From NCBI RefSeq assembly GCF_900142325.1, contig NZ_FRAM01000001.1, positions 620,001 through 684,000 of the forward strand: a DNA stretch of 64,000 nt, given 5' to 3'. A program made the position numbers and the translations under genes. The stretch comes from Epilithonimonas mollis. Lineage in GTDB: Bacteria > Bacteroidota > Bacteroidia > Flavobacteriales > Weeksellaceae. Position 1 is the stretch's first letter, and every line of letters starts with the position of its first letter. The notes under the pieces are model-generated. The model was not told where the DNA came from. It worked only from the letters and a program-made list of their open reading frames with translations, and searched no databases. This document shows positions 1-64,000 of the stretch, in pieces.

Positions 1-722
1 TTGACGATCGCTGCTCCGGTTTTCATGTTTTCCAACTCCGCTTTCCCAATGATCGGTCCATCCTGAGCCGGAACGTGAAGCGTGATAAAATCAGCATGCT
101 GAATCAGCTGTTCAAGCGGTTCCGTTTCGATTTCTACATTGATATACTGACTGTTATAAAAATCAACCCGCACACTAGCCTTTCCGATTCTCGTGTCAGA
201 AGCAATCACTTTCATCCCAAGTCCAAGTGCAATTCTTGCAACCTCCTGCCCGATTCTTCCGATGCCCACGATACCGATGGTTTTCCCTCTAAGTTCTATT
301 CCGGCTTCGTATCTTTTTTTCAGTTTTGCAAACTCGGTGTTGCCTTTAACAGGCATTTCCCGGTTAGAATCCTGAAGGAATCTACAGCCGGAGAAAAGGT
401 GCGCAAAAACCAGTTCCGCCACTGATTCCGAAGATGCTGCAGGCGTATTGATAACATGTTTGCCTTTTTCTCTTGCATACGCTACCTCAATATTATCCAT
501 CCCAACGCCGCCGCGTCCTATGATTTCCATACTCGGGCATTGGTCAATCATTTCCCTGGTCACTTTCGTTGCGCTTCTCACCAGCAATACCGTCACCTGA
601 TTTTCGTTGATATAAGTGATCAGATTTTCCTGAGGCACTTTATCCGTAATCACCTCAAATCCGTTTTGTAATAGAGCATTAATTCCGGACTTTGTCAGGC
701 CGTCATTTGCAAGTACTTTCAT
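1..722 (-). CDS. serA: D-3-phosphoglycerate dehydrogenase (3' end cut by window)
   Basis: D-2-hydroxyacid dehydrogenase family enzyme, probably oxidising 3-phosphoglycerate in the first step of serine synthesis. About 240 codons are visible from the ATG at 722, starting MKVLANDGLTKSG. An N-terminal substrate-binding half is followed by a Rossmann NAD site (GIVGIGRIGQEVA, GxGxxG) near residue 150. The window ends at MKTGAAIVN, just before the expected catalytic Arg of the (N/C)xRG motif, so the catalytic Arg/Glu/His and any ACT domain cannot be seen. Other D-2-hydroxyacid dehydrogenases share this fold, so substrate assignment is family-level inference. Confidence 0.85.
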   Translation of the reverse strand, partial: MKVLANDGLTKSGINALLQNGFEVITDKVPQENLITYINENQVTVLLVRSATKVTREMIDQCPSMEIIGRGGVGMDNIEVAYAREKGKHVINTPAASSESVAELVFAHLFSGCRFLQDSNREMPVKGNTEFAKLKKRYEAGIELRGKTIGIVGIGRIGQEVARIALGLGMKVIASDTRIGKASVRVDFYNSQYINVEIETEPLEQLIQHADFITLHVPAQDGPIIGKAELENMKTGAAIV

Positions 723-822
723 TATATATTATATTTTTTTGAAGAACAGAATCTGTTCATTAATTAATTGGTTTAAGAGCTGTTTGACTATCGTGGAACA
801 GTCTTTTTTATTATTAGTCTGG

Positions 823-929
823 AGCTGTTTCCCGCTATCCGCTATATCTTTTTTGTTTTTAGAATATTTGTATTTCTCAAAGAAAGTGAGGCATAAAAAA
901 CAAAAAAAGAAGCCGCTTCTATCGGGGCT
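823..929 (-). repeat. Dispersed intergenic structured element, copy 1
   Basis: Lies between the HAD gene and serA. The left end reads AGCTGTTTCCCGCTATCCGC then TATATCTTTTTTG. The right end reads CAAAAAAAGAAGCCGC then TTCTATCGGGGCT. The T-run and A-run pair, as do CCCG and CGGG, giving a long hairpin with a variable loop. Related copies occur near 29086, 30246, 46193 and 51886. Read from the upstream (HAD) gene, the element begins with GATAGAAGCGGC and ends with GCGGATAGCGGGAA. Function is unknown; see findings. Confidence 0.75.
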
Positions 930-952
930 ATAGGTTTTATCATCCAATCAAA

Positions 953-981
953 AATTCCCGAAAATAGAAACTTCGGGAATT
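953..981 (-). terminator. Rho-independent terminator of the HAD gene
   Basis: Perfect 10-bp inverted repeat AATTCCCGAA / TTCGGGAATT with a 9-nt loop. On the minus strand it is followed by a T-run. It lies 17 nt after the HAD gene stop. Confidence 0.75.
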
Positions 982-997
982 GAATTTTTAAAATATT

Positions 998-1399
998 TCA
1001 ATCACGGAAAACCTCTATGGTTACTTGTTTTTCAACCATATCCGTGAATTTACCTTTGTATCTTGTTGCTTTTACAAGATGGTTGTCTATCCAGTGGTAG
1101 TTTCCGCCCCTCGGTTTACCAAGCAAAACGCTGTGATACTTGAAACCGTGTTTGTTCAGCCAGGTTTCTGTGATTTCTCGTAAATCTTCTGTTCTGGAAG
1201 TGAAGAAACAAATCTGGTGACCTTCATCATACCATTTATTGATTGTCGCCAAAGCGTCCGGAAATGGCTCACAAGTTACCATTCTTTCCGGTTCTTCATT
1301 AGGAACATCTTCTGTAATCGTTCCATCGATATCGATCAGATAATTCTTGATATCACCTTTCAGCATTGGGCTCAGATGTTCTATATATTCTAATTCCAT
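998..1399 (-). CDS. HAD-superfamily phosphatase-like protein
   Basis: A compact 133-residue HAD-like protein. Motif I is seen as YLIDIDGTI near residue 21-29, with the two Asp nucleophile/acid residues. Motif II is FFTSRT near residue 64-69. The C-terminal GNYHWIDNHLV supplies the late acidic motif, but without the usual DD pair. It lacks a cap domain, as small C0-type phosphatases do. Similar flavobacterial proteins are sometimes labelled phosphoheptose isomerase, which the sequence does not support. Monocistronic, with its own -7 box and terminator. The substrate is unknown. Confidence 0.7.
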   Translation of the reverse strand: MELEYIEHLSPMLKGDIKNYLIDIDGTITEDVPNEEPERMVTCEPFPDALATINKWYDEGHQICFFTSRTEDLREITETWLNKHGFKYHSVLLGKPRGGNYHWIDNHLVKATRYKGKFTDMVEKQVTIEVFRD

Positions 1400-1418
1400 C
1401 AGGTTAAATTTAAGTTGG

Positions 1419-1426
1419 CAAAATTA
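1419..1426 (-). promoter_or_regulatory. -7 promoter box of the HAD gene
   Basis: On the minus strand it reads TAATTTTG, an exact match to the Bacteroidota TAnnTTTG -7 consensus, about 20 nt upstream of the start codon at 1399. No clear -33 element was identified. Confidence 0.5.
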
Positions 1427-1565
1427 CACTTTTATCCTGACCGTAGCAAATCATTATTAAGAGCTTAATAAAATCTTAATTTTAAAGAATATTTTTCAGA
1501 ATTTTATTCTTTTAGATTTATCTAAATAATCTTTCAAATTGATATTTTTAATCCTGATCAAAAAA

Positions 1566-1595
1566 AACAGAGACTTCTTTGCAAAAGTCTCTGTT
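1566..1595 (-). terminator. Terminator of the collagen-like gene unit
   Basis: Perfect 11-bp inverted repeat AACAGAGACTT / AAGTCTCTGTT with an 8-nt loop. It is followed by a T-run on the minus strand. It lies about 57 nt past the stop of the collagen-like gene. Confidence 0.8.
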
Positions 1596-1651
1596 AGTAT
1601 TAATTATTGCAGAAAACAAAAAAACCTGTTTTCTCTGAGTTTTTTATTCAA

Positions 1652-2953
1652 CTAGTTCAGTTTTGTAACAACCATTCTTGAAGAACCATCTGTTGTAAGC
1701 GTATTATTAGAATTATTACTTACTCCCTCAGCAGTTATGACATCTCCCGCAGCACCTTGTACTACCATAGAAATGGAACATCTTGTGGTTGGCGATGGAA
1801 CAAGGCTATTTAACGGTCCACTTCCATATGCAACAGCAACTCCATTTTGTTTGATTGCACCAAATAAAACTGCGGTGTTAACAACTCCAGCCATACTAAC
1901 ATTAATTAAAAACACACCTGCCGACGGTAAAATATAGGTAAATACGCTTGATGGTGTATTAGTAATTGTAACTGAAGAAGTTATGGATTGCGTAGAAACA
2001 ATTGTAGCGCCGCCTCCTCCACTACTTGGCGTAACCCAAGCAGTATTATAATTGCTGGAATCGACTTTTTGCAAAACCTGTCCTGCACTGCCACCAATAG
2101 GGACACCAAATCCGGTAGGACCTGTTGCGCCAGTAACTCCAATACCCTGAGGGCCTTGAACACCAGTTGCGCCAATTGCTCCAGTTACACCCTGTGCACC
2201 TGTAGGACCTGTAGGACCCGTCACACCTTGAATACCCTGAGGACCTTGAACACCAGTCGCGCCAACCGCTCCAATTACACCTTGTGCACCTGTAGGACCT
2301 GTTGCACCCGTCACACCTTGAATACCCTGAGGACCTTGAACACCAGTCACGCCAACCGCTCCAGTTACACCTTGTGAACCTGTAGGGCCTGTTGCACCCG
2401 TCACACCTTGAATACCCTGAGGTCCTTGAACACCAGTCGCGCCAACCGCTCCAGTTACACCTTGTGCACCTGTAGGGCCTGTTGCACCCGTCACACCTTG
2501 AATACCCTGAGGTCCTGTTGCACCCGTTGCACCAGCTGGTCCGGGTGTTGAGCTACCAGAATTCTTGGCATATAAGGCATAAGGTACACTTAGCATTTGA
2601 GACGTTCCCGAGATTACGTAGTTATTCCCGCCACTAGGATCCGTCTCCGTTTTGAAAAAATAAATATCAGAACTCCAATCAATTGTGGCGAATGTACCGC
2701 TCTGTGGTGTTCCACCACCAATTTTGACCGAGACCAACCCGTTGGCATTGGTCTGGGATGTCTGAGTCTCAGCATAAACAACAGTTCCTGTAGCAGAGCC
2801 CTTCAGAATAGAGAACCGAAGTCCCACATTTTGATTTTTCACCAAATCATTGCTTTGATTTCTGATGACCGCCTGATAGCTTATCAGGTCAGAAGTCTGA
2901 GCCATCACAATGGCAGAGGCCAATGTCCCCAAAAGAGTAATGCTTTTTCTCAT
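1652..2953 (-). CDS. Secreted collagen-like Gly-X-Y repeat protein
   Basis: 433 residues. A signal peptide covers about 1-18 (cleavage near VMAQ). An N-terminal domain (about 20-130) of the kind found in many Bacteroidota surface proteins ends [12 protein letters not shown] Gly-X-Y collagen-like segment runs from about 138 to 281, and a C-terminal all-beta domain (about 315-433) looks C1q/jelly-roll-like. The collagen segment is built from a 30-residue unit ([18 protein letters not shown] plus [12 protein letters not shown]) repeated four times and a partial fifth. One triplet lacks a residue (GPQGIGVT). It lies 20 nt downstream of the T9SS-sorted protein at 2974 and probably shares its transcript. 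Likely a trimeric surface or matrix fibre; the function is inference. No T9SS sorting domain is evident in this protein itself. Confidence 0.8.
2126..2515 (-). repeat. 90-bp in-frame tandem repeats in the collagen-like gene
   Basis: Four complete and one partial copy of a 90-bp unit encoding ten Gly-X-Y triplets. Copies differ by a few substitutions (Ala/Ser, Val/Ile, Ala/Pro). Such arrays can change copy number by recombination or slippage, so repeat number may vary among strains. Confidence 0.8.
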
Positions 2954-2973
2954 AATTATAATATGGTTTTAGA

Positions 2974-3453
2974 TTATTTGTCTGTTTTTATAACTTTGAA
3001 AACTTTCAAAGGCTTTCCGCTTCTGATAACCTTCACATAATACAATCCTGCAGGATAGGAGGAAACTCTTAAAACGGTATCACGGGAACTCACTTTACCC
3101 GCCAATATCAATTTATCGGACGAATCATAAATAGAGTAAGTGTATTTGGAATAATCACTAAAATCAACCCTCAGGTTCAGAAAATCCTGAGTGGGATTTG
3201 GAAACACCTTAACATTTAGGCTGATCTCAGAAATATCAATACCAAGAGTCTGTGTGATTTCGTAAGGCTGTTGTACCCCTTGTGACACGCTGACCATCCC
3301 ATTGGAGGGTGTATCCTGAAATGCCTGACCAAGTGAATAAGCAACTGTGCCGGATGATGAGAGTGCTACGCCACCTGATGTATTGAGAGAAGTCTGTGCA
3401 CCAAGAGAACATCCAAATGCCAATAAAGAAAATGTAAAAATTGTAGCTTTCAT
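2974..3453 (-). CDS. T9SS type A sorting domain-containing secreted protein
   Basis: 159 residues. The signal peptide ends near CSLGAQ (residue 20). A short middle region reads ALSSSGTVAYSLGQAFQ. The C-terminal 75 residues form a type A T9SS sorting domain: VFPNPTQDFLNL, then YSIYDSSDKLIL, then PAGLYYVKVIR, ending KVIKTDK. Such domains direct export through the type IX system and removal or anchoring at the cell surface. It precedes the collagen-like gene by 20 nt, which suggests the two surface proteins are made together. No catalytic domain is visible. Confidence 0.85.
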   Translation of the reverse strand: MKATIFTFSLLAFGCSLGAQTSLNTSGGVALSSSGTVAYSLGQAFQDTPSNGMVSVSQGVQQPYEITQTLGIDISEISLNVKVFPNPTQDFLNLRVDFSDYSKYTYSIYDSSDKLILAGKVSSRDTVLRVSSYPAGLYYVKVIRSGKPLKVFKVIKTDK

Positions 3454-3494
3454 AACATATTTATCATATTTAATTATTAGTTTTCAATGATATA

Positions 3495-3502
3495 CAAATA
3501 TA
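3495..3502 (-). promoter_or_regulatory. -7 promoter box for the T9SS/collagen-like gene pair
   Basis: Minus strand reads TATATTTG, matching TAnnTTTG, about 42 nt upstream of the start at 3453. It is the only good -7 match before the two-gene unit. Confidence 0.45.
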
Positions 3503-3574
3503 TATCAATAATTAATAAAATAAATTTTTTATTATGAAAATTTAATTAAAAAATTATACAACAACCTTATCAGT

Positions 3575-4648
3575 CTATTTCTCAGACATCGATTTTAGAT
3601 AGACTCTATTCTGATTAACAGCGGCACAGTCTGGTCTTGACAATGCCGCTTTTTCATTGTATATATTGGCTTTTTTATAATCGCCTAAAAATGAAAGGCA
3701 AACACATGCCTCGATATTTGGGATATAGGTCGAATAATCCGAAAATACAAAACCTATGGAATCCGTTTGTGGCAACCTGGTTGCCAGATCAAACCATCTG
3801 AAAGCCTTGGAATAATCCCGTGTATCTTTATAATAATATCCCAGCTGGCAACAGATTTCCGGTCTTGGGATGTCATATTCAAATGTTTTCAGAAGGACAG
3901 GCAGAATCTTGTCGTCTGCGCCTATCTTTTTATATTCTATAGACAATTGTTGGCAGCTGGCAATGATATCTTCTATCCAACCAAGATTGGACTCCAAAAA
4001 TCGCTCGTAATACAAAATAGCTTTTTCGTTTTCATTATGATCTCTCAGCTCTCTGGCAAAATAATACAATTGACGTGGCGAGAAGTCTTTTCCTGTTTTT
4101 TCCAGAGCTTTGTAAATATCAATATTTCTTGACGACAACTTTTCCCCCTCTTGCTTTCTGTGCCAAATTTCAATTTCTGTGTGGAGCAGATTTCCAATCA
4201 AAGGAATACACTCGTGAACCGGATCTATCCATTGATAGTTCTTACTTTTTTTAAATAATCTCTCCCGAGTAGAATAGTATGAAGGATTCCCGGATTTATC
4301 AAATGACAAAACATATTTCATCGTGACAATCTCAACATCATCATTTAAAGCTTTTTTCAGTTCATTGATTTCCCTAACCGATTTTTCAGGAACTACATCA
4401 TCAGCATCCAGCCACATCTGATAATCCATCGTTGCTTTGGAAAATGCAAAATTACGAGCAGCAGAGAAGTCATTAATCCATTCAAAATCGTAAACATTAT
4501 CCGTGAATAGTTTCGCAATCTCTTTGGTTTTATCCGTAGAACCTGTATCAACGATGATGATTTCGTCAGCAAAATCTCTGGCGCTTTCCAAACATCTTCC
4601 CAAAACTTCTTCTTCATTTTTGACAATGAGGCACAAACTGATTTTCAT
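3575..4648 (-). CDS. Family-2 glycosyltransferase with C-terminal TPR-like region
   Basis: 357 residues. The N-terminal GT-A domain begins MKISLCLIVKNEEEVLGRC and contains IIIVDTGSTDKT (nucleotide-sugar site). A DADD metal-binding motif (MWLDADDVV) lies near residue 80-84. After about residue 190 the protein is helical, with TPR-like spacing (FDLATRLP, ANIYNEKAAL). This matches the inverting glycosyltransferase group that modifies surface glycans or proteins. Donor and acceptor cannot be told from sequence. It stands alone, divergent from the APC permease gene at 4733. Confidence 0.8.
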   Translation of the reverse strand: MKISLCLIVKNEEEVLGRCLESARDFADEIIIVDTGSTDKTKEIAKLFTDNVYDFEWINDFSAARNFAFSKATMDYQMWLDADDVVPEKSVREINELKKALNDDVEIVTMKYVLSFDKSGNPSYYSTRERLFKKSKNYQWIDPVHECIPLIGNLLHTEIEIWHRKQEGEKLSSRNIDIYKALEKTGKDFSPRQLYYFARELRDHNENEKAILYYERFLESNLGWIEDIIASCQQLSIEYKKIGADDKILPVLLKTFEYDIPRPEICCQLGYYYKDTRDYSKAFRWFDLATRLPQTDSIGFVFSDYSTYIPNIEACVCLSFLGDYKKANIYNEKAALSRPDCAAVNQNRVYLKSMSEK

Positions 4649-4708
4649 AAATCCACAACTATTAAATTCTTAGCATAAATATAGAAGTTTTCTTGTCCCG
4701 AATATTAT

Positions 4709-4716
4709 TATATTTG
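4709..4716 (+). promoter_or_regulatory. -7 promoter box of the APC permease gene
   Basis: TATATTTG, a full TAnnTTTG match 17 nt before the ATG at 4733. The leader would be very short. Confidence 0.45.
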
Positions 4717-4732
4717 ATTTTAAATAAAAACT

Positions 4733-6115
4733 ATGGAGAAAAAACTCAAACTCTGGGACGCCGTGATGATCGTAATGGGTTCAATGATAGGAAGCGGAAT
4801 TTTTATCGTGAGTTCTGATATGATGCGGAATCTCGGTTCCGGCTACTGGATGATCGTCGTCTGGCTGATTACTGCAGTTCTGACTGTAGCCGGCGCACTG
4901 AGCTACGGAGAATTATCTGCCATGTTCCCGAAGGCCGGCGGACAATACACTTATATCACGGAAATTTTTGGAAAGAAAATGGGATTTCTCTACGGCTGGG
5001 GTATGTTTACGGTGATACAGACCGGGACAATCGCTGCGGTTGCAGTGGCATTTGGGAAATTTACGGCTTATCTGGTTCCGGCACTTAATGATGCGGCTCC
5101 TATTTTCCAGAGTGGTGAGTTTAAGATTACCTGGATTCAGATTCTGGCGATTGTTGTTATTCTGTTTCTGACTTTTGTTAATACGAAAGGCGTTCAGTTT
5201 GGTAAGATTTTACAGAATGTTTTTACTTCTTCCAAAATCATTGCACTTTTGGGTTTGATTATCTTAGGATTTGTTTTGATTTCTCAATCCAACTGGAGTT
5301 CTAATATGAGTTTTGGTTGGGACGCATTCCAAAACCTGAAACAAACTGAATGGAAAAGTATTTCCGGAGCGACTGTTTTGGGCGGAATTGCTGCTGCTAT
5401 GGTAGGCGCTGTTTTCAGTTCTGTAGCTTGGGAAAATGTAACTTTCATTTCCGGCGAAATCGAGAATCCGAAAAAGAATGTTGTAAAAGCAATGATTCTT
5501 GGAACTTCTGCTGTGATGATTCTTTATCTTCTCGTTAATTTTGTTTACCTCAACGCACTCGACAGAGATTCTATTGCATTCGCTGCGAATGATAGGGTTG
5601 CAGTTTCTGCTGCAGAAAAAATGTTCGGAAATGCCGGAACAATTATCATTGCTGTTCTTGTGATGATTTCGACTTTTGGCTGTGTGAATGGAATTGTCTT
5701 AGCCGGCGCAAGAGTTTTTCAGACGATGGCAAAAGACGGATTGTTCCTAAAATCTGCTGTAGAAAATAACCAAAACGGCGTTCCCGAAAAATCGCTTTGG
5801 ATGCAAGGAATCTGGGCTAGTTTGCTTTGTCTGAGCGGACAATACGGAAATCTTTTGGATATGGTTTCCTTCGTGATTGTTTTGTTTTATATGCTTACGG
5901 TTTTTGGTGTCATCTACCTCAGAATCAAAAAACCTGAATTGGAAAGAGGTTACAAAACATTTCTTTATCCGTTCACACCGATTCTTTACCTCACGATTGG
6001 AACCGCTTTCTGTATTTTATTGTTGATTTATAAACCAGATTATACTTTGCTTGGATTAGGATTGATTTTGCTTGGGTTGCCGGTTTATTTTTTTATTGAT
6101 AAAATGAAAGACTGA
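4733..6115 (+). CDS. APC-family amino acid permease
   Basis: 460 residues and about 12 hydrophobic segments, the usual size for the amino acid-polyamine-organocation superfamily. The first helix carries the substrate-site signature GSMIGSGIFIV (residues about 16-26). TM6 holds VGAVFSSVAWENVTFISGEI, and TM8 the stretch STFGCVNGIVLAGARVF. It would exchange or import amino acids at the inner membrane; the substrate cannot be assigned. Isolated gene with its own promoter box. Confidence 0.85.
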   Translation: MEKKLKLWDAVMIVMGSMIGSGIFIVSSDMMRNLGSGYWMIVVWLITAVLTVAGALSYGELSAMFPKAGGQYTYITEIFGKKMGFLYGWGMFTVIQTGTIAAVAVAFGKFTAYLVPALNDAAPIFQSGEFKITWIQILAIVVILFLTFVNTKGVQFGKILQNVFTSSKIIALLGLIILGFVLISQSNWSSNMSFGWDAFQNLKQTEWKSISGATVLGGIAAAMVGAVFSSVAWENVTFISGEIENPKKNVVKAMILGTSAVMILYLLVNFVYLNALDRDSIAFAANDRVAVSAAEKMFGNAGTIIIAVLVMISTFGCVNGIVLAGARVFQTMAKDGLFLKSAVENNQNGVPEKSLWMQGIWASLLCLSGQYGNLLDMVSFVIVLFYMLTVFGVIYLRIKKPELERGYKTFLYPFTPILYLTIGTAFCILLLIYKPDYTLLGLGLILLGLPVYFFIDKMKD

Positions 6116-6185
6116 AGAAGTATTAAAAAAAATATTTTATCTTTAAATCACTTACAAATATTACATAATTATATAATAAATTACA

Positions 6186-6737
6186 ATGATGAAATCTGTA
6201 GTAACCTTATTTTTTCTATTTATTTTAAGTTTAAATTTTGCACAAAATTCCACGGAGGAGTTAAATAAAATTGGAAGAAATCCAATAATTTTAATTGATA
6301 GTGTTAGGATTAATAATGATGAAATTCAAAATTATGACCCAAAAGAGATTGCAATATTTAGTCAATACACCGGTAATCAAGCTCTAGAACTATTCCCTGA
6401 GGGAGGAAATGATGGTGTTATCTACATTGAGACAAAAAAGTTTAGCAAAAAAAGATTTGAAAATTATTTTAAAACAAAATCTAAAGAATACCGAAATTTA
6501 CTTTCGAGAGGAATTGATGACACAAAAATCCAATATATATTAAATAACAAAGTGCTAACTACAGATTTTGAAGGAGATTTAGCTTCTATAAATGATAATT
6601 TTTTCAAATCACTAAAAGTCATTGACAGAAAAGAATTACAGAAAAAATTTAATTTAAAAGACAAAGACTACGGGATTATTATCAATTCTGATGTTCCAGA
6701 TAATTTGCAGAATGGAACGGAAAAATTTAATAAATAG
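6186..6737 (+). CDS. Secreted plug-like protein of unknown function
   Basis: 183 residues. The signal peptide ends near LNFAQN (residue 20). Residues about 30-80 resemble a TonB-receptor plug fragment: PIILIDSVRINNDEIQNYDP, then a GNDGVIYIETKK strand. There is no barrel. The rest is charged and AT-rich. A related small plug-like protein lies at 9958-10401. It is the first gene of an AT-rich accessory stretch running to 7971. Function unknown. Confidence 0.65.
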   Translation: MMKSVVTLFFLFILSLNFAQNSTEELNKIGRNPIILIDSVRINNDEIQNYDPKEIAIFSQYTGNQALELFPEGGNDGVIYIETKKFSKKRFENYFKTKSKEYRNLLSRGIDDTKIQYILNNKVLTTDFEGDLASINDNFFKSLKVIDRKELQKKFNLKDKDYGIIINSDVPDNLQNGTEKFNK

Positions 6738-6762
6738 AAATTTATAATTAGTAAAAATGTTA

Positions 6763-7380
6763 ATGGTTTTAAAAGAGGTTTTGTTAATTTATTCCTAAAA
6801 TATTCTAATAATGAAATATTAAAAACTGATTATTGGAAAGAAATAGAAAAATATTATTCTCAGAAAAGTAGAAAATATCATAATCTCACTCATCTGGAAA
6901 ATATGATTCTTGAATTGGGAGAAGTAAAAGATAAAATTTCAGACTATGATTCAATACTTTTTTCCATTTTCTATCACGATATTATTTATAAAGCCACATC
7001 CAAAGACAACGAAGAGAAAAGTGCAGAATTAACAAAAATCAGACTTGAAAAACTGAATATTCCGAATGAAAAAATAATTTAGAATTTACAATCAGATTCT
7101 CGCAACAAAATCTCACAAAAGAAGTGAAGATTCTGACACTAATTTTCTTCTTGATGCAGATTTAGCAATTCTCGGTCAGGATTGGAAAATCTATGAAAAT
7201 TACACTCAACAAATCAGAAAAGAATATTCAATTTATCCGGACTTTATGTATAAACCTGGACGTAAAAAAGTATTGACTCATTTTTTAGGATTTGAGGAAA
7301 TTTTCAAAACAGATTACTTCAAAGGAAAATACGAAGACAAAGCGAGGGAAAATATTCAAAGAGAATTAGGCGAAAATTAA
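6763..7380 (+). pseudogene. Frameshifted HD-superfamily phosphohydrolase (COG4339-type)
   Basis: The pieces read continuously only across two frame changes. The first frame starts ATG at 6763 (MVLKEV). A T-run at 6779-6782 is one base short, after which the frame continues VNLFLKYSNNEILKTDYW, RKYHNLTHLENM, FYHDIIYK. At 7078-7080 one extra T creates a stop (TAG, 7080-7082), after which the remaining frame reads YNQILATKSHKRSED, NFLLDADLAILG, GRKKVLTHFLGFEEI, ending at TAA 7378-7380. His and His-Asp residues of the HD site are intact. This matches small predicted metal-dependent HD hydrolases of about 200 residues. Either a decayed gene or two assembly errors in T-runs. Confidence 0.75.
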
Positions 7381-7390
7381 TTTTTTTATT

Positions 7391-7413
7391 GTTACCAAAA
7401 TTTGGTAACTTTG
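7391..7413 (+). promoter_or_regulatory. parDE operator palindrome overlapping the -7 box
   Basis: A perfect 19-bp palindrome, GTTACCAAA-A-TTTGGTAAC, at 7391-7409 lies 21 nt before the parD ATG. TAACTTTG at 7406-7413 matches the TAnnTTTG -7 box and overlaps the right arm. Binding of ParD (or ParDE) here would block transcription, the usual autoregulation of this family. The regulatory role is inference. Confidence 0.65.
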
Positions 7414-7430
7414 ATTTAATTAATAATAAA

Positions 7431-7679
7431 ATGGGACGAAATACATCTGTTTCTTTAGGAGATCATTTTGAAGACTTTGTAGACGATAAAATTTCGCAAG
7501 GAAGATTCAAGAATGCCAGTGAAGTTATCCGCGCCGGATTGAGACTTTTGGAAGAGGAAGAAAATAAACTACAGTTTCTCAAAAATGCTGTTCAGGAAGG
7601 AATCAAAAGTGGAATTGCAAAAGATTTTGTACCAGAAAGCCATCTTGCCTCATTAAAAGCCAAAATTAAAAATGGCTAA
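7431..7679 (+). CDS. parD: ParD-family type II antitoxin
   Basis: 82 residues from the ATG at 7431 (MGRNTSVSLGDHFEDF). A TTG further upstream at 7389 would put the operator palindrome inside the gene, so the ATG is preferred. The N-terminal ribbon-helix-helix (about 1-45) includes GRFKNASEVIRAGLRLLEEE, the ParD/CC2985 signature. The C-terminal tail (ESHLASLKAKIKNG) would wrap the toxin. Overlaps parE by 8 nt, so translation is probably coupled. Confidence 0.9.
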   Translation: MGRNTSVSLGDHFEDFVDDKISQGRFKNASEVIRAGLRLLEEEENKLQFLKNAVQEGIKSGIAKDFVPESHLASLKAKIKNG

Positions 7680-7971
7680 ATATTTCTTTACGAACAAAGC
7701 TGTAGAAGACCTTTCCAATATTTATGAATATACTTATTACTTTTGGTCAGAAAAACAAGCTGATAAGTATTATGAAGAACTAATCAGCTTTTGTCAAATG
7801 CTTTCTGAGAATCCAAATATTGGAAAAAAATATAGCGAAATTGATTCTGACATTTTTGGATTTTTAGCGAATCGACATATTATCTTTTACAGAATTCCAG
7901 GCATCAATGAAATTGAAATTACGAGAATCATTGGTTCTGATATGGATTTGAAATCAAGACTAAAAGATTAG
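7672..7971 (+). CDS. parE: ParE-family type II toxin
   Basis: 99 residues of the RelE/ParE superfamily. Typical features are FFTNKAVEDLSNIYEY at the N-terminus and the strand RHIIFYRI followed by EIEITRIIGSDMD at the C-terminus. ParE members generally inhibit DNA gyrase. Coupled to parD by overlap. The end overlaps the 3' end of pheA on the other strand by 4 nt. Confidence 0.88.
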   Translation: MAKYFFTNKAVEDLSNIYEYTYYFWSEKQADKYYEELISFCQMLSENPNIGKKYSEIDSDIFGFLANRHIIFYRIPGINEIEITRIIGSDMDLKSRLKD

Positions 7972-8816
7972 CCCTCCAACAAAAACTCCTTATAATTCCC
8001 CAAAAACTTAACATCTGCACCAATCGCTCTCAGCTCATCAATCGAATTGATATAAAGAACATTATCCCAATCGCCGACAACAGTTACAAAGAAAAAATAA
8101 TTACCCAATTTCGTTTTCAAAGTTCGAGATTCTATTTTGCTAAGATTCATATTTCGCCACGCAAAAACCGATAAAACCTGATGCAAACCTCCGGCGTGAT
8201 CTTCTGGCAAAGTAATCAGAAGCGCTGTTTTTTTTCCGAAACTTTCCATCTCATTTTGATAAGAATTCTCGGTCTTGGAAATGACAATAAAGCGGGTGTG
8301 ATTTTCCTCCACATCGTGGATATTTTCATCGATGACTTTCAAGCCGTAAAGATTCATTGCAAATTTGTTGGCGACTGCGGCTATTTTTCTGTCAGGATTT
8401 TCAGAAACCCGCTTTGCAGCCGCTGCTGTAGAAGCAAAATCTTGCTTTGGCACATCTGGATATTTTTGATTCAGGAAATGAAAACTTTGCGCAAGCGCCT
8501 GCGGATGAGAATAGATTTTCTCAATAGCCAAATTATTTTCCTGATCCGGATGTATCATCAGATGATGTGCAATTGGCATTACAGCTTCTGCTTCAATCTT
8601 GATTTCAGATGTTTGATAAAGATAATCCAAAGTCATAGAAACCGTCCCCTCTATCGAGTTTTCAAGAGGAACAACTGCTTTGTCCACTTCATTGTTTTGA
8701 ACCGCCAAAAAACAATCCAGGATATTAGCCTTTGGAATTAGTTCATCTTTAGGGAATAATTGAGTTGCGGTCAATTGCGTAAAAGAAGCTTCGGGTCCCA
8801 GGAATGCTATTTTCAT
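7968..8816 (-). CDS. pheA: Prephenate dehydratase
   Basis: 282 residues; converts prephenate to phenylpyruvate in phenylalanine synthesis. The PDT domain begins MKIAFLGPEASFT, with VVPLENSIEGTV and the catalytic TRF motif in ENHTRFIVIS (about residue 173-182). A C-terminal ACT domain follows: GGLHQVLSVFAWRNMNLSKI then ESRTLK, the Phe-sensing GALV/ESRP region in variant form. There is no fused chorismate mutase or TyrA domain. A stand-alone gene. Confidence 0.92.
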   Translation of the reverse strand: MKIAFLGPEASFTQLTATQLFPKDELIPKANILDCFLAVQNNEVDKAVVPLENSIEGTVSMTLDYLYQTSEIKIEAEAVMPIAHHLMIHPDQENNLAIEKIYSHPQALAQSFHFLNQKYPDVPKQDFASTAAAAKRVSENPDRKIAAVANKFAMNLYGLKVIDENIHDVEENHTRFIVISKTENSYQNEMESFGKKTALLITLPEDHAGGLHQVLSVFAWRNMNLSKIESRTLKTKLGNYFFFVTVVGDWDNVLYINSIDELRAIGADVKFLGNYKEFLLEG

Positions 8817-8903
8817 GTTGCGAAATTAAAGAATTTTGAACTACAAATCGCAGATTTGACGAAGTCAAAATACACAAAATATAAATGAACAACAAATTAA
8901 ATC

Positions 8904-8978
8904 CTTCGACTCCGCTCAGGATGACAATTGAAAAACTAAAGTTAATTCTCAAAAGTGTCAGGCTGAGCGGAGTCGAAG
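8904..8978. repeat. REP-like 23-bp imperfect palindrome
   Basis: Left arm 8904-8926 (CTTCGACTCCGCTCAG GA TGACA) pairs with right arm 8956-8978 (TGTCA GG CTGAGCGGAGTCGAAG). Only the two-base GA/GG step is mismatched, and the loop is 29 nt. It is GC-rich compared with the surrounding AT-rich DNA. It lies between the pheA start and the 3' end of the DUF2490 gene, so it could act as terminator or transcript stabiliser. Confidence 0.75.
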
Positions 8979-9020
8979 CCCAATTTCTCACTTAAACTTT
9001 TGTGACTTTGTGGGTTTAAC

Positions 9021-9812
9021 CTAATCAACCGTTTTCTTAGAAAAATCAAAGTTAAAATTGGCACTCACGATAAAACCATTGTTGTATTGAAACACATTTT
9101 TACCTTCCACTTCCCTTCCCAACTGCACGATTTGATTCAGATAACCACCTTCCACTCTAATTAAATCATTGAATTTATATCCCAACAAAACGCCGATTCG
9201 GTTTTGGTCAAAGATATTTTCGCCAACATTTTTCCCAAAGCCAATCATCATCTCATCATAAACCGCAACATAAGGTGTTTTGTCAGCAATCGAAGTTCCT
9301 TTCAAAGGCATATGCAGGCGAATCATATAACGCGCCCGGTTCATAAACGGATACTGGTCTTCGGAAGTGAGATTGGCATCAGAATATCTTCCAACCCAAC
9401 GTTGTTCCAACATAAAACGATGCGACAAATCGATTTTTCCAATCTTGTCGGTCACTGTCGCCATTTCATAAATCCTGTGTTCTGTAAAATCTTTTCCCAT
9501 TCCGTTCAATGGGATTTCGCCGTATGGAAAAGTCTCTGCCCAAGCGTAACCTACACGTAATTGCAGGTTTGGATTTGCCTGATAATTGATTCCCAAACGC
9601 AAAAGACTTTGTTGCCAAGTTGTGATATAATCATTTCTTCGCCACTGATATTCGGTATGAATGGAAAATTTTGAATCCAACTTGAAAGTGCCGTTGTAAG
9701 CATACCATCCGATGTTATTATGATTGCTGATTCGGTTTTGTGCGGAAAAAGAATTTGAAATTAAACCAAAGAATAATGCACTGAAGAATAATTTTGTCTT
9801 GGTAAAAACCAT
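9021..9812 (-). CDS. DUF2490 family outer-membrane beta-barrel protein
   Basis: 263 residues. The signal peptide ends near NSFSAQ (residue 24). Alternating amphipathic strands rich in aromatic residues follow (GWYAYNGTFKLDSKFSIHTE; LQLRVGYAWAETFPYG; AHRFMLEQRW-type strand HRFMLEQRWVGRY), ending in NNGFIVSANFNFDF, a terminal barrel strand. This pattern fits DUF2490, predicted porin-like proteins of Bacteroidota. Function unknown. A -7 box lies just upstream. Confidence 0.78.
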   Translation of the reverse strand: MVFTKTKLFFSALFFGLISNSFSAQNRISNHNNIGWYAYNGTFKLDSKFSIHTEYQWRRNDYITTWQQSLLRLGINYQANPNLQLRVGYAWAETFPYGEIPLNGMGKDFTEHRIYEMATVTDKIGKIDLSHRFMLEQRWVGRYSDANLTSEDQYPFMNRARYMIRLHMPLKGTSIADKTPYVAVYDEMMIGFGKNVGENIFDQNRIGVLLGYKFNDLIRVEGGYLNQIVQLGREVEGKNVFQYNNGFIVSANFNFDFSKKTVD

Positions 9813-9834
9813 ATTGAAATGTTATCGATTTCTA

Positions 9835-9842
9835 CAAAACTA
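9835..9842 (-). promoter_or_regulatory. -7 promoter box of the DUF2490 gene
   Basis: Minus strand TAGTTTTG, a TAnnTTTG match 23 nt upstream of the start at 9812. Confidence 0.45.
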
Positions 9843-9957
9843 ACGATTCAGAAAGGGAAAAGCAAATTGGTTAAGCTACAATTAGTTTTAACGAAAAGGA
9901 CAAAAATTTAAAGTGAAACTTATATTTTAACACACAAGATTTTAACTTCGTTAAAAT

Positions 9958-10401
9958 TTAATTAGTTTCTATGCTGATGGCTGGAACTTTATAATTATTG
10001 AATTTCTTATCAGGCTGCAGAATTCTGGCTCTTTTTAATAATTCTTCTGCAATCAGAATCGATTCGTTGTGAACTTCGATATCATTCAGAAAAAATCTGG
10101 ATTCTAAGGTGAGATTTAATTTTTTCTTAGCTTCGGAAACCGTGACTTTTTCTAGGTTCAGAGGTTTTTTCATATTAATATTAATCAAACCGTTTTTCAC
10201 AAGGTCGTCATATTGTTCGATTTGTGAAGACGGCGATTTGTAAACCTGAATACTTTCAATATCTTCCGGATTGAAACTGTGAAGTAAAACATTTGAAACA
10301 ATCACGTTATCAACAATATATATGGGATTAGTCTCAGATTTCTGAGCGAAGGAAAATTGGACGCAAAACAGAACTGAGAAAACAAGAATCAGCTTTTTCA
10401 T
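9958..10401 (-). CDS. Small secreted TonB-plug-like protein
   Basis: 147 residues. The signal peptide ends near FSFAQK (residue 20). The core NPIYIVDNVIVSNVLLHSFN then PEDIESIQVYKSP is the strand-helix-strand of a TonB-dependent receptor plug (compare V-D-G...IESI-V-K). GLININMKKP is the plug's closing strand. There is no barrel. Similar in design to the protein at 6186-6737. It may be a stand-alone plug-like domain; function unknown. Confidence 0.7.
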   Translation of the reverse strand: MKKLILVFSVLFCVQFSFAQKSETNPIYIVDNVIVSNVLLHSFNPEDIESIQVYKSPSSQIEQYDDLVKNGLININMKKPLNLEKVTVSEAKKKLNLTLESRFFLNDIEVHNESILIAEELLKRARILQPDKKFNNYKVPAISIETN

Positions 10402-10435
10402 AAAATTTAGATTTAATTTAAAATTAAATAATCAG

Positions 10436-10443
10436 CAAAAATA
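10436..10443 (-). promoter_or_regulatory. -7 promoter box of the plug-like gene
   Basis: Minus strand TATTTTTG, a TAnnTTTG match about 35 nt upstream of the start at 10401. Confidence 0.4.
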
Positions 10444-10531
10444 AATTATTTATCGTTGATTTCTAGATTTAGCAAATCATCAAAAATCTGCCCAATTTGC
10501 GAAATCTGCGTGAAATTTTCTTTTTCAAATT

Positions 10532-11602
10532 CTAATTGGCGTCACCTTTTTCCATGCCTTTTTCGATTTTTTCCTCCACCTCAGCTTCTTCTTCCTCAGA
10601 AATATCGAATTGGTCTTCCTTGTCCTCATTTCTGATAACAAGGGAAATCCAGATCGGAAAATGATCAGAGTCAACAGAGTCCATCACCTTCATATCGACC
10701 AACCGGAAATGCGGGCTTACGAAAAAGTGGTCAAGCGGCCAACGCAGAAACCAATATTTGGCATGGAAAGTATTGAACATTCCACGTCCACGTCGCGGGT
10801 CAAGCATTCCGCTGGATTTTAGAAATAATTTGGTCGTTCTGGACCAGGCGACGTCATTCAGATCTCCAAAAACAATGGCAGGTTTTCCAAATTCTTCTGC
10901 TTTTTCTCCAACTAATAAAATCTCCGCATCGCGTTCTGTACTTTCAGGATTTTCCTGCGGAACCGGCGGAGTTGGATGAATTCCGAACAATCTTACAATC
11001 TGATCATTATATTCCAAATCAGCAACAATAGACGGAATATCATCATCAATCAGATAATTGATCTCATAATTTTTAACAGGAAAATGGCTGTAAAACAAAA
11101 GTCCATACGTGTTGTCCAAAGGTACTTCGATTCTGTATTCGTAATCTTTGGTAACAGCTTCGAGTGATTTTTTCCATTCTTCATCGGTTTCCAAAAAGAA
11201 CAAAACAGAAGGATTTTCTTTTTTTACCAGATCAATCAATTTATAATAATTCCGGTTGTGCTGGTAAACATTACAAACGAGAATATCCAGAACTTTTTCC
11301 TCGGGATCTGGCGCTGCTTTATCAATCATTGTCTTTCCAAAATCAGTGTACGGAATAATGATGTAAAACAAATATGCCGCACAGACAGCTTCAACAGAAA
11401 GAATTATATATTCATAAACATTAGGATTTTCGAAAATGAAAAACCAAGCGAAAATCAGAATCAAAAGGATAATAAACTTCTGAAATCTGGGATAATCGAA
11501 AACCCTGAAAGTCCAGTAAGAATTCCTGATGGCCGGAATCAGTATCGATAAAATCGATAAAACGGAAAAAAACCAATATAAGCAATGGGTTACACTTTCC
11601 AT
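10532..11602 (-). CDS. Membrane-anchored endonuclease/exonuclease/phosphatase family protein
   Basis: 356 residues. Three N-terminal membrane helices (about 8-25, 40-60, 65-88) are followed by an EEP domain from about 105. Its core motifs are VCNVYQHN, FLETDEEW (catalytic Glu), GIHPTP, FGDLNDVAWS (Asp/Asn) and the final SDHFPI (His). The acidic tail is EEEEAEVEEKIEKGMEKG. The substrate (nucleic acid, phospholipid or other phosphodiester) is unknown. It is 6 nt from the GNAT gene upstream, so probably co-transcribed. Confidence 0.8.
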   Translation of the reverse strand: MESVTHCLYWFFSVLSILSILIPAIRNSYWTFRVFDYPRFQKFIILLILIFAWFFIFENPNVYEYIILSVEAVCAAYLFYIIIPYTDFGKTMIDKAAPDPEEKVLDILVCNVYQHNRNYYKLIDLVKKENPSVLFFLETDEEWKKSLEAVTKDYEYRIEVPLDNTYGLLFYSHFPVKNYEINYLIDDDIPSIVADLEYNDQIVRLFGIHPTPPVPQENPESTERDAEILLVGEKAEEFGKPAIVFGDLNDVAWSRTTKLFLKSSGMLDPRRGRGMFNTFHAKYWFLRWPLDHFFVSPHFRLVDMKVMDSVDSDHFPIWISLVIRNEDKEDQFDISEEEEAEVEEKIEKGMEKGDAN

Positions 11603-11608
11603 TTCCCG

Positions 11609-12106
11609 CTAATCTTTTATGGTTTTTCCAAGGATAATAAGGCTTCTTTTTTCGGCATCAAGTTCAGCGATATTTTTGAGATTTCCCCACAATTCAAAAC
11701 CAAATTTCTCGAATAATGTCAAACTTGGAAGGTTATGAGAAAAGATGAAAGCCAGAAGATTTTCGATCCCCAAACCCGGACATTTTTCTATGGATAATTC
11801 CAGAATCTGTTTACCAAAACCTTTGTCACGGAATTTTTCATCGATATAAATACTGATTTCAGCGGTTTTCTGATAAGCCGGTCTTCCGTAGAAATCCTGG
11901 AAACTGACCCAGCCAATCGTGTTTTTTTGATAATCTTCTACTACCCAAAGCGGACGAAATCTTGAATTATGCTGATGAAACCAGTTGAGTTTGCTCTCTA
12001 CAGAAACAGGTTCCAGATCAGCCGTAACCAAGCGTGATGCGACCGTAGAATTGTAAATTTCCACAATCTTCGGAAGGTCAACTAAAGTCGCATCACGAAA
12101 AGTCAT
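11609..12106 (-). CDS. GNAT-family N-acetyltransferase
   Basis: 165 residues from the ATG at 12106 (MTFRDATLVDLPKIVEIYNS). An in-frame extension upstream to 12181 has no family similarity and runs through a low-complexity TTGATTTG stretch, so the shorter start is used. The acetyl-CoA loop is visible as RDKGFGKQILELSI, preceded by the strand AEISIYIDEKF. Closest in style to phosphinothricin/bar-type acetyltransferases; substrate unproven. Leads into the EEP gene with a 6-nt gap. Confidence 0.82.
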   Translation of the reverse strand: MTFRDATLVDLPKIVEIYNSTVASRLVTADLEPVSVESKLNWFHQHNSRFRPLWVVEDYQKNTIGWVSFQDFYGRPAYQKTAEISIYIDEKFRDKGFGKQILELSIEKCPGLGIENLLAFIFSHNLPSLTLFEKFGFELWGNLKNIAELDAEKRSLIILGKTIKD

Positions 12107-12190
12107 TTTTTTATGTGTTGATTTGTTAATTTGTTGATTTGCTAAATCGTAAAGATAAAAAACGATTCTACAAATCAACAACTCTAGGAT

Positions 12191-13342
12191 TTAACTAATT
12201 GAGTTGAATGCTTGTTCCAGATCAGCAATCAAATCTTCTGCATCTTCGATTCCTACGCTAAGTCTTACCAAATCATCCGTAATTCCGAGAACCGCTCTTT
12301 TATCCTCAGGGATTGAAGCGTGTGTCATCATTGCAGGAAGATTTGCCAACGATTCTACGCCGCCCAAAGATTCTGCCAAAGTGAAAACTTTTACATTTTC
12401 CAGGAATCTGACTGCATCTTCTTTTTTTCCGGATTTGAAAGTGAAAGAAACCATTCCGCCAAATTCCGTCATTTGTCTTGTTGCTAAATCGTATTGCGGA
12501 TGAGATGATAATCCCGGATAGAAAATCTTATCAACTAAAGTGTGATTCTCAAGATATTTAGCAATCTCGAAACCGTTGTCCGAATGTCTTTGCATCCTCA
12601 ATGCCAAAGTTTTGATACCTCTCAACACCAGATAAGAATCGTGAGGACCCAAAATCCCGCCACTCGCAAACTGGATGAAATGTAATTTTTCGCCTAATTC
12701 CGCATCTTTTGCAATCAAAGCGCCGGCAATCACATCAGAATGTCCGCCTAAATATTTAGTTGCAGAATGCATCACAATATCAGCTCCCAAATCCAAAGGT
12801 TTCTGAATATAAGGAGTTGCAAATGTGTTATCAACCGCTACCAAAATACCTCTGTCTTTCACAGCATCAGCAACCATTTTGATGTCCACCAGTTTCATCA
12901 ATGGATTAGTTGGTGTTTCAAGCCATATAAGTTTGGTTTTATTGGTAATAACATTCTCCAACTCTTCAACATTATCAAAACCAATGAATGTAAATTTCAA
13001 CTGATATTTTTCGAATAATCTGGTGAACATTCTGTAAGAACCGCCATAAAGATCGTCCACAGCTATTACTTCATCGCCAGGACTAAGCAATTTCAAAACA
13101 CAATCAATCGCAGCCAAACCAGAACCGAAAGCTAAACCTCTCGCTCCGTTTTCGATGCTTGCCAAAGAATCTTCCAACGCCTGTCTTGTAGGATTTGCGC
13201 CTCTTGAATATTCGTAGCCGGAAAGCAATTGTCCCGGGCTTTTTTGTGCAAATGTTGATGTTAAAAATACAGGAACATTTACCGCTCCGGTTGCTGGTTC
13301 GTGGTGTTGCCCACCATGTATCACTTTTGTATTGAATTTCAT
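12191..13342 (-). CDS. Cystathionine gamma-synthase / trans-sulfuration PLP enzyme
   Basis: 383 residues of the Cys/Met metabolism PLP family. Visible motifs are YSRGANPTR (phosphate-site Tyr/Arg), GSGLAAID, the aromatic stacking YGGSYR, VDNTFATPY and the PLP lysine in MHSATKYLGGHSDVIAG (SATKY). The C-terminus has AESLGGVESLANLPAMMTHA, typical of metB/metC-type proteins. It acts in methionine synthesis or cysteine/methionine interconversion. Synthase and lyase forms cannot be separated by eye. Confidence 0.85.
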   Translation of the reverse strand: MKFNTKVIHGGQHHEPATGAVNVPVFLTSTFAQKSPGQLLSGYEYSRGANPTRQALEDSLASIENGARGLAFGSGLAAIDCVLKLLSPGDEVIAVDDLYGGSYRMFTRLFEKYQLKFTFIGFDNVEELENVITNKTKLIWLETPTNPLMKLVDIKMVADAVKDRGILVAVDNTFATPYIQKPLDLGADIVMHSATKYLGGHSDVIAGALIAKDAELGEKLHFIQFASGGILGPHDSYLVLRGIKTLALRMQRHSDNGFEIAKYLENHTLVDKIFYPGLSSHPQYDLATRQMTEFGGMVSFTFKSGKKEDAVRFLENVKVFTLAESLGGVESLANLPAMMTHASIPEDKRAVLGITDDLVRLSVGIEDAEDLIADLEQAFNSIS

Positions 13343-13365
13343 ATTTTTTAATTTTGTTAAAAGTT

Positions 13366-13409
13366 AAAAGTAAGACGTCAGATGGAAAAGCTTCTGACTT
13401 CTCACTTTT
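13366..13409 (-). terminator. Hairpin downstream of gldC
   Basis: Imperfect inverted repeat AAAAGTAAGACGTCAGA / TCTGACTTCTCACTTTT, 17-nt arms with two mismatches and a 10-nt loop. It lies just after the gldC stop at 13425 and probably ends that transcript before the PLP-enzyme gene. Confidence 0.5.
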
Positions 13410-13424
13410 TACATATTACCGTTA

Positions 13425-13751
13425 TCACATTTTAATAGCCGACTTCACAGCAAATTCTTCTGCAATTTCACCGATCCAATCTGCCACATCGTCCTCACTT
13501 GTAGCTCTTTGGTAAGTATGTCCTAAAGAAACAAAAATCTGGTGGAAAAATCTCTTCATTTCGTCCACAGGCATATCCTTTGTCCACAGGTCGATTCTAA
13601 GCGCTTCCATAGCTTTGCTGTCCCAAACGGAGATCATTGCTGCTTTAGTTTCCTGTCTCTTGATACCACCATCTTCGGCTTTCCAAAACATTTTCTCCGG
13701 AACGTGATTATCGTCCAGTTCTACGTCTATAACTATTTTTGATTTTTTCAT
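13425..13751 (-). CDS. gldC: Gliding motility protein GldC
   Basis: 108 residues from the ATG at 13751 (MKKSKIVIDVELDDNHVPEK). An in-frame upstream Met adds 13 unrelated residues and is not favoured. The small cytosolic protein contains MFWKAEDGG, DLWTKDMPVDEMKRFF and DWIGEIAEEF, recognisable as GldC. In Flavobacterium, gldC sits beside gldB and improves gliding efficiency. Here it follows gldB on the same strand with a 134-nt gap. Its role with T9SS is family knowledge, not shown by sequence. Confidence 0.85.
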   Translation of the reverse strand: MKKSKIVIDVELDDNHVPEKMFWKAEDGGIKRQETKAAMISVWDSKAMEALRIDLWTKDMPVDEMKRFFHQIFVSLGHTYQRATSEDDVADWIGEIAEEFAVKSAIKM

Positions 13752-13885
13752 TGATGTTATTCTTAATATTATATTCTTTATTGAACACAAAGTCCGTTAA
13801 GATTTTATTGATAAGTTTCACAAATGCGTCAAAGTTTAATTAAGATTTTTAATTCTTAAACTCAAAACGCTTTTACTGACCAACC

Positions 13886-14869
13886 CTATTTCGGTCTATA
13901 TTCTGAGCTGTTGAAAATTTCTGTGGCATTTTTTTTCAAAAAGACCTGAAGTTTTTCTTCCGGATGAGCTTTCAAATAATGTTTACAGATTTGCCAACCT
14001 GTCCATATGGCAATCTGCGGCGAACTTTCACGATCTACTTCTGTATAGAACTTTGAAAATGGGCCAGGCGTGATGAAACGTTCTGCCAGATTTGGATCTG
14101 GGCTGAACAACAAATCGTTTTCCACAAAATAATTCCAGATATTCGCTTCGTTGGCAACAGCCCATTGGTATTGCTCTTTGGTATAATTTATTTTCAGATA
14201 ATCGGAAACTTTTGGTAAAAAAGCATCCTGAAGAATCTGAATTTTACCCTGATAGATCATTTGATCCAGGAATTTTTGCTGATCCATCTGCGCAGGAACG
14301 AGTATGGCTGCAAAAAAAGCAGAAATCTTCGGAACCAGATTATCGGGATTCATTGATTTCTGAACATAAAAGTCAAGCCCTTTATAATTCTTATTGCCAT
14401 CTCCCATAAAACCTGTAACATCCACGAAAAGCATATTTTCATCTTCTCTCAGAAATATCGGATCGGTAATACTCTGCGGATCGACAACGGATGAATACAA
14501 ATAAATATGAGGCGGAACGAACTTTGGAAAATAATTTTTGATGTGTGAAAAAAGATCGACTAAATCCTTGTTCAGTTTTATTTTATCAATCCCGGAAATC
14601 GCTTCTTTATAAACACGGACTTCCATCGTATCTTTCCTTCTTTCACCATACTCAGAATCGGGAACTGAACCCTGAAACCAAGGATATTTTCCTTTGAAAT
14701 CGTCCAAACTTACTGAAGGATTATAGAATTCGCCTGACAAATCTGTGACGTTTACATTCTTAAAAGGATTTTTAATTTCGACGTTCCATTGGTTTGTATT
14801 TTCCTTTTTGCAAGCTGATAAACTGGAAACAATTATGGCAGAAAAAGAGATATATCGGAAAAACTTCAT
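13886..14869 (-). CDS. gldB: Gliding motility lipoprotein GldB
   Basis: 327 residues from the ATG at 14869 (MKFFRYISFSAIIV). The lipobox LSAC lies near residue 19, so it is anchored as a lipoprotein. The body contains YLYSSVVDPQSITDP, LFVDVTGFMGD, LDFYVQKSMNP and WTGWQICKHYLKAHPE, matching GldB. GldB is needed for gliding and supports T9SS function in Flavobacterium. Many Chryseobacterium-type bacteria keep gld genes without visible gliding. It heads the gldB-gldC unit. Confidence 0.88.
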   Translation of the reverse strand: MKFFRYISFSAIIVSSLSACKKENTNQWNVEIKNPFKNVNVTDLSGEFYNPSVSLDDFKGKYPWFQGSVPDSEYGERRKDTMEVRVYKEAISGIDKIKLNKDLVDLFSHIKNYFPKFVPPHIYLYSSVVDPQSITDPIFLREDENMLFVDVTGFMGDGNKNYKGLDFYVQKSMNPDNLVPKISAFFAAILVPAQMDQQKFLDQMIYQGKIQILQDAFLPKVSDYLKINYTKEQYQWAVANEANIWNYFVENDLLFSPDPNLAERFITPGPFSKFYTEVDRESSPQIAIWTGWQICKHYLKAHPEEKLQVFLKKNATEIFNSSEYRPK

Positions 14870-14896
14870 TATTTTTACATTAAGATTCTCGAAAAG

Positions 14897-14904
14897 CAAA
14901 AATA
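14897..14904 (-). promoter_or_regulatory. -7 promoter box of gldB
   Basis: Minus strand TATTTTTG, a TAnnTTTG match about 28 nt upstream of the gldB start. It sits in the short gap to the divergent GNAT gene at 14916. Confidence 0.5.
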
Positions 14905-14915
14905 CAACTTAATAG

Positions 14916-15446
14916 ATGAAGCTACCAATATTTACAGAAAGATTAATTTTAAGAAAACTGAAAGAAGATGATGTTGATAACATTTTCCTATTGGACAGCA
15001 ATCCTGAGGTGATGAAATATGTTGGAGTCCCACCTTTAACTCACAAAGAAGAATCCGCAAAAATGCTTGAGAACATCATCAATCAATACGAAAAAAACGG
15101 AACAGCTAGACTGGCTGTCATAGAAAAAGAAAGCAATCGATTTATCGGCTGGAGCGGAATCAAACTATTAACGGATGAAGTCAACGGCTTCAAAAATATT
15201 TATGAATTAGGCTACAGGTTTCTTCCCGAATTCTGGGGAAAAGGTTATGCTACAGAAGCTGCCTTGGCATCTTTAGATTTAGGATTTAATCAATTGAATG
15301 CTGAAAAAATCTATGCTTATGCCGATATTAATAATCAATCTTCTAATCATATTCTTACAAAATTAGGTTTTGAAAACAAAGGAACTTTTATTGACGAAGG
15401 CGACAATTGTTATTGGTACGAATTAGAAAAAAATAATAGAAAATAA
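14916..15446 (+). CDS. RimJ/RimL-type GNAT acetyltransferase
   Basis: 176 residues. It begins MKLPIFTERLILRKLKEDDV, the usual TERL-LR opening of ribosomal-protein-type acetyltransferases. It contains ELGYRFLPEFWGKGYATEAA (acetyl-CoA loop) and NHILTKLGFENKG near the end. It could acetylate a protein N-terminus or a small amine; substrate unknown. It is 5 nt upstream of nadE and probably co-transcribed. Confidence 0.85.
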   Translation: MKLPIFTERLILRKLKEDDVDNIFLLDSNPEVMKYVGVPPLTHKEESAKMLENIINQYEKNGTARLAVIEKESNRFIGWSGIKLLTDEVNGFKNIYELGYRFLPEFWGKGYATEAALASLDLGFNQLNAEKIYAYADINNQSSNHILTKLGFENKGTFIDEGDNCYWYELEKNNRK

Positions 15447-15451
15447 GAATA

Positions 15452-16243
15452 ATGCAGACACAAAAAGTAATCGATCATATTGTCAACTGGTTAAAGAATT
15501 ATGCAATAAAAGCCAACTCAAAAGGTTTTGTAGTAGGCGTTTCCGGAGGAATTGATTCTGCTGTGGTTTCTACCTTAGCAGCAAAAACAGGTTTGAAAAC
15601 ATTGGTTTTAGAGATGCCGATTCGTCAAAAAGCCGATCAGGTAGACAGAGCGCAGGATCACATTGATTTTTTGAAAACCAACTTTCCGAATGTAGAGGGT
15701 TTCCGTGTTGATCTGACGCCGACTTTTGAAAGTTTCGAAAAAACAACGGAAGGTTATCAAGATAATTCACTTAATAAAAATCTGGCTGAAGCCAATACAA
15801 GATCAAGACTGAGAATGGTAACGCTTTACTATTATGGACAGATCAATGGACTTTTAGTCACCGGAACCGGAAATAAAGTTGAAGATTTTGGCGTCGGATT
15901 TTTCACAAAATATGGTGACGGCGGTGTTGATATCTCCCCGATTGCTGACCTTTATAAAACGCAGGTGTATGAAATTGCTAAGGAATTAGGAATTCTGGAA
16001 AGCATCCAGATCGCAAAACCAACGGACGGACTTTGGGAAGTGGAAAGAACGGATGAAGACCAAATCGGCGCAACATATCCGGAATTGGAATGGGCAATGG
16101 AACAGCAGGCAGCCGGAAGAACCGAAGCTGATTTCGAAGGCAGGCAAAAAGAAGTGATGACTATCTACTTGAGATTTAACCGAGCAACTCAGCATAAGAT
16201 GAATCCGATTCCAGTTTGTGAGATTCCGCAAGAATTGAAATAA
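15452..16243 (+). CDS. nadE: NH3-dependent NAD(+) synthetase
   Basis: 263 residues; converts deamido-NAD to NAD using ATP and ammonia. The ATP-pyrophosphatase P-loop is GVSGGIDSAVVS (residues about 28-39). Further motifs are NTRSRLRMVTLYY, VTGTGNKVEDFGVGFFTKYG and DISPIADLYKTQV. There is no N-terminal nitrilase domain, so it is the short ammonia-dependent form. It follows the GNAT gene by 5 nt. Confidence 0.92.
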   Translation: MQTQKVIDHIVNWLKNYAIKANSKGFVVGVSGGIDSAVVSTLAAKTGLKTLVLEMPIRQKADQVDRAQDHIDFLKTNFPNVEGFRVDLTPTFESFEKTTEGYQDNSLNKNLAEANTRSRLRMVTLYYYGQINGLLVTGTGNKVEDFGVGFFTKYGDGGVDISPIADLYKTQVYEIAKELGILESIQIAKPTDGLWEVERTDEDQIGATYPELEWAMEQQAAGRTEADFEGRQKEVMTIYLRFNRATQHKMNPIPVCEIPQELK

Positions 16244-16331
16244 TTTTTAAAATAACAAACAGTTTCTTTACGCAGATCAAGCCGATTTGTCAAATCAGCG
16301 AGAAATTCCAAATCACATCAATCAAAATTAT

Positions 16332-16988
16332 ATGAAAAACAAAATTCTACTTTCTGCTTTTTGCCTTTTTGCCCTAATATCTTCTTTTCATTCTCAGGAA
16401 ACTAAAACTGAAGAAATATCGGTTTCCGCACCTGCGGAAGTTGTTGACAGACTAAACATACCAGGACCTGTAAACTTCAATGATAATGAATATTTTCTTG
16501 TATGGAGCAAACAAAATTCTGTTACCTGGGCGCAGCAACAATACATCATGAAAGATGATGACTTCAGCAATTACAAAGAGCTGATCAATATCTCTTACTT
16601 TGATAAAGAAATTGACATGGAAACAGCCGTACAGCAAAAAGCCGATTATGCGGAAAAGCTGAAGGAAAAAGCTCAGGATAAGTATTCTTTTGTTGGCGTG
16701 ACCGAAAGTCCTGACGGAAAAGAAATGATTGTGGATTATCTGATTACCGTGACTCCTAAGGAAGGCGAATCCTTTGCCGAATACAACATTGACAGGTTCA
16801 AAAGTTTTGATCTTAATGGTAAAAAATCATTTTTAATATTTTCTTATTCGAAACGGATTGCCGGCGATTTGAAATACGCAGCAAAAGCCTTATCAAAAGA
16901 GAGAAACAGGCTGATGGAAGCTACTATCAAAACAGCGATTCCACCTGTCACCTACAAACCTACCGAGGTTGACAAAAAGAAGAAATAA
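16332..16988 (+). CDS. Secreted protein of unknown function
   Basis: 218 residues from the ATG at 16332 (MKNKILLSAFCLFALISSFH), giving a clean signal peptide cleaved near SFHSQE. An earlier ATG at 16287 would mask the signal. The mature part is soluble and mixed alpha/beta, with VNFNDNEYFLVWSKQNSVTW and GKEMIVDYLITVTPKEGESF. It ends in the basic tail KPTEVDKKKK. I do not recognise the family. It lies between nadE and ribD, all on the same strand. Confidence 0.7.
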   Translation: MKNKILLSAFCLFALISSFHSQETKTEEISVSAPAEVVDRLNIPGPVNFNDNEYFLVWSKQNSVTWAQQQYIMKDDDFSNYKELINISYFDKEIDMETAVQQKADYAEKLKEKAQDKYSFVGVTESPDGKEMIVDYLITVTPKEGESFAEYNIDRFKSFDLNGKKSFLIFSYSKRIAGDLKYAAKALSKERNRLMEATIKTAIPPVTYKPTEVDKKKK

Positions 16989-17029
16989 CCTTATCAGAAC
17001 CCCGATTTTCTGATGCCAGAAATTACATA

Positions 17030-18070
17030 ATGACCAACGACGAATTTTATATCAAACGCTGCATAGAGCTTGCCGAAAAAGCTTTGGGAAAAACTTATCC
17101 CAATCCTCTGGTCGGATCAGTGATTGTTCACAATGAAAGAATCATCGGCGAAGGTTTTCACAAAAAATCCGGCGAACCACATGCCGAAATCAATGCTATC
17201 AATTCCATAAAAAAAGAAGATCAAGATCTGATTCCGGAATCTACAATTTATGTTTCATTAGAACCTTGTTCCCATTTTGGGAAGACACCGCCCTGTGCGC
17301 TCAAAATAAAAGAACTTGGCTTTAAAAAAGTCGTAATCGGAGCGATGGATAGTCACGATAAAGTCAATGGAAAGGGCAAGAAAATAATTACCGATGCAGG
17401 AATTGAAGCCGTTTCCGGAATTCTGGAAGATCAATGCAGACAGCTTAACAAGCGGTTTTTTACCTATCACGAAAAAAAGAGGCCTTTCATTATTCTGAAA
17501 TGGGCACAATCTTCAGATGCTTTTATGGATAAAGATTTCAAACCTTATCAGATCAGCAATGCCTTATCCAAGCAATTTGTCCATCAGCTGAGAAGCGAGG
17601 AACATGCTATTTTGGTTGGAAAAAATACAGCACTTCATGACAATCCAAATTTGACGGTAAGAGAAATAGAGGGACGGAATCCGATCAGGATTCTAATTGA
17701 CTTCAATCTGGAAGTTCCTGATGATGCTCATATTTATAATAATGACGCAGAAACGATTATTTTAAATTCAATCAAAACTTCGGAAAATAGAAATCTGAAA
17801 TTCATTAAAACAGACCGGGAAAATTCTATAAATCATCTTCTTGGAAGATTATACGAACTGCAGATTCAGTCTGTGATCATCGAAGGCGGAAGATTTACAT
17901 TGCAGCAATTCATCGATCAAAATCTTTGGGATGAAGCTATCATTTTCAAAAATCCATCCCTCATTCTGGAAAACGGAACCAAAGCTCCGGAATTCAATTT
18001 CAATTATCAGAAAACAGGATATCTGAGAGATACTGAAGTTTCATTTTACCGTAACGAAAGTCTTGACTAA
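17030..18070 (+). CDS. ribD: Bifunctional riboflavin deaminase/reductase RibD
   Basis: 346 residues. The N-terminal deaminase domain (about 1-145) has the zinc site in GEPHAEINAI and SLEPCSHFGKTPPC. The C-terminal reductase domain has ILKWAQSSDAFM, HAILVGKNTALHDNPNLTVR, and IEGGRFTLQQFID. It catalyses the second and third steps of riboflavin synthesis. Both halves look complete. Confidence 0.93.
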   Translation: MTNDEFYIKRCIELAEKALGKTYPNPLVGSVIVHNERIIGEGFHKKSGEPHAEINAINSIKKEDQDLIPESTIYVSLEPCSHFGKTPPCALKIKELGFKKVVIGAMDSHDKVNGKGKKIITDAGIEAVSGILEDQCRQLNKRFFTYHEKKRPFIILKWAQSSDAFMDKDFKPYQISNALSKQFVHQLRSEEHAILVGKNTALHDNPNLTVREIEGRNPIRILIDFNLEVPDDAHIYNNDAETIILNSIKTSENRNLKFIKTDRENSINHLLGRLYELQIQSVIIEGGRFTLQQFIDQNLWDEAIIFKNPSLILENGTKAPEFNFNYQKTGYLRDTEVSFYRNESLD

Positions 18071-18131
18071 TATCAGAATTACAGCTCAGAAAAAATCCGT
18101 AAATTCGCATCTTTAAATTGATTTTCATTCT

Positions 18132-18704
18132 ATGAAAAATCTGAACGCACCTGTAAAAGGTTTGATTTTTTCTTTGCTGGCAATGGGATTTGCTTTTGCT
18201 GTTTACTTTTTGTTTTTAGCAAAACCGAATTATTATTTGGTGGACAATCCTACACCAGAGACTTATTATTTCAAAATTAATAATGGCGAAGAAAAGATAT
18301 TGTCTGCAGGGCAATATCTGAAGGTTGATCTTAACAAAGGAAAAAACAATATCAAAGTTTTTGATCAGAATAAGCAAATGCTTTACGATTCTGCTTTTAC
18401 AGTAGATAAGGTACGCGGTCTATTAAACATTACACATGATGATTATTATATCAACAATCAGTATTACGGCTACGGACTGAACAAAGATTCGTTGATGGCG
18501 ACAAAAACAGGTCTCGAGATTGATAAAAAACTTTATCTGGGCGACGTAAAAAAAATGAACAAGCTATATTCTGAGGATTTTTATTATAACCTGGATGAAG
18601 AGTATGACCGTGTCATTAAAAATGTAGCAAAAGTGGAAAGCAGATCCAAGATTTTCAGAAAACAGGATTTCATTAATTATTACAAAAATTATTATAAATT
18701 CTAA
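18132..18704 (+). CDS. Membrane-anchored protein of unknown function
   Basis: 190 residues. One membrane helix lies near the N-terminus (about 8-30, GLIFSLLAMGFAFAVYFLFL). The extracytoplasmic part is Tyr/Lys-rich, with NNGEEKILSAGQYLKVDLNK (a beta-rich segment) and a C-terminal stretch FRKQDFINYYKNYYKF. I recognise no family. It sits between ribD and ubiE on the same strand, 61 and 42 nt away. Confidence 0.68.
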   Translation: MKNLNAPVKGLIFSLLAMGFAFAVYFLFLAKPNYYLVDNPTPETYYFKINNGEEKILSAGQYLKVDLNKGKNNIKVFDQNKQMLYDSAFTVDKVRGLLNITHDDYYINNQYYGYGLNKDSLMATKTGLEIDKKLYLGDVKKMNKLYSEDFYYNLDEEYDRVIKNVAKVESRSKIFRKQDFINYYKNYYKF

Positions 18705-18746
18705 TCCTGATTTATATTATTATATTAACTCACCAAAAATAAAACA

Positions 18747-19472
18747 TTGGAACACAACAAAGTAACACCATATAATTCCGAATACAGCAAAAAGAGCCAG
18801 GTCGAAGATATGTTCGATAATATTGCTCCGAAATATGATCTTCTGAATCACGTCTTATCCATGAAGATCGATGTGCTCTGGAGAAACAAACTGGTAAATA
18901 TGCTGAAGCAGGACAAACCGGGATTGGTTTTGGATGTAGCTACAGGAACAGGAGATCTGGCAATAACAGTGCAGAAAGGAACCAATGCAAGCGTGATTGG
19001 TCTTGACCTTTCCCAGCAAATGCTGAATGTCGGAATCGAAAAAATAAGGAAACAAAACCTAGACTCGAAAATCATAATGCAGAAAGGTGATGCCGAACAA
19101 CTTCCTTTCGAAGACAATAAATTTGATGGCGTTACCGTTGCATTTGGAGTAAGGAATTTTGAAAATCTGGAAAAAGGACTTTCAGAACTTCGGAGAGTTG
19201 TGAAAGAAGACAAAAGTATTTATATATTAGAGTTTTCTAAAGTTGAAGGATTTTTAGGACCTTTTTATATGTTTTATTTCAAGAACATTCTTCCGGCTAT
19301 CGGACGTTTGGTATCTAAAGACAACAGAGCATATACATATCTCCCTGATTCTGTAAATGCTTTTCCGTTCGGAGAAAAGATGAAATCAATTCTTCTGAAA
19401 ACAGGTTTCAAAAAGGTAGAATACAAAAAACTGAGTTTAGGAATAGCCACTATTTATAAAGCTACAAAATAG
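18747..19472 (+). CDS. ubiE: Demethylmenaquinone methyltransferase
   Basis: 241 residues; methylates demethylmenaquinone to menaquinone. The start is a TTG at 18747 giving (M)EHNKVTPYNSEYSKKSQVED; no in-frame ATG fits better. The SAM site is LDVATGTGDLAI, followed by GLDLSQQML. UbiE signatures are FGVRNFENLEKGL and AYTYLPDSVNAFP. Menaquinone is the usual Bacteroidota quinone. porT follows after 1 nt. Confidence 0.92.
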   Translation: MEHNKVTPYNSEYSKKSQVEDMFDNIAPKYDLLNHVLSMKIDVLWRNKLVNMLKQDKPGLVLDVATGTGDLAITVQKGTNASVIGLDLSQQMLNVGIEKIRKQNLDSKIIMQKGDAEQLPFEDNKFDGVTVAFGVRNFENLEKGLSELRRVVKEDKSIYILEFSKVEGFLGPFYMFYFKNILPAIGRLVSKDNRAYTYLPDSVNAFPFGEKMKSILLKTGFKKVEYKKLSLGIATIYKATK

Positions 19473-19473
19473 A

Positions 19474-20280
19474 ATGAAGCATCGATTTATCAAGATTTTA
19501 TCATTATACGTAATACTTCTGGGGAGCAACCTTCAGTCGCAGACCTTTAATAATCTTTTCAGAACCCGGGACAGACAGGATAATCTTGAAGATTTTGATC
19601 TGCAGAAGTTCAGCTGGGGTTTTTATCTCGCAGGCAACAATTTTGACTACAAAATGGTTCTGAATCCCACTTACGGAATGGATGGCAACAAAAATCTTGT
19701 AGAATCCAAATCCACATATAGTTTCGGAGCTGGTCTGATTGGAAAAATGAGACTGAATGAATTTCTTGATCTCAGAATTGAACCGGGTTTGCATTTCGTA
19801 CAAAGAGACCTGACCTTCAACACATACGATCATATAAACGATATCACCAACAACGGCTCGACATACAATCCACCTTTCACTCCGCTGGGAGAATTTACGG
19901 AAACCGATTCCAAAAAGATTGTAAAATCGACTTATGTAGATATCCCGATCTTGCTTGAGATCCACGGCGACCGTTGGTACAACTCACGTCCTTACGCAGC
20001 TGCAGGGGTCAATTATCTGATGAACCTCCAGTCTAATGAAACCTCTGAAGCTGACAACAGCGTGAACACTTTCCGTACAACAACCCACAATTTTGGATGG
20101 TCTGCAGAGATTGGCATTCAGTTTTATTTCAGCAAGTTTAAGCTGACACCGGCACTTCGCGGAACATTCTTTACGAATAACGAACTGGTTCAGGACAAAG
20201 CAACCACACCGCCTTACTGGACACCGGCGATCTCCGTAATGCAGACCAGAGCATTCATGTTCGTTCTGAAATTCGAATAA
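19474..20280 (+). CDS. porT: T9SS outer-membrane protein PorT
   Basis: 268 residues. The signal peptide ends near NLQSQT (residue 24). An eight-stranded beta-barrel pattern follows, with FSWGFYLAGNNFDYKMVLNP, FLDLRIEPGLHFVQRDLTF, STYVDIPILLEIHG, and a closing strand ending AFMFVLKFE. Placement one base after ubiE matches the flavobacterial ubiE-porT arrangement. PorT is required for type IX secretion in Porphyromonas and Flavobacterium. Confidence 0.88.
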   Translation: MKHRFIKILSLYVILLGSNLQSQTFNNLFRTRDRQDNLEDFDLQKFSWGFYLAGNNFDYKMVLNPTYGMDGNKNLVESKSTYSFGAGLIGKMRLNEFLDLRIEPGLHFVQRDLTFNTYDHINDITNNGSTYNPPFTPLGEFTETDSKKIVKSTYVDIPILLEIHGDRWYNSRPYAAAGVNYLMNLQSNETSEADNSVNTFRTTTHNFGWSAEIGIQFYFSKFKLTPALRGTFFTNNELVQDKATTPPYWTPAISVMQTRAFMFVLKFE

Positions 20281-20288
20281 AAAACAAC

Positions 20289-20312
20289 AGAGCTTTCCGA
20301 AGCTCTTTTTTT
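20289..20312 (+). terminator. Terminator after porT
   Basis: AGAGCTT-TCCG-AAGCTCT hairpin followed by a T-run, 9 nt after the porT stop. Confidence 0.85.
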
Positions 20313-20448
20313 TTCTAAATTTTAATTTAATGAATAATACTATTATTTATTTAAAATAGTTCATAACTTTAAATCCTTATAAATCAAACAAAAACCAAAT
20401 CATTTCCAGAAAAGAATGATAACCTGTTAATTCATCATTAATTTTTCT

Positions 20449-20456
20449 TATTTTTG
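20449..20456 (+). promoter_or_regulatory. -7 promoter box of the zapB-like/zapA unit
   Basis: TATTTTTG, a TAnnTTTG match 26 nt before the start at 20482. Confidence 0.5.
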
Positions 20457-20481
20457 TAAAAGTTAGAATTTAACTCTGGTT

Positions 20482-20784
20482 ATGCTAAGTGAATTAGAAA
20501 ATAATTTTTCTGTTTTGGAAAAAAAGATTCTCAGTCTTTACAAAAAGTACAGGAACCTTTCGGAAAAACATGCAGAATTATCTGATGAGCTACAACAGCT
20601 GAAGGAAGAATATGCAGAAGAAAAACGCAGAAACCAGATTTTAGTAGAAGAAAATAAAGAATTAAAGCTCTATTCAGCAATATCGGGAAATGCAGAACAC
20701 AACCGTCTGATGAAGAATCATATCAACAGACTGGTAAAAGAAATTGACATGTGTGTTTCCGAACTACAAAACACCGGTTTATAA
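20482..20784 (+). CDS. Coiled-coil protein upstream of zapA (ZapB-like)
   Basis: 100 residues, almost entirely predicted coiled coil: LENNFSVLEKKILSLYKKYR and SDELQQLKEEYAEEKRRN, then NKELKLYSAISGNAEHNRLM. It resembles small partner coiled-coil proteins encoded before zapA in Bacteroidota. A role in Z-ring assembly is inferred from position alone. The stop is 1 nt from the zapA start. Confidence 0.72.
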   Translation: MLSELENNFSVLEKKILSLYKKYRNLSEKHAELSDELQQLKEEYAEEKRRNQILVEENKELKLYSAISGNAEHNRLMKNHINRLVKEIDMCVSELQNTGL

Positions 20785-20785
20785 G

Positions 20786-21073
20786 ATGGATTTCAGAAGA
20801 ATAACAATCAATATTGCCGGGAGAAACTATCCGCTGAATGTGCCTGCTGCTGAAGAAGAAACCCTTCGAAAGGTGGGAAAACAGATAGAAAGCATGATCA
20901 AGGACTTTGAAGCCAGCTTCGATGTAAGAGACAAACAGGATGCTCTTGCGATGTGTGCTTTGAAATTAGGGACTAATGCAGAAGTATATTCTTTAAACAA
21001 CGAGAAAAATATTAAAAATACAAACGAGCGTATCCATAAGATCAATACGCTCCTGGAACAGCTGGAAAAGTAG
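20786..21073 (+). CDS. zapA: Cell division protein ZapA
   Basis: 95 residues from the ATG at 20786 (MDFRRITINIAGRNYPLNVP). The N-terminal strand-turn motif I-AGRNYPL and the helix EEETLRKVGKQIESMIKDFE are ZapA hallmarks. DKQDALAMCALKL precedes a C-terminal coiled coil. ZapA cross-links FtsZ filaments. It follows the ZapB-like gene directly. The probable 6S RNA lies just downstream. Confidence 0.88.
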   Translation: MDFRRITINIAGRNYPLNVPAAEEETLRKVGKQIESMIKDFEASFDVRDKQDALAMCALKLGTNAEVYSLNNEKNIKNTNERIHKINTLLEQLEK

Positions 21074-21091
21074 TTTCCCGGTTACAAGTTG

Positions 21092-21256
21092 CCTACAATA
21101 GTTCTAACACAAAGAAGTAAACTCAACAATTAAAAATTACCGGACGAAAGTTCATTTGATGGCGTGCTGCCTTGCGCAGATTACAGAAAATGAAAATAAG
21201 TTCAAATCGTGTTTTTATGGAGTTTACTCTATAACTGAACTGTTGTAGGTTTTTTT
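21092..21256 (+). ncRNA. ssrS: Probable 6S RNA (6S-Flavo type)
   Basis: A long rod-like fold. The outer stem pairs CCTACAATAGTTC (21092-21104) with GAACTGTTGTAGG (21237-21249) over 13 positions. An internal loop is followed by a second stem, GTAAACTC (21117-21124) with GAGTTTAC (21220-21227). Near the middle are the CTGC/GCAG hairpin and a large unpaired bubble, the layout of 6S RNAs that mimic an open promoter. A T-run at 21250-21256 ends it. Position between zapA and rny fits known 6S linkage to zapA. No open reading frame is present. Confidence 0.72.
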
Positions 21257-21382
21257 ATGCATTTTTTCTAAAAGTAAAATGTATAATGTATTAAGGTTAA
21301 AATTGAAAAGTCATTGTACCTATAACACTGTACTTTTTCACAAAATAAAGAGAGACAATTAAACTCAATATATATAAAAATT

Positions 21383-22954
21383 ATGGACACAATTACCATT
21401 ATTATCGGTGTTGTAGCACTTCTAATCGGAGCTTTAGCCGGTCTTTTCTTCGGGAAAAGTGCTATCAATTCCAAGTCAAAATACATGATAGAAGATGCGA
21501 AGAAAAGCGCTGAAAACATTATAGAAAAAGCCAATGTACAAGCCGAGGCTGTGAAAAAAGAAAAGCATCTGCAGGCTAAAGAAAAATTTCTGGAACTGAA
21601 ATCCCAGCATGATGCAGATATCCAGTCGAGAGAACGAAAAATGCAGGAAGCCGAAAAACGGACAAAAGATAAAGAAAACAAGCTGAATGACGAGCTTTCC
21701 AAAGCAGGAAAATTAGAAAAAGACCTTGAAAAACAAGTCGCGGACTATAACAAAAAGCTCGAGATTCTTCAGAAAAAACAGCATGATCTGGATGTTGCAA
21801 CAGCTCAGAAAGTAGAAATGCTAGAGAAGATCTCCAACTATTCTGCAGAAGAGGCGAAAAATGAACTTGTAGAATCGTTGAAAGCGGAAGCTAAGACCAA
21901 AGCGTCCGCTCATGTCCAGAGCATCATGGAAGAAGCACAGCTGAATGCTAAGAATGAGGCTAGAAAAATCATCATCCAGACTATCCAGAGAATTGGGACA
22001 GAGCAGGCTGTAGAGAATTCGGTTTCTGTTTTTAATATTGAATCTGATGAGATCAAAGGTAGAATCATCGGGCGTGAAGGTAGAAACATCCGTGCGCTGG
22101 AAGCTGCCACTGGTGTAGAGATTATTGTAGATGATACACCGGAAGCGATTCTTCTTTCCTGTTTTGATCCTGTGAGAAGAGAGATCGCAAGATTATCGCT
22201 GCACAGATTGGTGACAGACGGCAGAATCCACCCGGCGAGAATCGAAGAAGTTGTAGAGAAAACAAGAAAACAGATCGAAGAAGAGATTATAGAAGTGGGT
22301 AAAAGAACCATTATTGATCTTGGAATCCATGGTTTACATCCGGAATTGGTGAAGGTTGTGGGTAGAATGAAATTCCGTTCTTCTTATGGGCAAAACCTAT
22401 TACAACACTCAAGGGAGGTAGCGAATATTGCTGCTACAATGGCGGCGGAATTAGGGTTAAATGTAAAACTGGCTAAAAGAGCCGGGCTATTGCACGATAT
22501 CGGGAAAGTCCCTGAGCAGGAATCTGAATTGCCACACGCACTTCTTGGTATGCAATGGGCTGAAAAATATGGTGAAAATGCCGAAGTTATCAACGCTATC
22601 GGTGCTCACCACGATGAGATAGAAATGACTTCTCTCCTGTCTCCGATCATCCAGGTTGCGGATGCAATATCTGGAGCGAGACCAGGTGCAAGAAGACAAG
22701 TTCTGGAATCTTACATCCAAAGACTGAAAGACCTGGAAGCGGCTGCTTTGAGTTTCGAAGGTGTTTCCAGTGCTTATGCCATCCAGGCGGGAAGAGAACT
22801 GAGAGTGATGGTAGAAAGCGGAAAAGTGAATGACGAGAATGCCTACCAATTGTCTTATGACATTTCTGAAAAGATCCAGAATGAATTGACTTATCCGGGG
22901 CAAGTAAGAGTTACTGTGATTCGGGAAACGAGAGCTGTGAATATCGCAAGATAA
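21383..22954 (+). CDS. rny: Ribonuclease Y
   Basis: 523 residues; membrane-anchored endoribonuclease for mRNA decay. The N-terminal helix (about 3-25, [20 protein letters not shown]) is followed by a long Lys/Glu-rich coiled coil to about residue 190. The KH domain has [20 protein letters not shown] (about residue 228). The HD domain has [10 protein letters not shown] and IGAHHDE. Full length for the family. A strong terminator follows. Confidence 0.95.
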
Positions 22955-22977
22955 TCCAGATTATAAAAATAAATATT

Positions 22978-23008
22978 AAAGGCTTCCAGATCTGGAAGCC
23001 TTTTGTTA
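22978..23008 (+). terminator. Terminator after rny
   Basis: Perfect palindrome AAAGGCTTCCAGA/TCTGGAAGCCTTT followed by T residues, 23 nt after the rny stop. Confidence 0.85.
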
Positions 23009-23028
23009 GCAGAAATGTTATAACAATC

Positions 23029-23579
23029 GTGGGTAAATATCGGATTTATAGAAAATCAGAAAAATTTGTTTGGACAAGAAGCCGAATAATTTTGTCAATT
23101 ATTTTGTCAACGTTATTAATTTACGTAATTGAATATTTAATTGTAGGAGAGCTTGGAGACACTTTACTTAATAAAATAATTGGATACTTAATGTGTCTTG
23201 CTATGTTTGCAGGTCTAATCAATAATTTATTTAAAGAACAACTTAAAGGAAAATTAGAAGGATTGATAATATTTGAAAATGATAATATTAAAATAGATCA
23301 AGAAACAATTTATTTGGACGAAAAAAGACTAATAAAATTTACTGGAGTTGATTATGTTGATATGCTCATTACTCACAATTTTCCGACGGATTATTTTCAA
23401 ATGGTGTAAATAATCGAGTAACAATCATTTTTAATTCCGGAAAAGTTAAAACAACTTATTTTCAAAGAAATTATCAATCTGAAATGAGGAAAATAATTAA
23501 AGAATTAACTCATTATTACAATGAAAAGAAAATGATAAAAGAAAATTACTTAAATACTATTAACGAGATAATATTTTAG
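23029..23579 (+). pseudogene. Frameshifted small membrane-protein gene
   Basis: From a GTG at 23029, the first frame gives a protein with two hydrophobic segments (RIILSIILSTLLIYVIEYLI and GYLMCLAMFAGLINNLF), then IIFENDNIKIDQETIYLDEK. It stops at 23407-23409 just after YFQMV. Inserting one T into the T-run at 23394-23397 would join it to a frame reading GVNNRVTIIFNSGKV, KTTYFQRNYQSEM and KKMIKENYLNTINEIIF up to TAG at 23577-23579. It is AT-rich and of unknown family. A real loss or an assembly indel are both possible. Confidence 0.6.
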
Positions 23580-23597
23580 TAACACTTCTGCTAGCAT

Positions 23598-23769
23598 AGT
23601 ATTGGCAAAATGCGGGATTAAAATCTAAGTTGAACTACTCTACTTTTTTATCCACAAATATTTTCCAATTCCACATTTTTGTTTAACTGAGTTCCATTGA
23701 AAAAATATTGGCTACGGTTAGACTGAACTTGAACTTTCGTCCAAATTAAGCCCGCACTTCGCCAATACT
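23598..23769. repeat. Long imperfect inverted repeat behind the broken membrane gene
   Basis: AGTATTGGCAAAATGCGGG ATTAA at 23598-23621 pairs with TTAAG CCCGCACTTCGCCAATACT at 23746-23769, with 21 of 24 positions matching. The loop is about 124 nt and contains weaker internal complementarity. It begins 19 nt after the gene's restored stop. Motifs GTTATAAC (23017-23024) and CGTTATAC (23793-23800) flank the whole gene-plus-hairpin segment. Confidence 0.6.
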
Positions 23770-23940
23770 TTTTCCGTTTTACTCTTCTATTACGTTATAC
23801 AAAAAGAGTAGTTTCTTTTTTTATTTCAAAATAATTGGTCATTATTTTGAAAGTTGTTTTATTCATTTTCACATAAGCCTTGTTACTTTTTATATAAGCA
23901 TTATTAATTTTAAAATAAGGTTAATTGATTTTGAATGTTA

Positions 23941-24367
23941 TATTTCTTTTTAAGAAATATTAAGTCGTTTTTATATAGGTCGCTCCTACGGAGCTTTGTT
24001 GTTATTAAAGCTTTTCTTCTCTTAACAGTTTCCCGCTCTGTGGCTTTGCTTTTTAGTAAAAAACTACTGGGCTATTTGATTTGAAATGTCTTATTTCTTT
24101 TTAAGAAACATGAAGTTATTTTTTATATAGGTCGCTCCTACGGAGCTTTGTTGTTATTAAAGTTTTTTTCTATTAACAGTTTCCCACTCTGTGGCTTTGC
24201 TTTTTAGTAAAAAACTACTGGGCTATTTGATTTGAAATGTCTTATTTCTTTTTAAGAAACATGAAGTTATTTTTTATATAGGTCGCTCCTACGGAGCTTT
24301 GTTGTTATTAAAGGTTTTTTTCTCTTAACAGTTTCCCACTCTGTGGCTTTGCTTTTTAGTAAAAAAT
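23941..24367. repeat. 151-bp tandem repeat array, about 2.8 copies
   Basis: Three units start near 23941, 24093 and 24243. Each holds TATTTCTTTTTAAGAAA, then GGTCGCTCCTACGGAGCTTTG (stem GCTCC/GGAGC), then CAGTTTCCCACTCTGTGGC and TTTGCTTTTTAGTAAAAAA. Copies 2 and 3 are nearly identical and copy 1 is a little diverged. There is no coding potential and no short regular spacer pattern, so it is not CRISPR. Confidence 0.85.
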
Positions 24368-24603
24368 ATTGTGCTGATTAAATAGCTATAAAAATCACTG
24401 TAAAAGGAGGTTTATATTTTCGTGAAGGTATTTTTAAATGGCTTTGTACATACCTGAATTTGTTTCGAGAATGGATAGGAATTAATCTTTTGCTTTGTGA
24501 AATGTAATACTTTACGGTTGTTGACTTTTAGGAGAAAGGGGACATTAAATCCGCCATTTAATGAAATAATCCGAAAATTCTAAAGAAAGACATACCGAAG
24601 GAG
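24368..24603. other. Non-coding remainder before ggt 3' end
   Basis: About 236 bp of AT-rich DNA between the tandem array and the ggt stop. I see no gene, RNA, promoter box or clear hairpin in it. Together with 23770-23940 it completes the roughly 1 kb gene-free stretch from 23580. Confidence 0.5.
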
Positions 24604-26292
24604 TTACTCTACTCCCACCGAATCATCGCCTCGCCCATCTGCCACAGCGTGAATAGTTTTGTTGTCATCCACCAGAATCATTTCTGTTCTTCCGATCTGT
24701 TTGATTTTTTCGAATTTATAATTTTTCTGTTCCAAAGCTCTGATGGTTGCTTCAGGGAAACTGTTCTCCACTTTGATCACTTCGGGCAGCCATTGGTGAT
24801 GGAATTTCGGAGTGTTGACAGCAAAGTTGGTGTTTTGCTTAAAATCAATTACATCTACAATGGCCTGGAAAACCGACGTAGGAATCGTAGTTCCGCCTGG
24901 TGTCCCGACAACAATTTTCACTTTGTCATCTTTCAGGACCAGCGTCGGCGTCATAGAAGAGAGCATTCTTTTCCCGGGTTCTATTTTGTTGGCTGCTCCG
25001 CCTACTGCTCCGAACATATTGGGAAAACCTGGCTTTATGGAGAAATCGTCCATTTCATTATTAAGGAAAAATCCTGCGCCTGAAACTACCGTAGTACTGC
25101 CATAGAGTCCATTCAATGTCGTGGTAACGGAAACCGCATTTCCGGCCTTGTCCAGTACAGATACCTGCGTGGTTTCTGTGCTTTCTTTTTTATCCTGACT
25201 GATGATATTGCCGACATCTTTACTTGGTGTCGCCCGTTCTGAATTAAAAGATTTCCAACGGCTTCTGAGGTAATCATCGGAAATCAGCATTTCGGTTTTG
25301 TCCTGAATAAAATCAGGATCGCCCATATACTCTGCCCGGTCTGCATAGGCTCTTCGCTCCGCTTCTACCATGATCTGAACGGCTTCTGCAGAGTTTAACT
25401 GATATTTTGACAAGTCTTCATAAGACGCCATTTTCAGCATCTGAGCCAGCAAAGTTCCGCCGCTTGAAGGTAATGGCATTGAAACAATCTGATGACCTTT
25501 GTAATAGAATGTCAAAGGTTTTCTTTCTTTTGTTTTATAATTTTTGAGGTCTTGCGCCTGGATGATTCCGTTTCCGAGTTTCATCTCAGTTAAAATCAAT
25601 TGTGCCGTTTTGCCATGATAAAATTCTTTTTCACCACCTTTTTGAATTCGTTTTAAAGTCTCTGCCAATTCCGGCTGAATCAATAAATCCCCTATTTTCC
25701 AATTCCGGTCTTTGACAAACGCTGTTTTATTTTTGTTATGTTTCAGAAATTTTTCTCTATGGTCATTCAACAAATTGGCTTCCTGCTCTGTAATTGCAAA
25801 GCCTTTTGACGCCAGATCTATGGCGGGTTCTATCAATATTGAGAAAGGCAACCTAGCATATTTCAAAGTTTCAAACATTCCTGAAATACTTCCCGGAACG
25901 CCGACAGCCAGCCTGCCGTTCTGCGACAGATCTGTGCTGGCATTACCCTGCTTATCCCAATACATATCGAAGGATGCTTTGGAAGGTGCAGTCTCACGAT
26001 AATCCAATGCTATTTTTTTCCCGTCAGCTGTCGTCGCAACCATGAAACCGCCACCACCAATATTACCAGCCTGAGGATAAACAACCGCCAATGCCAGCTG
26101 CGTTGCAATGACAGCATCGAAGGCATTTCCGCCTTGTTTCAGCATTTTGGCACCCGCTTCACTGGCGAGTGGGTGCGCAGAAACTACAACGCCTTTGTTT
26201 TTAACCTTAACTTCTTTGATGATGTTGATGTCTGTGTACTGTGCAGAAACTGTGATAGACAACAGTAGACTTGCATATAGGATTTTTTTCAT
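24604..26292 (-). CDS. ggt: Gamma-glutamyltransferase
   Basis: 562 residues with a signal peptide (cleaved near TVSAQY), so periplasmic or surface. It contains VVSAHPLASEAGAKMLKQGG, ALDYRETAP (substrate Arg) and GGGGFMV. The catalytic Thr is at the TTQVSVLDKAGNAVS site, where the precursor would cut itself into two subunits. GTPGGTTIPTSVFQ lies near the C-terminus. It hydrolyses glutathione and gamma-glutamyl compounds. Length is normal. Confidence 0.93.
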   Translation of the reverse strand: MKKILYASLLLSITVSAQYTDINIIKEVKVKNKGVVVSAHPLASEAGAKMLKQGGNAFDAVIATQLALAVVYPQAGNIGGGGFMVATTADGKKIALDYRETAPSKASFDMYWDKQGNASTDLSQNGRLAVGVPGSISGMFETLKYARLPFSILIEPAIDLASKGFAITEQEANLLNDHREKFLKHNKNKTAFVKDRNWKIGDLLIQPELAETLKRIQKGGEKEFYHGKTAQLILTEMKLGNGIIQAQDLKNYKTKERKPLTFYYKGHQIVSMPLPSSGGTLLAQMLKMASYEDLSKYQLNSAEAVQIMVEAERRAYADRAEYMGDPDFIQDKTEMLISDDYLRSRWKSFNSERATPSKDVGNIISQDKKESTETTQVSVLDKAGNAVSVTTTLNGLYGSTTVVSGAGFFLNNEMDDFSIKPGFPNMFGAVGGAANKIEPGKRMLSSMTPTLVLKDDKVKIVVGTPGGTTIPTSVFQAIVDVIDFKQNTNFAVNTPKFHHQWLPEVIKVENSFPEATIRALEQKNYKFEKIKQIGRTEMILVDDNKTIHAVADGRGDDSVGVE

Positions 26293-26367
26293 TTTTTAAT
26301 TTATTATTAAGCACTCCAAATTTCAAATCCTTTTGGAATCCACAAATTAGTGGAATTTAAAAGTGGG

Positions 26368-26934
26368 CTATTCGATAATTATTTGAAACTGTTGTAATAA
26401 TCCTGCGAGATTATCTTTAGCAAATTTGGTTTTTTTAAGTTGATTTTTGTTGGGATCGATGGAAAAACCGATTGCATTCTGCAGATCGGCATGATCTAAA
26501 ACCGTCCGGTCAAATACCGCACTTGTCAAATCAGAATGATCAAACAACGCGCTGGAAAGATTCGCTTCTGTAAAATCAACTTCTTTCAGACTGCAGTTCC
26601 TGAAAATCGTTTTCCGGATATCCAACTGATAAAATGAGCAAAGATCCAGATTGCAACCATCAAATTTAAAAGCGATGTTGAAGGAATGTGCATCTTCGAA
26701 ATTAAGCCCCATCATTTTACAATTCCTGAAAACGATTTCTCGGAAAGCAGTTCTGTGAATCTTTGCATTGCTTAAATCACAATCTTCAAAATCACAGTTG
26801 GAGAATTTAAAATATGATAAATCGCGGCTGGAAAAATCGATCCCGGTAAAAGTGCATTCTTCATAATCGCCCTGCTTAATTTGTCCGGTCTTGTATTGTC
26901 TTGACGAAAAAATCTTCCCAACTTCAAAAATCAT
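26368..26934 (-). CDS. Pentapeptide repeat protein (Qnr-like architecture)
   Basis: 188 residues made of A(D/N)LxX-type pentapeptides: FSSRDLSYFKFSNCDFEDCD, LSNAKIHRTAF, EVDFTEANLSSALFDHSDL, VLDHADLQNAIGF. These form a right-handed beta-helix. Size and break near the middle resemble Qnr/MfpA-type gyrase-protecting proteins, but many such repeats have other or no known roles. No resistance function can be claimed. Single gene between ggt and the basic His-rich protein. Confidence 0.8.
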   Translation of the reverse strand: MIFEVGKIFSSRQYKTGQIKQGDYEECTFTGIDFSSRDLSYFKFSNCDFEDCDLSNAKIHRTAFREIVFRNCKMMGLNFEDAHSFNIAFKFDGCNLDLCSFYQLDIRKTIFRNCSLKEVDFTEANLSSALFDHSDLTSAVFDRTVLDHADLQNAIGFSIDPNKNQLKKTKFAKDNLAGLLQQFQIIIE

Positions 26935-27034
26935 TTTTAACTCTTTTAAAAAAGATAAATGTACAGAATGTTCCCGATGAAGCAGAAATTCCTACACGGA
27001 TTTTTTAAAAAAACTTCTATTAATATGGAAAATA

Positions 27035-27067
27035 AATAAAACCTCAATTTGAAATCGAGGCTTTATT
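27035..27067 (-). terminator. Terminator of the basic His-rich protein gene
   Basis: AATAAAACCTC / GAGGCTTTATT inverted repeat (one bulge) directly after the stop at 27080, reading on the minus strand. Confidence 0.6.
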
Positions 27068-27079
27068 TCTTTCTAAAAA

Positions 27080-27601
27080 CTATCTGTGTTTTTTTGAACC
27101 ACCTTTGTGATGCTTGTGTTTCGAGTGTTTAAAATGTTCTTTATGAAAACGTTTCTTCGGCGAATAACCGGCTTTTGCAAATTTATATTTTGGAGGATGA
27201 ACAGAATGTCCCGGTTTGTGATTTCTTGTAATTAATTTAGGGTCGTGATCTACTCTGTACCCTGCATATTGTTTATAGTGAATTTTGTGCTTTTTGTAAG
27301 GATAACGTTCGGTTAAAACAATTTTTGGTGTTTGATACAAGTTGATTTGACGATATCTAGCAGGTAAAGCCGGTGAAAAAAGCCATCTCTTTCCTGCAGC
27401 ATAATAGTATCCACGCTTCGGAACGTTATAATACAGATCATATTCTGGCAAATAGTAAGATTCAACATAATTATGGCCGCGAGGACCCCATTTCGGCTGA
27501 CTGTCCAGATTGATATTGACATTAATCTGAGCCATAACAAGACCTGATGCAAAGCCAGTTGCTACTAACATCAGGATTAGAATTAGTCTTTTCATATCCA
27601 A
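27080..27601 (-). CDS. Secreted, very basic His/Lys/Tyr-rich protein
   Basis: 173 residues. The signal peptide ends near GLVMAQ (residue 25). The middle is Tyr/Pro-rich (YYLPEYDLYYNVPKRGYYYA, GKRWLFSP), like other Bacteroidota cell-surface small proteins. The last 40 residues are almost only Lys/His (KRFHKEHFKHSKHKHHKGG), which could bind metal or acidic polymer. No enzyme motif. Family not recognised. Confidence 0.75.
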   Translation of the reverse strand: MDMKRLILILMLVATGFASGLVMAQINVNINLDSQPKWGPRGHNYVESYYLPEYDLYYNVPKRGYYYAAGKRWLFSPALPARYRQINLYQTPKIVLTERYPYKKHKIHYKQYAGYRVDHDPKLITRNHKPGHSVHPPKYKFAKAGYSPKKRFHKEHFKHSKHKHHKGGSKKHR

Positions 27602-27769
27602 TATTTTTCAAAATACGATTCCCAACAAACATAATACCATAGCTATTAATTGGTTATAAATCAATTAATCAACCATTTTATAAGAAGATATATTATTATA
27701 AATCATTTTGAAATGGACTTCAAAACAGATAAATTTACAGAACAGTTTTTAGCAATCAGCAAGTTGAAA

Positions 27770-29071
27770 ATGGAAAAATTGAAAAAGGTTTTAATTGTTA
27801 CTTATTATTGGCCGCCTGCTGGTGGACCAGGTGTTCAGCGTTGGCTGAAGTTTGCCAAATATCTTCCAGACTTTGGTTTTGCGCCAGTCATTTACACCCC
27901 GGAAAATCCGAGTTATCCCCTGATTGATGAGACTTTGACGAAAGAAGTGCCTGAGAATCTAACGATCTTGAAAACCAAGATCTGGGAACCATATCAGATT
28001 GCAGAAAAATTCAGTAAGAGTAACAAGAAATTCAAAGGCGGACAGTTTGATGTTGGGAAAAACCAGTCCTTTGTTTCAAAGCTTTCTATTTTCATACGAG
28101 GTAATTTTTTCATTCCGGATGCAAGGAAATTTTGGGTAAAACCGTCGATTCAATTTTTAAAACACTATTTGACGGAACATCATATTGATACGATTGTTAC
28201 AACCGGTCCGCCACATAGTCTGCATCTGATCGGACTTGGATTAAAAAAACAATTACCCGACTTAAAATGGATTGCAGATTTCCGTGATCCCTGGACTGAA
28301 ATTTCCTATTATGAACATTTGAAATTAACGACAGCTTCTGACAAAAAACACAGGCAGCTTGAAAAATCCGTTTTTGAAAATGCTGATCTGACGCTGGCTA
28401 CAAGTTATACTGATGCTGAGAATTTTCGAAAAAAAGGAGCGGATGCTTTCTGTGTGACGAATGGATTTGACAAGTCAGAAAGTTTGGGAGAAAATGATGA
28501 GACTCCAAAATCTAAATTTACGTTGAGTTATGTCGGCGTTCTGGAACAACTCAGAAACCCTGAGAATCTATGGAAAGCATTGATTGAATTATGTAAAAAA
28601 TATCCGGATTTTGCTGAGGATTTTCAATTGAAATTTGTGGGAAGAGTGGATGATAAAATCCTGAATGGAATCGAAAATTCTGTTTTGAAAAACAATATCC
28701 TGAATCGAGGTTATCTGGCTCATGAACAATCTGTGAAGGAGATGGCGAATTCTGATTTGTTACTGATTACAAATTTCCCTAATGAAAGTTCTAAAGGAAT
28801 TATTCCCGGAAAATTGTTTGAATACCTGGCGACAGGAAAACAAATTATTTCATTCGGACCAACAGATGCGGATGTGGAAACCATTCTGAATAAAACCAAA
28901 TCCGGAAAACATTTTGATTATACGGAGATTGCACCCATTTCGGATTTTATTTTTTTGCTTTATAAGGATTGGAAAAGTGGAAAATCTATAGAAAATTCTG
29001 CCAACATCAACGAGTTTAGCAGAAAGGAACTGACAAGACAACTTGCCGGACTGTTGACAAAACTTCCTTAA
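27770..29071 (+). CDS. Family-4-like glycosyltransferase
   Basis: 433 residues from the ATG at 27770 (MEKLKKVLIVTYYWPPAGGP). A longer upstream reading adds 40 residues without similarity. The GT-B fold shows YYWPPAGGPGVQRWLKFAKY at the start, DTIVTTGPPHSLHLIG, and near the end a donor-site GIIPGKLFEYLATGKQII. Typical of bacterial exopolysaccharide or glycoprotein pathways. Not clustered with other polysaccharide genes here; substrate unknown. Confidence 0.83.
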   Translation: MEKLKKVLIVTYYWPPAGGPGVQRWLKFAKYLPDFGFAPVIYTPENPSYPLIDETLTKEVPENLTILKTKIWEPYQIAEKFSKSNKKFKGGQFDVGKNQSFVSKLSIFIRGNFFIPDARKFWVKPSIQFLKHYLTEHHIDTIVTTGPPHSLHLIGLGLKKQLPDLKWIADFRDPWTEISYYEHLKLTTASDKKHRQLEKSVFENADLTLATSYTDAENFRKKGADAFCVTNGFDKSESLGENDETPKSKFTLSYVGVLEQLRNPENLWKALIELCKKYPDFAEDFQLKFVGRVDDKILNGIENSVLKNNILNRGYLAHEQSVKEMANSDLLLITNFPNESSKGIIPGKLFEYLATGKQIISFGPTDADVETILNKTKSGKHFDYTEIAPISDFIFLLYKDWKSGKSIENSANINEFSRKELTRQLAGLLTKLP

Positions 29072-29085
29072 CCGTGGAAACTTCT

Positions 29086-29215
29086 GATCTGCGAAGCGCG
29101 TGAGCGATGGTAACGGCTATCCTTTTGTTTGGCTTTGGGAAGATGCCGGCAACAAAAGATAATAGTGGACAGCGCGACCCTGGAAATGGACTTAGCCCGG
29201 GAAGGGTCACGCCCT
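29086..29215 (+). repeat. Dispersed intergenic structured element, copy 2
   Basis: Directly downstream of the glycosyltransferase. It reads GCGATGGTAACGGC then TATCCTTTTG at 29103 on, and ends CAAAAGATAATAGTGGACAG then CGCGACC. CCTTTTG pairs with CAAAAGA. It is extended by a second GC-rich hairpin, AGCGCGACCCT with AGGGTCACGCC. Related to copies 1, 3, 4 and 5; orientation to the upstream gene is the same as copy 1. Confidence 0.75.
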
Positions 29216-29296
29216 GAAAATAATTTCTTTTTTAATCACCTATGGCATAAATTTTTCTACTAACTTAGAAATCAATATTAATTAAAAAATTATATC

Positions 29297-29533
29297 ATGG
29301 GAAACAAAACAAATGGCCTGTTGGCATTGTTAGGACTAGGAGCACTTGCGTGGTGGAAATATAAAAAGTCTTCTCCTGAAGATCAGCAAAAAGTGAAAGA
29401 CACCATCAACAATGCAAAAGATAACCTGACAAAATTCGGGAACGATCTTAAGGACAAAGCAAACCAAACGGTGGATCAGCTGAAAAACAAAGCTGACGAA
29501 TTAAAGACTGAAGCGCAGCAGTCTGCAGAATAA
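29297..29533 (+). CDS. YtxH-like small stress/envelope protein
   Basis: 78 residues. One short hydrophobic N-terminal helix (GLLALLGLGALAWWKYKK) is followed by an amphipathic Lys/Asp/Asn-rich helix with repeats of the form DNLTKFGNDLKDKANQTVDQ, as in YtxH or apolipoprotein-like small proteins. Its role is unknown; such proteins are often stress-induced. It has its own terminator. Confidence 0.72.
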   Translation: MGNKTNGLLALLGLGALAWWKYKKSSPEDQQKVKDTINNAKDNLTKFGNDLKDKANQTVDQLKNKADELKTEAQQSAE

Positions 29534-29560
29534 TTTGCAGCTGTTGTTTGAAAAATGAAA

Positions 29561-29586
29561 GGTTGGGCAAGTGCTCAACTTTTTTA
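29561..29586 (+). terminator. Terminator after the YtxH-like gene
   Basis: GTTGGGCA-AG-TGCTCAAC hairpin (8 bp, one G.T) followed by seven T residues. Confidence 0.75.
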
Positions 29587-29616
29587 TTTAGGAGAATTAA
29601 TAAGGTATGATCAATA

Positions 29617-30231
29617 TTAATGATGGTAAACATCATCATACATCACGCCGGCTTCTATTTTTACCGGCAGCGTATTTTCTTCCGGGACAATCGGGCAGCT
29701 GTAATCGTAAGCATTATAGGCGCAGAATGGCTGATATGACTGATTAAAATCTATCGTGATCTTATCATCCTGCGGAATTCTGAGATCGATATACTTTCCA
29801 CCGCCATAAGTTTCCTTTCCGTTCGTCTCATCTCTGAAGGGAAGAAAAAGATAATCTTCATAACCTGATTTTCCGGAAAGTCTCACATTCTGATAAATCG
29901 TCAGTGTATAGCTTTTTCCATCCAACACAAAAGTTGCCCTTCCAAATTCCAGGTATTTCTGAAACTGTCCTGAGGATGTCGGGAAATCGATTGGTTTTGC
30001 GTCTGTAGTTTTTATAAAATCAGCTATCAGTCTGTATTTCAGATTGACCGGAAAGAAAGGATGCTTTTTAAAATCCTTCAGGTTATTGCCTCGCAAGGGT
30101 GATTCTTTCGGATTAAGATATTCATCATTCAGTTCTTTCTGGAAGTTTTTGATGGCTGCAACAGCTTCATTTTCAGTCTGAGCCGTCATAGACAAAGACA
30201 GCAACAAAAATAGTAATGTTAGTTTTTTCAT
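29617..30231 (-). CDS. DUF1684 family secreted protein
   Basis: 204 residues. The signal peptide ends near LSMTAQ (residue 18). The DUF1684 core is seen in KYRLIADFIKT, YLEFGRATFVLDGKSYTLTI, YLFLPFRDETNG, YGGGKYIDL and NQSYQPFCAYNAYDYSCPIV. The paired Cys near the end may form a disulfide or a metal site. Function unknown across the family. Confidence 0.85.
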   Translation of the reverse strand: MKKLTLLFLLLSLSMTAQTENEAVAAIKNFQKELNDEYLNPKESPLRGNNLKDFKKHPFFPVNLKYRLIADFIKTTDAKPIDFPTSSGQFQKYLEFGRATFVLDGKSYTLTIYQNVRLSGKSGYEDYLFLPFRDETNGKETYGGGKYIDLRIPQDDKITIDFNQSYQPFCAYNAYDYSCPIVPEENTLPVKIEAGVMYDDVYHH

Positions 30232-30245
30232 AGTTTAATTTTTTT

Positions 30246-30366
30246 GGGCAGCTATTTCCGTCTTCCACTCCCGCTTTTTTCTGTCATTGCAAACGAACCG
30301 AAACCGTTATTATGCCGTTTCAAGAATCGCAATAACAGCAAAAGAGCTCCGTTCAAGCCGGGCTGC
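30246..30366 (-). repeat. Dispersed intergenic structured element, copy 3
   Basis: Between the AI-2E-type permease (upstream on this strand) and the DUF1684 gene. On the plus strand it begins GGGCAGCTATTTCCGTCTTC then CACTCCCGCTTTTTTCTG and ends GCAAAAGAGCTCCG then TTCAAGCCGGGCTGC. GGGCAGC and the closing GGGCTGC-type end pair imperfectly. Closest to copy 4. Same orientation to the upstream gene as copies 1, 2 and 4. Confidence 0.7.
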
Positions 30367-30396
30367 TGTAATTCGGTGGAGTGATTCGGAAACAGT

Positions 30397-31539
30397 TCAG
30401 ACATCGGAGTCATTTCCTGGATCGGTAATTTTTTCGGTTTTATTTTTTTTAGCCAGAAAATATTTATCAAAAGTGGACTTAAAAATCCGCACCTCATCAT
30501 CTTCCCCCATAAGAAAACCCCAGGACTGGAGTCCCTCTACTCTGTCAAAAATAATTTTAACAATTGCCAGAACAGGAATCGTCAGCAGCATCCCGGCAAT
30601 TCCCCAAAGCATCTCTCCTACAACCAATCCTATAATCACGATCAAAGAATTGATTTTTACTTTTGAGCCGACAACCCTTGGCATGATGATGTTTCCATCA
30701 ATAGCGTGGATAACAACAATGGCAATCACTATGAAAAGAACATGGCTGATCCCCGAAGTAGCAAAAGTAATCAGTGCGCCAATCAGCAATGCCGTGAAAA
30801 TCCCGATATAAGGCAGGATATTCAGAATTCCTGTCAGAATGGCGAGCATAAAGTTATACTTCACACCAATAATCGTATAAGCAATGAAAGACAAAATCGT
30901 CACAATAATCATCTGCAAAAACAATCCAACCAGATATTTTTTTACCATAAACTGGATATTCTCAACAATTTCAAATACGGTTTTATGATGTGCTTCCGTG
31001 AAGCTTGCTACCAGGAATTTCAGAAGATGTGTTCTATATAGCAGGAAAAACAAGGTAAACAAAAATGTGAAACCTGTCAGCATCAATACATAACCAACGG
31101 ATGTCAGCGTTTTTTCTATAATTACAGTTCCTGTGCTGATGGATTTTTTCAAAGTGTCATTCAGATATTCCAGCTGGTCGTGTCTTCTCACACCAAATGT
31201 TTTGGAAATCCAGCTTTGCAGATTGTCTATCAGATCGATAAACTGTTTCTGAAACTGCGGCCAGTCGTTTGCCAGCTTAGCTACTTCTATCGACATCAGA
31301 TAGATGATGCCGCCAATAATCGCCAGCGCCAGCACACTGGCTAAAACGGATGACAATCCTCTCGGAAATTTCATCCTTTTTTCCATAAAACGACAAAGCG
31401 GCATCAGTAAAATAGAAATTAGTAATCCAAGAATCATCGGAACAATAATCTGTTGACCGACAATAGCAAGAAAACCTAAAATAACAACACTGATCAGAAT
31501 GCAGGATAGCTTGAAATAAAAAGGATAAGTCTGATTCAT
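30397..31539 (-). CDS. AI-2E family transporter (PerM-like permease)
   Basis: 380 residues with about eight membrane helices. It begins with FKLSCILISVVILGFLAIVG and has VPMILGLLISILLMPLCRF. The C-terminal half holds the conserved motif SKVKINSLIVIIGLVVGEML and LWGIAGMLLTIPVLAIVKII. This is the YdiK/PerM fold; most members have unproven substrates despite the AI-2E name. The hydrophilic tail ends FDKYFLAKKNKTEKITD. Confidence 0.88.
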   Translation of the reverse strand: MNQTYPFYFKLSCILISVVILGFLAIVGQQIIVPMILGLLISILLMPLCRFMEKRMKFPRGLSSVLASVLALAIIGGIIYLMSIEVAKLANDWPQFQKQFIDLIDNLQSWISKTFGVRRHDQLEYLNDTLKKSISTGTVIIEKTLTSVGYVLMLTGFTFLFTLFFLLYRTHLLKFLVASFTEAHHKTVFEIVENIQFMVKKYLVGLFLQMIIVTILSFIAYTIIGVKYNFMLAILTGILNILPYIGIFTALLIGALITFATSGISHVLFIVIAIVVIHAIDGNIIMPRVVGSKVKINSLIVIIGLVVGEMLWGIAGMLLTIPVLAIVKIIFDRVEGLQSWGFLMGEDDEVRIFKSTFDKYFLAKKNKTEKITDPGNDSDV

Positions 31540-31611
31540 ATTATTAGATGATTAGAAATTGTGCTTTGGAAGTTAGACTAATTTCTAAATCTAACTATCA
31601 CTTTTTACATT

Positions 31612-32310
31612 TTATTTTCCAATAAGAAAAACTGCCGGAATCTTATGCAGTTCCGGTTTACTTTTTTTCCAGTCGGCACTAGTTTTTGTCCGGATAAATT
31701 CGGTTTCGGGATCATTGATGTTGGCTGCGATGCACAGTTTAGTGTTTGGATTCAGAAATTTGATCAGATCGTCAAAAAGCTGATTATTGCGGTAAGGTGT
31801 TTCCATAAAAATCTGTGTAAATCCGGTTTTCCCAACCAGATTCTCCAGATTCTGAATTTCTTTTTTTTTCTGCTCCTTATCAATTGGGAGGTAACCGTGG
31901 AAGGAAAACTGCTGTCCGTTGAAACCACTTGCAATCAAAGCCAGGACAAAAGAACTCGGACCATTGATGGGAATGACTCTGATATTATTTTTATGAGCCC
32001 AGCCTACCATGATGTTGCCGGGATCACCGATACAGGGCAAACCTGCCTCTGACAAGATTCCGAAATCAACACCTTCTTTCATCATGTTTTGTGCATCTTT
32101 CAAATCTGCTGTTACGGAATATTTGTCCAGAAGAAATAATTTCAGATCAGACTGTTTCTTTTCAGGCGCAAAAAATTTGATGACTTTTCTGCCTGTTTTT
32201 TCATTCTCCACAAAATAATGGTCGACATTCATAATGATATCGCAGATTGCGGGCGCAAAATAATCCGATGGAGAGTGCTCTGAAAGGTAAGCTGGTAAAA
32301 GGTAAAGCAT
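31612..32310 (-). CDS. SAM-dependent methyltransferase, RsmI-like tetrapyrrole methylase fold
   Basis: 232 residues. The tetrapyrrole methylase fold is seen in MLYLLPAYLSEHSP, GVDFGILSEAGLPCIGDPG and VIPINGPSSFVLALIASGFN. The GYLPIDKEQK stretch is close to the RsmI pattern. Likely a 16S rRNA 2'-O-ribose or related methyltransferase, but shorter than classical RsmI (about 280), so exact function is open. Confidence 0.82.
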   Translation of the reverse strand: MLYLLPAYLSEHSPSDYFAPAICDIIMNVDHYFVENEKTGRKVIKFFAPEKKQSDLKLFLLDKYSVTADLKDAQNMMKEGVDFGILSEAGLPCIGDPGNIMVGWAHKNNIRVIPINGPSSFVLALIASGFNGQQFSFHGYLPIDKEQKKKEIQNLENLVGKTGFTQIFMETPYRNNQLFDDLIKFLNPNTKLCIAANINDPETEFIRTKTSADWKKSKPELHKIPAVFLIGK

Positions 32311-32371
32311 CTTGGTTATGTAAATGTTTAATCAGCACAAAATTAATTATTCCGGGAAAAATATAAATAAC

Positions 32372-32394
32372 AAAGCTTCCAAAATGGAAGCTTT
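32372..32394 (-). terminator. Terminator after the TonB receptor / small membrane gene unit
   Basis: AAAGCTTCC-AAAAT-GGAAGCTTT hairpin 6 nt from the stop of the small membrane gene, with a T-run on the minus strand. Confidence 0.75.
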
Positions 32395-32400
32395 TATTCT

Positions 32401-32652
32401 TTAAAACAGATTTCTTGATCTGGCTTCTTCTTTAACTTTTCCGTAGCTCATAATATTGGCAATGAGGAGCGGAATGAAACTTAAAGGCAAAATAGTAAAA
32501 ACACTGAAACCTTTGATAGCCGTAAGATACAAACAGGCAATAAGCAAAAGAACAAATATGATGAAAAACAATATATAAACGGTTTTTGCCGTTTTCAGTT
32601 TTTTCAGCAATTCATCATTTGTAAGTTCTGAAAGATTGTCTGTTTTTTTCAT
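32401..32652 (-). CDS. Small two-helix membrane protein
   Basis: 83 residues: a short charged N-terminus (NLSELTNDELLKKLKTAK), two membrane helices (VYILFFIIFVLLLIACLYLT and FTILPLSFIPLLIANIM) and a basic tail. It lies 2 nt after the TonB receptor stop on the same strand, so it is probably co-transcribed. Family function unknown. Confidence 0.78.
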   Translation of the reverse strand: MKKTDNLSELTNDELLKKLKTAKTVYILFFIIFVLLLIACLYLTAIKGFSVFTILPLSFIPLLIANIMSYGKVKEEARSRNLF

Positions 32653-32654
32653 TT

Positions 32655-35099
32655 TTATAGTTTAAAATTTAAAGTCACATTGAAGAATCTTCCTGTCAGT
32701 CGCACCGGAACCGGATAATAGATATGTGGAGAAGAATTCACATCACTGATCCATTGGTTCGCAATCGTATTATTGATATTGAATGCATTGAAAATCTGGA
32801 CACCCAGCGTCAGCTCCTTGAAGTTCTTCCAGAATGTTCCGCTTGCCTTGTTATCTTTTTGATCAATGAAAACTTTTGTAAGCCCTATATCAACCCTTTT
32901 GTAAGCTGGCAGTGTTTTCTGATAACGATAAGCCGCCAGATAATCCGGAAGTCCGTTCGCATCGAACAATACCGGTGTTCCGGATTGTATTCCGCTGGCA
33001 TAAGTCAATGTCAGGTTCACTCTCATACTTGGAAACTTCGGCATATAATCCTGATAGAACATTGAAAATCTGAAACGCTGATCTGTTGGTCTCGGGATAT
33101 AACCTTTTCCATCTATACTTTCATAAACCCTTGCATAGCTTGCAGATACCCAAGAATCTACACCCGGAACGAACTGCCCGAACAATCTGGCATCTAAACC
33201 ATAAGCATAACCTTCAGAATTATTTTTTCCAGCATACCGTATTCTTACATTGTCAAGATAATAAGGAATCAGATTTTCCATTTTCTTGTAATAAGCTTCC
33301 GTTGTGAGTTTAAAAGGTTTTCTGTCTTTGCTGCCAATCTGGAATTCATAATCGTTTGCAATAATGATCTGGTAGGATTTCTGGGCTGTAATATCTGAGT
33401 TAAAAGCACCAGTCAGATCTTTGATTTCTTTATAGAATGGAGCCTGGTAATATACACCTCCAGACACTCTGAATAGCATGTCCATATCCCAGTTTGGCTT
33501 GATGGCAATCTGCGCTCTAGGACTGAACAATGTTTCTTTATTGAAACTCCAGTTCTGTACTCTCGCACCACCATTCACAAAAATCCTGTTGCTTCCCCAA
33601 TAGAATTTTTTGGAAAACTGGGCATAGGCAGAGATTCTTGTCGGTGTGATATTATTCTGTCCGGCGATATGAAAATTAAGGTTAAGATCAGAAATATCCA
33701 ACTGTCCCGGAAGAACAAAATCCCTGGGATTGCTGTAACCGATGGAATCTACAAACTGCCATTCATTGGTGAAGTCTTTAATTGTTTCTCTTTCGAATTT
33801 CGCACCGACTTCGAAGTCTGTGTTCACATCGGGAGAAAACTTGGTTCTGAACTGAGATCCGACAACCCTCACTAACAAATCATTCCTAGCATGATCGATC
33901 TGTCCGCCAGCGTCATAACCGGCAACCGGATTTCCTTCCTCATCAAAAGCTTCCAGAATATAACCTGAAGCCAGGGAATAATATTCTCTTTCTCTGTTCT
34001 GGTAAGCAAAATTATCCAATGTAAACTGCCATTTTTTACCAGGCTTGAAGTTTACGCTTACCGTTCCCATCATATTTTTGTACTGGTCATCTTCTTGCCC
34101 GTTATAGAAAACCGTCAGTTTCAGAGGTCTCAACAAGCTTCCAAAATCCACTTCTTTCTGCTTCGGGATCATCTCATAGTCGTTCTTTGCAAAATAACCT
34201 AAAAATGATAAAGACCACTTGTCATTGAACTGATAATTAAGATAAGACTGAAGATCAAAATATCTCGGATTAAAGTCGGTATCCTCATTCAAAGTATTGA
34301 GAACCAGATTTGTATTTCTGTAACGACCGGAAATAAGCCCTGTAAATTTTTTATCTTTTGAAGCAAAACCCGTTGTCAGTCTTCCGCCGATTAAACTCGC
34401 TTCACCGGAAACCTCCAATTTTTCCGGCTGTCTGTAATAGATATTAAGTGCGGATGACATTTTATCGCCATATCTTGGCTCGAATCCTCCGGCAGAAAAA
34501 TTAATCGTGGAAACCATATCAGGATTGATGATACTCATTCCTTCCTGCAAAGAGTTACGAACCAAAAAAGGTCTGTAAAGCTCAATATCATTGATATAAA
34601 TTAAATTCTCATCATAATTACCGCCTCTCACCATATATTGTGAACTCAACTCTGCATTAGAGTTGACAGAGGGTAAACTTTTGATCAGACTTTCCACACC
34701 TCCGCCAAGAGAGATGACAGTTTGGGCTTCTTTTGCGGAAATCTCCACAGAAGTCAAGTCATTGGTTGTACGTTTTGCTTTTTTCTGGAAAACCACTTCC
34801 TGAATTTCATTCTCCTTAACCGCCGGCAGGAAAAGCACATTGATCGATTGTGATCTTGGCGATGTTTTGATGACTTTGGAAAAACCTTTGAAGTTGTCTT
34901 TCTGCACCTTCAGTTCCTGTTCAGAAGCAGCAATCGGGATTTTTACAAATCCGTTATTATCGGTCCGGTAAATCTGGTTATTATAACTTACTTCTGCTTC
35001 GGAAACCGACTTTCCGTCTTCGTCCAGGACTTTCAGATTGATTTGAGAAAAAGCCGATAATGGTAAAAGGAAAAGAAATAAAAGGATATAATTTTTCAA
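32655..35099 (-). CDS. TonB-dependent outer-membrane receptor
   Basis: 814 residues. The signal peptide ends near LSAFSQ. A carboxypeptidase-regulatory-like beta domain (about 20-95) is followed by a plug with ISLGGGVESLIKSLPSVNSN and YMVRGGNYDENLIYINDIEL, and a 22-strand barrel ending FFNVTLNFKL. It imports a ligand with TonB/ExbBD energy. There is no adjacent SusD-like lipoprotein, so it is a single receptor (perhaps siderophore, metal or peptide). Ligand unknown. Confidence 0.9.
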   Translation of the reverse strand: MKNYILLFLFLLPLSAFSQINLKVLDEDGKSVSEAEVSYNNQIYRTDNNGFVKIPIAASEQELKVQKDNFKGFSKVIKTSPRSQSINVLFLPAVKENEIQEVVFQKKAKRTTNDLTSVEISAKEAQTVISLGGGVESLIKSLPSVNSNAELSSQYMVRGGNYDENLIYINDIELYRPFLVRNSLQEGMSIINPDMVSTINFSAGGFEPRYGDKMSSALNIYYRQPEKLEVSGEASLIGGRLTTGFASKDKKFTGLISGRYRNTNLVLNTLNEDTDFNPRYFDLQSYLNYQFNDKWSLSFLGYFAKNDYEMIPKQKEVDFGSLLRPLKLTVFYNGQEDDQYKNMMGTVSVNFKPGKKWQFTLDNFAYQNREREYYSLASGYILEAFDEEGNPVAGYDAGGQIDHARNDLLVRVVGSQFRTKFSPDVNTDFEVGAKFERETIKDFTNEWQFVDSIGYSNPRDFVLPGQLDISDLNLNFHIAGQNNITPTRISAYAQFSKKFYWGSNRIFVNGGARVQNWSFNKETLFSPRAQIAIKPNWDMDMLFRVSGGVYYQAPFYKEIKDLTGAFNSDITAQKSYQIIIANDYEFQIGSKDRKPFKLTTEAYYKKMENLIPYYLDNVRIRYAGKNNSEGYAYGLDARLFGQFVPGVDSWVSASYARVYESIDGKGYIPRPTDQRFRFSMFYQDYMPKFPSMRVNLTLTYASGIQSGTPVLFDANGLPDYLAAYRYQKTLPAYKRVDIGLTKVFIDQKDNKASGTFWKNFKELTLGVQIFNAFNINNTIANQWISDVNSSPHIYYPVPVRLTGRFFNVTLNFKL

Positions 35100-35218
35100 A
35101 GCTGTAGTTTTTTATCAAAGTTTAATTTTATTGTATACTTGAATTAACAAAAATAGCAATTAATACAAAGAACGAAAGAATATTTGTAAATCTTATACGA
35201 AAAACCGAATTTAATAAA

Positions 35219-35240
35219 AAAGCCCGGCAAACCGGACTTT
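35219..35240 (-). terminator. Terminator after kdsA
   Basis: AAAGCCCGG-CAAA-CCGGACTTT hairpin, 8 nt from the kdsA stop, with a T-run on the minus strand. Confidence 0.8.
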
Positions 35241-35247
35241 CATTTTT

Positions 35248-36057
35248 CTATAAGATCGCTTCTCTTACTCTGGTTAGTTTTCCTAAAAGATCATCCAAAA
35301 GATCGAGTTTGAGCATGTTGGCACCGTCGGATTTTGCAATCGAAGGATCCGGATGTGTTTCTATGAACAGTCCGTCTGCACCGACAGCAATTCCCGCTTT
35401 TGCAATAGTTTCTATCAATTCCGGACGACCGCCTGTAACGCCGGAATTCTGATTCGGTTGCTGCAGAGAATGTGTAACATCCAGAATCACCGGAGAATAT
35501 GTTCTCATCGTCGGGATACCACGGAAATCTACTACCAAATCTGTATAGCCGAAGGAATTTCCCCGTTCAATAATTGCCGTTTTGTCATTCCCGGAATCTT
35601 TCACTTTCTGAACCGCAAACTTCATCGATTCCGGTGACAGGAATTGTCCTTTTTTAAGTGTCACGGCTTTTCCGGTCTCGGCGGCTGCAATCAAGAGATC
35701 AGTCTGTCTCACTAAAAATGCGGGGATCTGCAAAACATCTACATATTCTGCCGCTAAAGCAGCGTGCTCATTTTCATGGATATCCGTTGTTGTCGGAATA
35801 TGGAATGTTTCTCCAACTTTTTTAAGGATCTTCAGTGCCTTCTCATCGCCGATACCTGTGAAAGAATCAACCCGGCTTCGGTTGGCCTTCCGGAAACTTC
35901 CTTTAAATATATAAGGAATATTATACTTATAAGAAAGTTTCATGATATGTTCTGCGATCTGCAGAGCCATTGTTTCATCCTCGATTGCGCAAGGTCCTGC
36001 AATAAGGAAAAAATTACTGGAATCTCTGTGATGGATATTATCAAGATATTGTATCAT
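35248..36057 (-). CDS. kdsA: 3-deoxy-8-phosphooctulonate synthase
   Basis: 269 residues; condenses PEP with arabinose-5-phosphate to Kdo-8-phosphate for LPS. Motifs are FFLIAGPCAIEDETMALQIA, IFKGSFRKANRSRVDSF (substrate loop), ILDVTHSLQQPN and FIETHPDPSIAKSDGANML. Full length for the family. Single gene with a good -7 box upstream. Confidence 0.94.
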   Translation of the reverse strand: MIQYLDNIHHRDSSNFFLIAGPCAIEDETMALQIAEHIMKLSYKYNIPYIFKGSFRKANRSRVDSFTGIGDEKALKILKKVGETFHIPTTTDIHENEHAALAAEYVDVLQIPAFLVRQTDLLIAAAETGKAVTLKKGQFLSPESMKFAVQKVKDSGNDKTAIIERGNSFGYTDLVVDFRGIPTMRTYSPVILDVTHSLQQPNQNSGVTGGRPELIETIAKAGIAVGADGLFIETHPDPSIAKSDGANMLKLDLLDDLLGKLTRVREAIL

Positions 36058-36110
36058 TTTTTTAATTTTAATTATAAATTTCAGATTAAACTGTATCTAA
36101 AATTCAGATA

Positions 36111-36118
36111 CAAAGATA
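36111..36118 (-). promoter_or_regulatory. -7 promoter box of kdsA
   Basis: Minus strand TATCTTTG, a TAnnTTTG match 54 nt upstream of the kdsA start at 36057. Confidence 0.45.
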
Positions 36119-36140
36119 CGGAATTAAAGCAGGAAAAATC

Positions 36141-36731
36141 CTACTTTCTGTTTCGGAAAAGCAATACCGAATTAAGGAAAATAAGAAGCAGATCCAATGT
36201 CACCCAGATACTGAGCTTGATATTGTCATACTTCAGATCGGCAATCTTTTCTGTAGCAACTGCGGATAACTTCAGGCTGTGATTGATGTAATTTCTGACC
36301 TCCACGATTTTGTCCTCATTTTTGTTAAGGACCGCAACCTGAGAAAAATAAACCAGTTTATCCTTTCCGATATAACCAACAACCCAGAACTCGTCTGACT
36401 TCTGCATATTAAGATACTCGATCCGGAAATACTCGGGGCGGATCTGGCCGACATGTTTGGAATTATACTTCTGAGTTCCGTTTTCGTCCTGAATCCTGAT
36501 GATATAAAAATCTACAGGCTGTGGCAGGTAATTAATAACCTGAACCGCAAGCGAGTTTTCCAGAAACTGGGAAAGGCTCCGTTCCACAAACCAAAAAGTG
36601 AAATAAGCTGCAGCGGAAATGGTAATGACTATTCTGGCGATTTTGCTCCACAGATTCCATTTTCCCGACCGGATACCGGACAGAAAAAGTGCAACAATCA
36701 AAAAAATAAGGATTAGAATGATGATCATCAA
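36141..36731 (-). CDS. Membrane protein of unknown function
   Basis: 196 residues. Two N-terminal helices (about 2-20, IIILILIFLIVALFLSG; 30-46) are followed by an extracytoplasmic beta-rich domain (VINYLPQPVDFYIIRIQDEN, KHVGQIRPEYFRIEYLN) and a last helix near 172-190 (LSIWVTLDLLLIFLNSVLL). I recognise no family. The HD hydrolase gene begins 26 nt upstream on the same strand. Confidence 0.72.
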   Translation of the reverse strand: MMIIILILIFLIVALFLSGIRSGKWNLWSKIARIVITISAAAYFTFWFVERSLSQFLENSLAVQVINYLPQPVDFYIIRIQDENGTQKYNSKHVGQIRPEYFRIEYLNMQKSDEFWVVGYIGKDKLVYFSQVAVLNKNEDKIVEVRNYINHSLKLSAVATEKIADLKYDNIKLSIWVTLDLLLIFLNSVLLFRNRK

Positions 36732-36756
36732 AGCAAAGATAATGGTTTATCTCCAA

Positions 36757-37401
36757 TTACAGATCGACATTCCATTCTTTGTAGAACTGGTCCAGGAACT
36801 GCAGCATGAACTGATGCCTGTGTTGAGCAATTTGTTTGGCTGTTTTTGTGTTAAGCAGATCCTTCAATAGCAGAAGTTTTTCATAAAAATGATTGATGGT
36901 CGTTCCGTTGGATTTTTTGTATTCTTCTTTGGTTTGGCTGATTTTTGGCTCGATGTCCGGGTGATACATCAGATTATTTTTATAGCCTCCGAAGTTGAAG
37001 GTTCTGGCGATCCCGATAGCTCCGATAGCATCCAGTCTGTCAGCATCCTGAACGATTTTCAGTTCCAGAGGAAGGTTTTCCGGTGCGTCATTCCGGTTTT
37101 TGAATGACATATTTTCTATAATGAAAATAATTTTCTTTATAGTTTCCGTATCAACATTTTCTTTAGTTAAAAATTCATTCACAATTTCTGAGGCCAAAGT
37201 TTCATTACCGTTGTGGAATTTGGGATCAGCAATGTCGTGCAACAGAGCAGCCAATTCAATAATTAGCCGGTCACCGCCTTCTTTTTCCTGAATTTTTAAA
37301 CTCAGTTTCCAGACACGCTCTATATGAAACCAGTCATGTCCGGATTCTGTCCCTTCTAATTTTTCTTTAACAAATTCTATTGTTCTGTCAATCAATTGCA
37401 T
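36757..37401 (-). CDS. HD-domain phosphohydrolase
   Basis: 214 residues from the ATG at 37401 (MQLIDRTIEFVKEKLEGTES). A longer reading to 37488 overlaps the alpha/beta hydrolase 3' end and is not used. The YedJ/YpgQ-like HD pattern is GHDWFHIERVWKLS (His), ALLHDIADPKF (HD) and VQDADRLDAIGAIGIART (Asp). Likely hydrolyses a nucleotide or small phosphate. Distinct from the broken COG4339 HD gene at 6763. Confidence 0.85.
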   Translation of the reverse strand: MQLIDRTIEFVKEKLEGTESGHDWFHIERVWKLSLKIQEKEGGDRLIIELAALLHDIADPKFHNGNETLASEIVNEFLTKENVDTETIKKIIFIIENMSFKNRNDAPENLPLELKIVQDADRLDAIGAIGIARTFNFGGYKNNLMYHPDIEPKISQTKEEYKKSNGTTINHFYEKLLLLKDLLNTKTAKQIAQHRHQFMLQFLDQFYKEWNVDL

Positions 37402-37474
37402 ATTATTTTTGCTATAATTATTCAAATTTTTTTTTTGGTAGTAGGACTTACGTTCATTAAAGAAATATTCTTTT

Positions 37475-38338
37475 TTAATCTTCCACATTGTGAGATCCTT
37501 CTTCCAGTCTTGTAAAAATTATTTTCCACAGCTTTTTATTATAACTTCTGAAAAAATTGATATGCCCTATTTCGTTCTTTTCTGACTCAGAAGTTTTGAT
37601 TAATCTGTAAGTTGGTTTCAGATCGGGATAAGTATTATGCAATAGAGACAGTACTCCTTTTTCCGTTAGCCAGAGATCATCTTCTGCTCTTATTACAAAA
37701 ACTTTCTGGGTCAAATTTCGGGAAAAATCATCTGATTTTTCTAATAATTTATTGGTCGATTTTTTATTCAGTATTAAAGTTCGCCAGTCAAAGGCACTTC
37801 CTGAAGGCAAACTTTCTCCCAGACCAAACCAGCTTGCGGGAAAATAGCCCAATAACTTTGTTGATAATGGCTGTACGATTCCAAAACCGAGATAAGCTTC
37901 AATTTTTGTTCTCAGTTTCAGGTTTCCTACAAAAGCATTTTGTGTACCTACAAAAATAAATTCATCAAACATTTCCGAATCTTTATTCATGCCCAGAATC
38001 AGTGCTCCAACCGAATGTCCAAGACAAAACTTATGATAACCGGGAAAATTAGTTTTGATATAACTTGTGAGCGCTTTGTAATCCTTTGTTCCCCAGATTC
38101 TCATGGACGCCGGGAAGCCTCTCATTTTATTGGGTTTGGAAAGTCCTATTCCTCTGTAATCATACGTGATGACCGTGAATCCTTTTTCTGCAAAAAATTG
38201 GGCAAACGAAAAATAAATCTGTTGCTTGACACCAGTTGCGGAATTAATCAGTAAAATTCTCCTGTTATTCTGTCGAGGCTCAAAAATATGAGCTGATAAT
38301 ACATAATGATCTTCGGTTAGTATATCGAGATTTTGCAT
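37475..38338 (-). CDS. Alpha/beta hydrolase
   Basis: 287 residues. The nucleophile elbow is GHSVGA (residue about 105-110, FCLGHSVGALILG). The acid is in RAEDDLWL and the catalytic His in IGHINFFR. An oxyanion segment NSATGVKQQIY sits after the first strand. Resembles the COG4757-type predicted hydrolases. Substrate unknown. Followed closely by the HD hydrolase. Confidence 0.82.
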   Translation of the reverse strand: MQNLDILTEDHYVLSAHIFEPRQNNRRILLINSATGVKQQIYFSFAQFFAEKGFTVITYDYRGIGLSKPNKMRGFPASMRIWGTKDYKALTSYIKTNFPGYHKFCLGHSVGALILGMNKDSEMFDEFIFVGTQNAFVGNLKLRTKIEAYLGFGIVQPLSTKLLGYFPASWFGLGESLPSGSAFDWRTLILNKKSTNKLLEKSDDFSRNLTQKVFVIRAEDDLWLTEKGVLSLLHNTYPDLKPTYRLIKTSESEKNEIGHINFFRSYNKKLWKIIFTRLEEGSHNVED

Positions 38339-38417
38339 AAAAATGATTTAAGATAATCATTTTATAAAAATAAAGAATTCAATCGATGGGAAGCTATAAT
38401 TCGATATGCTGACAATA

Positions 38418-39308
38418 TTACTTCTGAAAATCTTCAATGTAAGGCAAACCTTTTTGGGAACCACGGTAATCAGCAGCTTTCAGCGCCACTTCATTCCCGA
38501 ATTTCACACAATCTTCTATCGGATTCTTATGAAGTAAAGCAATGGAAAAACCAGATGTAAAAGCGTCTCCCAATCCCATACTGTGCGCCTCTGTCTGCGG
38601 GTTATTCCGGAAGTATTTCATTTCCGAGCCATCAAAATAGCTGGTGCTGTTTGCACCGTCTCTTACGAATAATTTGTTGGGAAGATGCTTGATAATATCA
38701 TCGTGACTGCCTTTCCCAAAAATGATTTCCAGATCGGTACTTTTTGCGACGATAAAAGATGCGTAATCAACAATATCATCTGACAATCGGCTTGCAGGAG
38801 CAGCATAAATTCCGATTTTCTTACCCAGTTTTTTTGCCTTTCTGAATAGATATTCCACAGTTTTCATAGGAATTTCCAGCTGTGTCAGTATCAGATCTGC
38901 AGTCAGAAAGTATTTTTCTGCAGCGTCAATATCTTTTGGTGAAACATTATAATTTGCAGCGGGGACAACAGTAATGGCGTTCCCTTCATCTGATGCAGTG
39001 ACGTACGCCGTTCCAGTGTCTTCGTCCTCATCTTCCACGACATAAGCAACATTCACATCCTCATCCTTAAGATTTCTTAGAACCTGTTGTCCAAAGGGAT
39101 CCATCCCGACCCGGCTTATCAGATAAGCCTGTGCGCCGAGACGCGATGTTGCAATCGCCTGATTGGCACCTTTTCCACCCAAAAAACTTTTCAGGCTGTG
39201 TGCGAGTACAGTATCATTCGCTGTAGGGATTTTGGAAGTTTTCAGCACCAGATCTATGGAGGAACTTCCTACAATTACTATGTGAGGTTTTGTATTACTT
39301 AGTTTCAT
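38418..39308 (-). CDS. rbsK: Ribokinase-like PfkB sugar kinase
   Basis: 296 residues. PfkB signature 1 is FLGGKGANQAIATSRLGAQA; the second is MGLGDAFTSGFSIAL with the catalytic Asp. The opening IVIVGSSSIDLVLKTSKIP fits ribokinase, which makes ribose-5-phosphate. The anion hole reads GLGD rather than the usual GAGD. No rbs transport genes are nearby, so ribose is family-level inference. Confidence 0.82.
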   Translation of the reverse strand: MKLSNTKPHIVIVGSSSIDLVLKTSKIPTANDTVLAHSLKSFLGGKGANQAIATSRLGAQAYLISRVGMDPFGQQVLRNLKDEDVNVAYVVEDEDEDTGTAYVTASDEGNAITVVPAANYNVSPKDIDAAEKYFLTADLILTQLEIPMKTVEYLFRKAKKLGKKIGIYAAPASRLSDDIVDYASFIVAKSTDLEIIFGKGSHDDIIKHLPNKLFVRDGANSTSYFDGSEMKYFRNNPQTEAHSMGLGDAFTSGFSIALLHKNPIEDCVKFGNEVALKAADYRGSQKGLPYIEDFQK

Positions 39309-39335
39309 CTGCTAACAATCATTGCTTTCAATAGC

Positions 39336-39343
39336 CAAAAATA
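39336..39343 (-). promoter_or_regulatory. -7 promoter box of the ribokinase gene
   Basis: Minus strand TATTTTTG, a TAnnTTTG match 28 nt upstream of the start at 39308. Confidence 0.45.
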
Positions 39344-39382
39344 GAATTGCATTGGCAATTTAATCTGTGCTAATGTAACAAT

Positions 39383-40054
39383 TTAATCCATTTCGATTTC
39401 TATAAACTCAGAAATTAATTTAACAGGCTGATTATCTTTGGAATAGCCTATATAACTGGCATAGAAACCTTCACCATAGCCAGTTTCAAAAGCGATGATG
39501 TTTTCCTTTTTATGATCATAAGATTTGAGTACGGCAAACTGATCAATCGCTCCTTTCTCATCGAAGAAATAAGAATGGAAAAACTCTTCATAGATACCCA
39601 TAAAGTCAACTCCCTTTTTATGAAAAAGCTCCTGTTCCAGTTTATTCAGGGCGATCTGAGCATCTTTATCCATGAATGTTCCCATCCCGGATTCTACAGG
39701 AAATCCGAAAATCTCACCATCTTTCAGATCTTTTACATTCTGATCTTCGCATAAAGCTAAGACCCAGTGGTGTGCCATTATATTTTTGTCAAATACAATT
39801 TCTGCATAAGCTATGCAGTTAGACTCCCGCTCCTTGTGAACAAAAACAGGGAAATCACCTTTCGGAAACTCCTGAGAGAAGGCCGAATGATCCGGAGAAA
39901 TCAAAGAATCGCTCACTACGATTTTTCCTGATGAGATATGAATTTTACCAACTTCATAGGTTTCCAGCAAAGGATTTTCCACGAAGTCTTTTGAGAATAA
40001 TTTTTGTATGTTTTCTATATGAGTCATTTCTTTAGTCGAATTATTTTGTTTCAT
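39383..40054 (-). CDS. DUF4241 family protein
   Basis: 223 residues, cytosolic. Family features include KGDFPVFVHKERESNCIAYA, GFPVESGMGTFMDKDAQ and FETGYGEGFYASYIGY near the C-terminus, with the GDG/E-like GxGxG region. It overlaps the end of the GNAT gene by 14 nt. An internal Met at residue 10 (MTHIENIQ) is a possible alternative start. Members often occur near toxin immunity or phage loci, but nothing here shows that. Confidence 0.8.
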   Translation of the reverse strand: MKQNNSTKEMTHIENIQKLFSKDFVENPLLETYEVGKIHISSGKIVVSDSLISPDHSAFSQEFPKGDFPVFVHKERESNCIAYAEIVFDKNIMAHHWVLALCEDQNVKDLKDGEIFGFPVESGMGTFMDKDAQIALNKLEQELFHKKGVDFMGIYEEFFHSYFFDEKGAIDQFAVLKSYDHKKENIIAFETGYGEGFYASYIGYSKDNQPVKLISEFIEIEMD

Positions 40055-40460
40055 TTCTTTTAAAAATCATAAATCGATTTTTATTTTCTTCGGAAAACCT
40101 TTTGAAACCAAACTTTTCATACAAAGAGTGTGCGTCTTTTGTTGCCAAAAGCATTCCAGGAAGTTGACTGATGTCTTCATCTTCAAATATGTGTTCCATT
40201 AACATTTTACCATAACCTCTTCCTTGTAATTTGGGTTCTATGAAAACATCCATCAAATAAGAAAATTGCACAAAATCTGTCAGAACTCTGGCATATCCTA
40301 TCTGCTTACCATCCTGAAACATCCCAAAATTCAAACTATTATCAATACACTTTTTAACTTTTTCCAAAGAAATTCCTTCATTCCAATAACTCTTCGTGAG
40401 ATAAGCATGGATGTACCCGACATTCATTTCTTCTCTACTTTTTGAAAAAGTAATGCTCAT
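40041..40460 (-). CDS. GNAT-family N-acetyltransferase
   Basis: 139 residues. The acetyl-CoA motif is VFIEPKLQGRGYGKMLMEHI, with AHSLYEKFGFKRF near the end, the usual GNAT closing motif. Compact, single-domain. Substrate unknown. Co-directional and overlapping with the DUF4241 gene; valS lies 32 nt upstream. Confidence 0.85.
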   Translation of the reverse strand: MSITFSKSREEMNVGYIHAYLTKSYWNEGISLEKVKKCIDNSLNFGMFQDGKQIGYARVLTDFVQFSYLMDVFIEPKLQGRGYGKMLMEHIFEDEDISQLPGMLLATKDAHSLYEKFGFKRFSEENKNRFMIFKRNETK

Positions 40461-40492
40461 TGTTATCCTGATTAATTTGTTATAACAGAGTT

Positions 40493-43111
40493 TTAAAGTG
40501 ATTTCAACTTTTCTTCTAACAAAGCAATTTTATCCTGCGCATCTTTTTGTTTTTTGCGCTCGGTTTCCACTACTTCCGGTTTTGCGTTGGCTACAAATTT
40601 TTCATTCGATAATTTTTTATCAACAGAGATTAAGAAACCTTTCAGATATTTTATTTCCTCTTCAGTTTTTTCTTTTTCTTCGCCAAGGTCAAGATTTTCA
40701 CTCAATGGAATGGAGAATTCATTCGCTCCAACTAAAAATGTGAAACTCGGTTTATCTGTTTTCTGATTGAAATTGATTTCTGAAATATTACCCAATTTCT
40801 GAATTACTTCAGCATTTGCCAATTCGGAAACATTGGTGAAGAGCTCAACGGTTTCTCTTGGCGAAATTCCTTTGGACTGACGGTAATTTCTAACGCCGGA
40901 AATCACTTCTTTGGCAAAATCAAATTCTTTGATTTTATCTTCATTGAACGGTTCAGATTTTTTCTGTTGAGCAATCACCAAAGCTTCGGAAACACTCCTT
41001 TCGGAAATGTTCTGCCAAAGTTCTTCTGACAAGAAAGGCATAAATGGATGCAACAATTTCATCAATTCTTCAAAATAAGCAATCGTTTTTTGATAAACTT
41101 CTTCACTGATCGCTTCTCCAAAATTAGGTTTAATCGCTTCCAAATACCATGCACAGAAATCGTCCCAAATCAGTTTATAAACCAAGTGTAATCCATCAGA
41201 AATCCTGAATTTTGAGAATTGATCTTCGATTTCGCCGATTGTTTTATTCAATTGTTCACCGAACCATTCGATGGTTTGGAAATCGTGATTTTGAGCTTTG
41301 ATAGATTCGTCTCGTTTCCAGCCTTGTATCAATTTATAGGCATTCCAGATTTTAGTCGCAAAATTTCTTCCCTGCAGCATCAGATCTTCATCAAACAAAA
41401 GATCGTTTCCTGCGGCAGAACTCAGCAAACTTCCAACTCTTACACCATCCGCGCCATATTTTTCAATCAGATCAATCGGATCCGGCGAGTTTCCTAATTG
41501 CTTGGACATTTTCCGTCTTTGTTTATCTCTCACAATTCCCGTAAAATAAACATTCTTGAACGGAACATCTTTTCTGTATTCCAATCCGGCCATAATCATT
41601 CTGGCCACCCAGAAGAAGATAATATCCGGACCAGTTACCAGATCTGATGTCGGATAATAATAATTGATTTCCTCATTATCAGGATCGAGAATTCCTTCAA
41701 AGACCGACATTGGCCACAACCATGATGAGAACCAAGTGTCCAAAGCATCTTCGTCCTGTTTTAAATTGTCGGTTGTCAGTTGTTGGTCGTTGGTTTTTTC
41801 TTTTGCTAAAACCAAAGCCTCTTCAATATTTTCAGCAACTACGAAATCATTTTCGCCCGTTCCGTAATAGAAAGCCGGAATCTGCTGTCCCCACCAAAGT
41901 TGACGCGAGATGTTCCAGTCGTGGACATTCTCCATCCAGTGGCGATAGGTGTTTTTGAATTTTTCAGGATGAAATTTGATTGTATCATCCATCACAACAT
42001 CCAAAGCTGGTTTTGCCATTTCTGACATTTTCAAAAACCACTGAACAGATATTTTTGGTTCAATAACGGCTCCAGTTCTTTCAGAAGTTCCAACTTTATT
42101 AACATAATCTTCTGCTTTTAGAAGAAGATCATTTTTTTCTAATTCTTTGGCAATTTCTTTTCTCACCGTGAATCTTCCCATTCCCTGATAATGCATTCCG
42201 TGTTCGTTCAGAACCGCATCATTATCCATAGAATCGATGATTGGCAAATTATGCCTTTGTCCTATTTCGTAATCATTGATATCGTGAGCCGGCGTGATTT
42301 TTAACGCTCCGGTTCCGAATTCAATGTCAACATAATCGTCCTCAATAATTGGAACTACACGATTTACGATAGGAACAATGACGTTTTTTCCTTTCAGATG
42401 TTGATACCTTTCGTCATTTGGATTCACACAAACTGCAACATCACCGAAAATGGTTTCAGGACGTGTTGTAGCAACAGTAAGGAATTCCTCTGTTCCTTCG
42501 ATTTTATATTTAAGGTAAAATAATTTTCCGTTCTGTTCCTTGAAGATCACTTCTTCATCGGAGATATTCGTCTGAGCTTCAGGATCCCAGTTCACAACTT
42601 TGTAACCACGATAAATCAATCCTTTATTATAAAGATCAACAAAAACCTTGATCACAGATTTGGAAAGATTCTCCTCCATCGTGAATCTTGTTCTGTCCCA
42701 GTCGCAGGAACAACCCAATTTTTTTAACTGTTCAAGAATGGTTCCACCATATTTCTCTTTCCATTCCCAGGCGTGCTTCAGGAACTCTTCTCTGGTGATA
42801 TCTTTTTTATTGATGCCTTCAGCCTTCAGTTTCGCCACAACTTTAGCTTCTGTTGCAATAGATGCATGATCTGTGCCTGGAACCCAGCAAGCATTGAAGC
42901 CCTGCATTCTTGCTCTTCTGACCAGTACATCCTGAATCGTATTGTTCAGCATATGCCCCATATGAAGAATCCCCGTCACATTCGGCGGCGGAATTACAAT
43001 AGTGTAAGGCGGTCTGTTATCCGGCGCTGAATGAAAAAATCTGTTTTCCAACCAGAAGTCGTACCATTTTTGTTCAGTTTCCTGTGGATTGTATTTGTCT
43101 GCAATCTGCAT
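40493..43111 (-). CDS. valS: Valyl-tRNA synthetase
   Basis: 872 residues, class I synthetase. The HIGH motif is in PPPNVTGILHMGHMLNN and the KMSKS motif in QRRKMSKQLGNSPDP. An editing domain lies between. The C-terminal coiled coil is LDLGEEKEKTEEEIKYLK and KPEVVETERKKQKDAQDKIA. Before the segment DEDALDTWFSSW the gene holds a CAAC-rich simple-sequence stretch in frame (see findings). A -7 box lies just upstream. Confidence 0.96.
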   Translation of the reverse strand: MQIADKYNPQETEQKWYDFWLENRFFHSAPDNRPPYTIVIPPPNVTGILHMGHMLNNTIQDVLVRRARMQGFNACWVPGTDHASIATEAKVVAKLKAEGINKKDITREEFLKHAWEWKEKYGGTILEQLKKLGCSCDWDRTRFTMEENLSKSVIKVFVDLYNKGLIYRGYKVVNWDPEAQTNISDEEVIFKEQNGKLFYLKYKIEGTEEFLTVATTRPETIFGDVAVCVNPNDERYQHLKGKNVIVPIVNRVVPIIEDDYVDIEFGTGALKITPAHDINDYEIGQRHNLPIIDSMDNDAVLNEHGMHYQGMGRFTVRKEIAKELEKNDLLLKAEDYVNKVGTSERTGAVIEPKISVQWFLKMSEMAKPALDVVMDDTIKFHPEKFKNTYRHWMENVHDWNISRQLWWGQQIPAFYYGTGENDFVVAENIEEALVLAKEKTNDQQLTTDNLKQDEDALDTWFSSWLWPMSVFEGILDPDNEEINYYYPTSDLVTGPDIIFFWVARMIMAGLEYRKDVPFKNVYFTGIVRDKQRRKMSKQLGNSPDPIDLIEKYGADGVRVGSLLSSAAGNDLLFDEDLMLQGRNFATKIWNAYKLIQGWKRDESIKAQNHDFQTIEWFGEQLNKTIGEIEDQFSKFRISDGLHLVYKLIWDDFCAWYLEAIKPNFGEAISEEVYQKTIAYFEELMKLLHPFMPFLSEELWQNISERSVSEALVIAQQKKSEPFNEDKIKEFDFAKEVISGVRNYRQSKGISPRETVELFTNVSELANAEVIQKLGNISEINFNQKTDKPSFTFLVGANEFSIPLSENLDLGEEKEKTEEEIKYLKGFLISVDKKLSNEKFVANAKPEVVETERKKQKDAQDKIALLEEKLKSL

Positions 43112-43139
43112 TTTAATTTTTTTTTGGCTTAATGATTTG

Positions 43140-43147
43140 CAAAAATA
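43140..43147 (-). promoter_or_regulatory. -7 promoter box of valS
   Basis: Minus strand TATTTTTG, a TAnnTTTG match 29 nt upstream of the valS start. It is divergent from the DUF1573 promoter about 50 bp away. Confidence 0.5.
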
Positions 43148-43189
43148 AGATAATGTGAAAAAAATTTAAGCATATATTTAAATTATTTA

Positions 43190-43197
43190 TAACTTTG
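43190..43197 (+). promoter_or_regulatory. -7 promoter box of the DUF1573 gene
   Basis: TAACTTTG, a TAnnTTTG match 32 nt before the ATG at 43229. Confidence 0.5.
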
Positions 43198-43228
43198 AAC
43201 TTTAAAAATTTAATTAAAACAAAAAAAT

Positions 43229-43723
43229 ATGAAAAAGATTCTTGCAGGATTATTTATGACAGGAGCTATCGCTTTTGCATCTGCTCAAACAATTTCATTC
43301 GACAAAACTACTTTTGACTACGGAAACGTAAAAGCAGGTTCTGATGGTCATAGATTTTTCACTGTGAAAAACACCGGCGATAAACCATTAATTATCAGCG
43401 AAGTAAAACCTTCTTGTGGATGTACAACACCAGAATGGAGCAAAGATCCGATCTTACCTGGAAAATCTGCTCAGATCAAAGTTGGTTATAATACAGGCAT
43501 CAAGGGCGCATTCAATAAACTGATCGAAGTTTATTCTAATGACCCTCAAAATAACAGATCCGTTATTTACATCAAAGGTAATGTAGAAGATGTTGCCGGA
43601 GCTGCAAATACAGCTGTTCAGGAGGTGAAAGCAGCAAGTCCTGCGGCAGTTGCTAAGGCAATGCCTGCAAAAAAGGCAGTAAAAAAAGCAGTTCAGGCAG
43701 AAAAACTTGAAGCTGCAAAATAG
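43229..43723 (+). CDS. DUF1573 family secreted protein
   Basis: 164 residues. The signal peptide ends near AFASAQ (residue 20). The DUF1573 domain has FDYGNVKAGSDGHRFFTVKN, SEVKPSCGCTTPEW (conserved CGC) and KLIEVYSNDPQN. Ig-like fold, periplasmic or surface. A low-complexity Ala/Lys tail (AVAKAMPAKKAVKKAVQAEK) follows, which may tether it to acidic surface polymers. Function unknown. Confidence 0.88.
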   Translation: MKKILAGLFMTGAIAFASAQTISFDKTTFDYGNVKAGSDGHRFFTVKNTGDKPLIISEVKPSCGCTTPEWSKDPILPGKSAQIKVGYNTGIKGAFNKLIEVYSNDPQNNRSVIYIKGNVEDVAGAANTAVQEVKAASPAAVAKAMPAKKAVKKAVQAEKLEAAK

Positions 43724-43744
43724 CAAAGCGCTAAACAAATTTAT

Positions 43745-43778
43745 AAACCGTCCCGTTCAAAACGAGACGGTTTTTTTT
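43745..43778 (+). terminator. Terminator after the DUF1573 gene
   Basis: AAACCGTC...GACGGTTT hairpin with an inner CGTT/AACG step and a run of eight T residues. Confidence 0.85.
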
Positions 43779-43801
43779 ATCTTTACAACAAATCCTTATT
43801 C

Positions 43802-44683
43802 ATGAATTACAATTTTTCTGACGATTTCTTAATAAAAGAAAATTCAAAATTGGAGATAAAAAAACAAAGTTCCGGCTACAAAGGAAAAATCGATAAAGAT
43901 GAAGCAAAACAGCTTCTGGAACAGGAAAAGGAAAAGCTACGCCTGTTGCAGGAAAAGTTATATGCAGACGGCAGCCAATCCTTGCTGATCATCCTTCAGG
44001 CTATGGATGCGGCCGGAAAAGACAGTCTGATAGAACATGTTTTTGGTGGTGTGAATCCGCAAGGTTGTGCAGTTACAAGCTTCAAAACACCCAGTTCAAA
44101 AGAATATCAACATGATTTTCTCTGGAGACAATACAATGCACTTCCCGAAAAAGGAAAAATCGGAATTTTCAACCGTTCGCATTACGAGAGTGTTTTGGTA
44201 TGCAAAGTTCATCCGGAATATAATCTCAGCGAAAAGGTCTGGTCTGATGTAAAACAGTTTGACAAAAAATTCTGGGAAAACCGCTATGAAAGCATCAGAA
44301 ACTTCGAAAAGCACCTGGCAAATAACGGAACAAAAATCATAAAAATCTTCCTTAATGTCTCTAAAGATGAACAGAAGCAACGTTTTCTGGACAGAATCAA
44401 TGAAGAGGATAAAAACTGGAAATTTTCATCGGCAGATATCACAGAACGCGGATTCTGGGATGAGTATATGAAGGCTTATGAAGAGGCAATCAATGAAACC
44501 TCTACTGATTCTGCGCCTTGGTTTGTGATCCCGGCTGATCAGAAATGGTTTTCCAGAGTTGCTGCCATCCAGATTATTATTGACAAACTGGAAGAAATGA
44601 ATCTTAAATTCCCGGAACTTTCCGGTAACGAAAAGATTGCTTTGCATGAATCTAAACTGAGACTGGAAAGTGAAAAACAGTAA
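43802..44683 (+). CDS. Polyphosphate kinase 2 family protein
   Basis: 293 residues. The Walker A site is LQAMDAAGKDSLIEHVFGG and Walker B-like IGIFNRSHYESVLV, followed by the Arg-rich lid RFLDRINEEDKNWKFSSAD. SDSAPWFVIPADQKWFSR-type end (seen as TDSAPWFVIPADQKWF) is typical of PPK2. It moves phosphate between polyphosphate and (d)NDP/NMP; the NRSHYE motif suggests the class that phosphorylates both AMP and ADP, but this is inference. Single gene with a shared terminator. Confidence 0.9.
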   Translation: MNYNFSDDFLIKENSKLEIKKQSSGYKGKIDKDEAKQLLEQEKEKLRLLQEKLYADGSQSLLIILQAMDAAGKDSLIEHVFGGVNPQGCAVTSFKTPSSKEYQHDFLWRQYNALPEKGKIGIFNRSHYESVLVCKVHPEYNLSEKVWSDVKQFDKKFWENRYESIRNFEKHLANNGTKIIKIFLNVSKDEQKQRFLDRINEEDKNWKFSSADITERGFWDEYMKAYEEAINETSTDSAPWFVIPADQKWFSRVAAIQIIIDKLEEMNLKFPELSGNEKIALHESKLRLESEKQ

Positions 44684-44691
44684 AATAAAAA

Positions 44692-44718
44692 ACTTCTTCA
44701 GAATTAACCTGAAGAAGT
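44692..44718. terminator. Bidirectional terminator between PPK2 and efflux genes
   Basis: ACTTCTTCAG / CTGAAGAAGT perfect 10-bp inverted repeat with a 7-nt loop, flanked by A and T runs. Serves the convergent PPK2 and outer-membrane-factor genes. Confidence 0.75.
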
Positions 44719-44743
44719 CTTTAACAATTTAACTTAATAACAA

Positions 44744-46165
44744 TTACTTCCAGCCTCCGCCTAGTGCACGATAAAGATCAACAATACTGCTGAGTCGCTG
44801 TCTTTTTATCGATGCAAGATTCAGTTCGGCCTGGAGAGAATTTCCTTGTGCAGTAATCACTTCCAGATAATTGACCAATCCGCTTTTATAGAGTTTTTCA
44901 GCACTCTGGATTCCTGATTTTAAAGTATTTACTTGTTCACTTGCTTTTTCTTCCTGAACTTTCAGGCTTTCGTTGGACACCAAGGCATCAGTCACTTCTC
45001 CAACGGCATTCAGAACAGATTGACGAAAAGCCAGAACGTTTTTTTCTCTTTGTATTTTCGCTACATTAAGATTGGTTTTCAATTGTCTTTTCTGAAAAAC
45101 TGGTTGCGTAACGCCGCCTAAAGCAGAACCAAACAACGAAGCGGGAATCTGAAACCAGTTGTCAATTTTGAAAGAATTCACACCACCATTGGCTGTGATT
45201 TTCAATGAAGGATACATATTCGCCTGGGCAATTCCAATCAAAGCATTAGATTCGAGCAAAACCAATTCCTGCTGACGAACATCCGGACGGCGGCTCACCA
45301 TTGCTGCAGGCAATCCTGCTGAGAAATTTTGAGGAAGAGACGTGTCAGACATCTCTAGCGTTCTGCTGATTTTAGTAGGATTCTCCCCTACCAAAATGCT
45401 CAAAGCATTTTCCTGAATTTTAATATTCTGTTCCAGTTGCGTAATCAGAAGTTCTGTATATTCCTTTTGCGCTTTGGATTGCTGAACGCCTAAAGACGTT
45501 GCATCGCCACTTTGCCAGATTTTTTCTGTGATATGAAATGTGTTTTTACTTAATTCTAAATTAGATTTTGCAATTTCCAATTGTTTATCCAGCATCAAAA
45601 GGTTATAGTAGCCTTGTGCAATCGCTGCAACAACTTGGGTTTGAATCGCTTTTGTTGCTTCATAAGTCTGCAGATACTGCATTTTCGAAACTTCCTGCTG
45701 GTTCTTTATTTTTCCCCATATGTCAGCTTCCCAGGACAGATTGAACGCTGCATTGTAATCTTCAACGTAACTTTTTCCAAGGAACAAATTGATGCTTTGG
45801 CCGTTCAGACTGTTATCGGAAGGTCTTGTTATTTGGCCTGTTACGCCAAATCCAACTTCCGGATATTGCATATATTTGGCCTGTTTCAGTCGTTCCTGGG
45901 AAGAGGCGACCTGCTTCAAGGCAATTTGCAAATCATAATTATTTTTGATGCCCTTTTCGATCAGATCTTGCAAGATCGGGTCGTTGAAAAACTGTCTCCA
46001 TTGCAGATTAGCGACGCTCGCTGTGTCAGCTGTTGCCGTATATTGGAATGTTTCCGGCAGTTCCGGGCTCACTTTGTCCAAAGCTAATTTGGGCATACAG
46101 GAAACTGCGCTTGCTACGACTACTGTCGAGACCAGAATCTCTTTTATCTTAGTTATTATATTCAT
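44744..46165 (-). CDS. RND efflux outer-membrane factor lipoprotein (OprM/TolC type)
   Basis: 473 residues. The lipobox is SAVSC (Cys near residue 23). Two OEP repeats follow: QWRQFFNDPILQDLIEKGIK, PSDNSLNGQSINLFLGKSYV, then RRPDVRQQELVLLESNALIG and LYKSGLVNYLEVITAQGNSL. Forms the outer-membrane channel of the efflux complex encoded upstream on the same strand. The intervening 319 bp hold a dispersed element and an inverted repeat. Confidence 0.9.
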   Translation of the reverse strand: MNIITKIKEILVSTVVVASAVSCMPKLALDKVSPELPETFQYTATADTASVANLQWRQFFNDPILQDLIEKGIKNNYDLQIALKQVASSQERLKQAKYMQYPEVGFGVTGQITRPSDNSLNGQSINLFLGKSYVEDYNAAFNLSWEADIWGKIKNQQEVSKMQYLQTYEATKAIQTQVVAAIAQGYYNLLMLDKQLEIAKSNLELSKNTFHITEKIWQSGDATSLGVQQSKAQKEYTELLITQLEQNIKIQENALSILVGENPTKISRTLEMSDTSLPQNFSAGLPAAMVSRRPDVRQQELVLLESNALIGIAQANMYPSLKITANGGVNSFKIDNWFQIPASLFGSALGGVTQPVFQKRQLKTNLNVAKIQREKNVLAFRQSVLNAVGEVTDALVSNESLKVQEEKASEQVNTLKSGIQSAEKLYKSGLVNYLEVITAQGNSLQAELNLASIKRQRLSSIVDLYRALGGGWK

Positions 46166-46192
46166 TTATTTTCCTTTTGTATTTATTAATTT

Positions 46193-46298
46193 GGGCAGCT
46201 TAATCCGCCTTCCGTTCCCAATCTTTTTTGCAGATGATTTCAGTTTAAATAGAACTTGAAGTACAAGCAAAAAAGGATTTCCACTCAAGTCGGGCTGC
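46193..46298 (-). repeat. Dispersed intergenic structured element, copy 4
   Basis: Sits inside the efflux operon between the RND pump and the outer-membrane factor. Plus strand begins GGGCAGCTTAATCCGCC then TTCCGTTCCCAATCTTTTTTG and ends GCAAAAAAGGATTTCC then ACTCAAGTCGGGCTGC. ATCTTTTTTGC pairs with GCAAAAAAGGAT over 11 positions. Closest to copy 3. Confidence 0.75.
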
Positions 46299-46355
46299 GT
46301 GTGATTCGCTGTTCCAAAACAATGTTATTAATTCATATTTTGATATGGTTTTTTA

Positions 46356-46478
46356 GCGCAAAGGCGCAAAAAAATTATCCTCATAAAGCTTCTTCAAGTC
46401 GCAAAATAAAAATCGAAGATTTTAAATCTTTGTGTCTTAAAAACAGAGGTAATTGAAAAAATCTTTGTGCCTTTGCGT
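46356..46478. repeat. Imperfect inverted repeat between efflux genes
   Basis: GCGCAAAGGCGCAAA (46356-46370) pairs with TTTGTGCCTTTGCGT (46464-46478) with two mismatches. ATCTTTGTGTCTT and ATCTTTGTGCCTT repeat within the loop region. Ends 7 nt before the pump gene's 3' end. Confidence 0.5.
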
Positions 46479-46484
46479 TTAAAC

Positions 46485-49400
46485 TTAAATTAAATTCAAA
46501 GCTGCTTTTTCTTTTTTCAGCTTGCGTTTCTTTTTGCTTGGCATTTGCTCGTGCAGATATTGGAAAATCACGTACATCACCGGAATGATGAAAATCCCAA
46601 ACACAACACCCGTAAACATTCCGCCAACCGTACTGATGCCGATAGAATGATTTCCTTTAGCAGCAGCACCTTGCGTCCAAACCAACGGCAACATCCCGAT
46701 AATGAAAGCGAATGATGTCATCAGAATTGGTCTTAATCTCAATCTCGAAGCTTGTAAAGCTGATTCAATCAAAGTTTTCCCTGCTTTTCTTCGCTGAACT
46801 GCGAATTCTACAATCAAAATGGCATTCTTCGCAAGCAATCCAACGAGCATTATCAATCCAACCTGAACATAAATATTATTATCAATCCCTGCCAGTCCTG
46901 TAAAAGCAAACACTCCGAAAATCCCTGTAGGAACCGTTAAAATAACGGCAAAAGGAAGAATGTAACTTTCGTATTGGGCTGCTAACAAAAAGTAAACAAA
47001 CAAAATACTCAAAAGAAAAACGAAAGCCGTTTGTCCGCCTGTTTTGATTTCTTCACGCGTGATTCCTGTCCATTCGTAGCCGTAACCTCTCGGTAATGAT
47101 TGTTTCGCCGTTTCTTCCACTGCTTTAATCGCATCACCTGTACTGTAACCCGGTTTTGGTGTTCCGTTAATGGTAACTGCGTTGAACAGGTTGTTTCTTG
47201 TAACAGTTTCTGGTCCGAAAGTTCTTTTCAAAGTCACCAATGTTTTGACTGGTACCATTTCGTTCTGGTTATTTTTGACATAGATACCATCCAAAGAATT
47301 CGTATCGGTACGATATGGAATATCCGCCTGCGCCATTACCCTGTAGTATTTTCCAAATCTGTTGAAATCCGAAACGAAACTACTTCCGTAATAGATTTGC
47401 ATCGTCTGCATCAGTTCGGTAATTGAAACACCTAACTGGTTGGCTTTATCGGTATCAACATCAATCGTATATTGAGGATTTCCAGCCGCATAAGTCGTGA
47501 AAGCAAAAGCAATCTCGGGACGTTTCATCAGTTCTCCGATGAAAGCCTGAGTTGTTGTTCCCAATTGTTCAAAGGAACCGTTGGTTTTATCCTGAAGCAT
47601 AAACTCAAAACCGGAAACGTTACCAAATCCCTGAACCGTCGGGAAGTTGAAAAAGAACGCATTCGCATCTTTTACCTGGGATACTTTTCCTGTCAAAGCT
47701 GCTGCAATCTGGTCCGGGTCTTTCATATCGCCGCGGTCTTCGTAATCTTTTAACTTGATAAAACCTGCGGAATAGGGCGAAGCATTGGCATTACTGATGA
47801 AATTCAGTCCGTCTGCTACCCAAAGGTGATTGGTCGCATTTTCACCTTTCACGATTTTATCGATTTGTTCCGTTGCCTTATGTGTTCTTTCCAATGAACT
47901 TCCCGGAGGCGTATTCACCGCATACAACACGAAACCTTGGTCTTCCGTCGGGATAAATCCGGTCGGTGCTTTTTGAATCAGGAAAATACTCGCAGCGATG
48001 ATGATTCCCAAACCACCAATTGCAACCCATTTATTCTTAATCAAAAACTTAAGACTATAAATATATTTTCTGGTCATATTGTTGAACGCCACATTAAAAG
48101 CGTTGAAAAATCTCGCTCCAAAACCTTTCTTATGATCATGTTCGCCGTTTTTGCCTTGCGGGTCATTGAGGAACAAAGCACATAAAGCTGGACTTAATGT
48201 CAATGCATTAACTGCAGAAATCATAATGGCAATCGCCAACGTGAACGCAAACTGTCTGTAGAAAACGCCGGCCGGACCTTGCATAAAACCCACCGGAATA
48301 AATACGGCACACATTACCAAAGTAATCGAAATAATAGCGCCTGAAATCTCTGACATAGAACTCACTGTAGCATGTTCCACAGGCATTCCTGTATGTTCCA
48401 TTTTAGAATGAACTGCTTCCACAACGACGATTGCATCATCGACAACAATACCAATAGCCAGAACCAGTGCGAATAGTGTCAACATATTGATACTGAATCC
48501 AAACAGCTGCAGGAAGAAGAATGTTCCGATAATCGCAACAGGAACCGCAATTGCAGGAATCAATGTCGAGCGGAAATCCTGAAGGAAAATAAACACAACA
48601 ATGAAAACGAGGATAAATGCAATTACCAAAGTCTCAACCACCTGATGAATGGACGCATCCAAAAAGTCTTTGGAATTGTACATAATAATCGGTTTCACAC
48701 CTTTCGGCAAAGTTGTTTTGAATTCCTCAACCTGCTTTTCAATTTCTGTTAGGATTTCATTGGCGTTAGAACCTGCAGTTTGAAGAATCGCAAAACCTGA
48801 AACCGGTTTCCCATCAACTCTGTTCGCAGCAGTGTAAGTATAAGAACCAAATTCTACTCTTGCTACATCTTTAAGTCTAAGGAAAGAGCCGTCGTTATTA
48901 GCTTTAATGGCAATGTTTTCGTAGTCTTCATTTTTACTCAGTTTACCTTTATATTTTAGAATGTACTCGTAAGTTTCCTTGCTTCCTTGCCCCAGACGGC
49001 CCGGAGCAGCTTCAAGATTGTGGTCTTTTACAGCATTCAGGACTTCCTGAGGCGAAAGATTGTTCGCCGCCAAACGGTCTGGTTTCAGCCACAGTCTCAT
49101 CGAATAATCTCTTGTTCCGAAAACCTGCGCCTGCGCTACACCCGGAATACGCTGCAACTGTGGAATGATATTGATTTTCATATAGTTCTGCAGGAATAGT
49201 TCATCATATTCTTTTGGGTCTTCACTATACAATCCCATAAACATAATGAAACTATTCTGAACTTTCTGAGTTGAAATCCCCGCCTGGACAACTTCCTGAG
49301 GAAGCTGACTCATCGCTTTGGACACACGGTTCTGAACATTTACCGCAGCGTTGTCCGCATCGGAACCTTGTTTAAAGAATACGCTCAAGGTCATCGTTCC

Positions 49401-49655
49401 GTCGTTACTGGAGTTAGATGTCATATAAGTCATATTCTCAACACCGTTCACGGCTTCCTCAATAGGAACGGCAACTGAACGGGCAACAACTTCTGCATTC
49501 GCACCTGGATAAAATGCCGTTACCTGAACACTTGGAGGCGCAATATCAGGAAACAATGTGATCGGCAGGTTGAACACCGACAATGCTCCCAACAGCAATA
49601 ATATAATGGAGATGACCGTTGAAAGGACCGGTCTTTCTATAAATTGTTTTAACAT
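46485..49655 (-). CDS. RND efflux pump, HAE1/AcrB type
   Basis: 1056 residues and 12 membrane helices with two large periplasmic loops. The opening is MLKQFIERPVLSTVISIILL. The proton relay Asp pair is in LVLAIGIVVDDAIVVVEAV (TM4) and the Lys in LVGLLAKNAILIVEFA (TM10). PGANAEVVARSVAVPIEEAV and the pore-domain segment NAEV match the multidrug HAE1 subfamily. The basic C-terminus is SKKKRKLKKEK. Works with the neighbouring fusion protein and outer-membrane factor. Confidence 0.95.
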   Translation of the reverse strand: MLKQFIERPVLSTVISIILLLLGALSVFNLPITLFPDIAPPSVQVTAFYPGANAEVVARSVAVPIEEAVNGVENMTYMTSNSSNDGTMTLSVFFKQGSDADNAAVNVQNRVSKAMSQLPQEVVQAGISTQKVQNSFIMFMGLYSEDPKEYDELFLQNYMKINIIPQLQRIPGVAQAQVFGTRDYSMRLWLKPDRLAANNLSPQEVLNAVKDHNLEAAPGRLGQGSKETYEYILKYKGKLSKNEDYENIAIKANNDGSFLRLKDVARVEFGSYTYTAANRVDGKPVSGFAILQTAGSNANEILTEIEKQVEEFKTTLPKGVKPIIMYNSKDFLDASIHQVVETLVIAFILVFIVVFIFLQDFRSTLIPAIAVPVAIIGTFFFLQLFGFSINMLTLFALVLAIGIVVDDAIVVVEAVHSKMEHTGMPVEHATVSSMSEISGAIISITLVMCAVFIPVGFMQGPAGVFYRQFAFTLAIAIMISAVNALTLSPALCALFLNDPQGKNGEHDHKKGFGARFFNAFNVAFNNMTRKYIYSLKFLIKNKWVAIGGLGIIIAASIFLIQKAPTGFIPTEDQGFVLYAVNTPPGSSLERTHKATEQIDKIVKGENATNHLWVADGLNFISNANASPYSAGFIKLKDYEDRGDMKDPDQIAAALTGKVSQVKDANAFFFNFPTVQGFGNVSGFEFMLQDKTNGSFEQLGTTTQAFIGELMKRPEIAFAFTTYAAGNPQYTIDVDTDKANQLGVSITELMQTMQIYYGSSFVSDFNRFGKYYRVMAQADIPYRTDTNSLDGIYVKNNQNEMVPVKTLVTLKRTFGPETVTRNNLFNAVTINGTPKPGYSTGDAIKAVEETAKQSLPRGYGYEWTGITREEIKTGGQTAFVFLLSILFVYFLLAAQYESYILPFAVILTVPTGIFGVFAFTGLAGIDNNIYVQVGLIMLVGLLAKNAILIVEFAVQRRKAGKTLIESALQASRLRLRPILMTSFAFIIGMLPLVWTQGAAAKGNHSIGISTVGGMFTGVVFGIFIIPVMYVIFQYLHEQMPSKKKRKLKKEKAALNLI

Positions 49656-49677
49656 ATTAGTTTAATTTTTTGTTGAA

Positions 49678-49755
49678 CCGTTAAACTGTCAATTTGTTAA
49701 ATCGTTATTCGATTCGGCAGTTTAACGGCATTTACAAATCGACGATTAACAAATT
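49678..49755. repeat. Interleaved inverted repeats between fusion-protein and pump genes
   Basis: CCGTTAAACTG (49678-49688) pairs perfectly with CAGTTTAACGG (49718-49728). AATTTGTTAAATCG (49691-49704) pairs with CGATTAACAAATT (49743-49755, one bulge). The two hairpins overlap in order, so they are alternatives or could form a pseudoknot. The second right arm touches the fusion-protein stop codon. Confidence 0.6.
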
Positions 49756-50914
49756 ACAAAGGATTTGCTTTTAACAAGCTGTCAGAAGAAATCGGTTTTG
49801 GTTTGATAAGAACACCATCTTTCAAGTTTCCGATTCCGGTGAATACGATTTTGTCATTTTTATTCAATCCCTCGGAAATAAAGTAATAATGTTCGGTCTT
49901 ACCTGAGATTTTCACAGGTTTTCCGGTTACTTTATTATCTTTTCCAAGAACATAGACATAGGTTTTATCCTGAATTTCGAAAGTCGATTCCTGTGGAATT
50001 ACCACTACATCTGATAATAATTGCGGCATACGGACACGGCCAGTATTTCCTGTTCTCAAAGTTCCGTTTGGATTTGGGAATACTGCACGAACGCTGATTG
50101 CGCCAGTTGTTTTATCGAATTGTCCGTCGATGATACTCATTTTTCCTTTTTCAGAATAATTGCTACCGTCTGCAATGACCAAATCGACTGCAGGCATATT
50201 CCTAAGTTTTTCTTCAAGGGTTGCGCCTGCATATTTCTTTTGAAAAGCAATGAAATCCAATTCGCTCAAAGAAAAGTAAGCATAGATTTGACTGATGTCT
50301 GACAACAAAGTCAAAGGCGTAGGGTCGGTTCTGGAGATGAGGCTTCCTTTCTTATAAGGGATTCTTCCGATATAACCGCTCACGGGAGCTGTAATGGTTG
50401 TAAACCCGACATTGATTTTACTTCCACCCAATGAAGCTTTTGCCTGAGCAGCTGCTGCAACAGCTGCTGCATAATTGGCTTTTGCCGTTTTCAGTTGAAC
50501 ATCGGAAACCACTTTGTCAGCTACCAAAGGCTGAAGTCTGTCGACTTCCACTTTTGCTTTTTGAATGTTTGCGTTGGCAGCCTGAAGATTGGCAGAAGCC
50601 ATATTCATCTGTTCACCATAAACCCTCGGGTCAATTTTGAATAATGGCTGACCGGCTCTTACAAAAGAACCTTCTTCCACATAGATCCTGTCCAGATAAC
50701 CGTCCACCTGTGAACGGATTTCCACATTATTTTTACCTTCCAAAGAAGTTGGAAATTCCTGATAAGTGGTTGCAGGAGAAGTGATAACAGTATAAACAGG
50801 AAGTTCAGGCGTTGGGAAAGCCATTGCCGAATTGTCTGCTGCTTTTGTACAACTTTGTAAAAATATGATACCTGATACCAGTACAATAAGTTTTGAATTG
50901 TTAGTTATTTTCAT
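49754..50914 (-). CDS. RND efflux membrane fusion protein (AcrA type)
   Basis: 386 residues. The lipobox is FLQSC (Cys near residue 22). The lipoyl/barrel-sandwich region is VEIRSQVDGYLDRIYVEEGS and ITAPVSGYIGRI, with an alpha-helical hairpin between them (ANANIQKAKVEVDRLQPLVA). Then beta-barrel TGNTGRVRMPQL. Links the pump and outer-membrane factor. First gene of the operon, 262 bp from the divergent... same-strand TetR gene, with operator palindromes in that gap. Confidence 0.93.
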   Translation of the reverse strand: MKITNNSKLIVLVSGIIFLQSCTKAADNSAMAFPTPELPVYTVITSPATTYQEFPTSLEGKNNVEIRSQVDGYLDRIYVEEGSFVRAGQPLFKIDPRVYGEQMNMASANLQAANANIQKAKVEVDRLQPLVADKVVSDVQLKTAKANYAAAVAAAAQAKASLGGSKINVGFTTITAPVSGYIGRIPYKKGSLISRTDPTPLTLLSDISQIYAYFSLSELDFIAFQKKYAGATLEEKLRNMPAVDLVIADGSNYSEKGKMSIIDGQFDKTTGAISVRAVFPNPNGTLRTGNTGRVRMPQLLSDVVVIPQESTFEIQDKTYVYVLGKDNKVTGKPVKISGKTEHYYFISEGLNKNDKIVFTGIGNLKDGVLIKPKPISSDSLLKANPL

Positions 50915-50979
50915 TTCAAGTTTTTAAGTGTGTTAATTTTTTGTAATAATCTGACTAATTTTTAATGTTGTTAATTTAT

Positions 50980-50992
50980 CTAACGATGTTAG
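50980..50992. promoter_or_regulatory. TetR operator-like palindrome near the efflux operon start
   Basis: CTAACGATGTTAG, one change from the other copies CTAACAGTGTTAG, 66 bp upstream of the fusion-protein start at 50914. Confidence 0.6.
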
Positions 50993-51059
50993 ATTAGAGT
51001 TTACATTGTTTCCATATTTATAAGTTATTTTATAATTAATCCGACCGTCGTTCTTTATT

Positions 51060-51071
51060 CTAACAGTGTTA
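51060..51071. promoter_or_regulatory. TetR operator-like palindrome, second site
   Basis: CTAACAGTGTTA, sharing the TAACAnTGTTA core, in the gap between the regulator and the efflux operon. Confidence 0.6.
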
Positions 51072-51143
51072 ATTAAAAAGAACTACTTATCCAAATATTA
51101 GTTGTTATAATGAAAATAAATAATTAATACTGTGTTAATATTT

Positions 51144-51155
51144 CTAACAGTGTTA
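51144..51155. promoter_or_regulatory. TetR operator-like palindrome, third site
   Basis: CTAACAGTGTTA about 20 bp before the TetR gene 3' end at 51176. A half-match, ACTGTGTTA, lies just before it at 51129. Confidence 0.55.
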
Positions 51156-51175
51156 ATTATAAATTCAAAAAAAAT

Positions 51176-51772
51176 TTACAGCGATTTAATATAAGCTGCA
51201 ACAGTTTCATCAAGCGTTGTCTTGTTCATTGTAGTAGGGATATCATCATTTCGCATCATCATAATTGAAATCAAACCATGAACCGCAGAAAATAAGGCGT
51301 GTGAAGAGTGACAGGCATTATCCGGATTTGACCCTTTTTTAACAATGATATCATAAGTGCAGTCATAGAGTAAATCCTGAAAAGAGGAAAATTCTTCCTT
51401 CATTAAACCCTTTCCACTGCATTGCATTCCCAATCCGAACATCAGCTGATAATACTCCTTATTCTTAAACGCAAAGTTCCAGTAAGCATCTAAAATCGCA
51501 ACAAGCTGCTCTTCCGGACTGTCATTTTTTTTCTGGGCTTTCAATAATTCAATGTGAAGCTGGTGAAAGCCATTCAAAGAAATCTCGAATAGGATTGCCT
51601 CTTTGTTTTCGAAATAATCATAAACTACCGGTGCACTGTATTCGATTGCATCTGCGATCTTCCTGATAGAAAGTGAAGCCCATCCTTCCGTTTTTGCCAA
51701 AGAGAAGGCCGCCTCCAAAATATTGGCGCGTATAGATTCTTTTTCGCGTTGTCTACGTTCGTGTACTCCCAT
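51176..51772 (-). CDS. TetR/AcrR-family transcriptional repressor
   Basis: 198 residues. The N-terminal helix-turn-helix is ILEAAFSLAKTEGWASLSIR with KIADAIEYSAPVVYDYFENK. The C-terminal ligand domain includes AILDAYWNFAFKNKEYYQLM. It lies upstream of the efflux operon on the same strand. Palindromes with the same core sit before both, so it most likely represses its own gene and the pump. Ligand unknown. Confidence 0.9.
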   Translation of the reverse strand: MGVHERRQREKESIRANILEAAFSLAKTEGWASLSIRKIADAIEYSAPVVYDYFENKEAILFEISLNGFHQLHIELLKAQKKNDSPEEQLVAILDAYWNFAFKNKEYYQLMFGLGMQCSGKGLMKEEFSSFQDLLYDCTYDIIVKKGSNPDNACHSSHALFSAVHGLISIMMMRNDDIPTTMNKTTLDETVAAYIKSL

Positions 51773-51781
51773 TATTAATTC

Positions 51782-51802
51782 CTAACAGTGTTAGCAAAAA
51801 TA
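51782..51802 (-). promoter_or_regulatory. tetR promoter: operator abutting the -7 box
   Basis: CTAACAGTGTTAG (51782-51794), a perfect palindrome 10 nt from the regulator's ATG. TATTTTTG on the minus strand (51795-51802), a TAnnTTTG -7 box, touches it. Repressor bound here would block its own promoter. Confidence 0.65.
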
Positions 51803-51885
51803 TAACATTTAATTTTAATGGACAAAAAAACTAATCGATTTTATAAATGACTAAGGTATTATATTATATATTATCCATAAGTACC

Positions 51886-51990
51886 TAGCCCCGATGGAAG
51901 CGGCATCCTTTTTCATTGCCATAGCCTACGTTTAATACTAAACTAACTTCGCAATGAAAAAAGATACAGCGGACAGCGGGAAATAGCTTC
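51886..51990 (+). repeat. Dispersed intergenic structured element, copy 5
   Basis: Between hemB and the TetR gene. Reads CCCCGATGGAAGCGGCATCC then TTTTTCATTGCC, and ends GCAATGAAAAAAGATA then CAGCGGACAGCGGGAAATAG. CTTTTTCATTGC pairs with GCAATGAAAAAAG over nearly the whole arm. Opposite orientation to the hemB gene, unlike the other four copies. Confidence 0.8.
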
Positions 51991-51994
51991 TGAT

Positions 51995-52981
51995 TTATTT
52001 GTTAAGAAGTTTTGCAGCCTCCGGTGCTGCATAAGTGAAAATCATGTCAGCACCGGCGCGTTTGATACTGGTTAAACTTTCTATCAAAACTTTATCATTA
52101 TCAAGCCAGCCGTTCTGCACTGCAGCTTTCAGCATGGCGTATTCGCCACTGACCTGGTACACAGCAATCGGTTGAGTAATGAGCTTGCGGATTTTGGAAA
52201 CGATGTCCAGATATGGCATTCCCGGTTTTATCATGATAATGTCAGCACCTTCTTCCACATCTTTCAGCACTTCGTCAACGGCTTCACGGGAATTATGAAA
52301 ATCCATCTGATATGTTTTCTTATCCGCAGGAATTTCCTGATCATCAACAGGCGCACTGTCCAGGGCACTTCGGAACGGACCATAAAAAGCACTTGCATAT
52401 TTTGCAGCATACGAAAGAATGCCCACATCTGAGAATCCGTTTTCCTCAAGACCTTTTCTCATGGCAATGACCCGGCCGTCCATCATATCGCTTGGTGCCA
52501 GAATGTCTGCGCCTGCTTCTGCGTGGGAAATTCCCATTCTTACAAGTGCATCTACTGTAGAATCGTTGTCGATTTTTCCGTTTTTAATAATGCCATCGTG
52601 ACCGTAAACGGAGTATGGATCCAATGCCACATCCGGCATAACGATAACTTCCGGAACTGCGTCTTTGATAGCTCTTATAGTATTCTGCATCAATCCGTTG
52701 GCATTCCAGGCTTCCTTTCCTGTGTTGTCTTTCAGGTTATCGGAAACCTTCATATAGAGATTGACCGCCCTGATTCCCAGTTTATAGTTTTCTTTGACAG
52801 TCTGTACAGTCAAGTCAAGACTTTGTCTGAAAACGCCAGGCATTGAAGAAATGGCTTCCTTTTTGTTATTACCTTCCATAACAAACATAGGTAGCACCAG
52901 ATCGTTTGTAGTAAGGATTGTTTCACGCACCAGACTTCTAATGGAATCATTGGTTCTTAGTCTTCTGTTTCTTGAAATCAT
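51995..52981 (-). CDS. hemB: Delta-aminolevulinic acid dehydratase (porphobilinogen synthase)
   Basis: 328 residues; joins two ALA molecules to porphobilinogen in heme synthesis. The two active-site Lys are in SYAAKYASAFYGPFR and IIMIKPGMPYLD. The metal-binding segment reads DVALDPYSVYGHDG, so it lacks the Cys ligands of zinc enzymes and belongs to the Mg-type, Cys-less group. Full length. -7 box upstream. Confidence 0.95.
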   Translation of the reverse strand: MISRNRRLRTNDSIRSLVRETILTTNDLVLPMFVMEGNNKKEAISSMPGVFRQSLDLTVQTVKENYKLGIRAVNLYMKVSDNLKDNTGKEAWNANGLMQNTIRAIKDAVPEVIVMPDVALDPYSVYGHDGIIKNGKIDNDSTVDALVRMGISHAEAGADILAPSDMMDGRVIAMRKGLEENGFSDVGILSYAAKYASAFYGPFRSALDSAPVDDQEIPADKKTYQMDFHNSREAVDEVLKDVEEGADIIMIKPGMPYLDIVSKIRKLITQPIAVYQVSGEYAMLKAAVQNGWLDNDKVLIESLTSIKRAGADMIFTYAAPEAAKLLNK

Positions 52982-53003
52982 CTTTATTAATAAAATATTT
53001 ATG

Positions 53004-53011
53004 CAAATTTA
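53004..53011 (-). promoter_or_regulatory. -7 promoter box of hemB
   Basis: Minus strand TAAATTTG, a TAnnTTTG match 23 nt upstream of the hemB start. Confidence 0.5.
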
Positions 53012-53057
53012 ATTATACTTTTACGGATAGAGTATTGTGTATTAAATTTATTTAAAA

Positions 53058-53065
53058 TATATTTG
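53058..53065 (+). promoter_or_regulatory. -7 promoter box of the small T9SS-sorted protein
   Basis: TATATTTG, a TAnnTTTG match 31 nt before the ATG at 53097. Confidence 0.5.
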
Positions 53066-53096
53066 TAAGTAATTGTTTAAATACAGACTAAAGCGA

Positions 53097-53444
53097 ATGA
53101 AAAAATTTTTATTCTTTATAATATTTACGGTAATTTCAGCAGGATTCTCGGGAGAGATGAAAGCACAGTCTACCCGTATGGTAGCAGGCCAAAAAACTGA
53201 TGACGGTATTGTTGTTGCATCTCCAAATCCTGCTAAAGATTTCTTGATCTTAAAATCAAAAGATAATTCAACAAAAATAAAATCTGTTACCTTTTTCTCA
53301 ATATTGGGAGTTCAAGTTGCAGAATATGTCATCAACAGCAATAATGCTGAACTGAGATTGGATAAACTTCGTCCTGGAAAGTATCTTATGAGATACACGC
53401 TGGAGGATAATACGCAGAAGATTACTCAGATTATCAAACAGTAA
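53097..53444 (+). CDS. Small T9SS type A sorting domain protein
   Basis: 115 residues from the ATG at 53097 (MKKFLFFIIFTVISAG), giving a normal signal peptide; an ATG 24 nt earlier adds residues before the signal. After about 20 linker residues nearly the whole protein is the sorting domain: VVASPNPAKDFLILKSKD, VTFFSILGVQVAEYV, LRPGKYLMRYTL, ending KITQIIKQ. So it is little more than an exported T9SS tag; it might be a processed carrier or a remnant of a longer protein. Confidence 0.82.
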   Translation: MKKFLFFIIFTVISAGFSGEMKAQSTRMVAGQKTDDGIVVASPNPAKDFLILKSKDNSTKIKSVTFFSILGVQVAEYVINSNNAELRLDKLRPGKYLMRYTLEDNTQKITQIIKQ

Positions 53445-53460
53445 TTTTTTTTGAAAATAT

Positions 53461-53486
53461 AAATGCCGGTTTATCCGGCATTTTTT
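53461..53486 (+). terminator. Terminator after the T9SS-sorted protein
   Basis: AAATGCCGG-TTTAT-CCGGCATTT hairpin then a T-run, 16 nt after the stop. Confidence 0.85.
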
Positions 53487-53501
53487 ATTGGATTAATTCT
53501 G

Positions 53502-53509
53502 TAAATTTG
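53502..53509 (+). promoter_or_regulatory. -7 promoter box of the OmpA-family gene
   Basis: TAAATTTG, a TAnnTTTG match 21 nt before the ATG at 53530. Confidence 0.5.
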
Positions 53510-53529
53510 CCCTACCAAGAAAATTAATT

Positions 53530-55200
53530 ATGAGAAAATTAATAATATTATTTTTTTTCATTTTCTCCCAGCTTATCAACTGCCAGTTCAGAAAATCTCT
53601 ATCCGACGACAATCAGCTGAACATTTCAGTAAGAGGCGGCCTGGACTTTCCTTCTTATGATAATCAAACTAAATACATCGATTACAAATACAATTTAAAT
53701 CTTGGAACAACTGTTGATTTTTATTTTAATTGGATAGGGTTGGGAATTGATTTTGATTATCTGAAAAACACTTCAAAAAACACTTACCCGACAGAGCATC
53801 TCTTCAATGGAAGTACTTCACTTTTCAATACCAGCTTAACTGAAAATAAAACAGAGAGATTATTCTTAGGAATTGGTCCAAACTTCCGTTATATAATTAA
53901 TGATAATCTTGGCATAGCTTTTAAATTAAAAGGCGGTATTTCCAATATCAAAGGAGGTGAAACATCTTTGACTACAAACGGTTATAATCTAAATTATCAT
54001 AATGGTTATAATGAAAAAAATATATTGTCAGGAAAAGGACAGATTGAACTGACCTGGTTTTTCTCCGAATATGCAGGACTGAATATCGGTGCCTATTATA
54101 TCCAGCATTTCAAAGCTAAAGACCAGTTAAAAAACAATGCTGTGGCGGGATATATACCTTATTCAGAAAACGACAATCAATATCATATCGATCCACCGGC
54201 TGCAGATATCAGAAGCAATAGTCTTGTGCATGAAATCCATTCGGCAGGTGTTTTTGCGGGCCTGACTTTCCGGGTCCCAACCGAAAAATCCAGTCCGGAC
54301 TACACCTTATCTGTGGTTGCAAGAGACAAGGAAACCGGAGTTATCCTCCCGGACACATTTGTTGAGCTTTACAAACACGGAAAACGTGCTTACTTTGCCA
54401 GAACCAACTCGCAGGGTGTTGCCTTCTTTAAGAACATAAAACCTGACAACTACGAGATCAAAGGAAGCCTGTACAATATTGATCTTGTTTCCAACAAAGC
54501 CGATAAAAATGAATTCATAAAAAATTCGACTGTAAAAAAAGAAATCTCGACTGATGCCGATACTTTCTTTGTAAAAGGGCAAGTCAATATCTGCGACTCA
54601 AAAAACCCGTTAAGAGACGTCACTATTGTCATCAAAAACAATGATACTGAAGTTTTCCGGGAGATCAAGACGGATATCAGTGGGAAGTTTTATTTCAAAG
54701 CAGATAAGAACACTGCTTATAGCATCTATGGCAAAAAGGGAAATTACTTTTCCCAGACAGAAATGGTGACATCCAAAAAAGTGGACAGAACCAATACACT
54801 TTTCCTGAATCTACAGGTATGCATGGAAGAAACAACCTGCGGAAAACCAATCAATCTGAAGAATATCCATTATGATCTGGACAAATACTTGATCCGCGAA
54901 GATGCTAAAGCTGAGCTTAACAAGCTGGCTCAGTTTATGAAAGACAATCCTGTCATAAAAGTAGAACTGGCTTCCCATACAGATTCCCGCGCATCTGATG
55001 ACTACAACAAAACGCTATCCCAAAACAGGGCCAATGCTGCTGTAGATTATCTGGTTTCCAAAGGCATCGATAAAACAAGGCTAAAACCAATTGGATACGG
55101 CGAAACAAAACTTTTAAACCAATGCGGTAATGGTATAGATTGTGCAGAGTCGCAACATCAACTGAACAGAAGAACAGAGATGAAGGTTATCTGCCCTTGA
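53530..55200 (+). CDS. OmpA-family outer-membrane protein
   Basis: 556 residues. A signal peptide (cleavage near INCQ) is followed by an N-terminal beta-barrel region with aromatic strands (FYFNWIGLGIDFDYLKN, FFSEYAGLNIGAYYIQHF), carboxypeptidase-regulatory-like beta domains (about 260-420: GVILPDTFVELYKHG, NPLRDVTIVIKN) and a C-terminal OmpA peptidoglycan-binding domain (HYDLDKYLIREDAKAELNKL, ASHTDSRASDDYN, LSQNRANAAVDYL). It likely links the outer membrane to peptidoglycan. Its end overlaps the convergent VanZ gene by 14 nt. Confidence 0.9.
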   Translation: MRKLIILFFFIFSQLINCQFRKSLSDDNQLNISVRGGLDFPSYDNQTKYIDYKYNLNLGTTVDFYFNWIGLGIDFDYLKNTSKNTYPTEHLFNGSTSLFNTSLTENKTERLFLGIGPNFRYIINDNLGIAFKLKGGISNIKGGETSLTTNGYNLNYHNGYNEKNILSGKGQIELTWFFSEYAGLNIGAYYIQHFKAKDQLKNNAVAGYIPYSENDNQYHIDPPAADIRSNSLVHEIHSAGVFAGLTFRVPTEKSSPDYTLSVVARDKETGVILPDTFVELYKHGKRAYFARTNSQGVAFFKNIKPDNYEIKGSLYNIDLVSNKADKNEFIKNSTVKKEISTDADTFFVKGQVNICDSKNPLRDVTIVIKNNDTEVFREIKTDISGKFYFKADKNTAYSIYGKKGNYFSQTEMVTSKKVDRTNTLFLNLQVCMEETTCGKPINLKNIHYDLDKYLIREDAKAELNKLAQFMKDNPVIKVELASHTDSRASDDYNKTLSQNRANAAVDYLVSKGIDKTRLKPIGYGETKLLNQCGNGIDCAESQHQLNRRTEMKVICP

Positions 55201-55618
55201 TGAAAAACCATTTTTTGTAGATCACAAAACCGATAACGGCACCCAAAGTATTGAGTATAACATCATCGATGTCTGCAAAGCCTCTATTGAAATAGTATTG
55301 AGAAAACTCTGTAATATTAATTATGATGAAAAAAATGATCAGCAACCATCTGAATCGATTCAGCATCGGGTAAAGAATCCCTAGAAAACCATAAGGAATG
55401 AAGAGAATGATATTGCCAAGTATATTTTGAGAAAATTCAAAAGGACGGTATGGCAGAACCAAAGTGACATACTCAATGATTGTTTCAAACGGTCTGTAAT
55501 TAATTTTAAACGGACTATCCGGAAAATCACGAGCTACACCAAAATATAATAGATACAAGACACCGGCCGTATAAATATTGATAAAAACAGGATAATACCT
55601 ATTAACAAACAACCTCAT
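55187..55618 (-). CDS. VanZ-family membrane protein
   Basis: 143 residues with four membrane helices. Family features are NIILFIPYGFLGILYP, EFSQYYFNRGFADIDDVILN and TLGAVIGFVIY, matching VanZ/teicoplanin-resistance-like proteins whose general function is unknown. No glycopeptide-resistance genes accompany it. Convergent with and overlapping the OmpA-like gene by 14 nt. Confidence 0.85.
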   Translation of the reverse strand: MRLFVNRYYPVFINIYTAGVLYLLYFGVARDFPDSPFKINYRPFETIIEYVTLVLPYRPFEFSQNILGNIILFIPYGFLGILYPMLNRFRWLLIIFFIIINITEFSQYYFNRGFADIDDVILNTLGAVIGFVIYKKWFFIKGR

Positions 55619-55653
55619 TAATTAAAATTATAACGTAAAAATATTTAAAATAA

Positions 55654-56718
55654 ATGGAAACAACGAAAATAAAAGCCTTTGGTACACAAGCTGCCGAAAA
55701 TGACCTGGAATTACTGACCATCGAAAGAAGAGAAGTCCAGCCCAAAGACATCGAAATCGACATCTATTATTGTGGGGTCTGCCACTCCGACCTTCATACA
55801 GCCAGAAACGATTGGGGTGGGTCTGTTTATCCTGTAGTCCCAGGCCACGAAATTGTAGGAAAAGTTCTTAATGTCGGGTCTGATGTTACAAAGTTTAAAG
55901 TTGGAGACCTGGTTGCAGTCGGTTGTATGGTAGACTCCTGCAGAACTTGCCATAGCTGCGAACAGGATCTGGAACAGTTCTGTGAAAAAGGTTTCACGGG
56001 AACTTACAATGGAAAAGACAAATACTTGGAAGACACCAGAACCTTTGGCGGCTACGCAGAATCGGTAGTAGTCGATGAGCATTTTGTGCTGAGACTTCCG
56101 GAAAACCTGGACATGGCTGCAGCAGCGCCGCTTCTTTGCGCAGGGATCACCACCTGGTCGCCTCTGAAGCATTGGAATGTTAATGAAAATTCTAAAGTGG
56201 CAGTTGTCGGTTTGGGGGGATTGGGTCACATGGCGATTAAATTAGCAAAAGGCCTGGGTGCAGAAGTGACCTTATTCTCCAGAACACCGGGGAAAACTGA
56301 AGATGCAAAAGCACTCGGGACCGATCATATCGTTATATCGACTGATGAAGAGCAGATGAAATCCGCCTTCAACAAGTTTGATTTGATTATCGATACCGTT
56401 CCTTATGAACACGACATCAATCCTTATATGAATACGCTGACTGTGAACGGAACCCTGGTTCTGGTAGGATTCATCGGAGAATTTGAAAATAATGCCGTGA
56501 GCACAAGGCCGATGATCTACAAGAGACGTTCGGTGGCCGGTTCGCTGATTGGTGGCATCAAAGAAACTCAGGAGATGCTGGACTTCTGCGGAGAAAAGAA
56601 CATTGTTTCGGACATCGAGATCATCAATATCCAGGATATCAACGAGGCTTATGAAAGAATGCTGAAAAGCGATGTAAAATACAGGTTCGTCATCGATATG
56701 AAGAGTCTGAAGAACTAA
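55654..56718 (+). CDS. Zinc-dependent NAD(P)-dependent alcohol dehydrogenase (YahK-like)
   Basis: 354 residues of the MDR superfamily. The catalytic zinc site is CGVCHSDLHTARNDWGG with GHE in YPVVPGHEIVG. The structural-zinc Cys cluster is CMVDSCRTCHSCEQDLEQFC. The coenzyme site is GLGGLGHMAIKLA. The TFGGYAESVVVDEHFVLRLP segment resembles the cinnamyl-alcohol/YahK aldehyde reductase group. Reduces aldehydes or oxidises alcohols; substrate unknown. Confidence 0.9.
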   Translation: METTKIKAFGTQAAENDLELLTIERREVQPKDIEIDIYYCGVCHSDLHTARNDWGGSVYPVVPGHEIVGKVLNVGSDVTKFKVGDLVAVGCMVDSCRTCHSCEQDLEQFCEKGFTGTYNGKDKYLEDTRTFGGYAESVVVDEHFVLRLPENLDMAAAAPLLCAGITTWSPLKHWNVNENSKVAVVGLGGLGHMAIKLAKGLGAEVTLFSRTPGKTEDAKALGTDHIVISTDEEQMKSAFNKFDLIIDTVPYEHDINPYMNTLTVNGTLVLVGFIGEFENNAVSTRPMIYKRRSVAGSLIGGIKETQEMLDFCGEKNIVSDIEIINIQDINEAYERMLKSDVKYRFVIDMKSLKN

Positions 56719-56835
56719 ATTCGATTCAATTCGATCATACAAAGAGAGAATCTCTTTTTTGTTTTAGACATTTTATAAAGCGAAAATTAAGATAATACTT
56801 ATGCCTTTTCAAAAAAACCTCTTAATGTTCTTATA

Positions 56836-56901
56836 AAAAGATCAAGACCTTTTACTCAAAACATCAGGACGTTTTTGATAAAACATCAAGACCTTTTGAA
56901 C
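56836..56901. repeat. Three 22-bp tandem repeats
   Basis: Units at 56836, 56858 and 56880, each AAAA(C/G)ATCA(A/G)GAC(C/G)TTTT plus 3-5 variable bases. Each unit is itself close to a palindrome through AAAA...TTTT. Sits in the 340-bp gene-free stretch between the alcohol dehydrogenase and DUF3467. The rest of that stretch shows nothing except the terminator below. Confidence 0.75.
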
Positions 56902-57011
56902 CATCCCTGCAGTTGCCCTGTTCATCGGCTATGCAGAAGCCTGCATTTATAGGTTGAAATACTCTTGTTTTACATTCAATTTTTAAAAAAAACAAGATTT
57001 AAAAAACAAAA

Positions 57012-57036
57012 AAGCTTCCGAATAAATCGGAAGCCT
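57012..57036 (-). terminator. Terminator of the DUF3467 gene
   Basis: AAGCTTCCG-AATAAAT-CGGAAGCCTT hairpin 25 nt from the DUF3467 stop with a T-run on the minus strand. Confidence 0.8.
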
Positions 57037-57060
57037 TGCTTTATCTTTTTGAATCAGGAA

Positions 57061-57366
57061 TTAAGCCTGAACGTTGTTTCCTCCCAATACGAAAGGTTCA
57101 ACTTCTTTGATCTCACCGAACTGCTGCTCGTAGTTCGTGATGTTTTGTTGCAATGCAGCCAAAACTCTCTTCGCATGAAGCGGAGCCAAGATTACTCTTG
57201 ATCTCACTTTAGCCTGCTGTACACCCGGCATCAACTGGATGAAATCTACTACGAATTCTGATGGAGAGTGGTTTACTAAAGCTAAATTAGCATAAACACC
57301 AGCAGCTACCATTTCATTAAGTTCGATATTGATGTTGTTTGGATCTTGATTTTGATTGTTGTCCAT
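57061..57366 (-). CDS. DUF3467 family protein
   Basis: 101 residues: a short acidic/Asn-rich start (DNNQNQDPNNINIELNEMVA), then GVYANLALVNHSPSEFVVDF and KVRSRVILAPLHAKRVLAAL. A compact single-domain cytosolic protein. It follows rpoC on the same strand (111-nt gap). Function unknown; its placement after rpoBC hints at constant expression. Confidence 0.88.
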   Translation of the reverse strand: MDNNQNQDPNNINIELNEMVAAGVYANLALVNHSPSEFVVDFIQLMPGVQQAKVRSRVILAPLHAKRVLAALQQNITNYEQQFGEIKEVEPFVLGGNNVQA

Positions 57367-57403
57367 TGTTCTTTTTAATTTTTAAATTATAGATTGCAAG
57401 ATA

Positions 57404-57456
57404 ATAGATAATAGACTAATAGACAACAGAAATTATTATAAAAATCTATTATCTAT
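57404..57456 (-). terminator. Hairpin downstream of rpoC
   Basis: ATAGATAATAGA / TCTATTATCTAT, a perfect 12-bp AT-rich inverted repeat with a 29-nt loop, just after the rpoC stop at 57478. Weak as a terminator because it has almost no GC pairs. Confidence 0.45.
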
Positions 57457-57477
57457 CGGTCTATTTTCTAAAGTCTT

Positions 57478-60400
57478 TTAGTTAATATCTTCGAATTCTT
57501 TTCTGGATCCGACGATCACACTCTGATAGTCTTTCAGACCTGTACCTGCAGGGATTCTGTGCCCTACGATTACATTTTCTTTAAGACCGTTCAGGAAGTC
57601 GATTTTCCCGGAAACTGCCGCTTCGTTAAGAACCTTAGTCGTTTCCTGGAAGGACGCAGCAGACATGAATGACTTAGTCTGTAGTGCTGCTCTGGTGATA
57701 CCCTGTAGTACAGGAGTCGCCGTTGCAGGAAGCGCTTCTCTTACCTCAACAAGAGCCTGATCTTCTCTCTTCAGCTTGGAGTTCTCATCTCTGAGTTCTC
57801 TTGCAGTGATCATCTGTCCCGCTTTGAATTCCTTAGAATCTCCCGGCTCTACAACAACCTTCAGTCCGAAAACTCTGTTGTTCTCTTCCAGAAAGTCATA
57901 TTTGTGCTCCAAAGCATTTTCAAGGAACTGTGTATCTCCTCCATCCACGATCTCCACTTTTGTCATCATCTGACGAACAATGATCTCGAAATGCTTATCA
58001 TCAATCTTTACCCCTTGTAAACGGTAAACCTCCTGGATCTCGTTCACCAGATATTCCTGAACCGCAGTTGGACCTTTGATTCTCAGGATATCATCCGGTG
58101 TGATGGAACCGTCAGAAAGCGGGTCACCAGCATAAACGAAGTCATTTTCCTGTACCAGAATCTGGTTGGATAATTTAACCAAATATTTCTTGATTTCACC
58201 AGTCTTAGCTTCCACGATCAATTCACGGTTACCTCTTTTGATTTTACCGTAAGAAACAACACCATCGATTTCCGTTACTACAGCAGGGTTTGAAGGATTT
58301 CTCGCTTCGAACAATTCTGTAACTCTCGGAAGACCTCCGGTGATATCCCCTGCTTTTGCAGATTTTCTCGGGATCTTGATAAGGACTTTACCAGCCTTGA
58401 TCTTTTCACCGTCGTTTACCATCAAGTGGGCTCCTACCGGTAAGTTGTAAGCTTTCTGCTCAACCCCCTTGGAATCCACCACCTTCAATGTTGGTACGGC
58501 TTTCTTATTTCTTGATTCGGAGATTACTTTCTCTTCGAAACCTGTCTGTTCGTCAATCTCCAGTTGGAAAGAGATACCCTGGATGATATCCTCGTACTCT
58601 ACTTTACCGGATGTTTCTGCAATAATAACTGCGTTATACGGATCCCATTTTGCAATAAGATCACCTTTTTTCACTTTATCACCTGGTTTTACAGATAATT
58701 CGGATCCATAAGGAACGTTAGCTATCATGATTGGTGTTCTCGCTTCGTTATCTGCAACCAATCTGAATTCGGTAGAACGGGAAACCACGATATCCGCAGA
58801 TTGCCCTTCTTCTCCTTCAGACTTAATAGTTCTGACTTCATCCATCTCCACGATACCGTCACGTTTTGCAACAATACTTGGATTTTCAGAGATGTTACCA
58901 GCAGTACCCCCTTGGTGGAAAGTTCTCAGTGTTAACTGAGTTCCCGGCTCACCGATAGACTGTGCAGCGATTACACCAACAGCTTCTCCCATATGAATGC
59001 CTTTACCTGTTGCAAGGTTACGTCCGTAACATTTTGCACAGATACCTTTCTTAGCTTCACAAGTCAAAGGAGAACGAACTTCTACAGCCTCGATCCCAGC
59101 TTCCTCGATTTGCTTAGCCACTGCTTCTACGATCATCTCATCGGCATTAGCCAACAATTCATCTGTTTCCGGGTGGTAAATATTATGTAGAGACACTCTA
59201 CCAAGAATTCGGTCAGAGATCTTTTCTACGATATCATCATTTTTCTTAAGTGCAGTTACTTCCGTCCCTCTCAATGTTCCACAGTCATCTTCTGTAATGA
59301 TAACATCCTGTGCAACGTCTACCAATCTTCTGGTCAGGTAACCGGCATCGGCAGTTTTAAGAGCGGTATCTGCAAGACCTTTACGGGCACCGTGGGTAGA
59401 GATAAAGTATTCCAGGATCGACAAACCTTCTTTAAAGTTCGCAACGATCGGGTTTTCGATGATCTCTGCTCCGACAGAACCAGCTTTTTGTGGTTTTGCC
59501 ATCAAACCTCTCATCCCAGACAACTGACGAATCTGCTCTTTAGAACCCCTCGCCCCGGAATCAAGCATCATAAATACAGAGTTGAATCCACCCTGGTCAG
59601 ATTTCATTCTGCTCATGATCATTTCAGTAAGACCGGCATTGGTATTAGTCCAAACGTCGATGACCTGGTTATAACGTTCTGTATCAGTGATAAGACCCAT
59701 GTTATAGTTAGCCTTGATCTCGTCTACAGATTCTACAGCTGTAGCAATCATGGTTTTCTTTTCCGCAGGGATCACAATATCTCCAAGACTGAATGAAAGA
59801 CCTCCTTTGAATGCGTTGGCATACCCAAGGTTCTTCATGTCATCCAGGAACTTCACTGTGGTTGGAAAATCTGTATCCGCAAGGATCTGACCGATTACAT
59901 TTCTAAGAGATTTCTTAGTCAATAACTCGTCTACATATCCAACTTGTACCGGTACAATTTGATTAAACAAAATTCTACCAACAGTTGTATTTGTTAATTT
60001 AGTAACGATCTCTCCATTTTCTTTGATAGGAAGACGGCATCTTACTTTTGCATTAAGAGACACTTGTCCTTCTGCATAAGCAATTTCCACTTCTTCAGGA
60101 GAATAGAAAGCAAGACCTTCACCTTTTACTTTATAATCATCAGTAGAATGAGCTTCTTTGGTCATGAAATACAGACCCAAAACCATGTCCTGAGAAGGTA
60201 CCGTAATTGGTGAACCATTCGCAGGGTTAAGGATGTTCTGAGAACCTAACATTAATAACTGAGCTTCCAAGATAGCTTCCGGGCCTAACGGCAAGTGAAC
60301 CGCCATCTGGTCACCATCAAAGTCGGCGTTGAAAGCCGTTGTTACCAACGGGTGAAGCTGGATCGCTTTACCTTCGATCATCTTCGGCTGGAATGCCTGG

Positions 60401-61743
60401 ATACCCAATCTGTGAAGCGTAGGTGCTCTGTTCAAAAGAACCGGGTGACCTTTCATCACATTTTCAAGGATATCATAAACTACAGGCTCTTTTCTGTCGA
60501 TGATTCTCTTAGCTGATTTTACAGTTTTTACAATTCCTCTCTCAATTAGTTTTCTGATGATGAACGGTTTGTAAAGCTCTGCAGCCATATCTTTTGGAAG
60601 ACCACACTCGTGCAATTGCAAGCTAGGTCCAACGACGATAACCGAACGCGCAGAGTAATCTACCCTTTTTCCTAATAAGTTCTGACGGAAACGACCTTGC
60701 TTACCTTTCAATGAATCTGAAAGGGATTTCAATGGTCTGTTGGATTCAGATTTTACAGCAGAAGATTTTCTTGTATTATCAAACAATGAATCTACAGACT
60801 CCTGAAGCATACGCTTCTCGTTTCTCAAGATTACTTCCGGCGCTTTGATTTCCAAAAGTCTCTTCAGACGGTTGTTTCTGATAATAACTCTTCTGTAAAG
60901 GTCATTAAGATCGGAAGTTGCAAAACGTCCTCCATCCAATGGAACCAATGGTCTTAGTTCCGGTGGTATGATAGGAAGAACACGCATGATCATCCACTCC
61001 GGCTTATTGATCATTCTTGTATTAGCAGCTCTAAGTGCTTCTACAACATTTAATCTTTTCAGAGCTTCAGTTCTTCTTTGTTTAGAAGATTCATTATGCG
61101 CTTTGTGTCTCAGATCGAAAGATAATGAATCAAGATCGATTCTTCTCAACAATTCTTCAACCGCTTCCGCTCCCATTTTGGCAACGAATTTATTTGGGTC
61201 AGAATCATCAAGATATTGATTTTCTACAGGAAGTGTTTCCAGAACATCCAGATATTCTTCTTCAGTAAGAAATTCCTTATCATCGAAATCTGAACCGTCA
61301 GCTTTCTTAGCAATACCTTGCTGGATCACAACATATCTTTCGTAATAGATAATCATATCCAATTTCTTGGAAGGAATACCTAACAGATAACCAATTTTGT
61401 TTGGTAAAGAACGGAAATACCAGATGTGAGCTACAGGCACAACAAGGTTGATGTGTCCGATTCTCTCTCTACGTACTTTTTTCTCTGTAACTTCTACTCC
61501 ACATCTATCACAAACAATCCCCTTGTAACGGATTCTTTTGTATTTTCCACAAGCACATTCGTAGTCTTTTACAGGACCAAAGATCTTCTCGCAGAACAAA
61601 CCATCTCTTTCCGGTTTGTGCGTACGATAGTTGATCGTTTCTGGTTTTAGAACTTCGCCTCTCGATTCCTGAAGAATAGATTCCGGTGAAGCTAAACCAA
61701 TAGTGATTTTATTAAATCGACTTGTTTTATTTTTATTTGACAT
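57478..61743 (-). CDS. rpoC: DNA-directed RNA polymerase beta' subunit
   Basis: 1421 residues. Zinc-binding N-terminus: [20 protein letters not shown]. Active-site aspartates: [19 protein letters not shown]. Second zinc site near residue 815-900: [13 protein letters not shown]. Trigger-loop region: [20 protein letters not shown]. The C-terminal part contains two sandwich-barrel insertions typical of Bacteroidota and runs to normal length. Paired with rpoB, 98 nt upstream. Confidence 0.98.
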
Positions 61744-61753
61744 TTTTTGATCA

Positions 61754-61785
61754 GATTTTAGATTTTAGATTTTAGATTTTAGATT
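61754..61785. repeat. Heptanucleotide repeat between rpoB and rpoC
   Basis: Four copies of GATTTTA / ATTTTAG just upstream of the rpoC start at 61743. A simple-sequence array that could change length by slippage. Confidence 0.75.
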
Positions 61786-61841
61786 AAATGCTAATGCACA
61801 GAAACTAAGACCATCTAAAATTCATCATTTAAAATTTAAAA

Positions 61842-64000
61842 TTATTCTTCAAGTCTTACATCAAGTCCAAGACCTTGTAACTCGTGAAGTAATACGTTGA
61901 AAGATTCCGGAATACCAGGTTCTGGCATTGCTTCTCCTTTTGCAATCGCTTCATAAGTTTTTGCTCTACCAATCACGTCATCCGACTTCACAGTCAGGAT
62001 CTCTCTAAGAATATTCGATGCTCCGAATGCTTCAAGAGCCCAAACCTCCATCTCTCCGAATCTCTGACCTCCGAATTGCGCTTTACCTCCTAACGGCTGC
62101 TGCGTAATCAATGAGTAAGGTCCGATAGAACGCGCGTGCATCTTATCATCTACCATGTGTCCCAGCTTCAACATATAGATCACACCAACGGTTGCCGGCT
62201 GCGTAAATCTCTCACCTGTTCCACCGTCGTAAAGGTGCGTGTTTCCGAATTTAGGAAGTGCTGCCTGCTCGGTGTACTCGGTAATTTGATCTAAACTAGC
62301 TCCGTCGAAGATCGGCGTTGCGAATTTCAATCCAAGCTGTTTACCAGCCCATCCAAGAACAGTTTCATAGATCTGACCGATGTTCATACGAGAAGGTACC
62401 CCAAGTGGATTCAATACGATATCAACCGGTGTTCCGTCTTCCAGGAACGGCATATCTTCTTCACGAACGATTCTTGAAACGATACCTTTGTTACCGTGAC
62501 GACCAGCCATCTTATCTCCAACATTCAGTTTACGCTTCTTAGCGATGTAAACTTTTGCTAATTTGATAATACCTGCAGGTAGCTCATCTCCGATTGACAA
62601 TGCAAATTTTTCACGGTTTTTAACACCCGAAAGATCGTTGTATTTAATCTTATAATTGTGGATCAATTGCTTGATCAATTCATTTTTGTCTGCATCAACA
62701 GTCCAGTCTGCGCCGCTGATGTTTACATAATCCTCAACAGACTGAAGCAATTTCAAAGTGAACTTGGTTCCTTTTCCGATCATTTCCTCATCCAGGTCAT
62801 TTTTAACTCCTTGAGATGTTTTACCGGAAACCAGAGTATTCAGTTTGTCTATCAAAGTATTTCTTAAATCGTCGAACTTATTTTTGTAAGTATTTTCGAT
62901 TTCTTCCAACTTTATTTTCTCTTCGCTTCTTTTCTTTTTGTCTTTGATATTTCTGGAGAACAATTTTTTGTTGATAACAACTCCTCTGAGAGAAGAATCC
63001 GCTTTCAATGAAGCATCTTTCACGTCACCAGCTTTGTCTCCGAAGATTGCTCTAAGAAGTTTTTCTTCCGGAGTCGGGTCAGATTCACCTTTTGGCGTGA
63101 TTTTTCCGATAAGGATATCACCAGGCTTCACTTCTGCACCGATACGGATCATACCGTTCTCATCGAGATCTTTGGTTGCTTCTTCAGAAACGTTAGGAAT
63201 ATCCGCTGTCAGTTCTTCCATACCCAATTTGGTATCACGAACCTCTAGAGAATATTCGTCAACATGAATCGAAGTAAACCAGTCTTCACGAACTACTTTT
63301 TCATTAATCACGATTGCATCCTCGAAGTTATATCCTTTCCAAGGCATGAACGCAACTACCAGGTTTCTACCAAGAGCCAATTCTCCGTTCTCAGTTGCAT
63401 AACCGTCACAAAGCACCTGTCCTTTTTCTACCTTATCACCTACTCTTACGTTTGGTCTGAGAGTAATTGTTGTGCTCTGGTTGGTTTTTCTGAACTTAGT
63501 AAGTTTATAAGTTTTCGTTGCCGGATCAAAGTTGACAAGATCGTCTTCTTCGGTTCTTTCGTATTTGATTACGATTCTCTCAGCATCTACATATTCTACA
63601 ACACCACTTCCTTCTGCATTGATCAGGATTCTGGAATCTTTTGCTACTTGTTTTTCCAAACCTGTACCAACGATTGGTGCCTGAGGTTTCAATAATGGAA
63701 CTGCCTGACGCATCATATTCGACCCCATCAATGCACGGTTCGCATCATCATGCTCCAGGAATGGAATCAAAGATGCAGAAATACCGGAAATCTGGTTTGG
63801 TGCAACATCAATCAAATCTACTTGCTGAGGCTCTACTACCGGGTAATCTCCATCAAGACGGGCAATAATCCTGTCTGTTTCGAAGTTACCGTCATCACTC
63901 AACGCAACGTTTGCCTGAGCAATTACTTTATATTCTTCATCTTCAGCATTCAGGTAGATTGGTTTTGCGTTAAGATCAACTTTCCCGTTCTCAACTTTTC
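61842..64000 (-). CDS. rpoB: DNA-directed RNA polymerase beta subunit (5' part beyond window)
   Basis: About 720 C-terminal codons are visible; the frame is open to the window edge, so the true start lies outside. An internal TTG near 63902 is not a real start. Motifs include [40 protein letters not shown] then [10 protein letters not shown], and [20 protein letters not shown] near the end. The long insertion of Bacteroidota beta subunits ([20 protein letters not shown] region) is present. Confidence 0.97.

Follow-up and report, generated by a model that had tools for sequence, protein, structure and literature searches.

Genomic context and family membership

The window, a 64,000-nucleotide stretch of the Epilithonimonas mollis genome, harbors five hairpin elements (Table 1), all of which lie between called genes, as the initial annotation had it. 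The element at 818-939 lies behind the minus-strand gene 998-1399, and that at 29090-29189, whose loop is still recognisable in the relative G037, lies behind gene 27650-29071. Two minus-strand genes (29617-30231 and 30397-31539) flank the 30244-30375 element. The fourth element occupies the gap between an RND permease gene (46485-49655) and an outer-membrane efflux gene (44744-46165), and the fifth is located directly behind, and antisense to, the minus-strand gene 51995-52981, which is hemB by NCBIfam NF006762.

All five copies belong to the Rfam Flavo-1 hairpin family (RF01705), if its limits are drawn somewhat more widely. Flavo-1 as a family is already known; it was published in 2010, is filed as a bacterial RNA motif, and appears among the probable RNAs of PMC2864571. 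The Rfam gathering threshold of 42 bits is passed by three of the five copies. The 46193 copy (matched at 46198-46300) stays under it with 40.5 bits, and the 30246 copy is unmatched at E <= 5; in the whole E. mollis genome, 47 of 65 Rfam matches are above the cut-off. A second model, R1, was trained on 60 of 63 fetched copies from this genome, including the 823 and 51886 copies and leaving out the other three of the window. R1 recovers all five, each at E <= 1.2e-10, which bears out the initial view of one family with five real copies. The 30246 copy is recovered only by this model, built from other copies, and not by that of Rfam.

Table 1. Flavo-1-type elements in the window, with bit scores under R1 and under the Rfam model
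Feature	Position	Strand	R1 (bits)	Rfam (bits)	R1 training set
Flavo-1-type hairpin element, arm class I, long loop	818-939	-	82.5	65.4	inside
Flavo-1-type element, arm class III, outer stem GCG/CGC	29090-29189	+	54.1	49.3	outside
Flavo-1-type element, diverged arm class II, long loop	30244-30375	-	44.1		outside
Flavo-1-type element, arm class II, long loop	46191-46307	-	72.8	40.5	outside
Flavo-1-type element, arm class I	51877-51993	+	77.6	68.5	inside

Copy number and distribution

Scoring of 150 of 3577 candidates gives at least 89 matches in the E. mollis genome, a density of about 1 per 41 kb, lower than the window's 1 per 13 kb; the earlier extrapolation to a few hundred copies is thus too high for this genome. 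Related genomes hold 135 (G008), 129 (G037), 97 (G068), and at least 150 copies (G132, in which all 150 scored candidates matched), so that the five genomes of the genus that were counted carry about 90-150 or more each. Across the family, Flavo-1 matches at E <= 0.001 occur in 172 of 197 sampled genomes. Only 3 of 68 copies in E. mollis and 1 of 72 in G037 fall within a called gene, the rest being extragenic. The position is not conserved across genera: around hemB, examined at 80 loci outside this genus, the placement of copies varies, with one directly behind the gene at L154 and none directly behind it at the six Chryseobacterium loci (L117-L121 and L142). A blastn search of plasmid and phage collections with one natural copy (L014) as the query returned no match at E 0.001.

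Structure and the folding strand

The Flavo-1 hairpin has arms that covary, an inner stem of T-rich/A-rich composition, and two internal loops (3x3, purine-rich); its covarying consensus structure is found on the Flavo-1 sense strand. In an alignment of 60 copies, 94.4% of 840 cells are paired, and the covariation score of 0.516 (shuffled mean 0.208) is matched by none of 500 shuffles. The internal loops remain unpaired although the surrounding helices covary. With pairs also changing on both arms, the proposal that pairing is compensatory and under selection holds. The feet, by class consensus over 137 copies, read TAGCCCC or GCAGCCC; class III has no such foot.

In the outer pairs of 158 copies, the non-Watson-Crick cells comprise 25 G-T/T-G and 1 A-C/C-A. 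These copies are what remains of 171 alignment rows after removal of repeats and of rows gapped in more than two cells, none having been removed for poor pairing. When 11 G-T cells from matches below about 45 bits (the analyst's own selection) are set aside, the ratio is 14:1, and mutation shows no lean that would match this excess. On the basis of this contrast, which appears to be new, the Rfam-sense strand is the strand that folds and whose pairing is kept. Its folding energy is also the lower of the two strands' in 130 of 137 copies under DNA parameters and in 118 of 137 under RNA parameters.

Orientation relative to genes and replication

Four of the five window copies are in the sense orientation with respect to the gene ending upstream, as first noted, but this arrangement is not typical. 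Tandem gene gaps of three related genomes contain 138 copies, 97 with the sense strand antisense to the genes and 41 with it sense (two duplicate matches of overlapping loci removed; p 2e-6, with copies partly shared by descent). Strand counts cover the strongest matches listed, the best 96 of 150 in G132 and the best 54 of 97 in G068. On the 97:41 count, the suggestion that the copies act on the 3′ end of the upstream transcript is rejected. Nor do they resemble an intrinsic terminator, i.e., a GC-rich hairpin followed by a T run and sense to the gene; as read from the copies, the T run lies inside the hairpin, on the 5′ inner arm, on either strand, and the orientation is mostly antisense. 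In Flavobacterium psychrophilum, Flavo-1 matches are described as indistinctly sense or antisense to transcribed regions, with many outside any (PMC9723704).

The complete genome G008 also displays a replication bias, with the sense strand head-on to replication in 88-98 of 135 copies. In a logistic test on 84 of the 135 copies, replication retains an effect given genes (p 4e-4 to 0.02), as do genes given replication (p 0.002 to 0.008). The effect of replication is smallest (88-91 of 135) when the origin is placed where GC skew and gene strands favour it, at 3.2 Mb. In G068, 31 to 42 of 54 copies are head-on depending on the assumed origin, with p 0.34 at one end of this range. The antisense bias and the head-on bias in G008 are both apparently new. 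The sense strand coincides with the template of leading-strand synthesis, and that template is exposed less than the lagging-strand one; therefore, simple folding of an exposed template fails to explain the bias.

Matched sites and loop replacement

Comparison with one relative, G037, gives 33 matched sites, of which 21 keep the element, in the same orientation in all 21. The arms of the matching copy have a median rank of 4 of 72, whereas its loop ranks 34, and 6 of the 21 sites have a loop identity above the 95th percentile for non-matching pairs. A cruder count, in which the best paralogous loop is closer than the matched one at 18 of 21 sites, is biased by comparing the best of many with one and is superseded by the rank test. 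Pairs are altered on both arms at 8 of the 21 sites, 15 pairs in total. Thus, between species, matched copies keep their orientation while the loop is usually replaced, in some cases together with pairs on both arms.

The replacement loops are drawn from within the family. In G037, the loop at L018 is identical to that of another G037 copy, and the one at L047 is identical both to the loop of another G037 copy and to that of L061 in E. mollis. Outside the window, different copies, even ones with different arms, can carry the same or nearly the same loop (e.g., L008 and L066), so that the initial description of loops as unrelated between copies is accurate within the window and does not extend beyond it. 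Retention of site and orientation while the loop is swapped is apparently new; no loop exchange, replication orientation, or DNA role for Flavo-1 was recognised among the open-licence PMC papers listed. Some sites depart from this pattern: at L016 the G037 element is at a different distance from the flanks, nearer the other one, and L017 and L051 carry damaged copies in G037.

The window alone yields just one matched site, that of the 46193 copy, because relatives share only its stretch from about 44.7 to 51.8 kb. At this site, G111 has the same arms and another loop, G008 has a copy in the opposite orientation, and no R1 match is present in G054, G037, and G144.

Alternative explanations

It is possible, if doubtful, that Flavo-1 is a genuine structured RNA, transcribed in sense and often antisense to its neighbors, whose arms are read by a protein and whose loop is free to vary. 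The covarying arms and the listing as a probable RNA (PMC2864571) agree with this, as does folding of one strand with G-U tolerated and A-C purged; such one-strand folding and G-T tolerance are expected of an RNA too and count against a DNA reading. However, the antisense bias leaves the sense strand outside read-through mRNA, and a published transcriptome of F. psychrophilum reports no consistent transcript or sense placement (PMC9723704). Whole-loop replacement from other copies and the replication bias would also be left unexplained. The low G-U share of Flavo-1 pairs (2.3%, compared with 8.0% in tRNA stems) is a weak argument for DNA over RNA.

The copies could instead be selfish or neutral palindromes, homogenised by ordinary replication and repair through hairpin-induced breaks or template switching, with no dedicated protein. 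This we consider unlikely. Free template switching would perfect the internal loops, yet these stay unpaired within covarying helices, and the rarity of A-C relative to G-T, with no corresponding mutational lean, points to selection on one strand. Such a process would nevertheless fit the both-arm pair changes that accompany loop replacement, the loops common to different copies, and an orientation by which neither the lagging-strand template nor the non-template strand of genes is the better-folding one.

Of the suggested REP-like element moved by a RAYT transposase, the REP-like anatomy and genome-wide repetition stand, and a RAYT encoded beside the copies finds no support at the loci examined. 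No copies are near the best-scoring PF01797 match of each of 30 genomes of the family (0/30, a part of all matches; these loci are not assigned to subclasses, and subclass 2.6 may be under-represented) or near the three PF01797 genes of E. mollis itself (0/3). Two genomes, G037 and G127, have no PF01797 match, and Flavo-1 is confirmed in 22 of 22 scored candidates in each. Mobilisation by a RAYT located elsewhere in the genome, or since lost, is improbable on the same counts, despite the layout shared with REPINs (PMC3116915), PF01797 matches in 143 of 197 genomes of the family, and the subclass 2.6 RAYTs of Bacteroidetes, which are said to have atypical flanking structures with copies also elsewhere (PMC6006769). 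No target-site duplication is seen by eye in the flank consensus and listed copies, no exact empty site could be pinpointed in relatives, and no mobiliser or excision product of Flavo-1 copies was found.

A proposed single-strand DNA hairpin with loop exchange

The explanation that we favor, giving it about an even chance, is that Flavo-1 copies are REPIN-like repeats, hairpins of single-strand DNA that exchange their loops, rather than an RNA acting on neighboring genes. We infer that the working form is single-stranded DNA and that the element is a non-autonomous REPIN-like repeat. Hairpins may be copied between dispersed sites by a putative structure-reading protein, other than an adjacent RAYT, or by host replication and repair enzymes. 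Arm homology would position the incoming strand, and the dissimilar inner hairpin would then be exchanged. The sense strand would tend to become lagging-strand sequence, as if a short single strand were annealed at the fork. Arms of ~25-30 bases are short for RecA recombination, which counts against arm-guided exchange.

A more specific proposal, advanced tentatively, is a cassette-like single-stranded DNA hairpin system rather than an RNA gene family. The outer arms would be fixed at a site across species and the inner hairpin repeatedly swapped among dispersed copies. The intermediate would be sense-strand DNA, taken up into the lagging strand and recognised by a putative structure-specific protein unrelated to RAYT.

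A review of sRNAs carries Flavo-1 as an RNA of unknown function (PMC9029176). Should Flavo-1 prove to be a DNA hairpin oriented with replication, it would drop out of sRNA counts and offer a natural system in which exchange between dispersed copies can be followed at one defined place. The matched-site loop test and the G-T versus A-C counts could separate RNA from single-strand DNA elements in other orphan RNA families.

Comparison with known systems

Rfam Flavo-1 (RF01705) is the same family in sequence and structure, and three window copies reach its gathering threshold. The other two lie under or outside its model, and the present results favor an element acting at the DNA level, whose loop can be replaced, over a non-coding RNA gene.

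In integron attC sites a single strand folds, with arms that are conserved, some unpaired features, and a terminal part that varies. Flavo-1 resembles them in these respects, the layout alone being compared; however, its copies are single, in ordinary gaps, and no cassette array is seen. MITEs are likewise short, non-coding, dispersed elements with terminal inverted arms. In contrast to MITEs, the Flavo-1 arms retain specific mismatched internal loops, and no related transposase was found.

The REPINs of REP-RAYT systems have conserved ends that pair into a hairpin, a less conserved spacer, compensatory changes, and dispersed extragenic copies (PMC3116915). Flavo-1 copies, being extragenic, numerous, and built of hairpin-forming inverted arms, share this single-strand fold, spacer, and high copy number (PMC3116915, PMC6006769, and PMC8266576). 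However, among the RAYT genes tested, none is flanked by Flavo-1 copies, and the GT[AG]G foot is absent, with TAGCCCC and GCAGCCC in its place; REPs of subclass 2.6 are said to lack GT[AG]G as well (PMC6006769). Flavo-1 further differs from REPINs in having two conserved internal loops and loop replacement at fixed sites.

Distribution of the Family

The five hairpin elements of the window belong to one family, as the initial annotation had proposed, and R1, a covariance model built from copies of the same Epilithonimonas mollis genome (GCF_900142325.1), recovers all five, three of which are absent from its training set. The Rfam Flavo-1 model (RF01705) places three of the five above its gathering score and gives a fourth 40.5 bits against 42, while the 30246 copy yields no match to it even at an E value of 5. 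R1 is derived from an alignment of 60 copies, out of 63 retrieved as loci, with a 14-pair structure patterned on that of Rfam. The family extends far beyond five copies: a search of the E. mollis genome with the Rfam model returns at least 65 matches, 47 above the cut-off (150 of 1010 candidates scored), and with R1 at least 89 places (150 of 3577 candidates scored), the copy counts depending on R1, which was trained on this genome. The Rfam model matches 172 of the 197 genomes sampled in the taxonomic family and 23/23 in the genus (up to 22 candidates scored in each), and R1 also finds matches in Flavobacterium, Mesonia, and Mariniflexile records among 80 hemB loci. Flavo-1 was published in 2010, marked as a probable RNA that is unlikely to be cis-regulatory (PMC2864571). 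In a transcriptome study of F. psychrophilum, its matches showed no preference for the sense or antisense side of transcribed regions, and many fell outside any such region (PMC9723704).

Locations of the elements and of neighboring features
Feature	Location	Strand	Observation
Flavo-1 copy	window 823-929
Flavo-1 copy	window 29086-29215
Flavo-1 copy	window 30246-30366
Flavo-1 copy	window 46193-46298
Flavo-1 copy	window 51886-51990
Extra R1 match	E. mollis L058:3-93	-	adjoins a known copy; absent from the Rfam search list
Extra R1 match	E. mollis L021:2358-2438	+	adjoins a known copy; weak, 20.8 bits; absent from the Rfam list
Surroundings of RND efflux genes	window 44720-51848		sole stretch that aligns at the equivalent position in five relatives, among alignments of the lengths listed; the remainder of the window is located elsewhere in them
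6S-Flavo RNA family match	window 21121-21225	+	sub-threshold, 53.4 bits (E 1.1e-5) vs gathering 85; may be a diverged 6S RNA
Site matched to L051	G037 contig C1, L213, ~9.6-9.9 kb		inserted DNA breaks both arms

Hairpin Architecture

Elements fall into arm classes I, II, and III by arm sequence. The outer stem reads CCCG/CGGG in class I and GGG/CCC or GCG/CGC at the same place in class III. Inward from it lie one pair (variously A-T, T-A, G-C, or C-G) and the first of two 3x3 internal loops; two covarying pairs separate this from the second, which is followed by a short AT-rich stem. Innermost, a T-rich 5′ arm and an A-rich 3′ arm enclose a loop that is mostly 15-60 bases long. Several E. mollis class II copies (e.g., L053, L054, L064) have a repeat-like string containing GGAATGACAAA ~25-35 bases upstream.

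Pairing in the arms had been described as compensatory, and covariation bears this out: 94.4% of the 840 cells in the 60-copy alignment are paired, both partners have changed in 11 of the 14 pairs, and the covariation score exceeds that of all 500 shuffles. Pairing falls to 43-62% when the 3′ partner is displaced by 1-3 columns, a control biased toward the structure since the latter was derived from the family itself. The ends of the variable loop also pair more within a copy than between copies (3.57/6 vs a mean of 2.18/6 and a highest value of 2.50 in 2000 swaps of ends between copies; 131 distinct loops, each of at least 16 bases).

The Foldable Strand

Among 158 copies from E. mollis, four relatives, and named flavobacteria, the non-Watson-Crick cells of the seven outer pairs comprise 25 G-T/T-G, 1 A-C/C-A, and 12 others. 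G-T cells would read A-C on the opposite strand; therefore, the strand kept foldable is the one matching the Rfam model (the sense strand). The imbalance (p 8e-7; 14 vs 1, p 0.001, without matches below ~45 bits) carries p values that are too small because the copies are related by descent, and R1 may slightly favor G-T. Mutation has no matching lean, with C>T plus A>G at 60 and G>A plus T>C at 75 in conserved columns, paired and unpaired. Folding energy is lower on the sense strand in 130/137 copies with DNA parameters and in 118/137 with RNA parameters. The G-U share is 2.3% of ~1106 element cells vs 8.0% in 23 distinct tRNAs of the fetched loci (276 pairs, with an A-C count of 3), which leans weakly toward DNA.

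Loop Replacement at Matched Sites

The flanks of 66 E. mollis copies were placed by blastn on ~1.68 Mb of one relative, G037, and both flanks were found at 33 sites. At 21 of these an R1 element lies between or beside the flanks, with the same orientation in 21/21 and, by eye, the same arm class in 21/21; damage is seen in the G037 copies at L017 and L051, and the element at L016 lies at a different distance from the flanks than in E. mollis. The other 12 have no R1 match, though decayed copies may persist at some of them. Median identity is 83% for flanks, 0.92 for arms, and 0.43 for loops. When G037 copies are ranked by identity to the E. mollis loop, the matching loop has a median rank of 34th of 72 and is in the top three at 6/21 sites, against a median rank of 4 and 10/21 for the arms. 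By these ranks, the loop was replaced at most sites and retained at a minority. Replacement loops are found elsewhere in the Flavo-1 family; the G037 loop equals that of another G037 copy at L018, and that of another G037 copy and of E. mollis L061 at L047. At 8/21 sites, one or more of the seven outer pairs differ on both sides (15 pairs in total), and 10 pairs have changed on one side, 5 of them in the two damaged copies. The inner part of the loop in the G037 copy matched to L028 holds other seemingly REP-like strings, which may stem from insertion of a different repeat.

At the site of the 46193 copy, the relative G111 has the same arms and a different loop, and the complete genome G008 has an element in the opposite orientation. 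R1 gives no match there in G054, G037, or G144, G054 having a reduced form by eye; the inner part of the matched G054 stretch holds other seemingly REP-like strings, which may be a different inserted repeat.

Orientation to Genes and Replication

Gene context was taken from our own ORF caller; its calls, like the positions assigned to origins, are approximations. The shared orientation relative to the upstream gene, initially reported for four of the five copies, is sense and holds in the window, but is a local exception. Tandem gene gaps contain 32 antisense and 13 sense copies in E. mollis, 26 and 13 in G037 (p 0.05 alone), and 39 and 15 in G008; pooled, 97/138 are antisense (p 2e-6), the genomes not being independent, with sites shared by descent.

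In G008, the strand of 135 copies shifts along the chromosome, whose origin lies between 2.25 and 3.24 Mb by rRNA strands. The sense strand is head-on to the fork in 88 to 98 of the 135, assuming origins from 2.5 to 3.2 Mb, and counts are lowest at 3.2 Mb, near the origin placed by coarse GC skew and gene strands. Head-on orientation agrees with 59-71 of 96 listed copies in G132 and 31-42 of 54 in G068 (not significant across the whole range), both varying with the assumed origin. Context was available for 84 of the G008 copies, and in these an effect of replication (p 4e-4 to 0.02) is joined by one of gene direction (p 0.002 to 0.008).

Association with RAYT Genes

A RAYT transposase had been put forward as a candidate mobilizing enzyme, and at the loci covered the search for the corresponding domain (PF01797) does not place it beside Flavo-1. 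The three PF01797 genes of E. mollis have no element near them within the 19 kb and 9 kb analyzed, and R1 at E ≤ 1 matches 0/30 PF01797 loci (best match per genome in 30 genomes, ~1.5 kb on each side), which are part of all PF01797 matches, taken irrespective of RAYT subclass. PF01797 has no match in G037 or G127, both of the same genus, yet G037 has 129 R1 matches. Separately, G190 of the family survey has 15 PF01797 matches with equal-score groups of 6 and 6, which suggests a recent IS200-like expansion.

Nature of the Element

The structure of one strand is maintained, a strand that in most cases is not the mRNA-like one at its location, and the loop is replaceable from a pool. Were Flavo-1 a structured RNA, the upkeep of one strand's structure would be explained, but less readily its placement on the non-mRNA-like strand or the replaceable loop. 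By reading, the T run sits inside the hairpin on either strand, and the element is therefore not built like an intrinsic terminator.

For a single-strand DNA hairpin repeat, the sense single strand might anneal at the fork as lagging-strand sequence, which would produce the observed orientation; alternatively, copies in the other orientation may have been lost. Such a reading fits the anatomy and dispersal of Flavo-1, which resemble those of the REPIN (PMC3116915).
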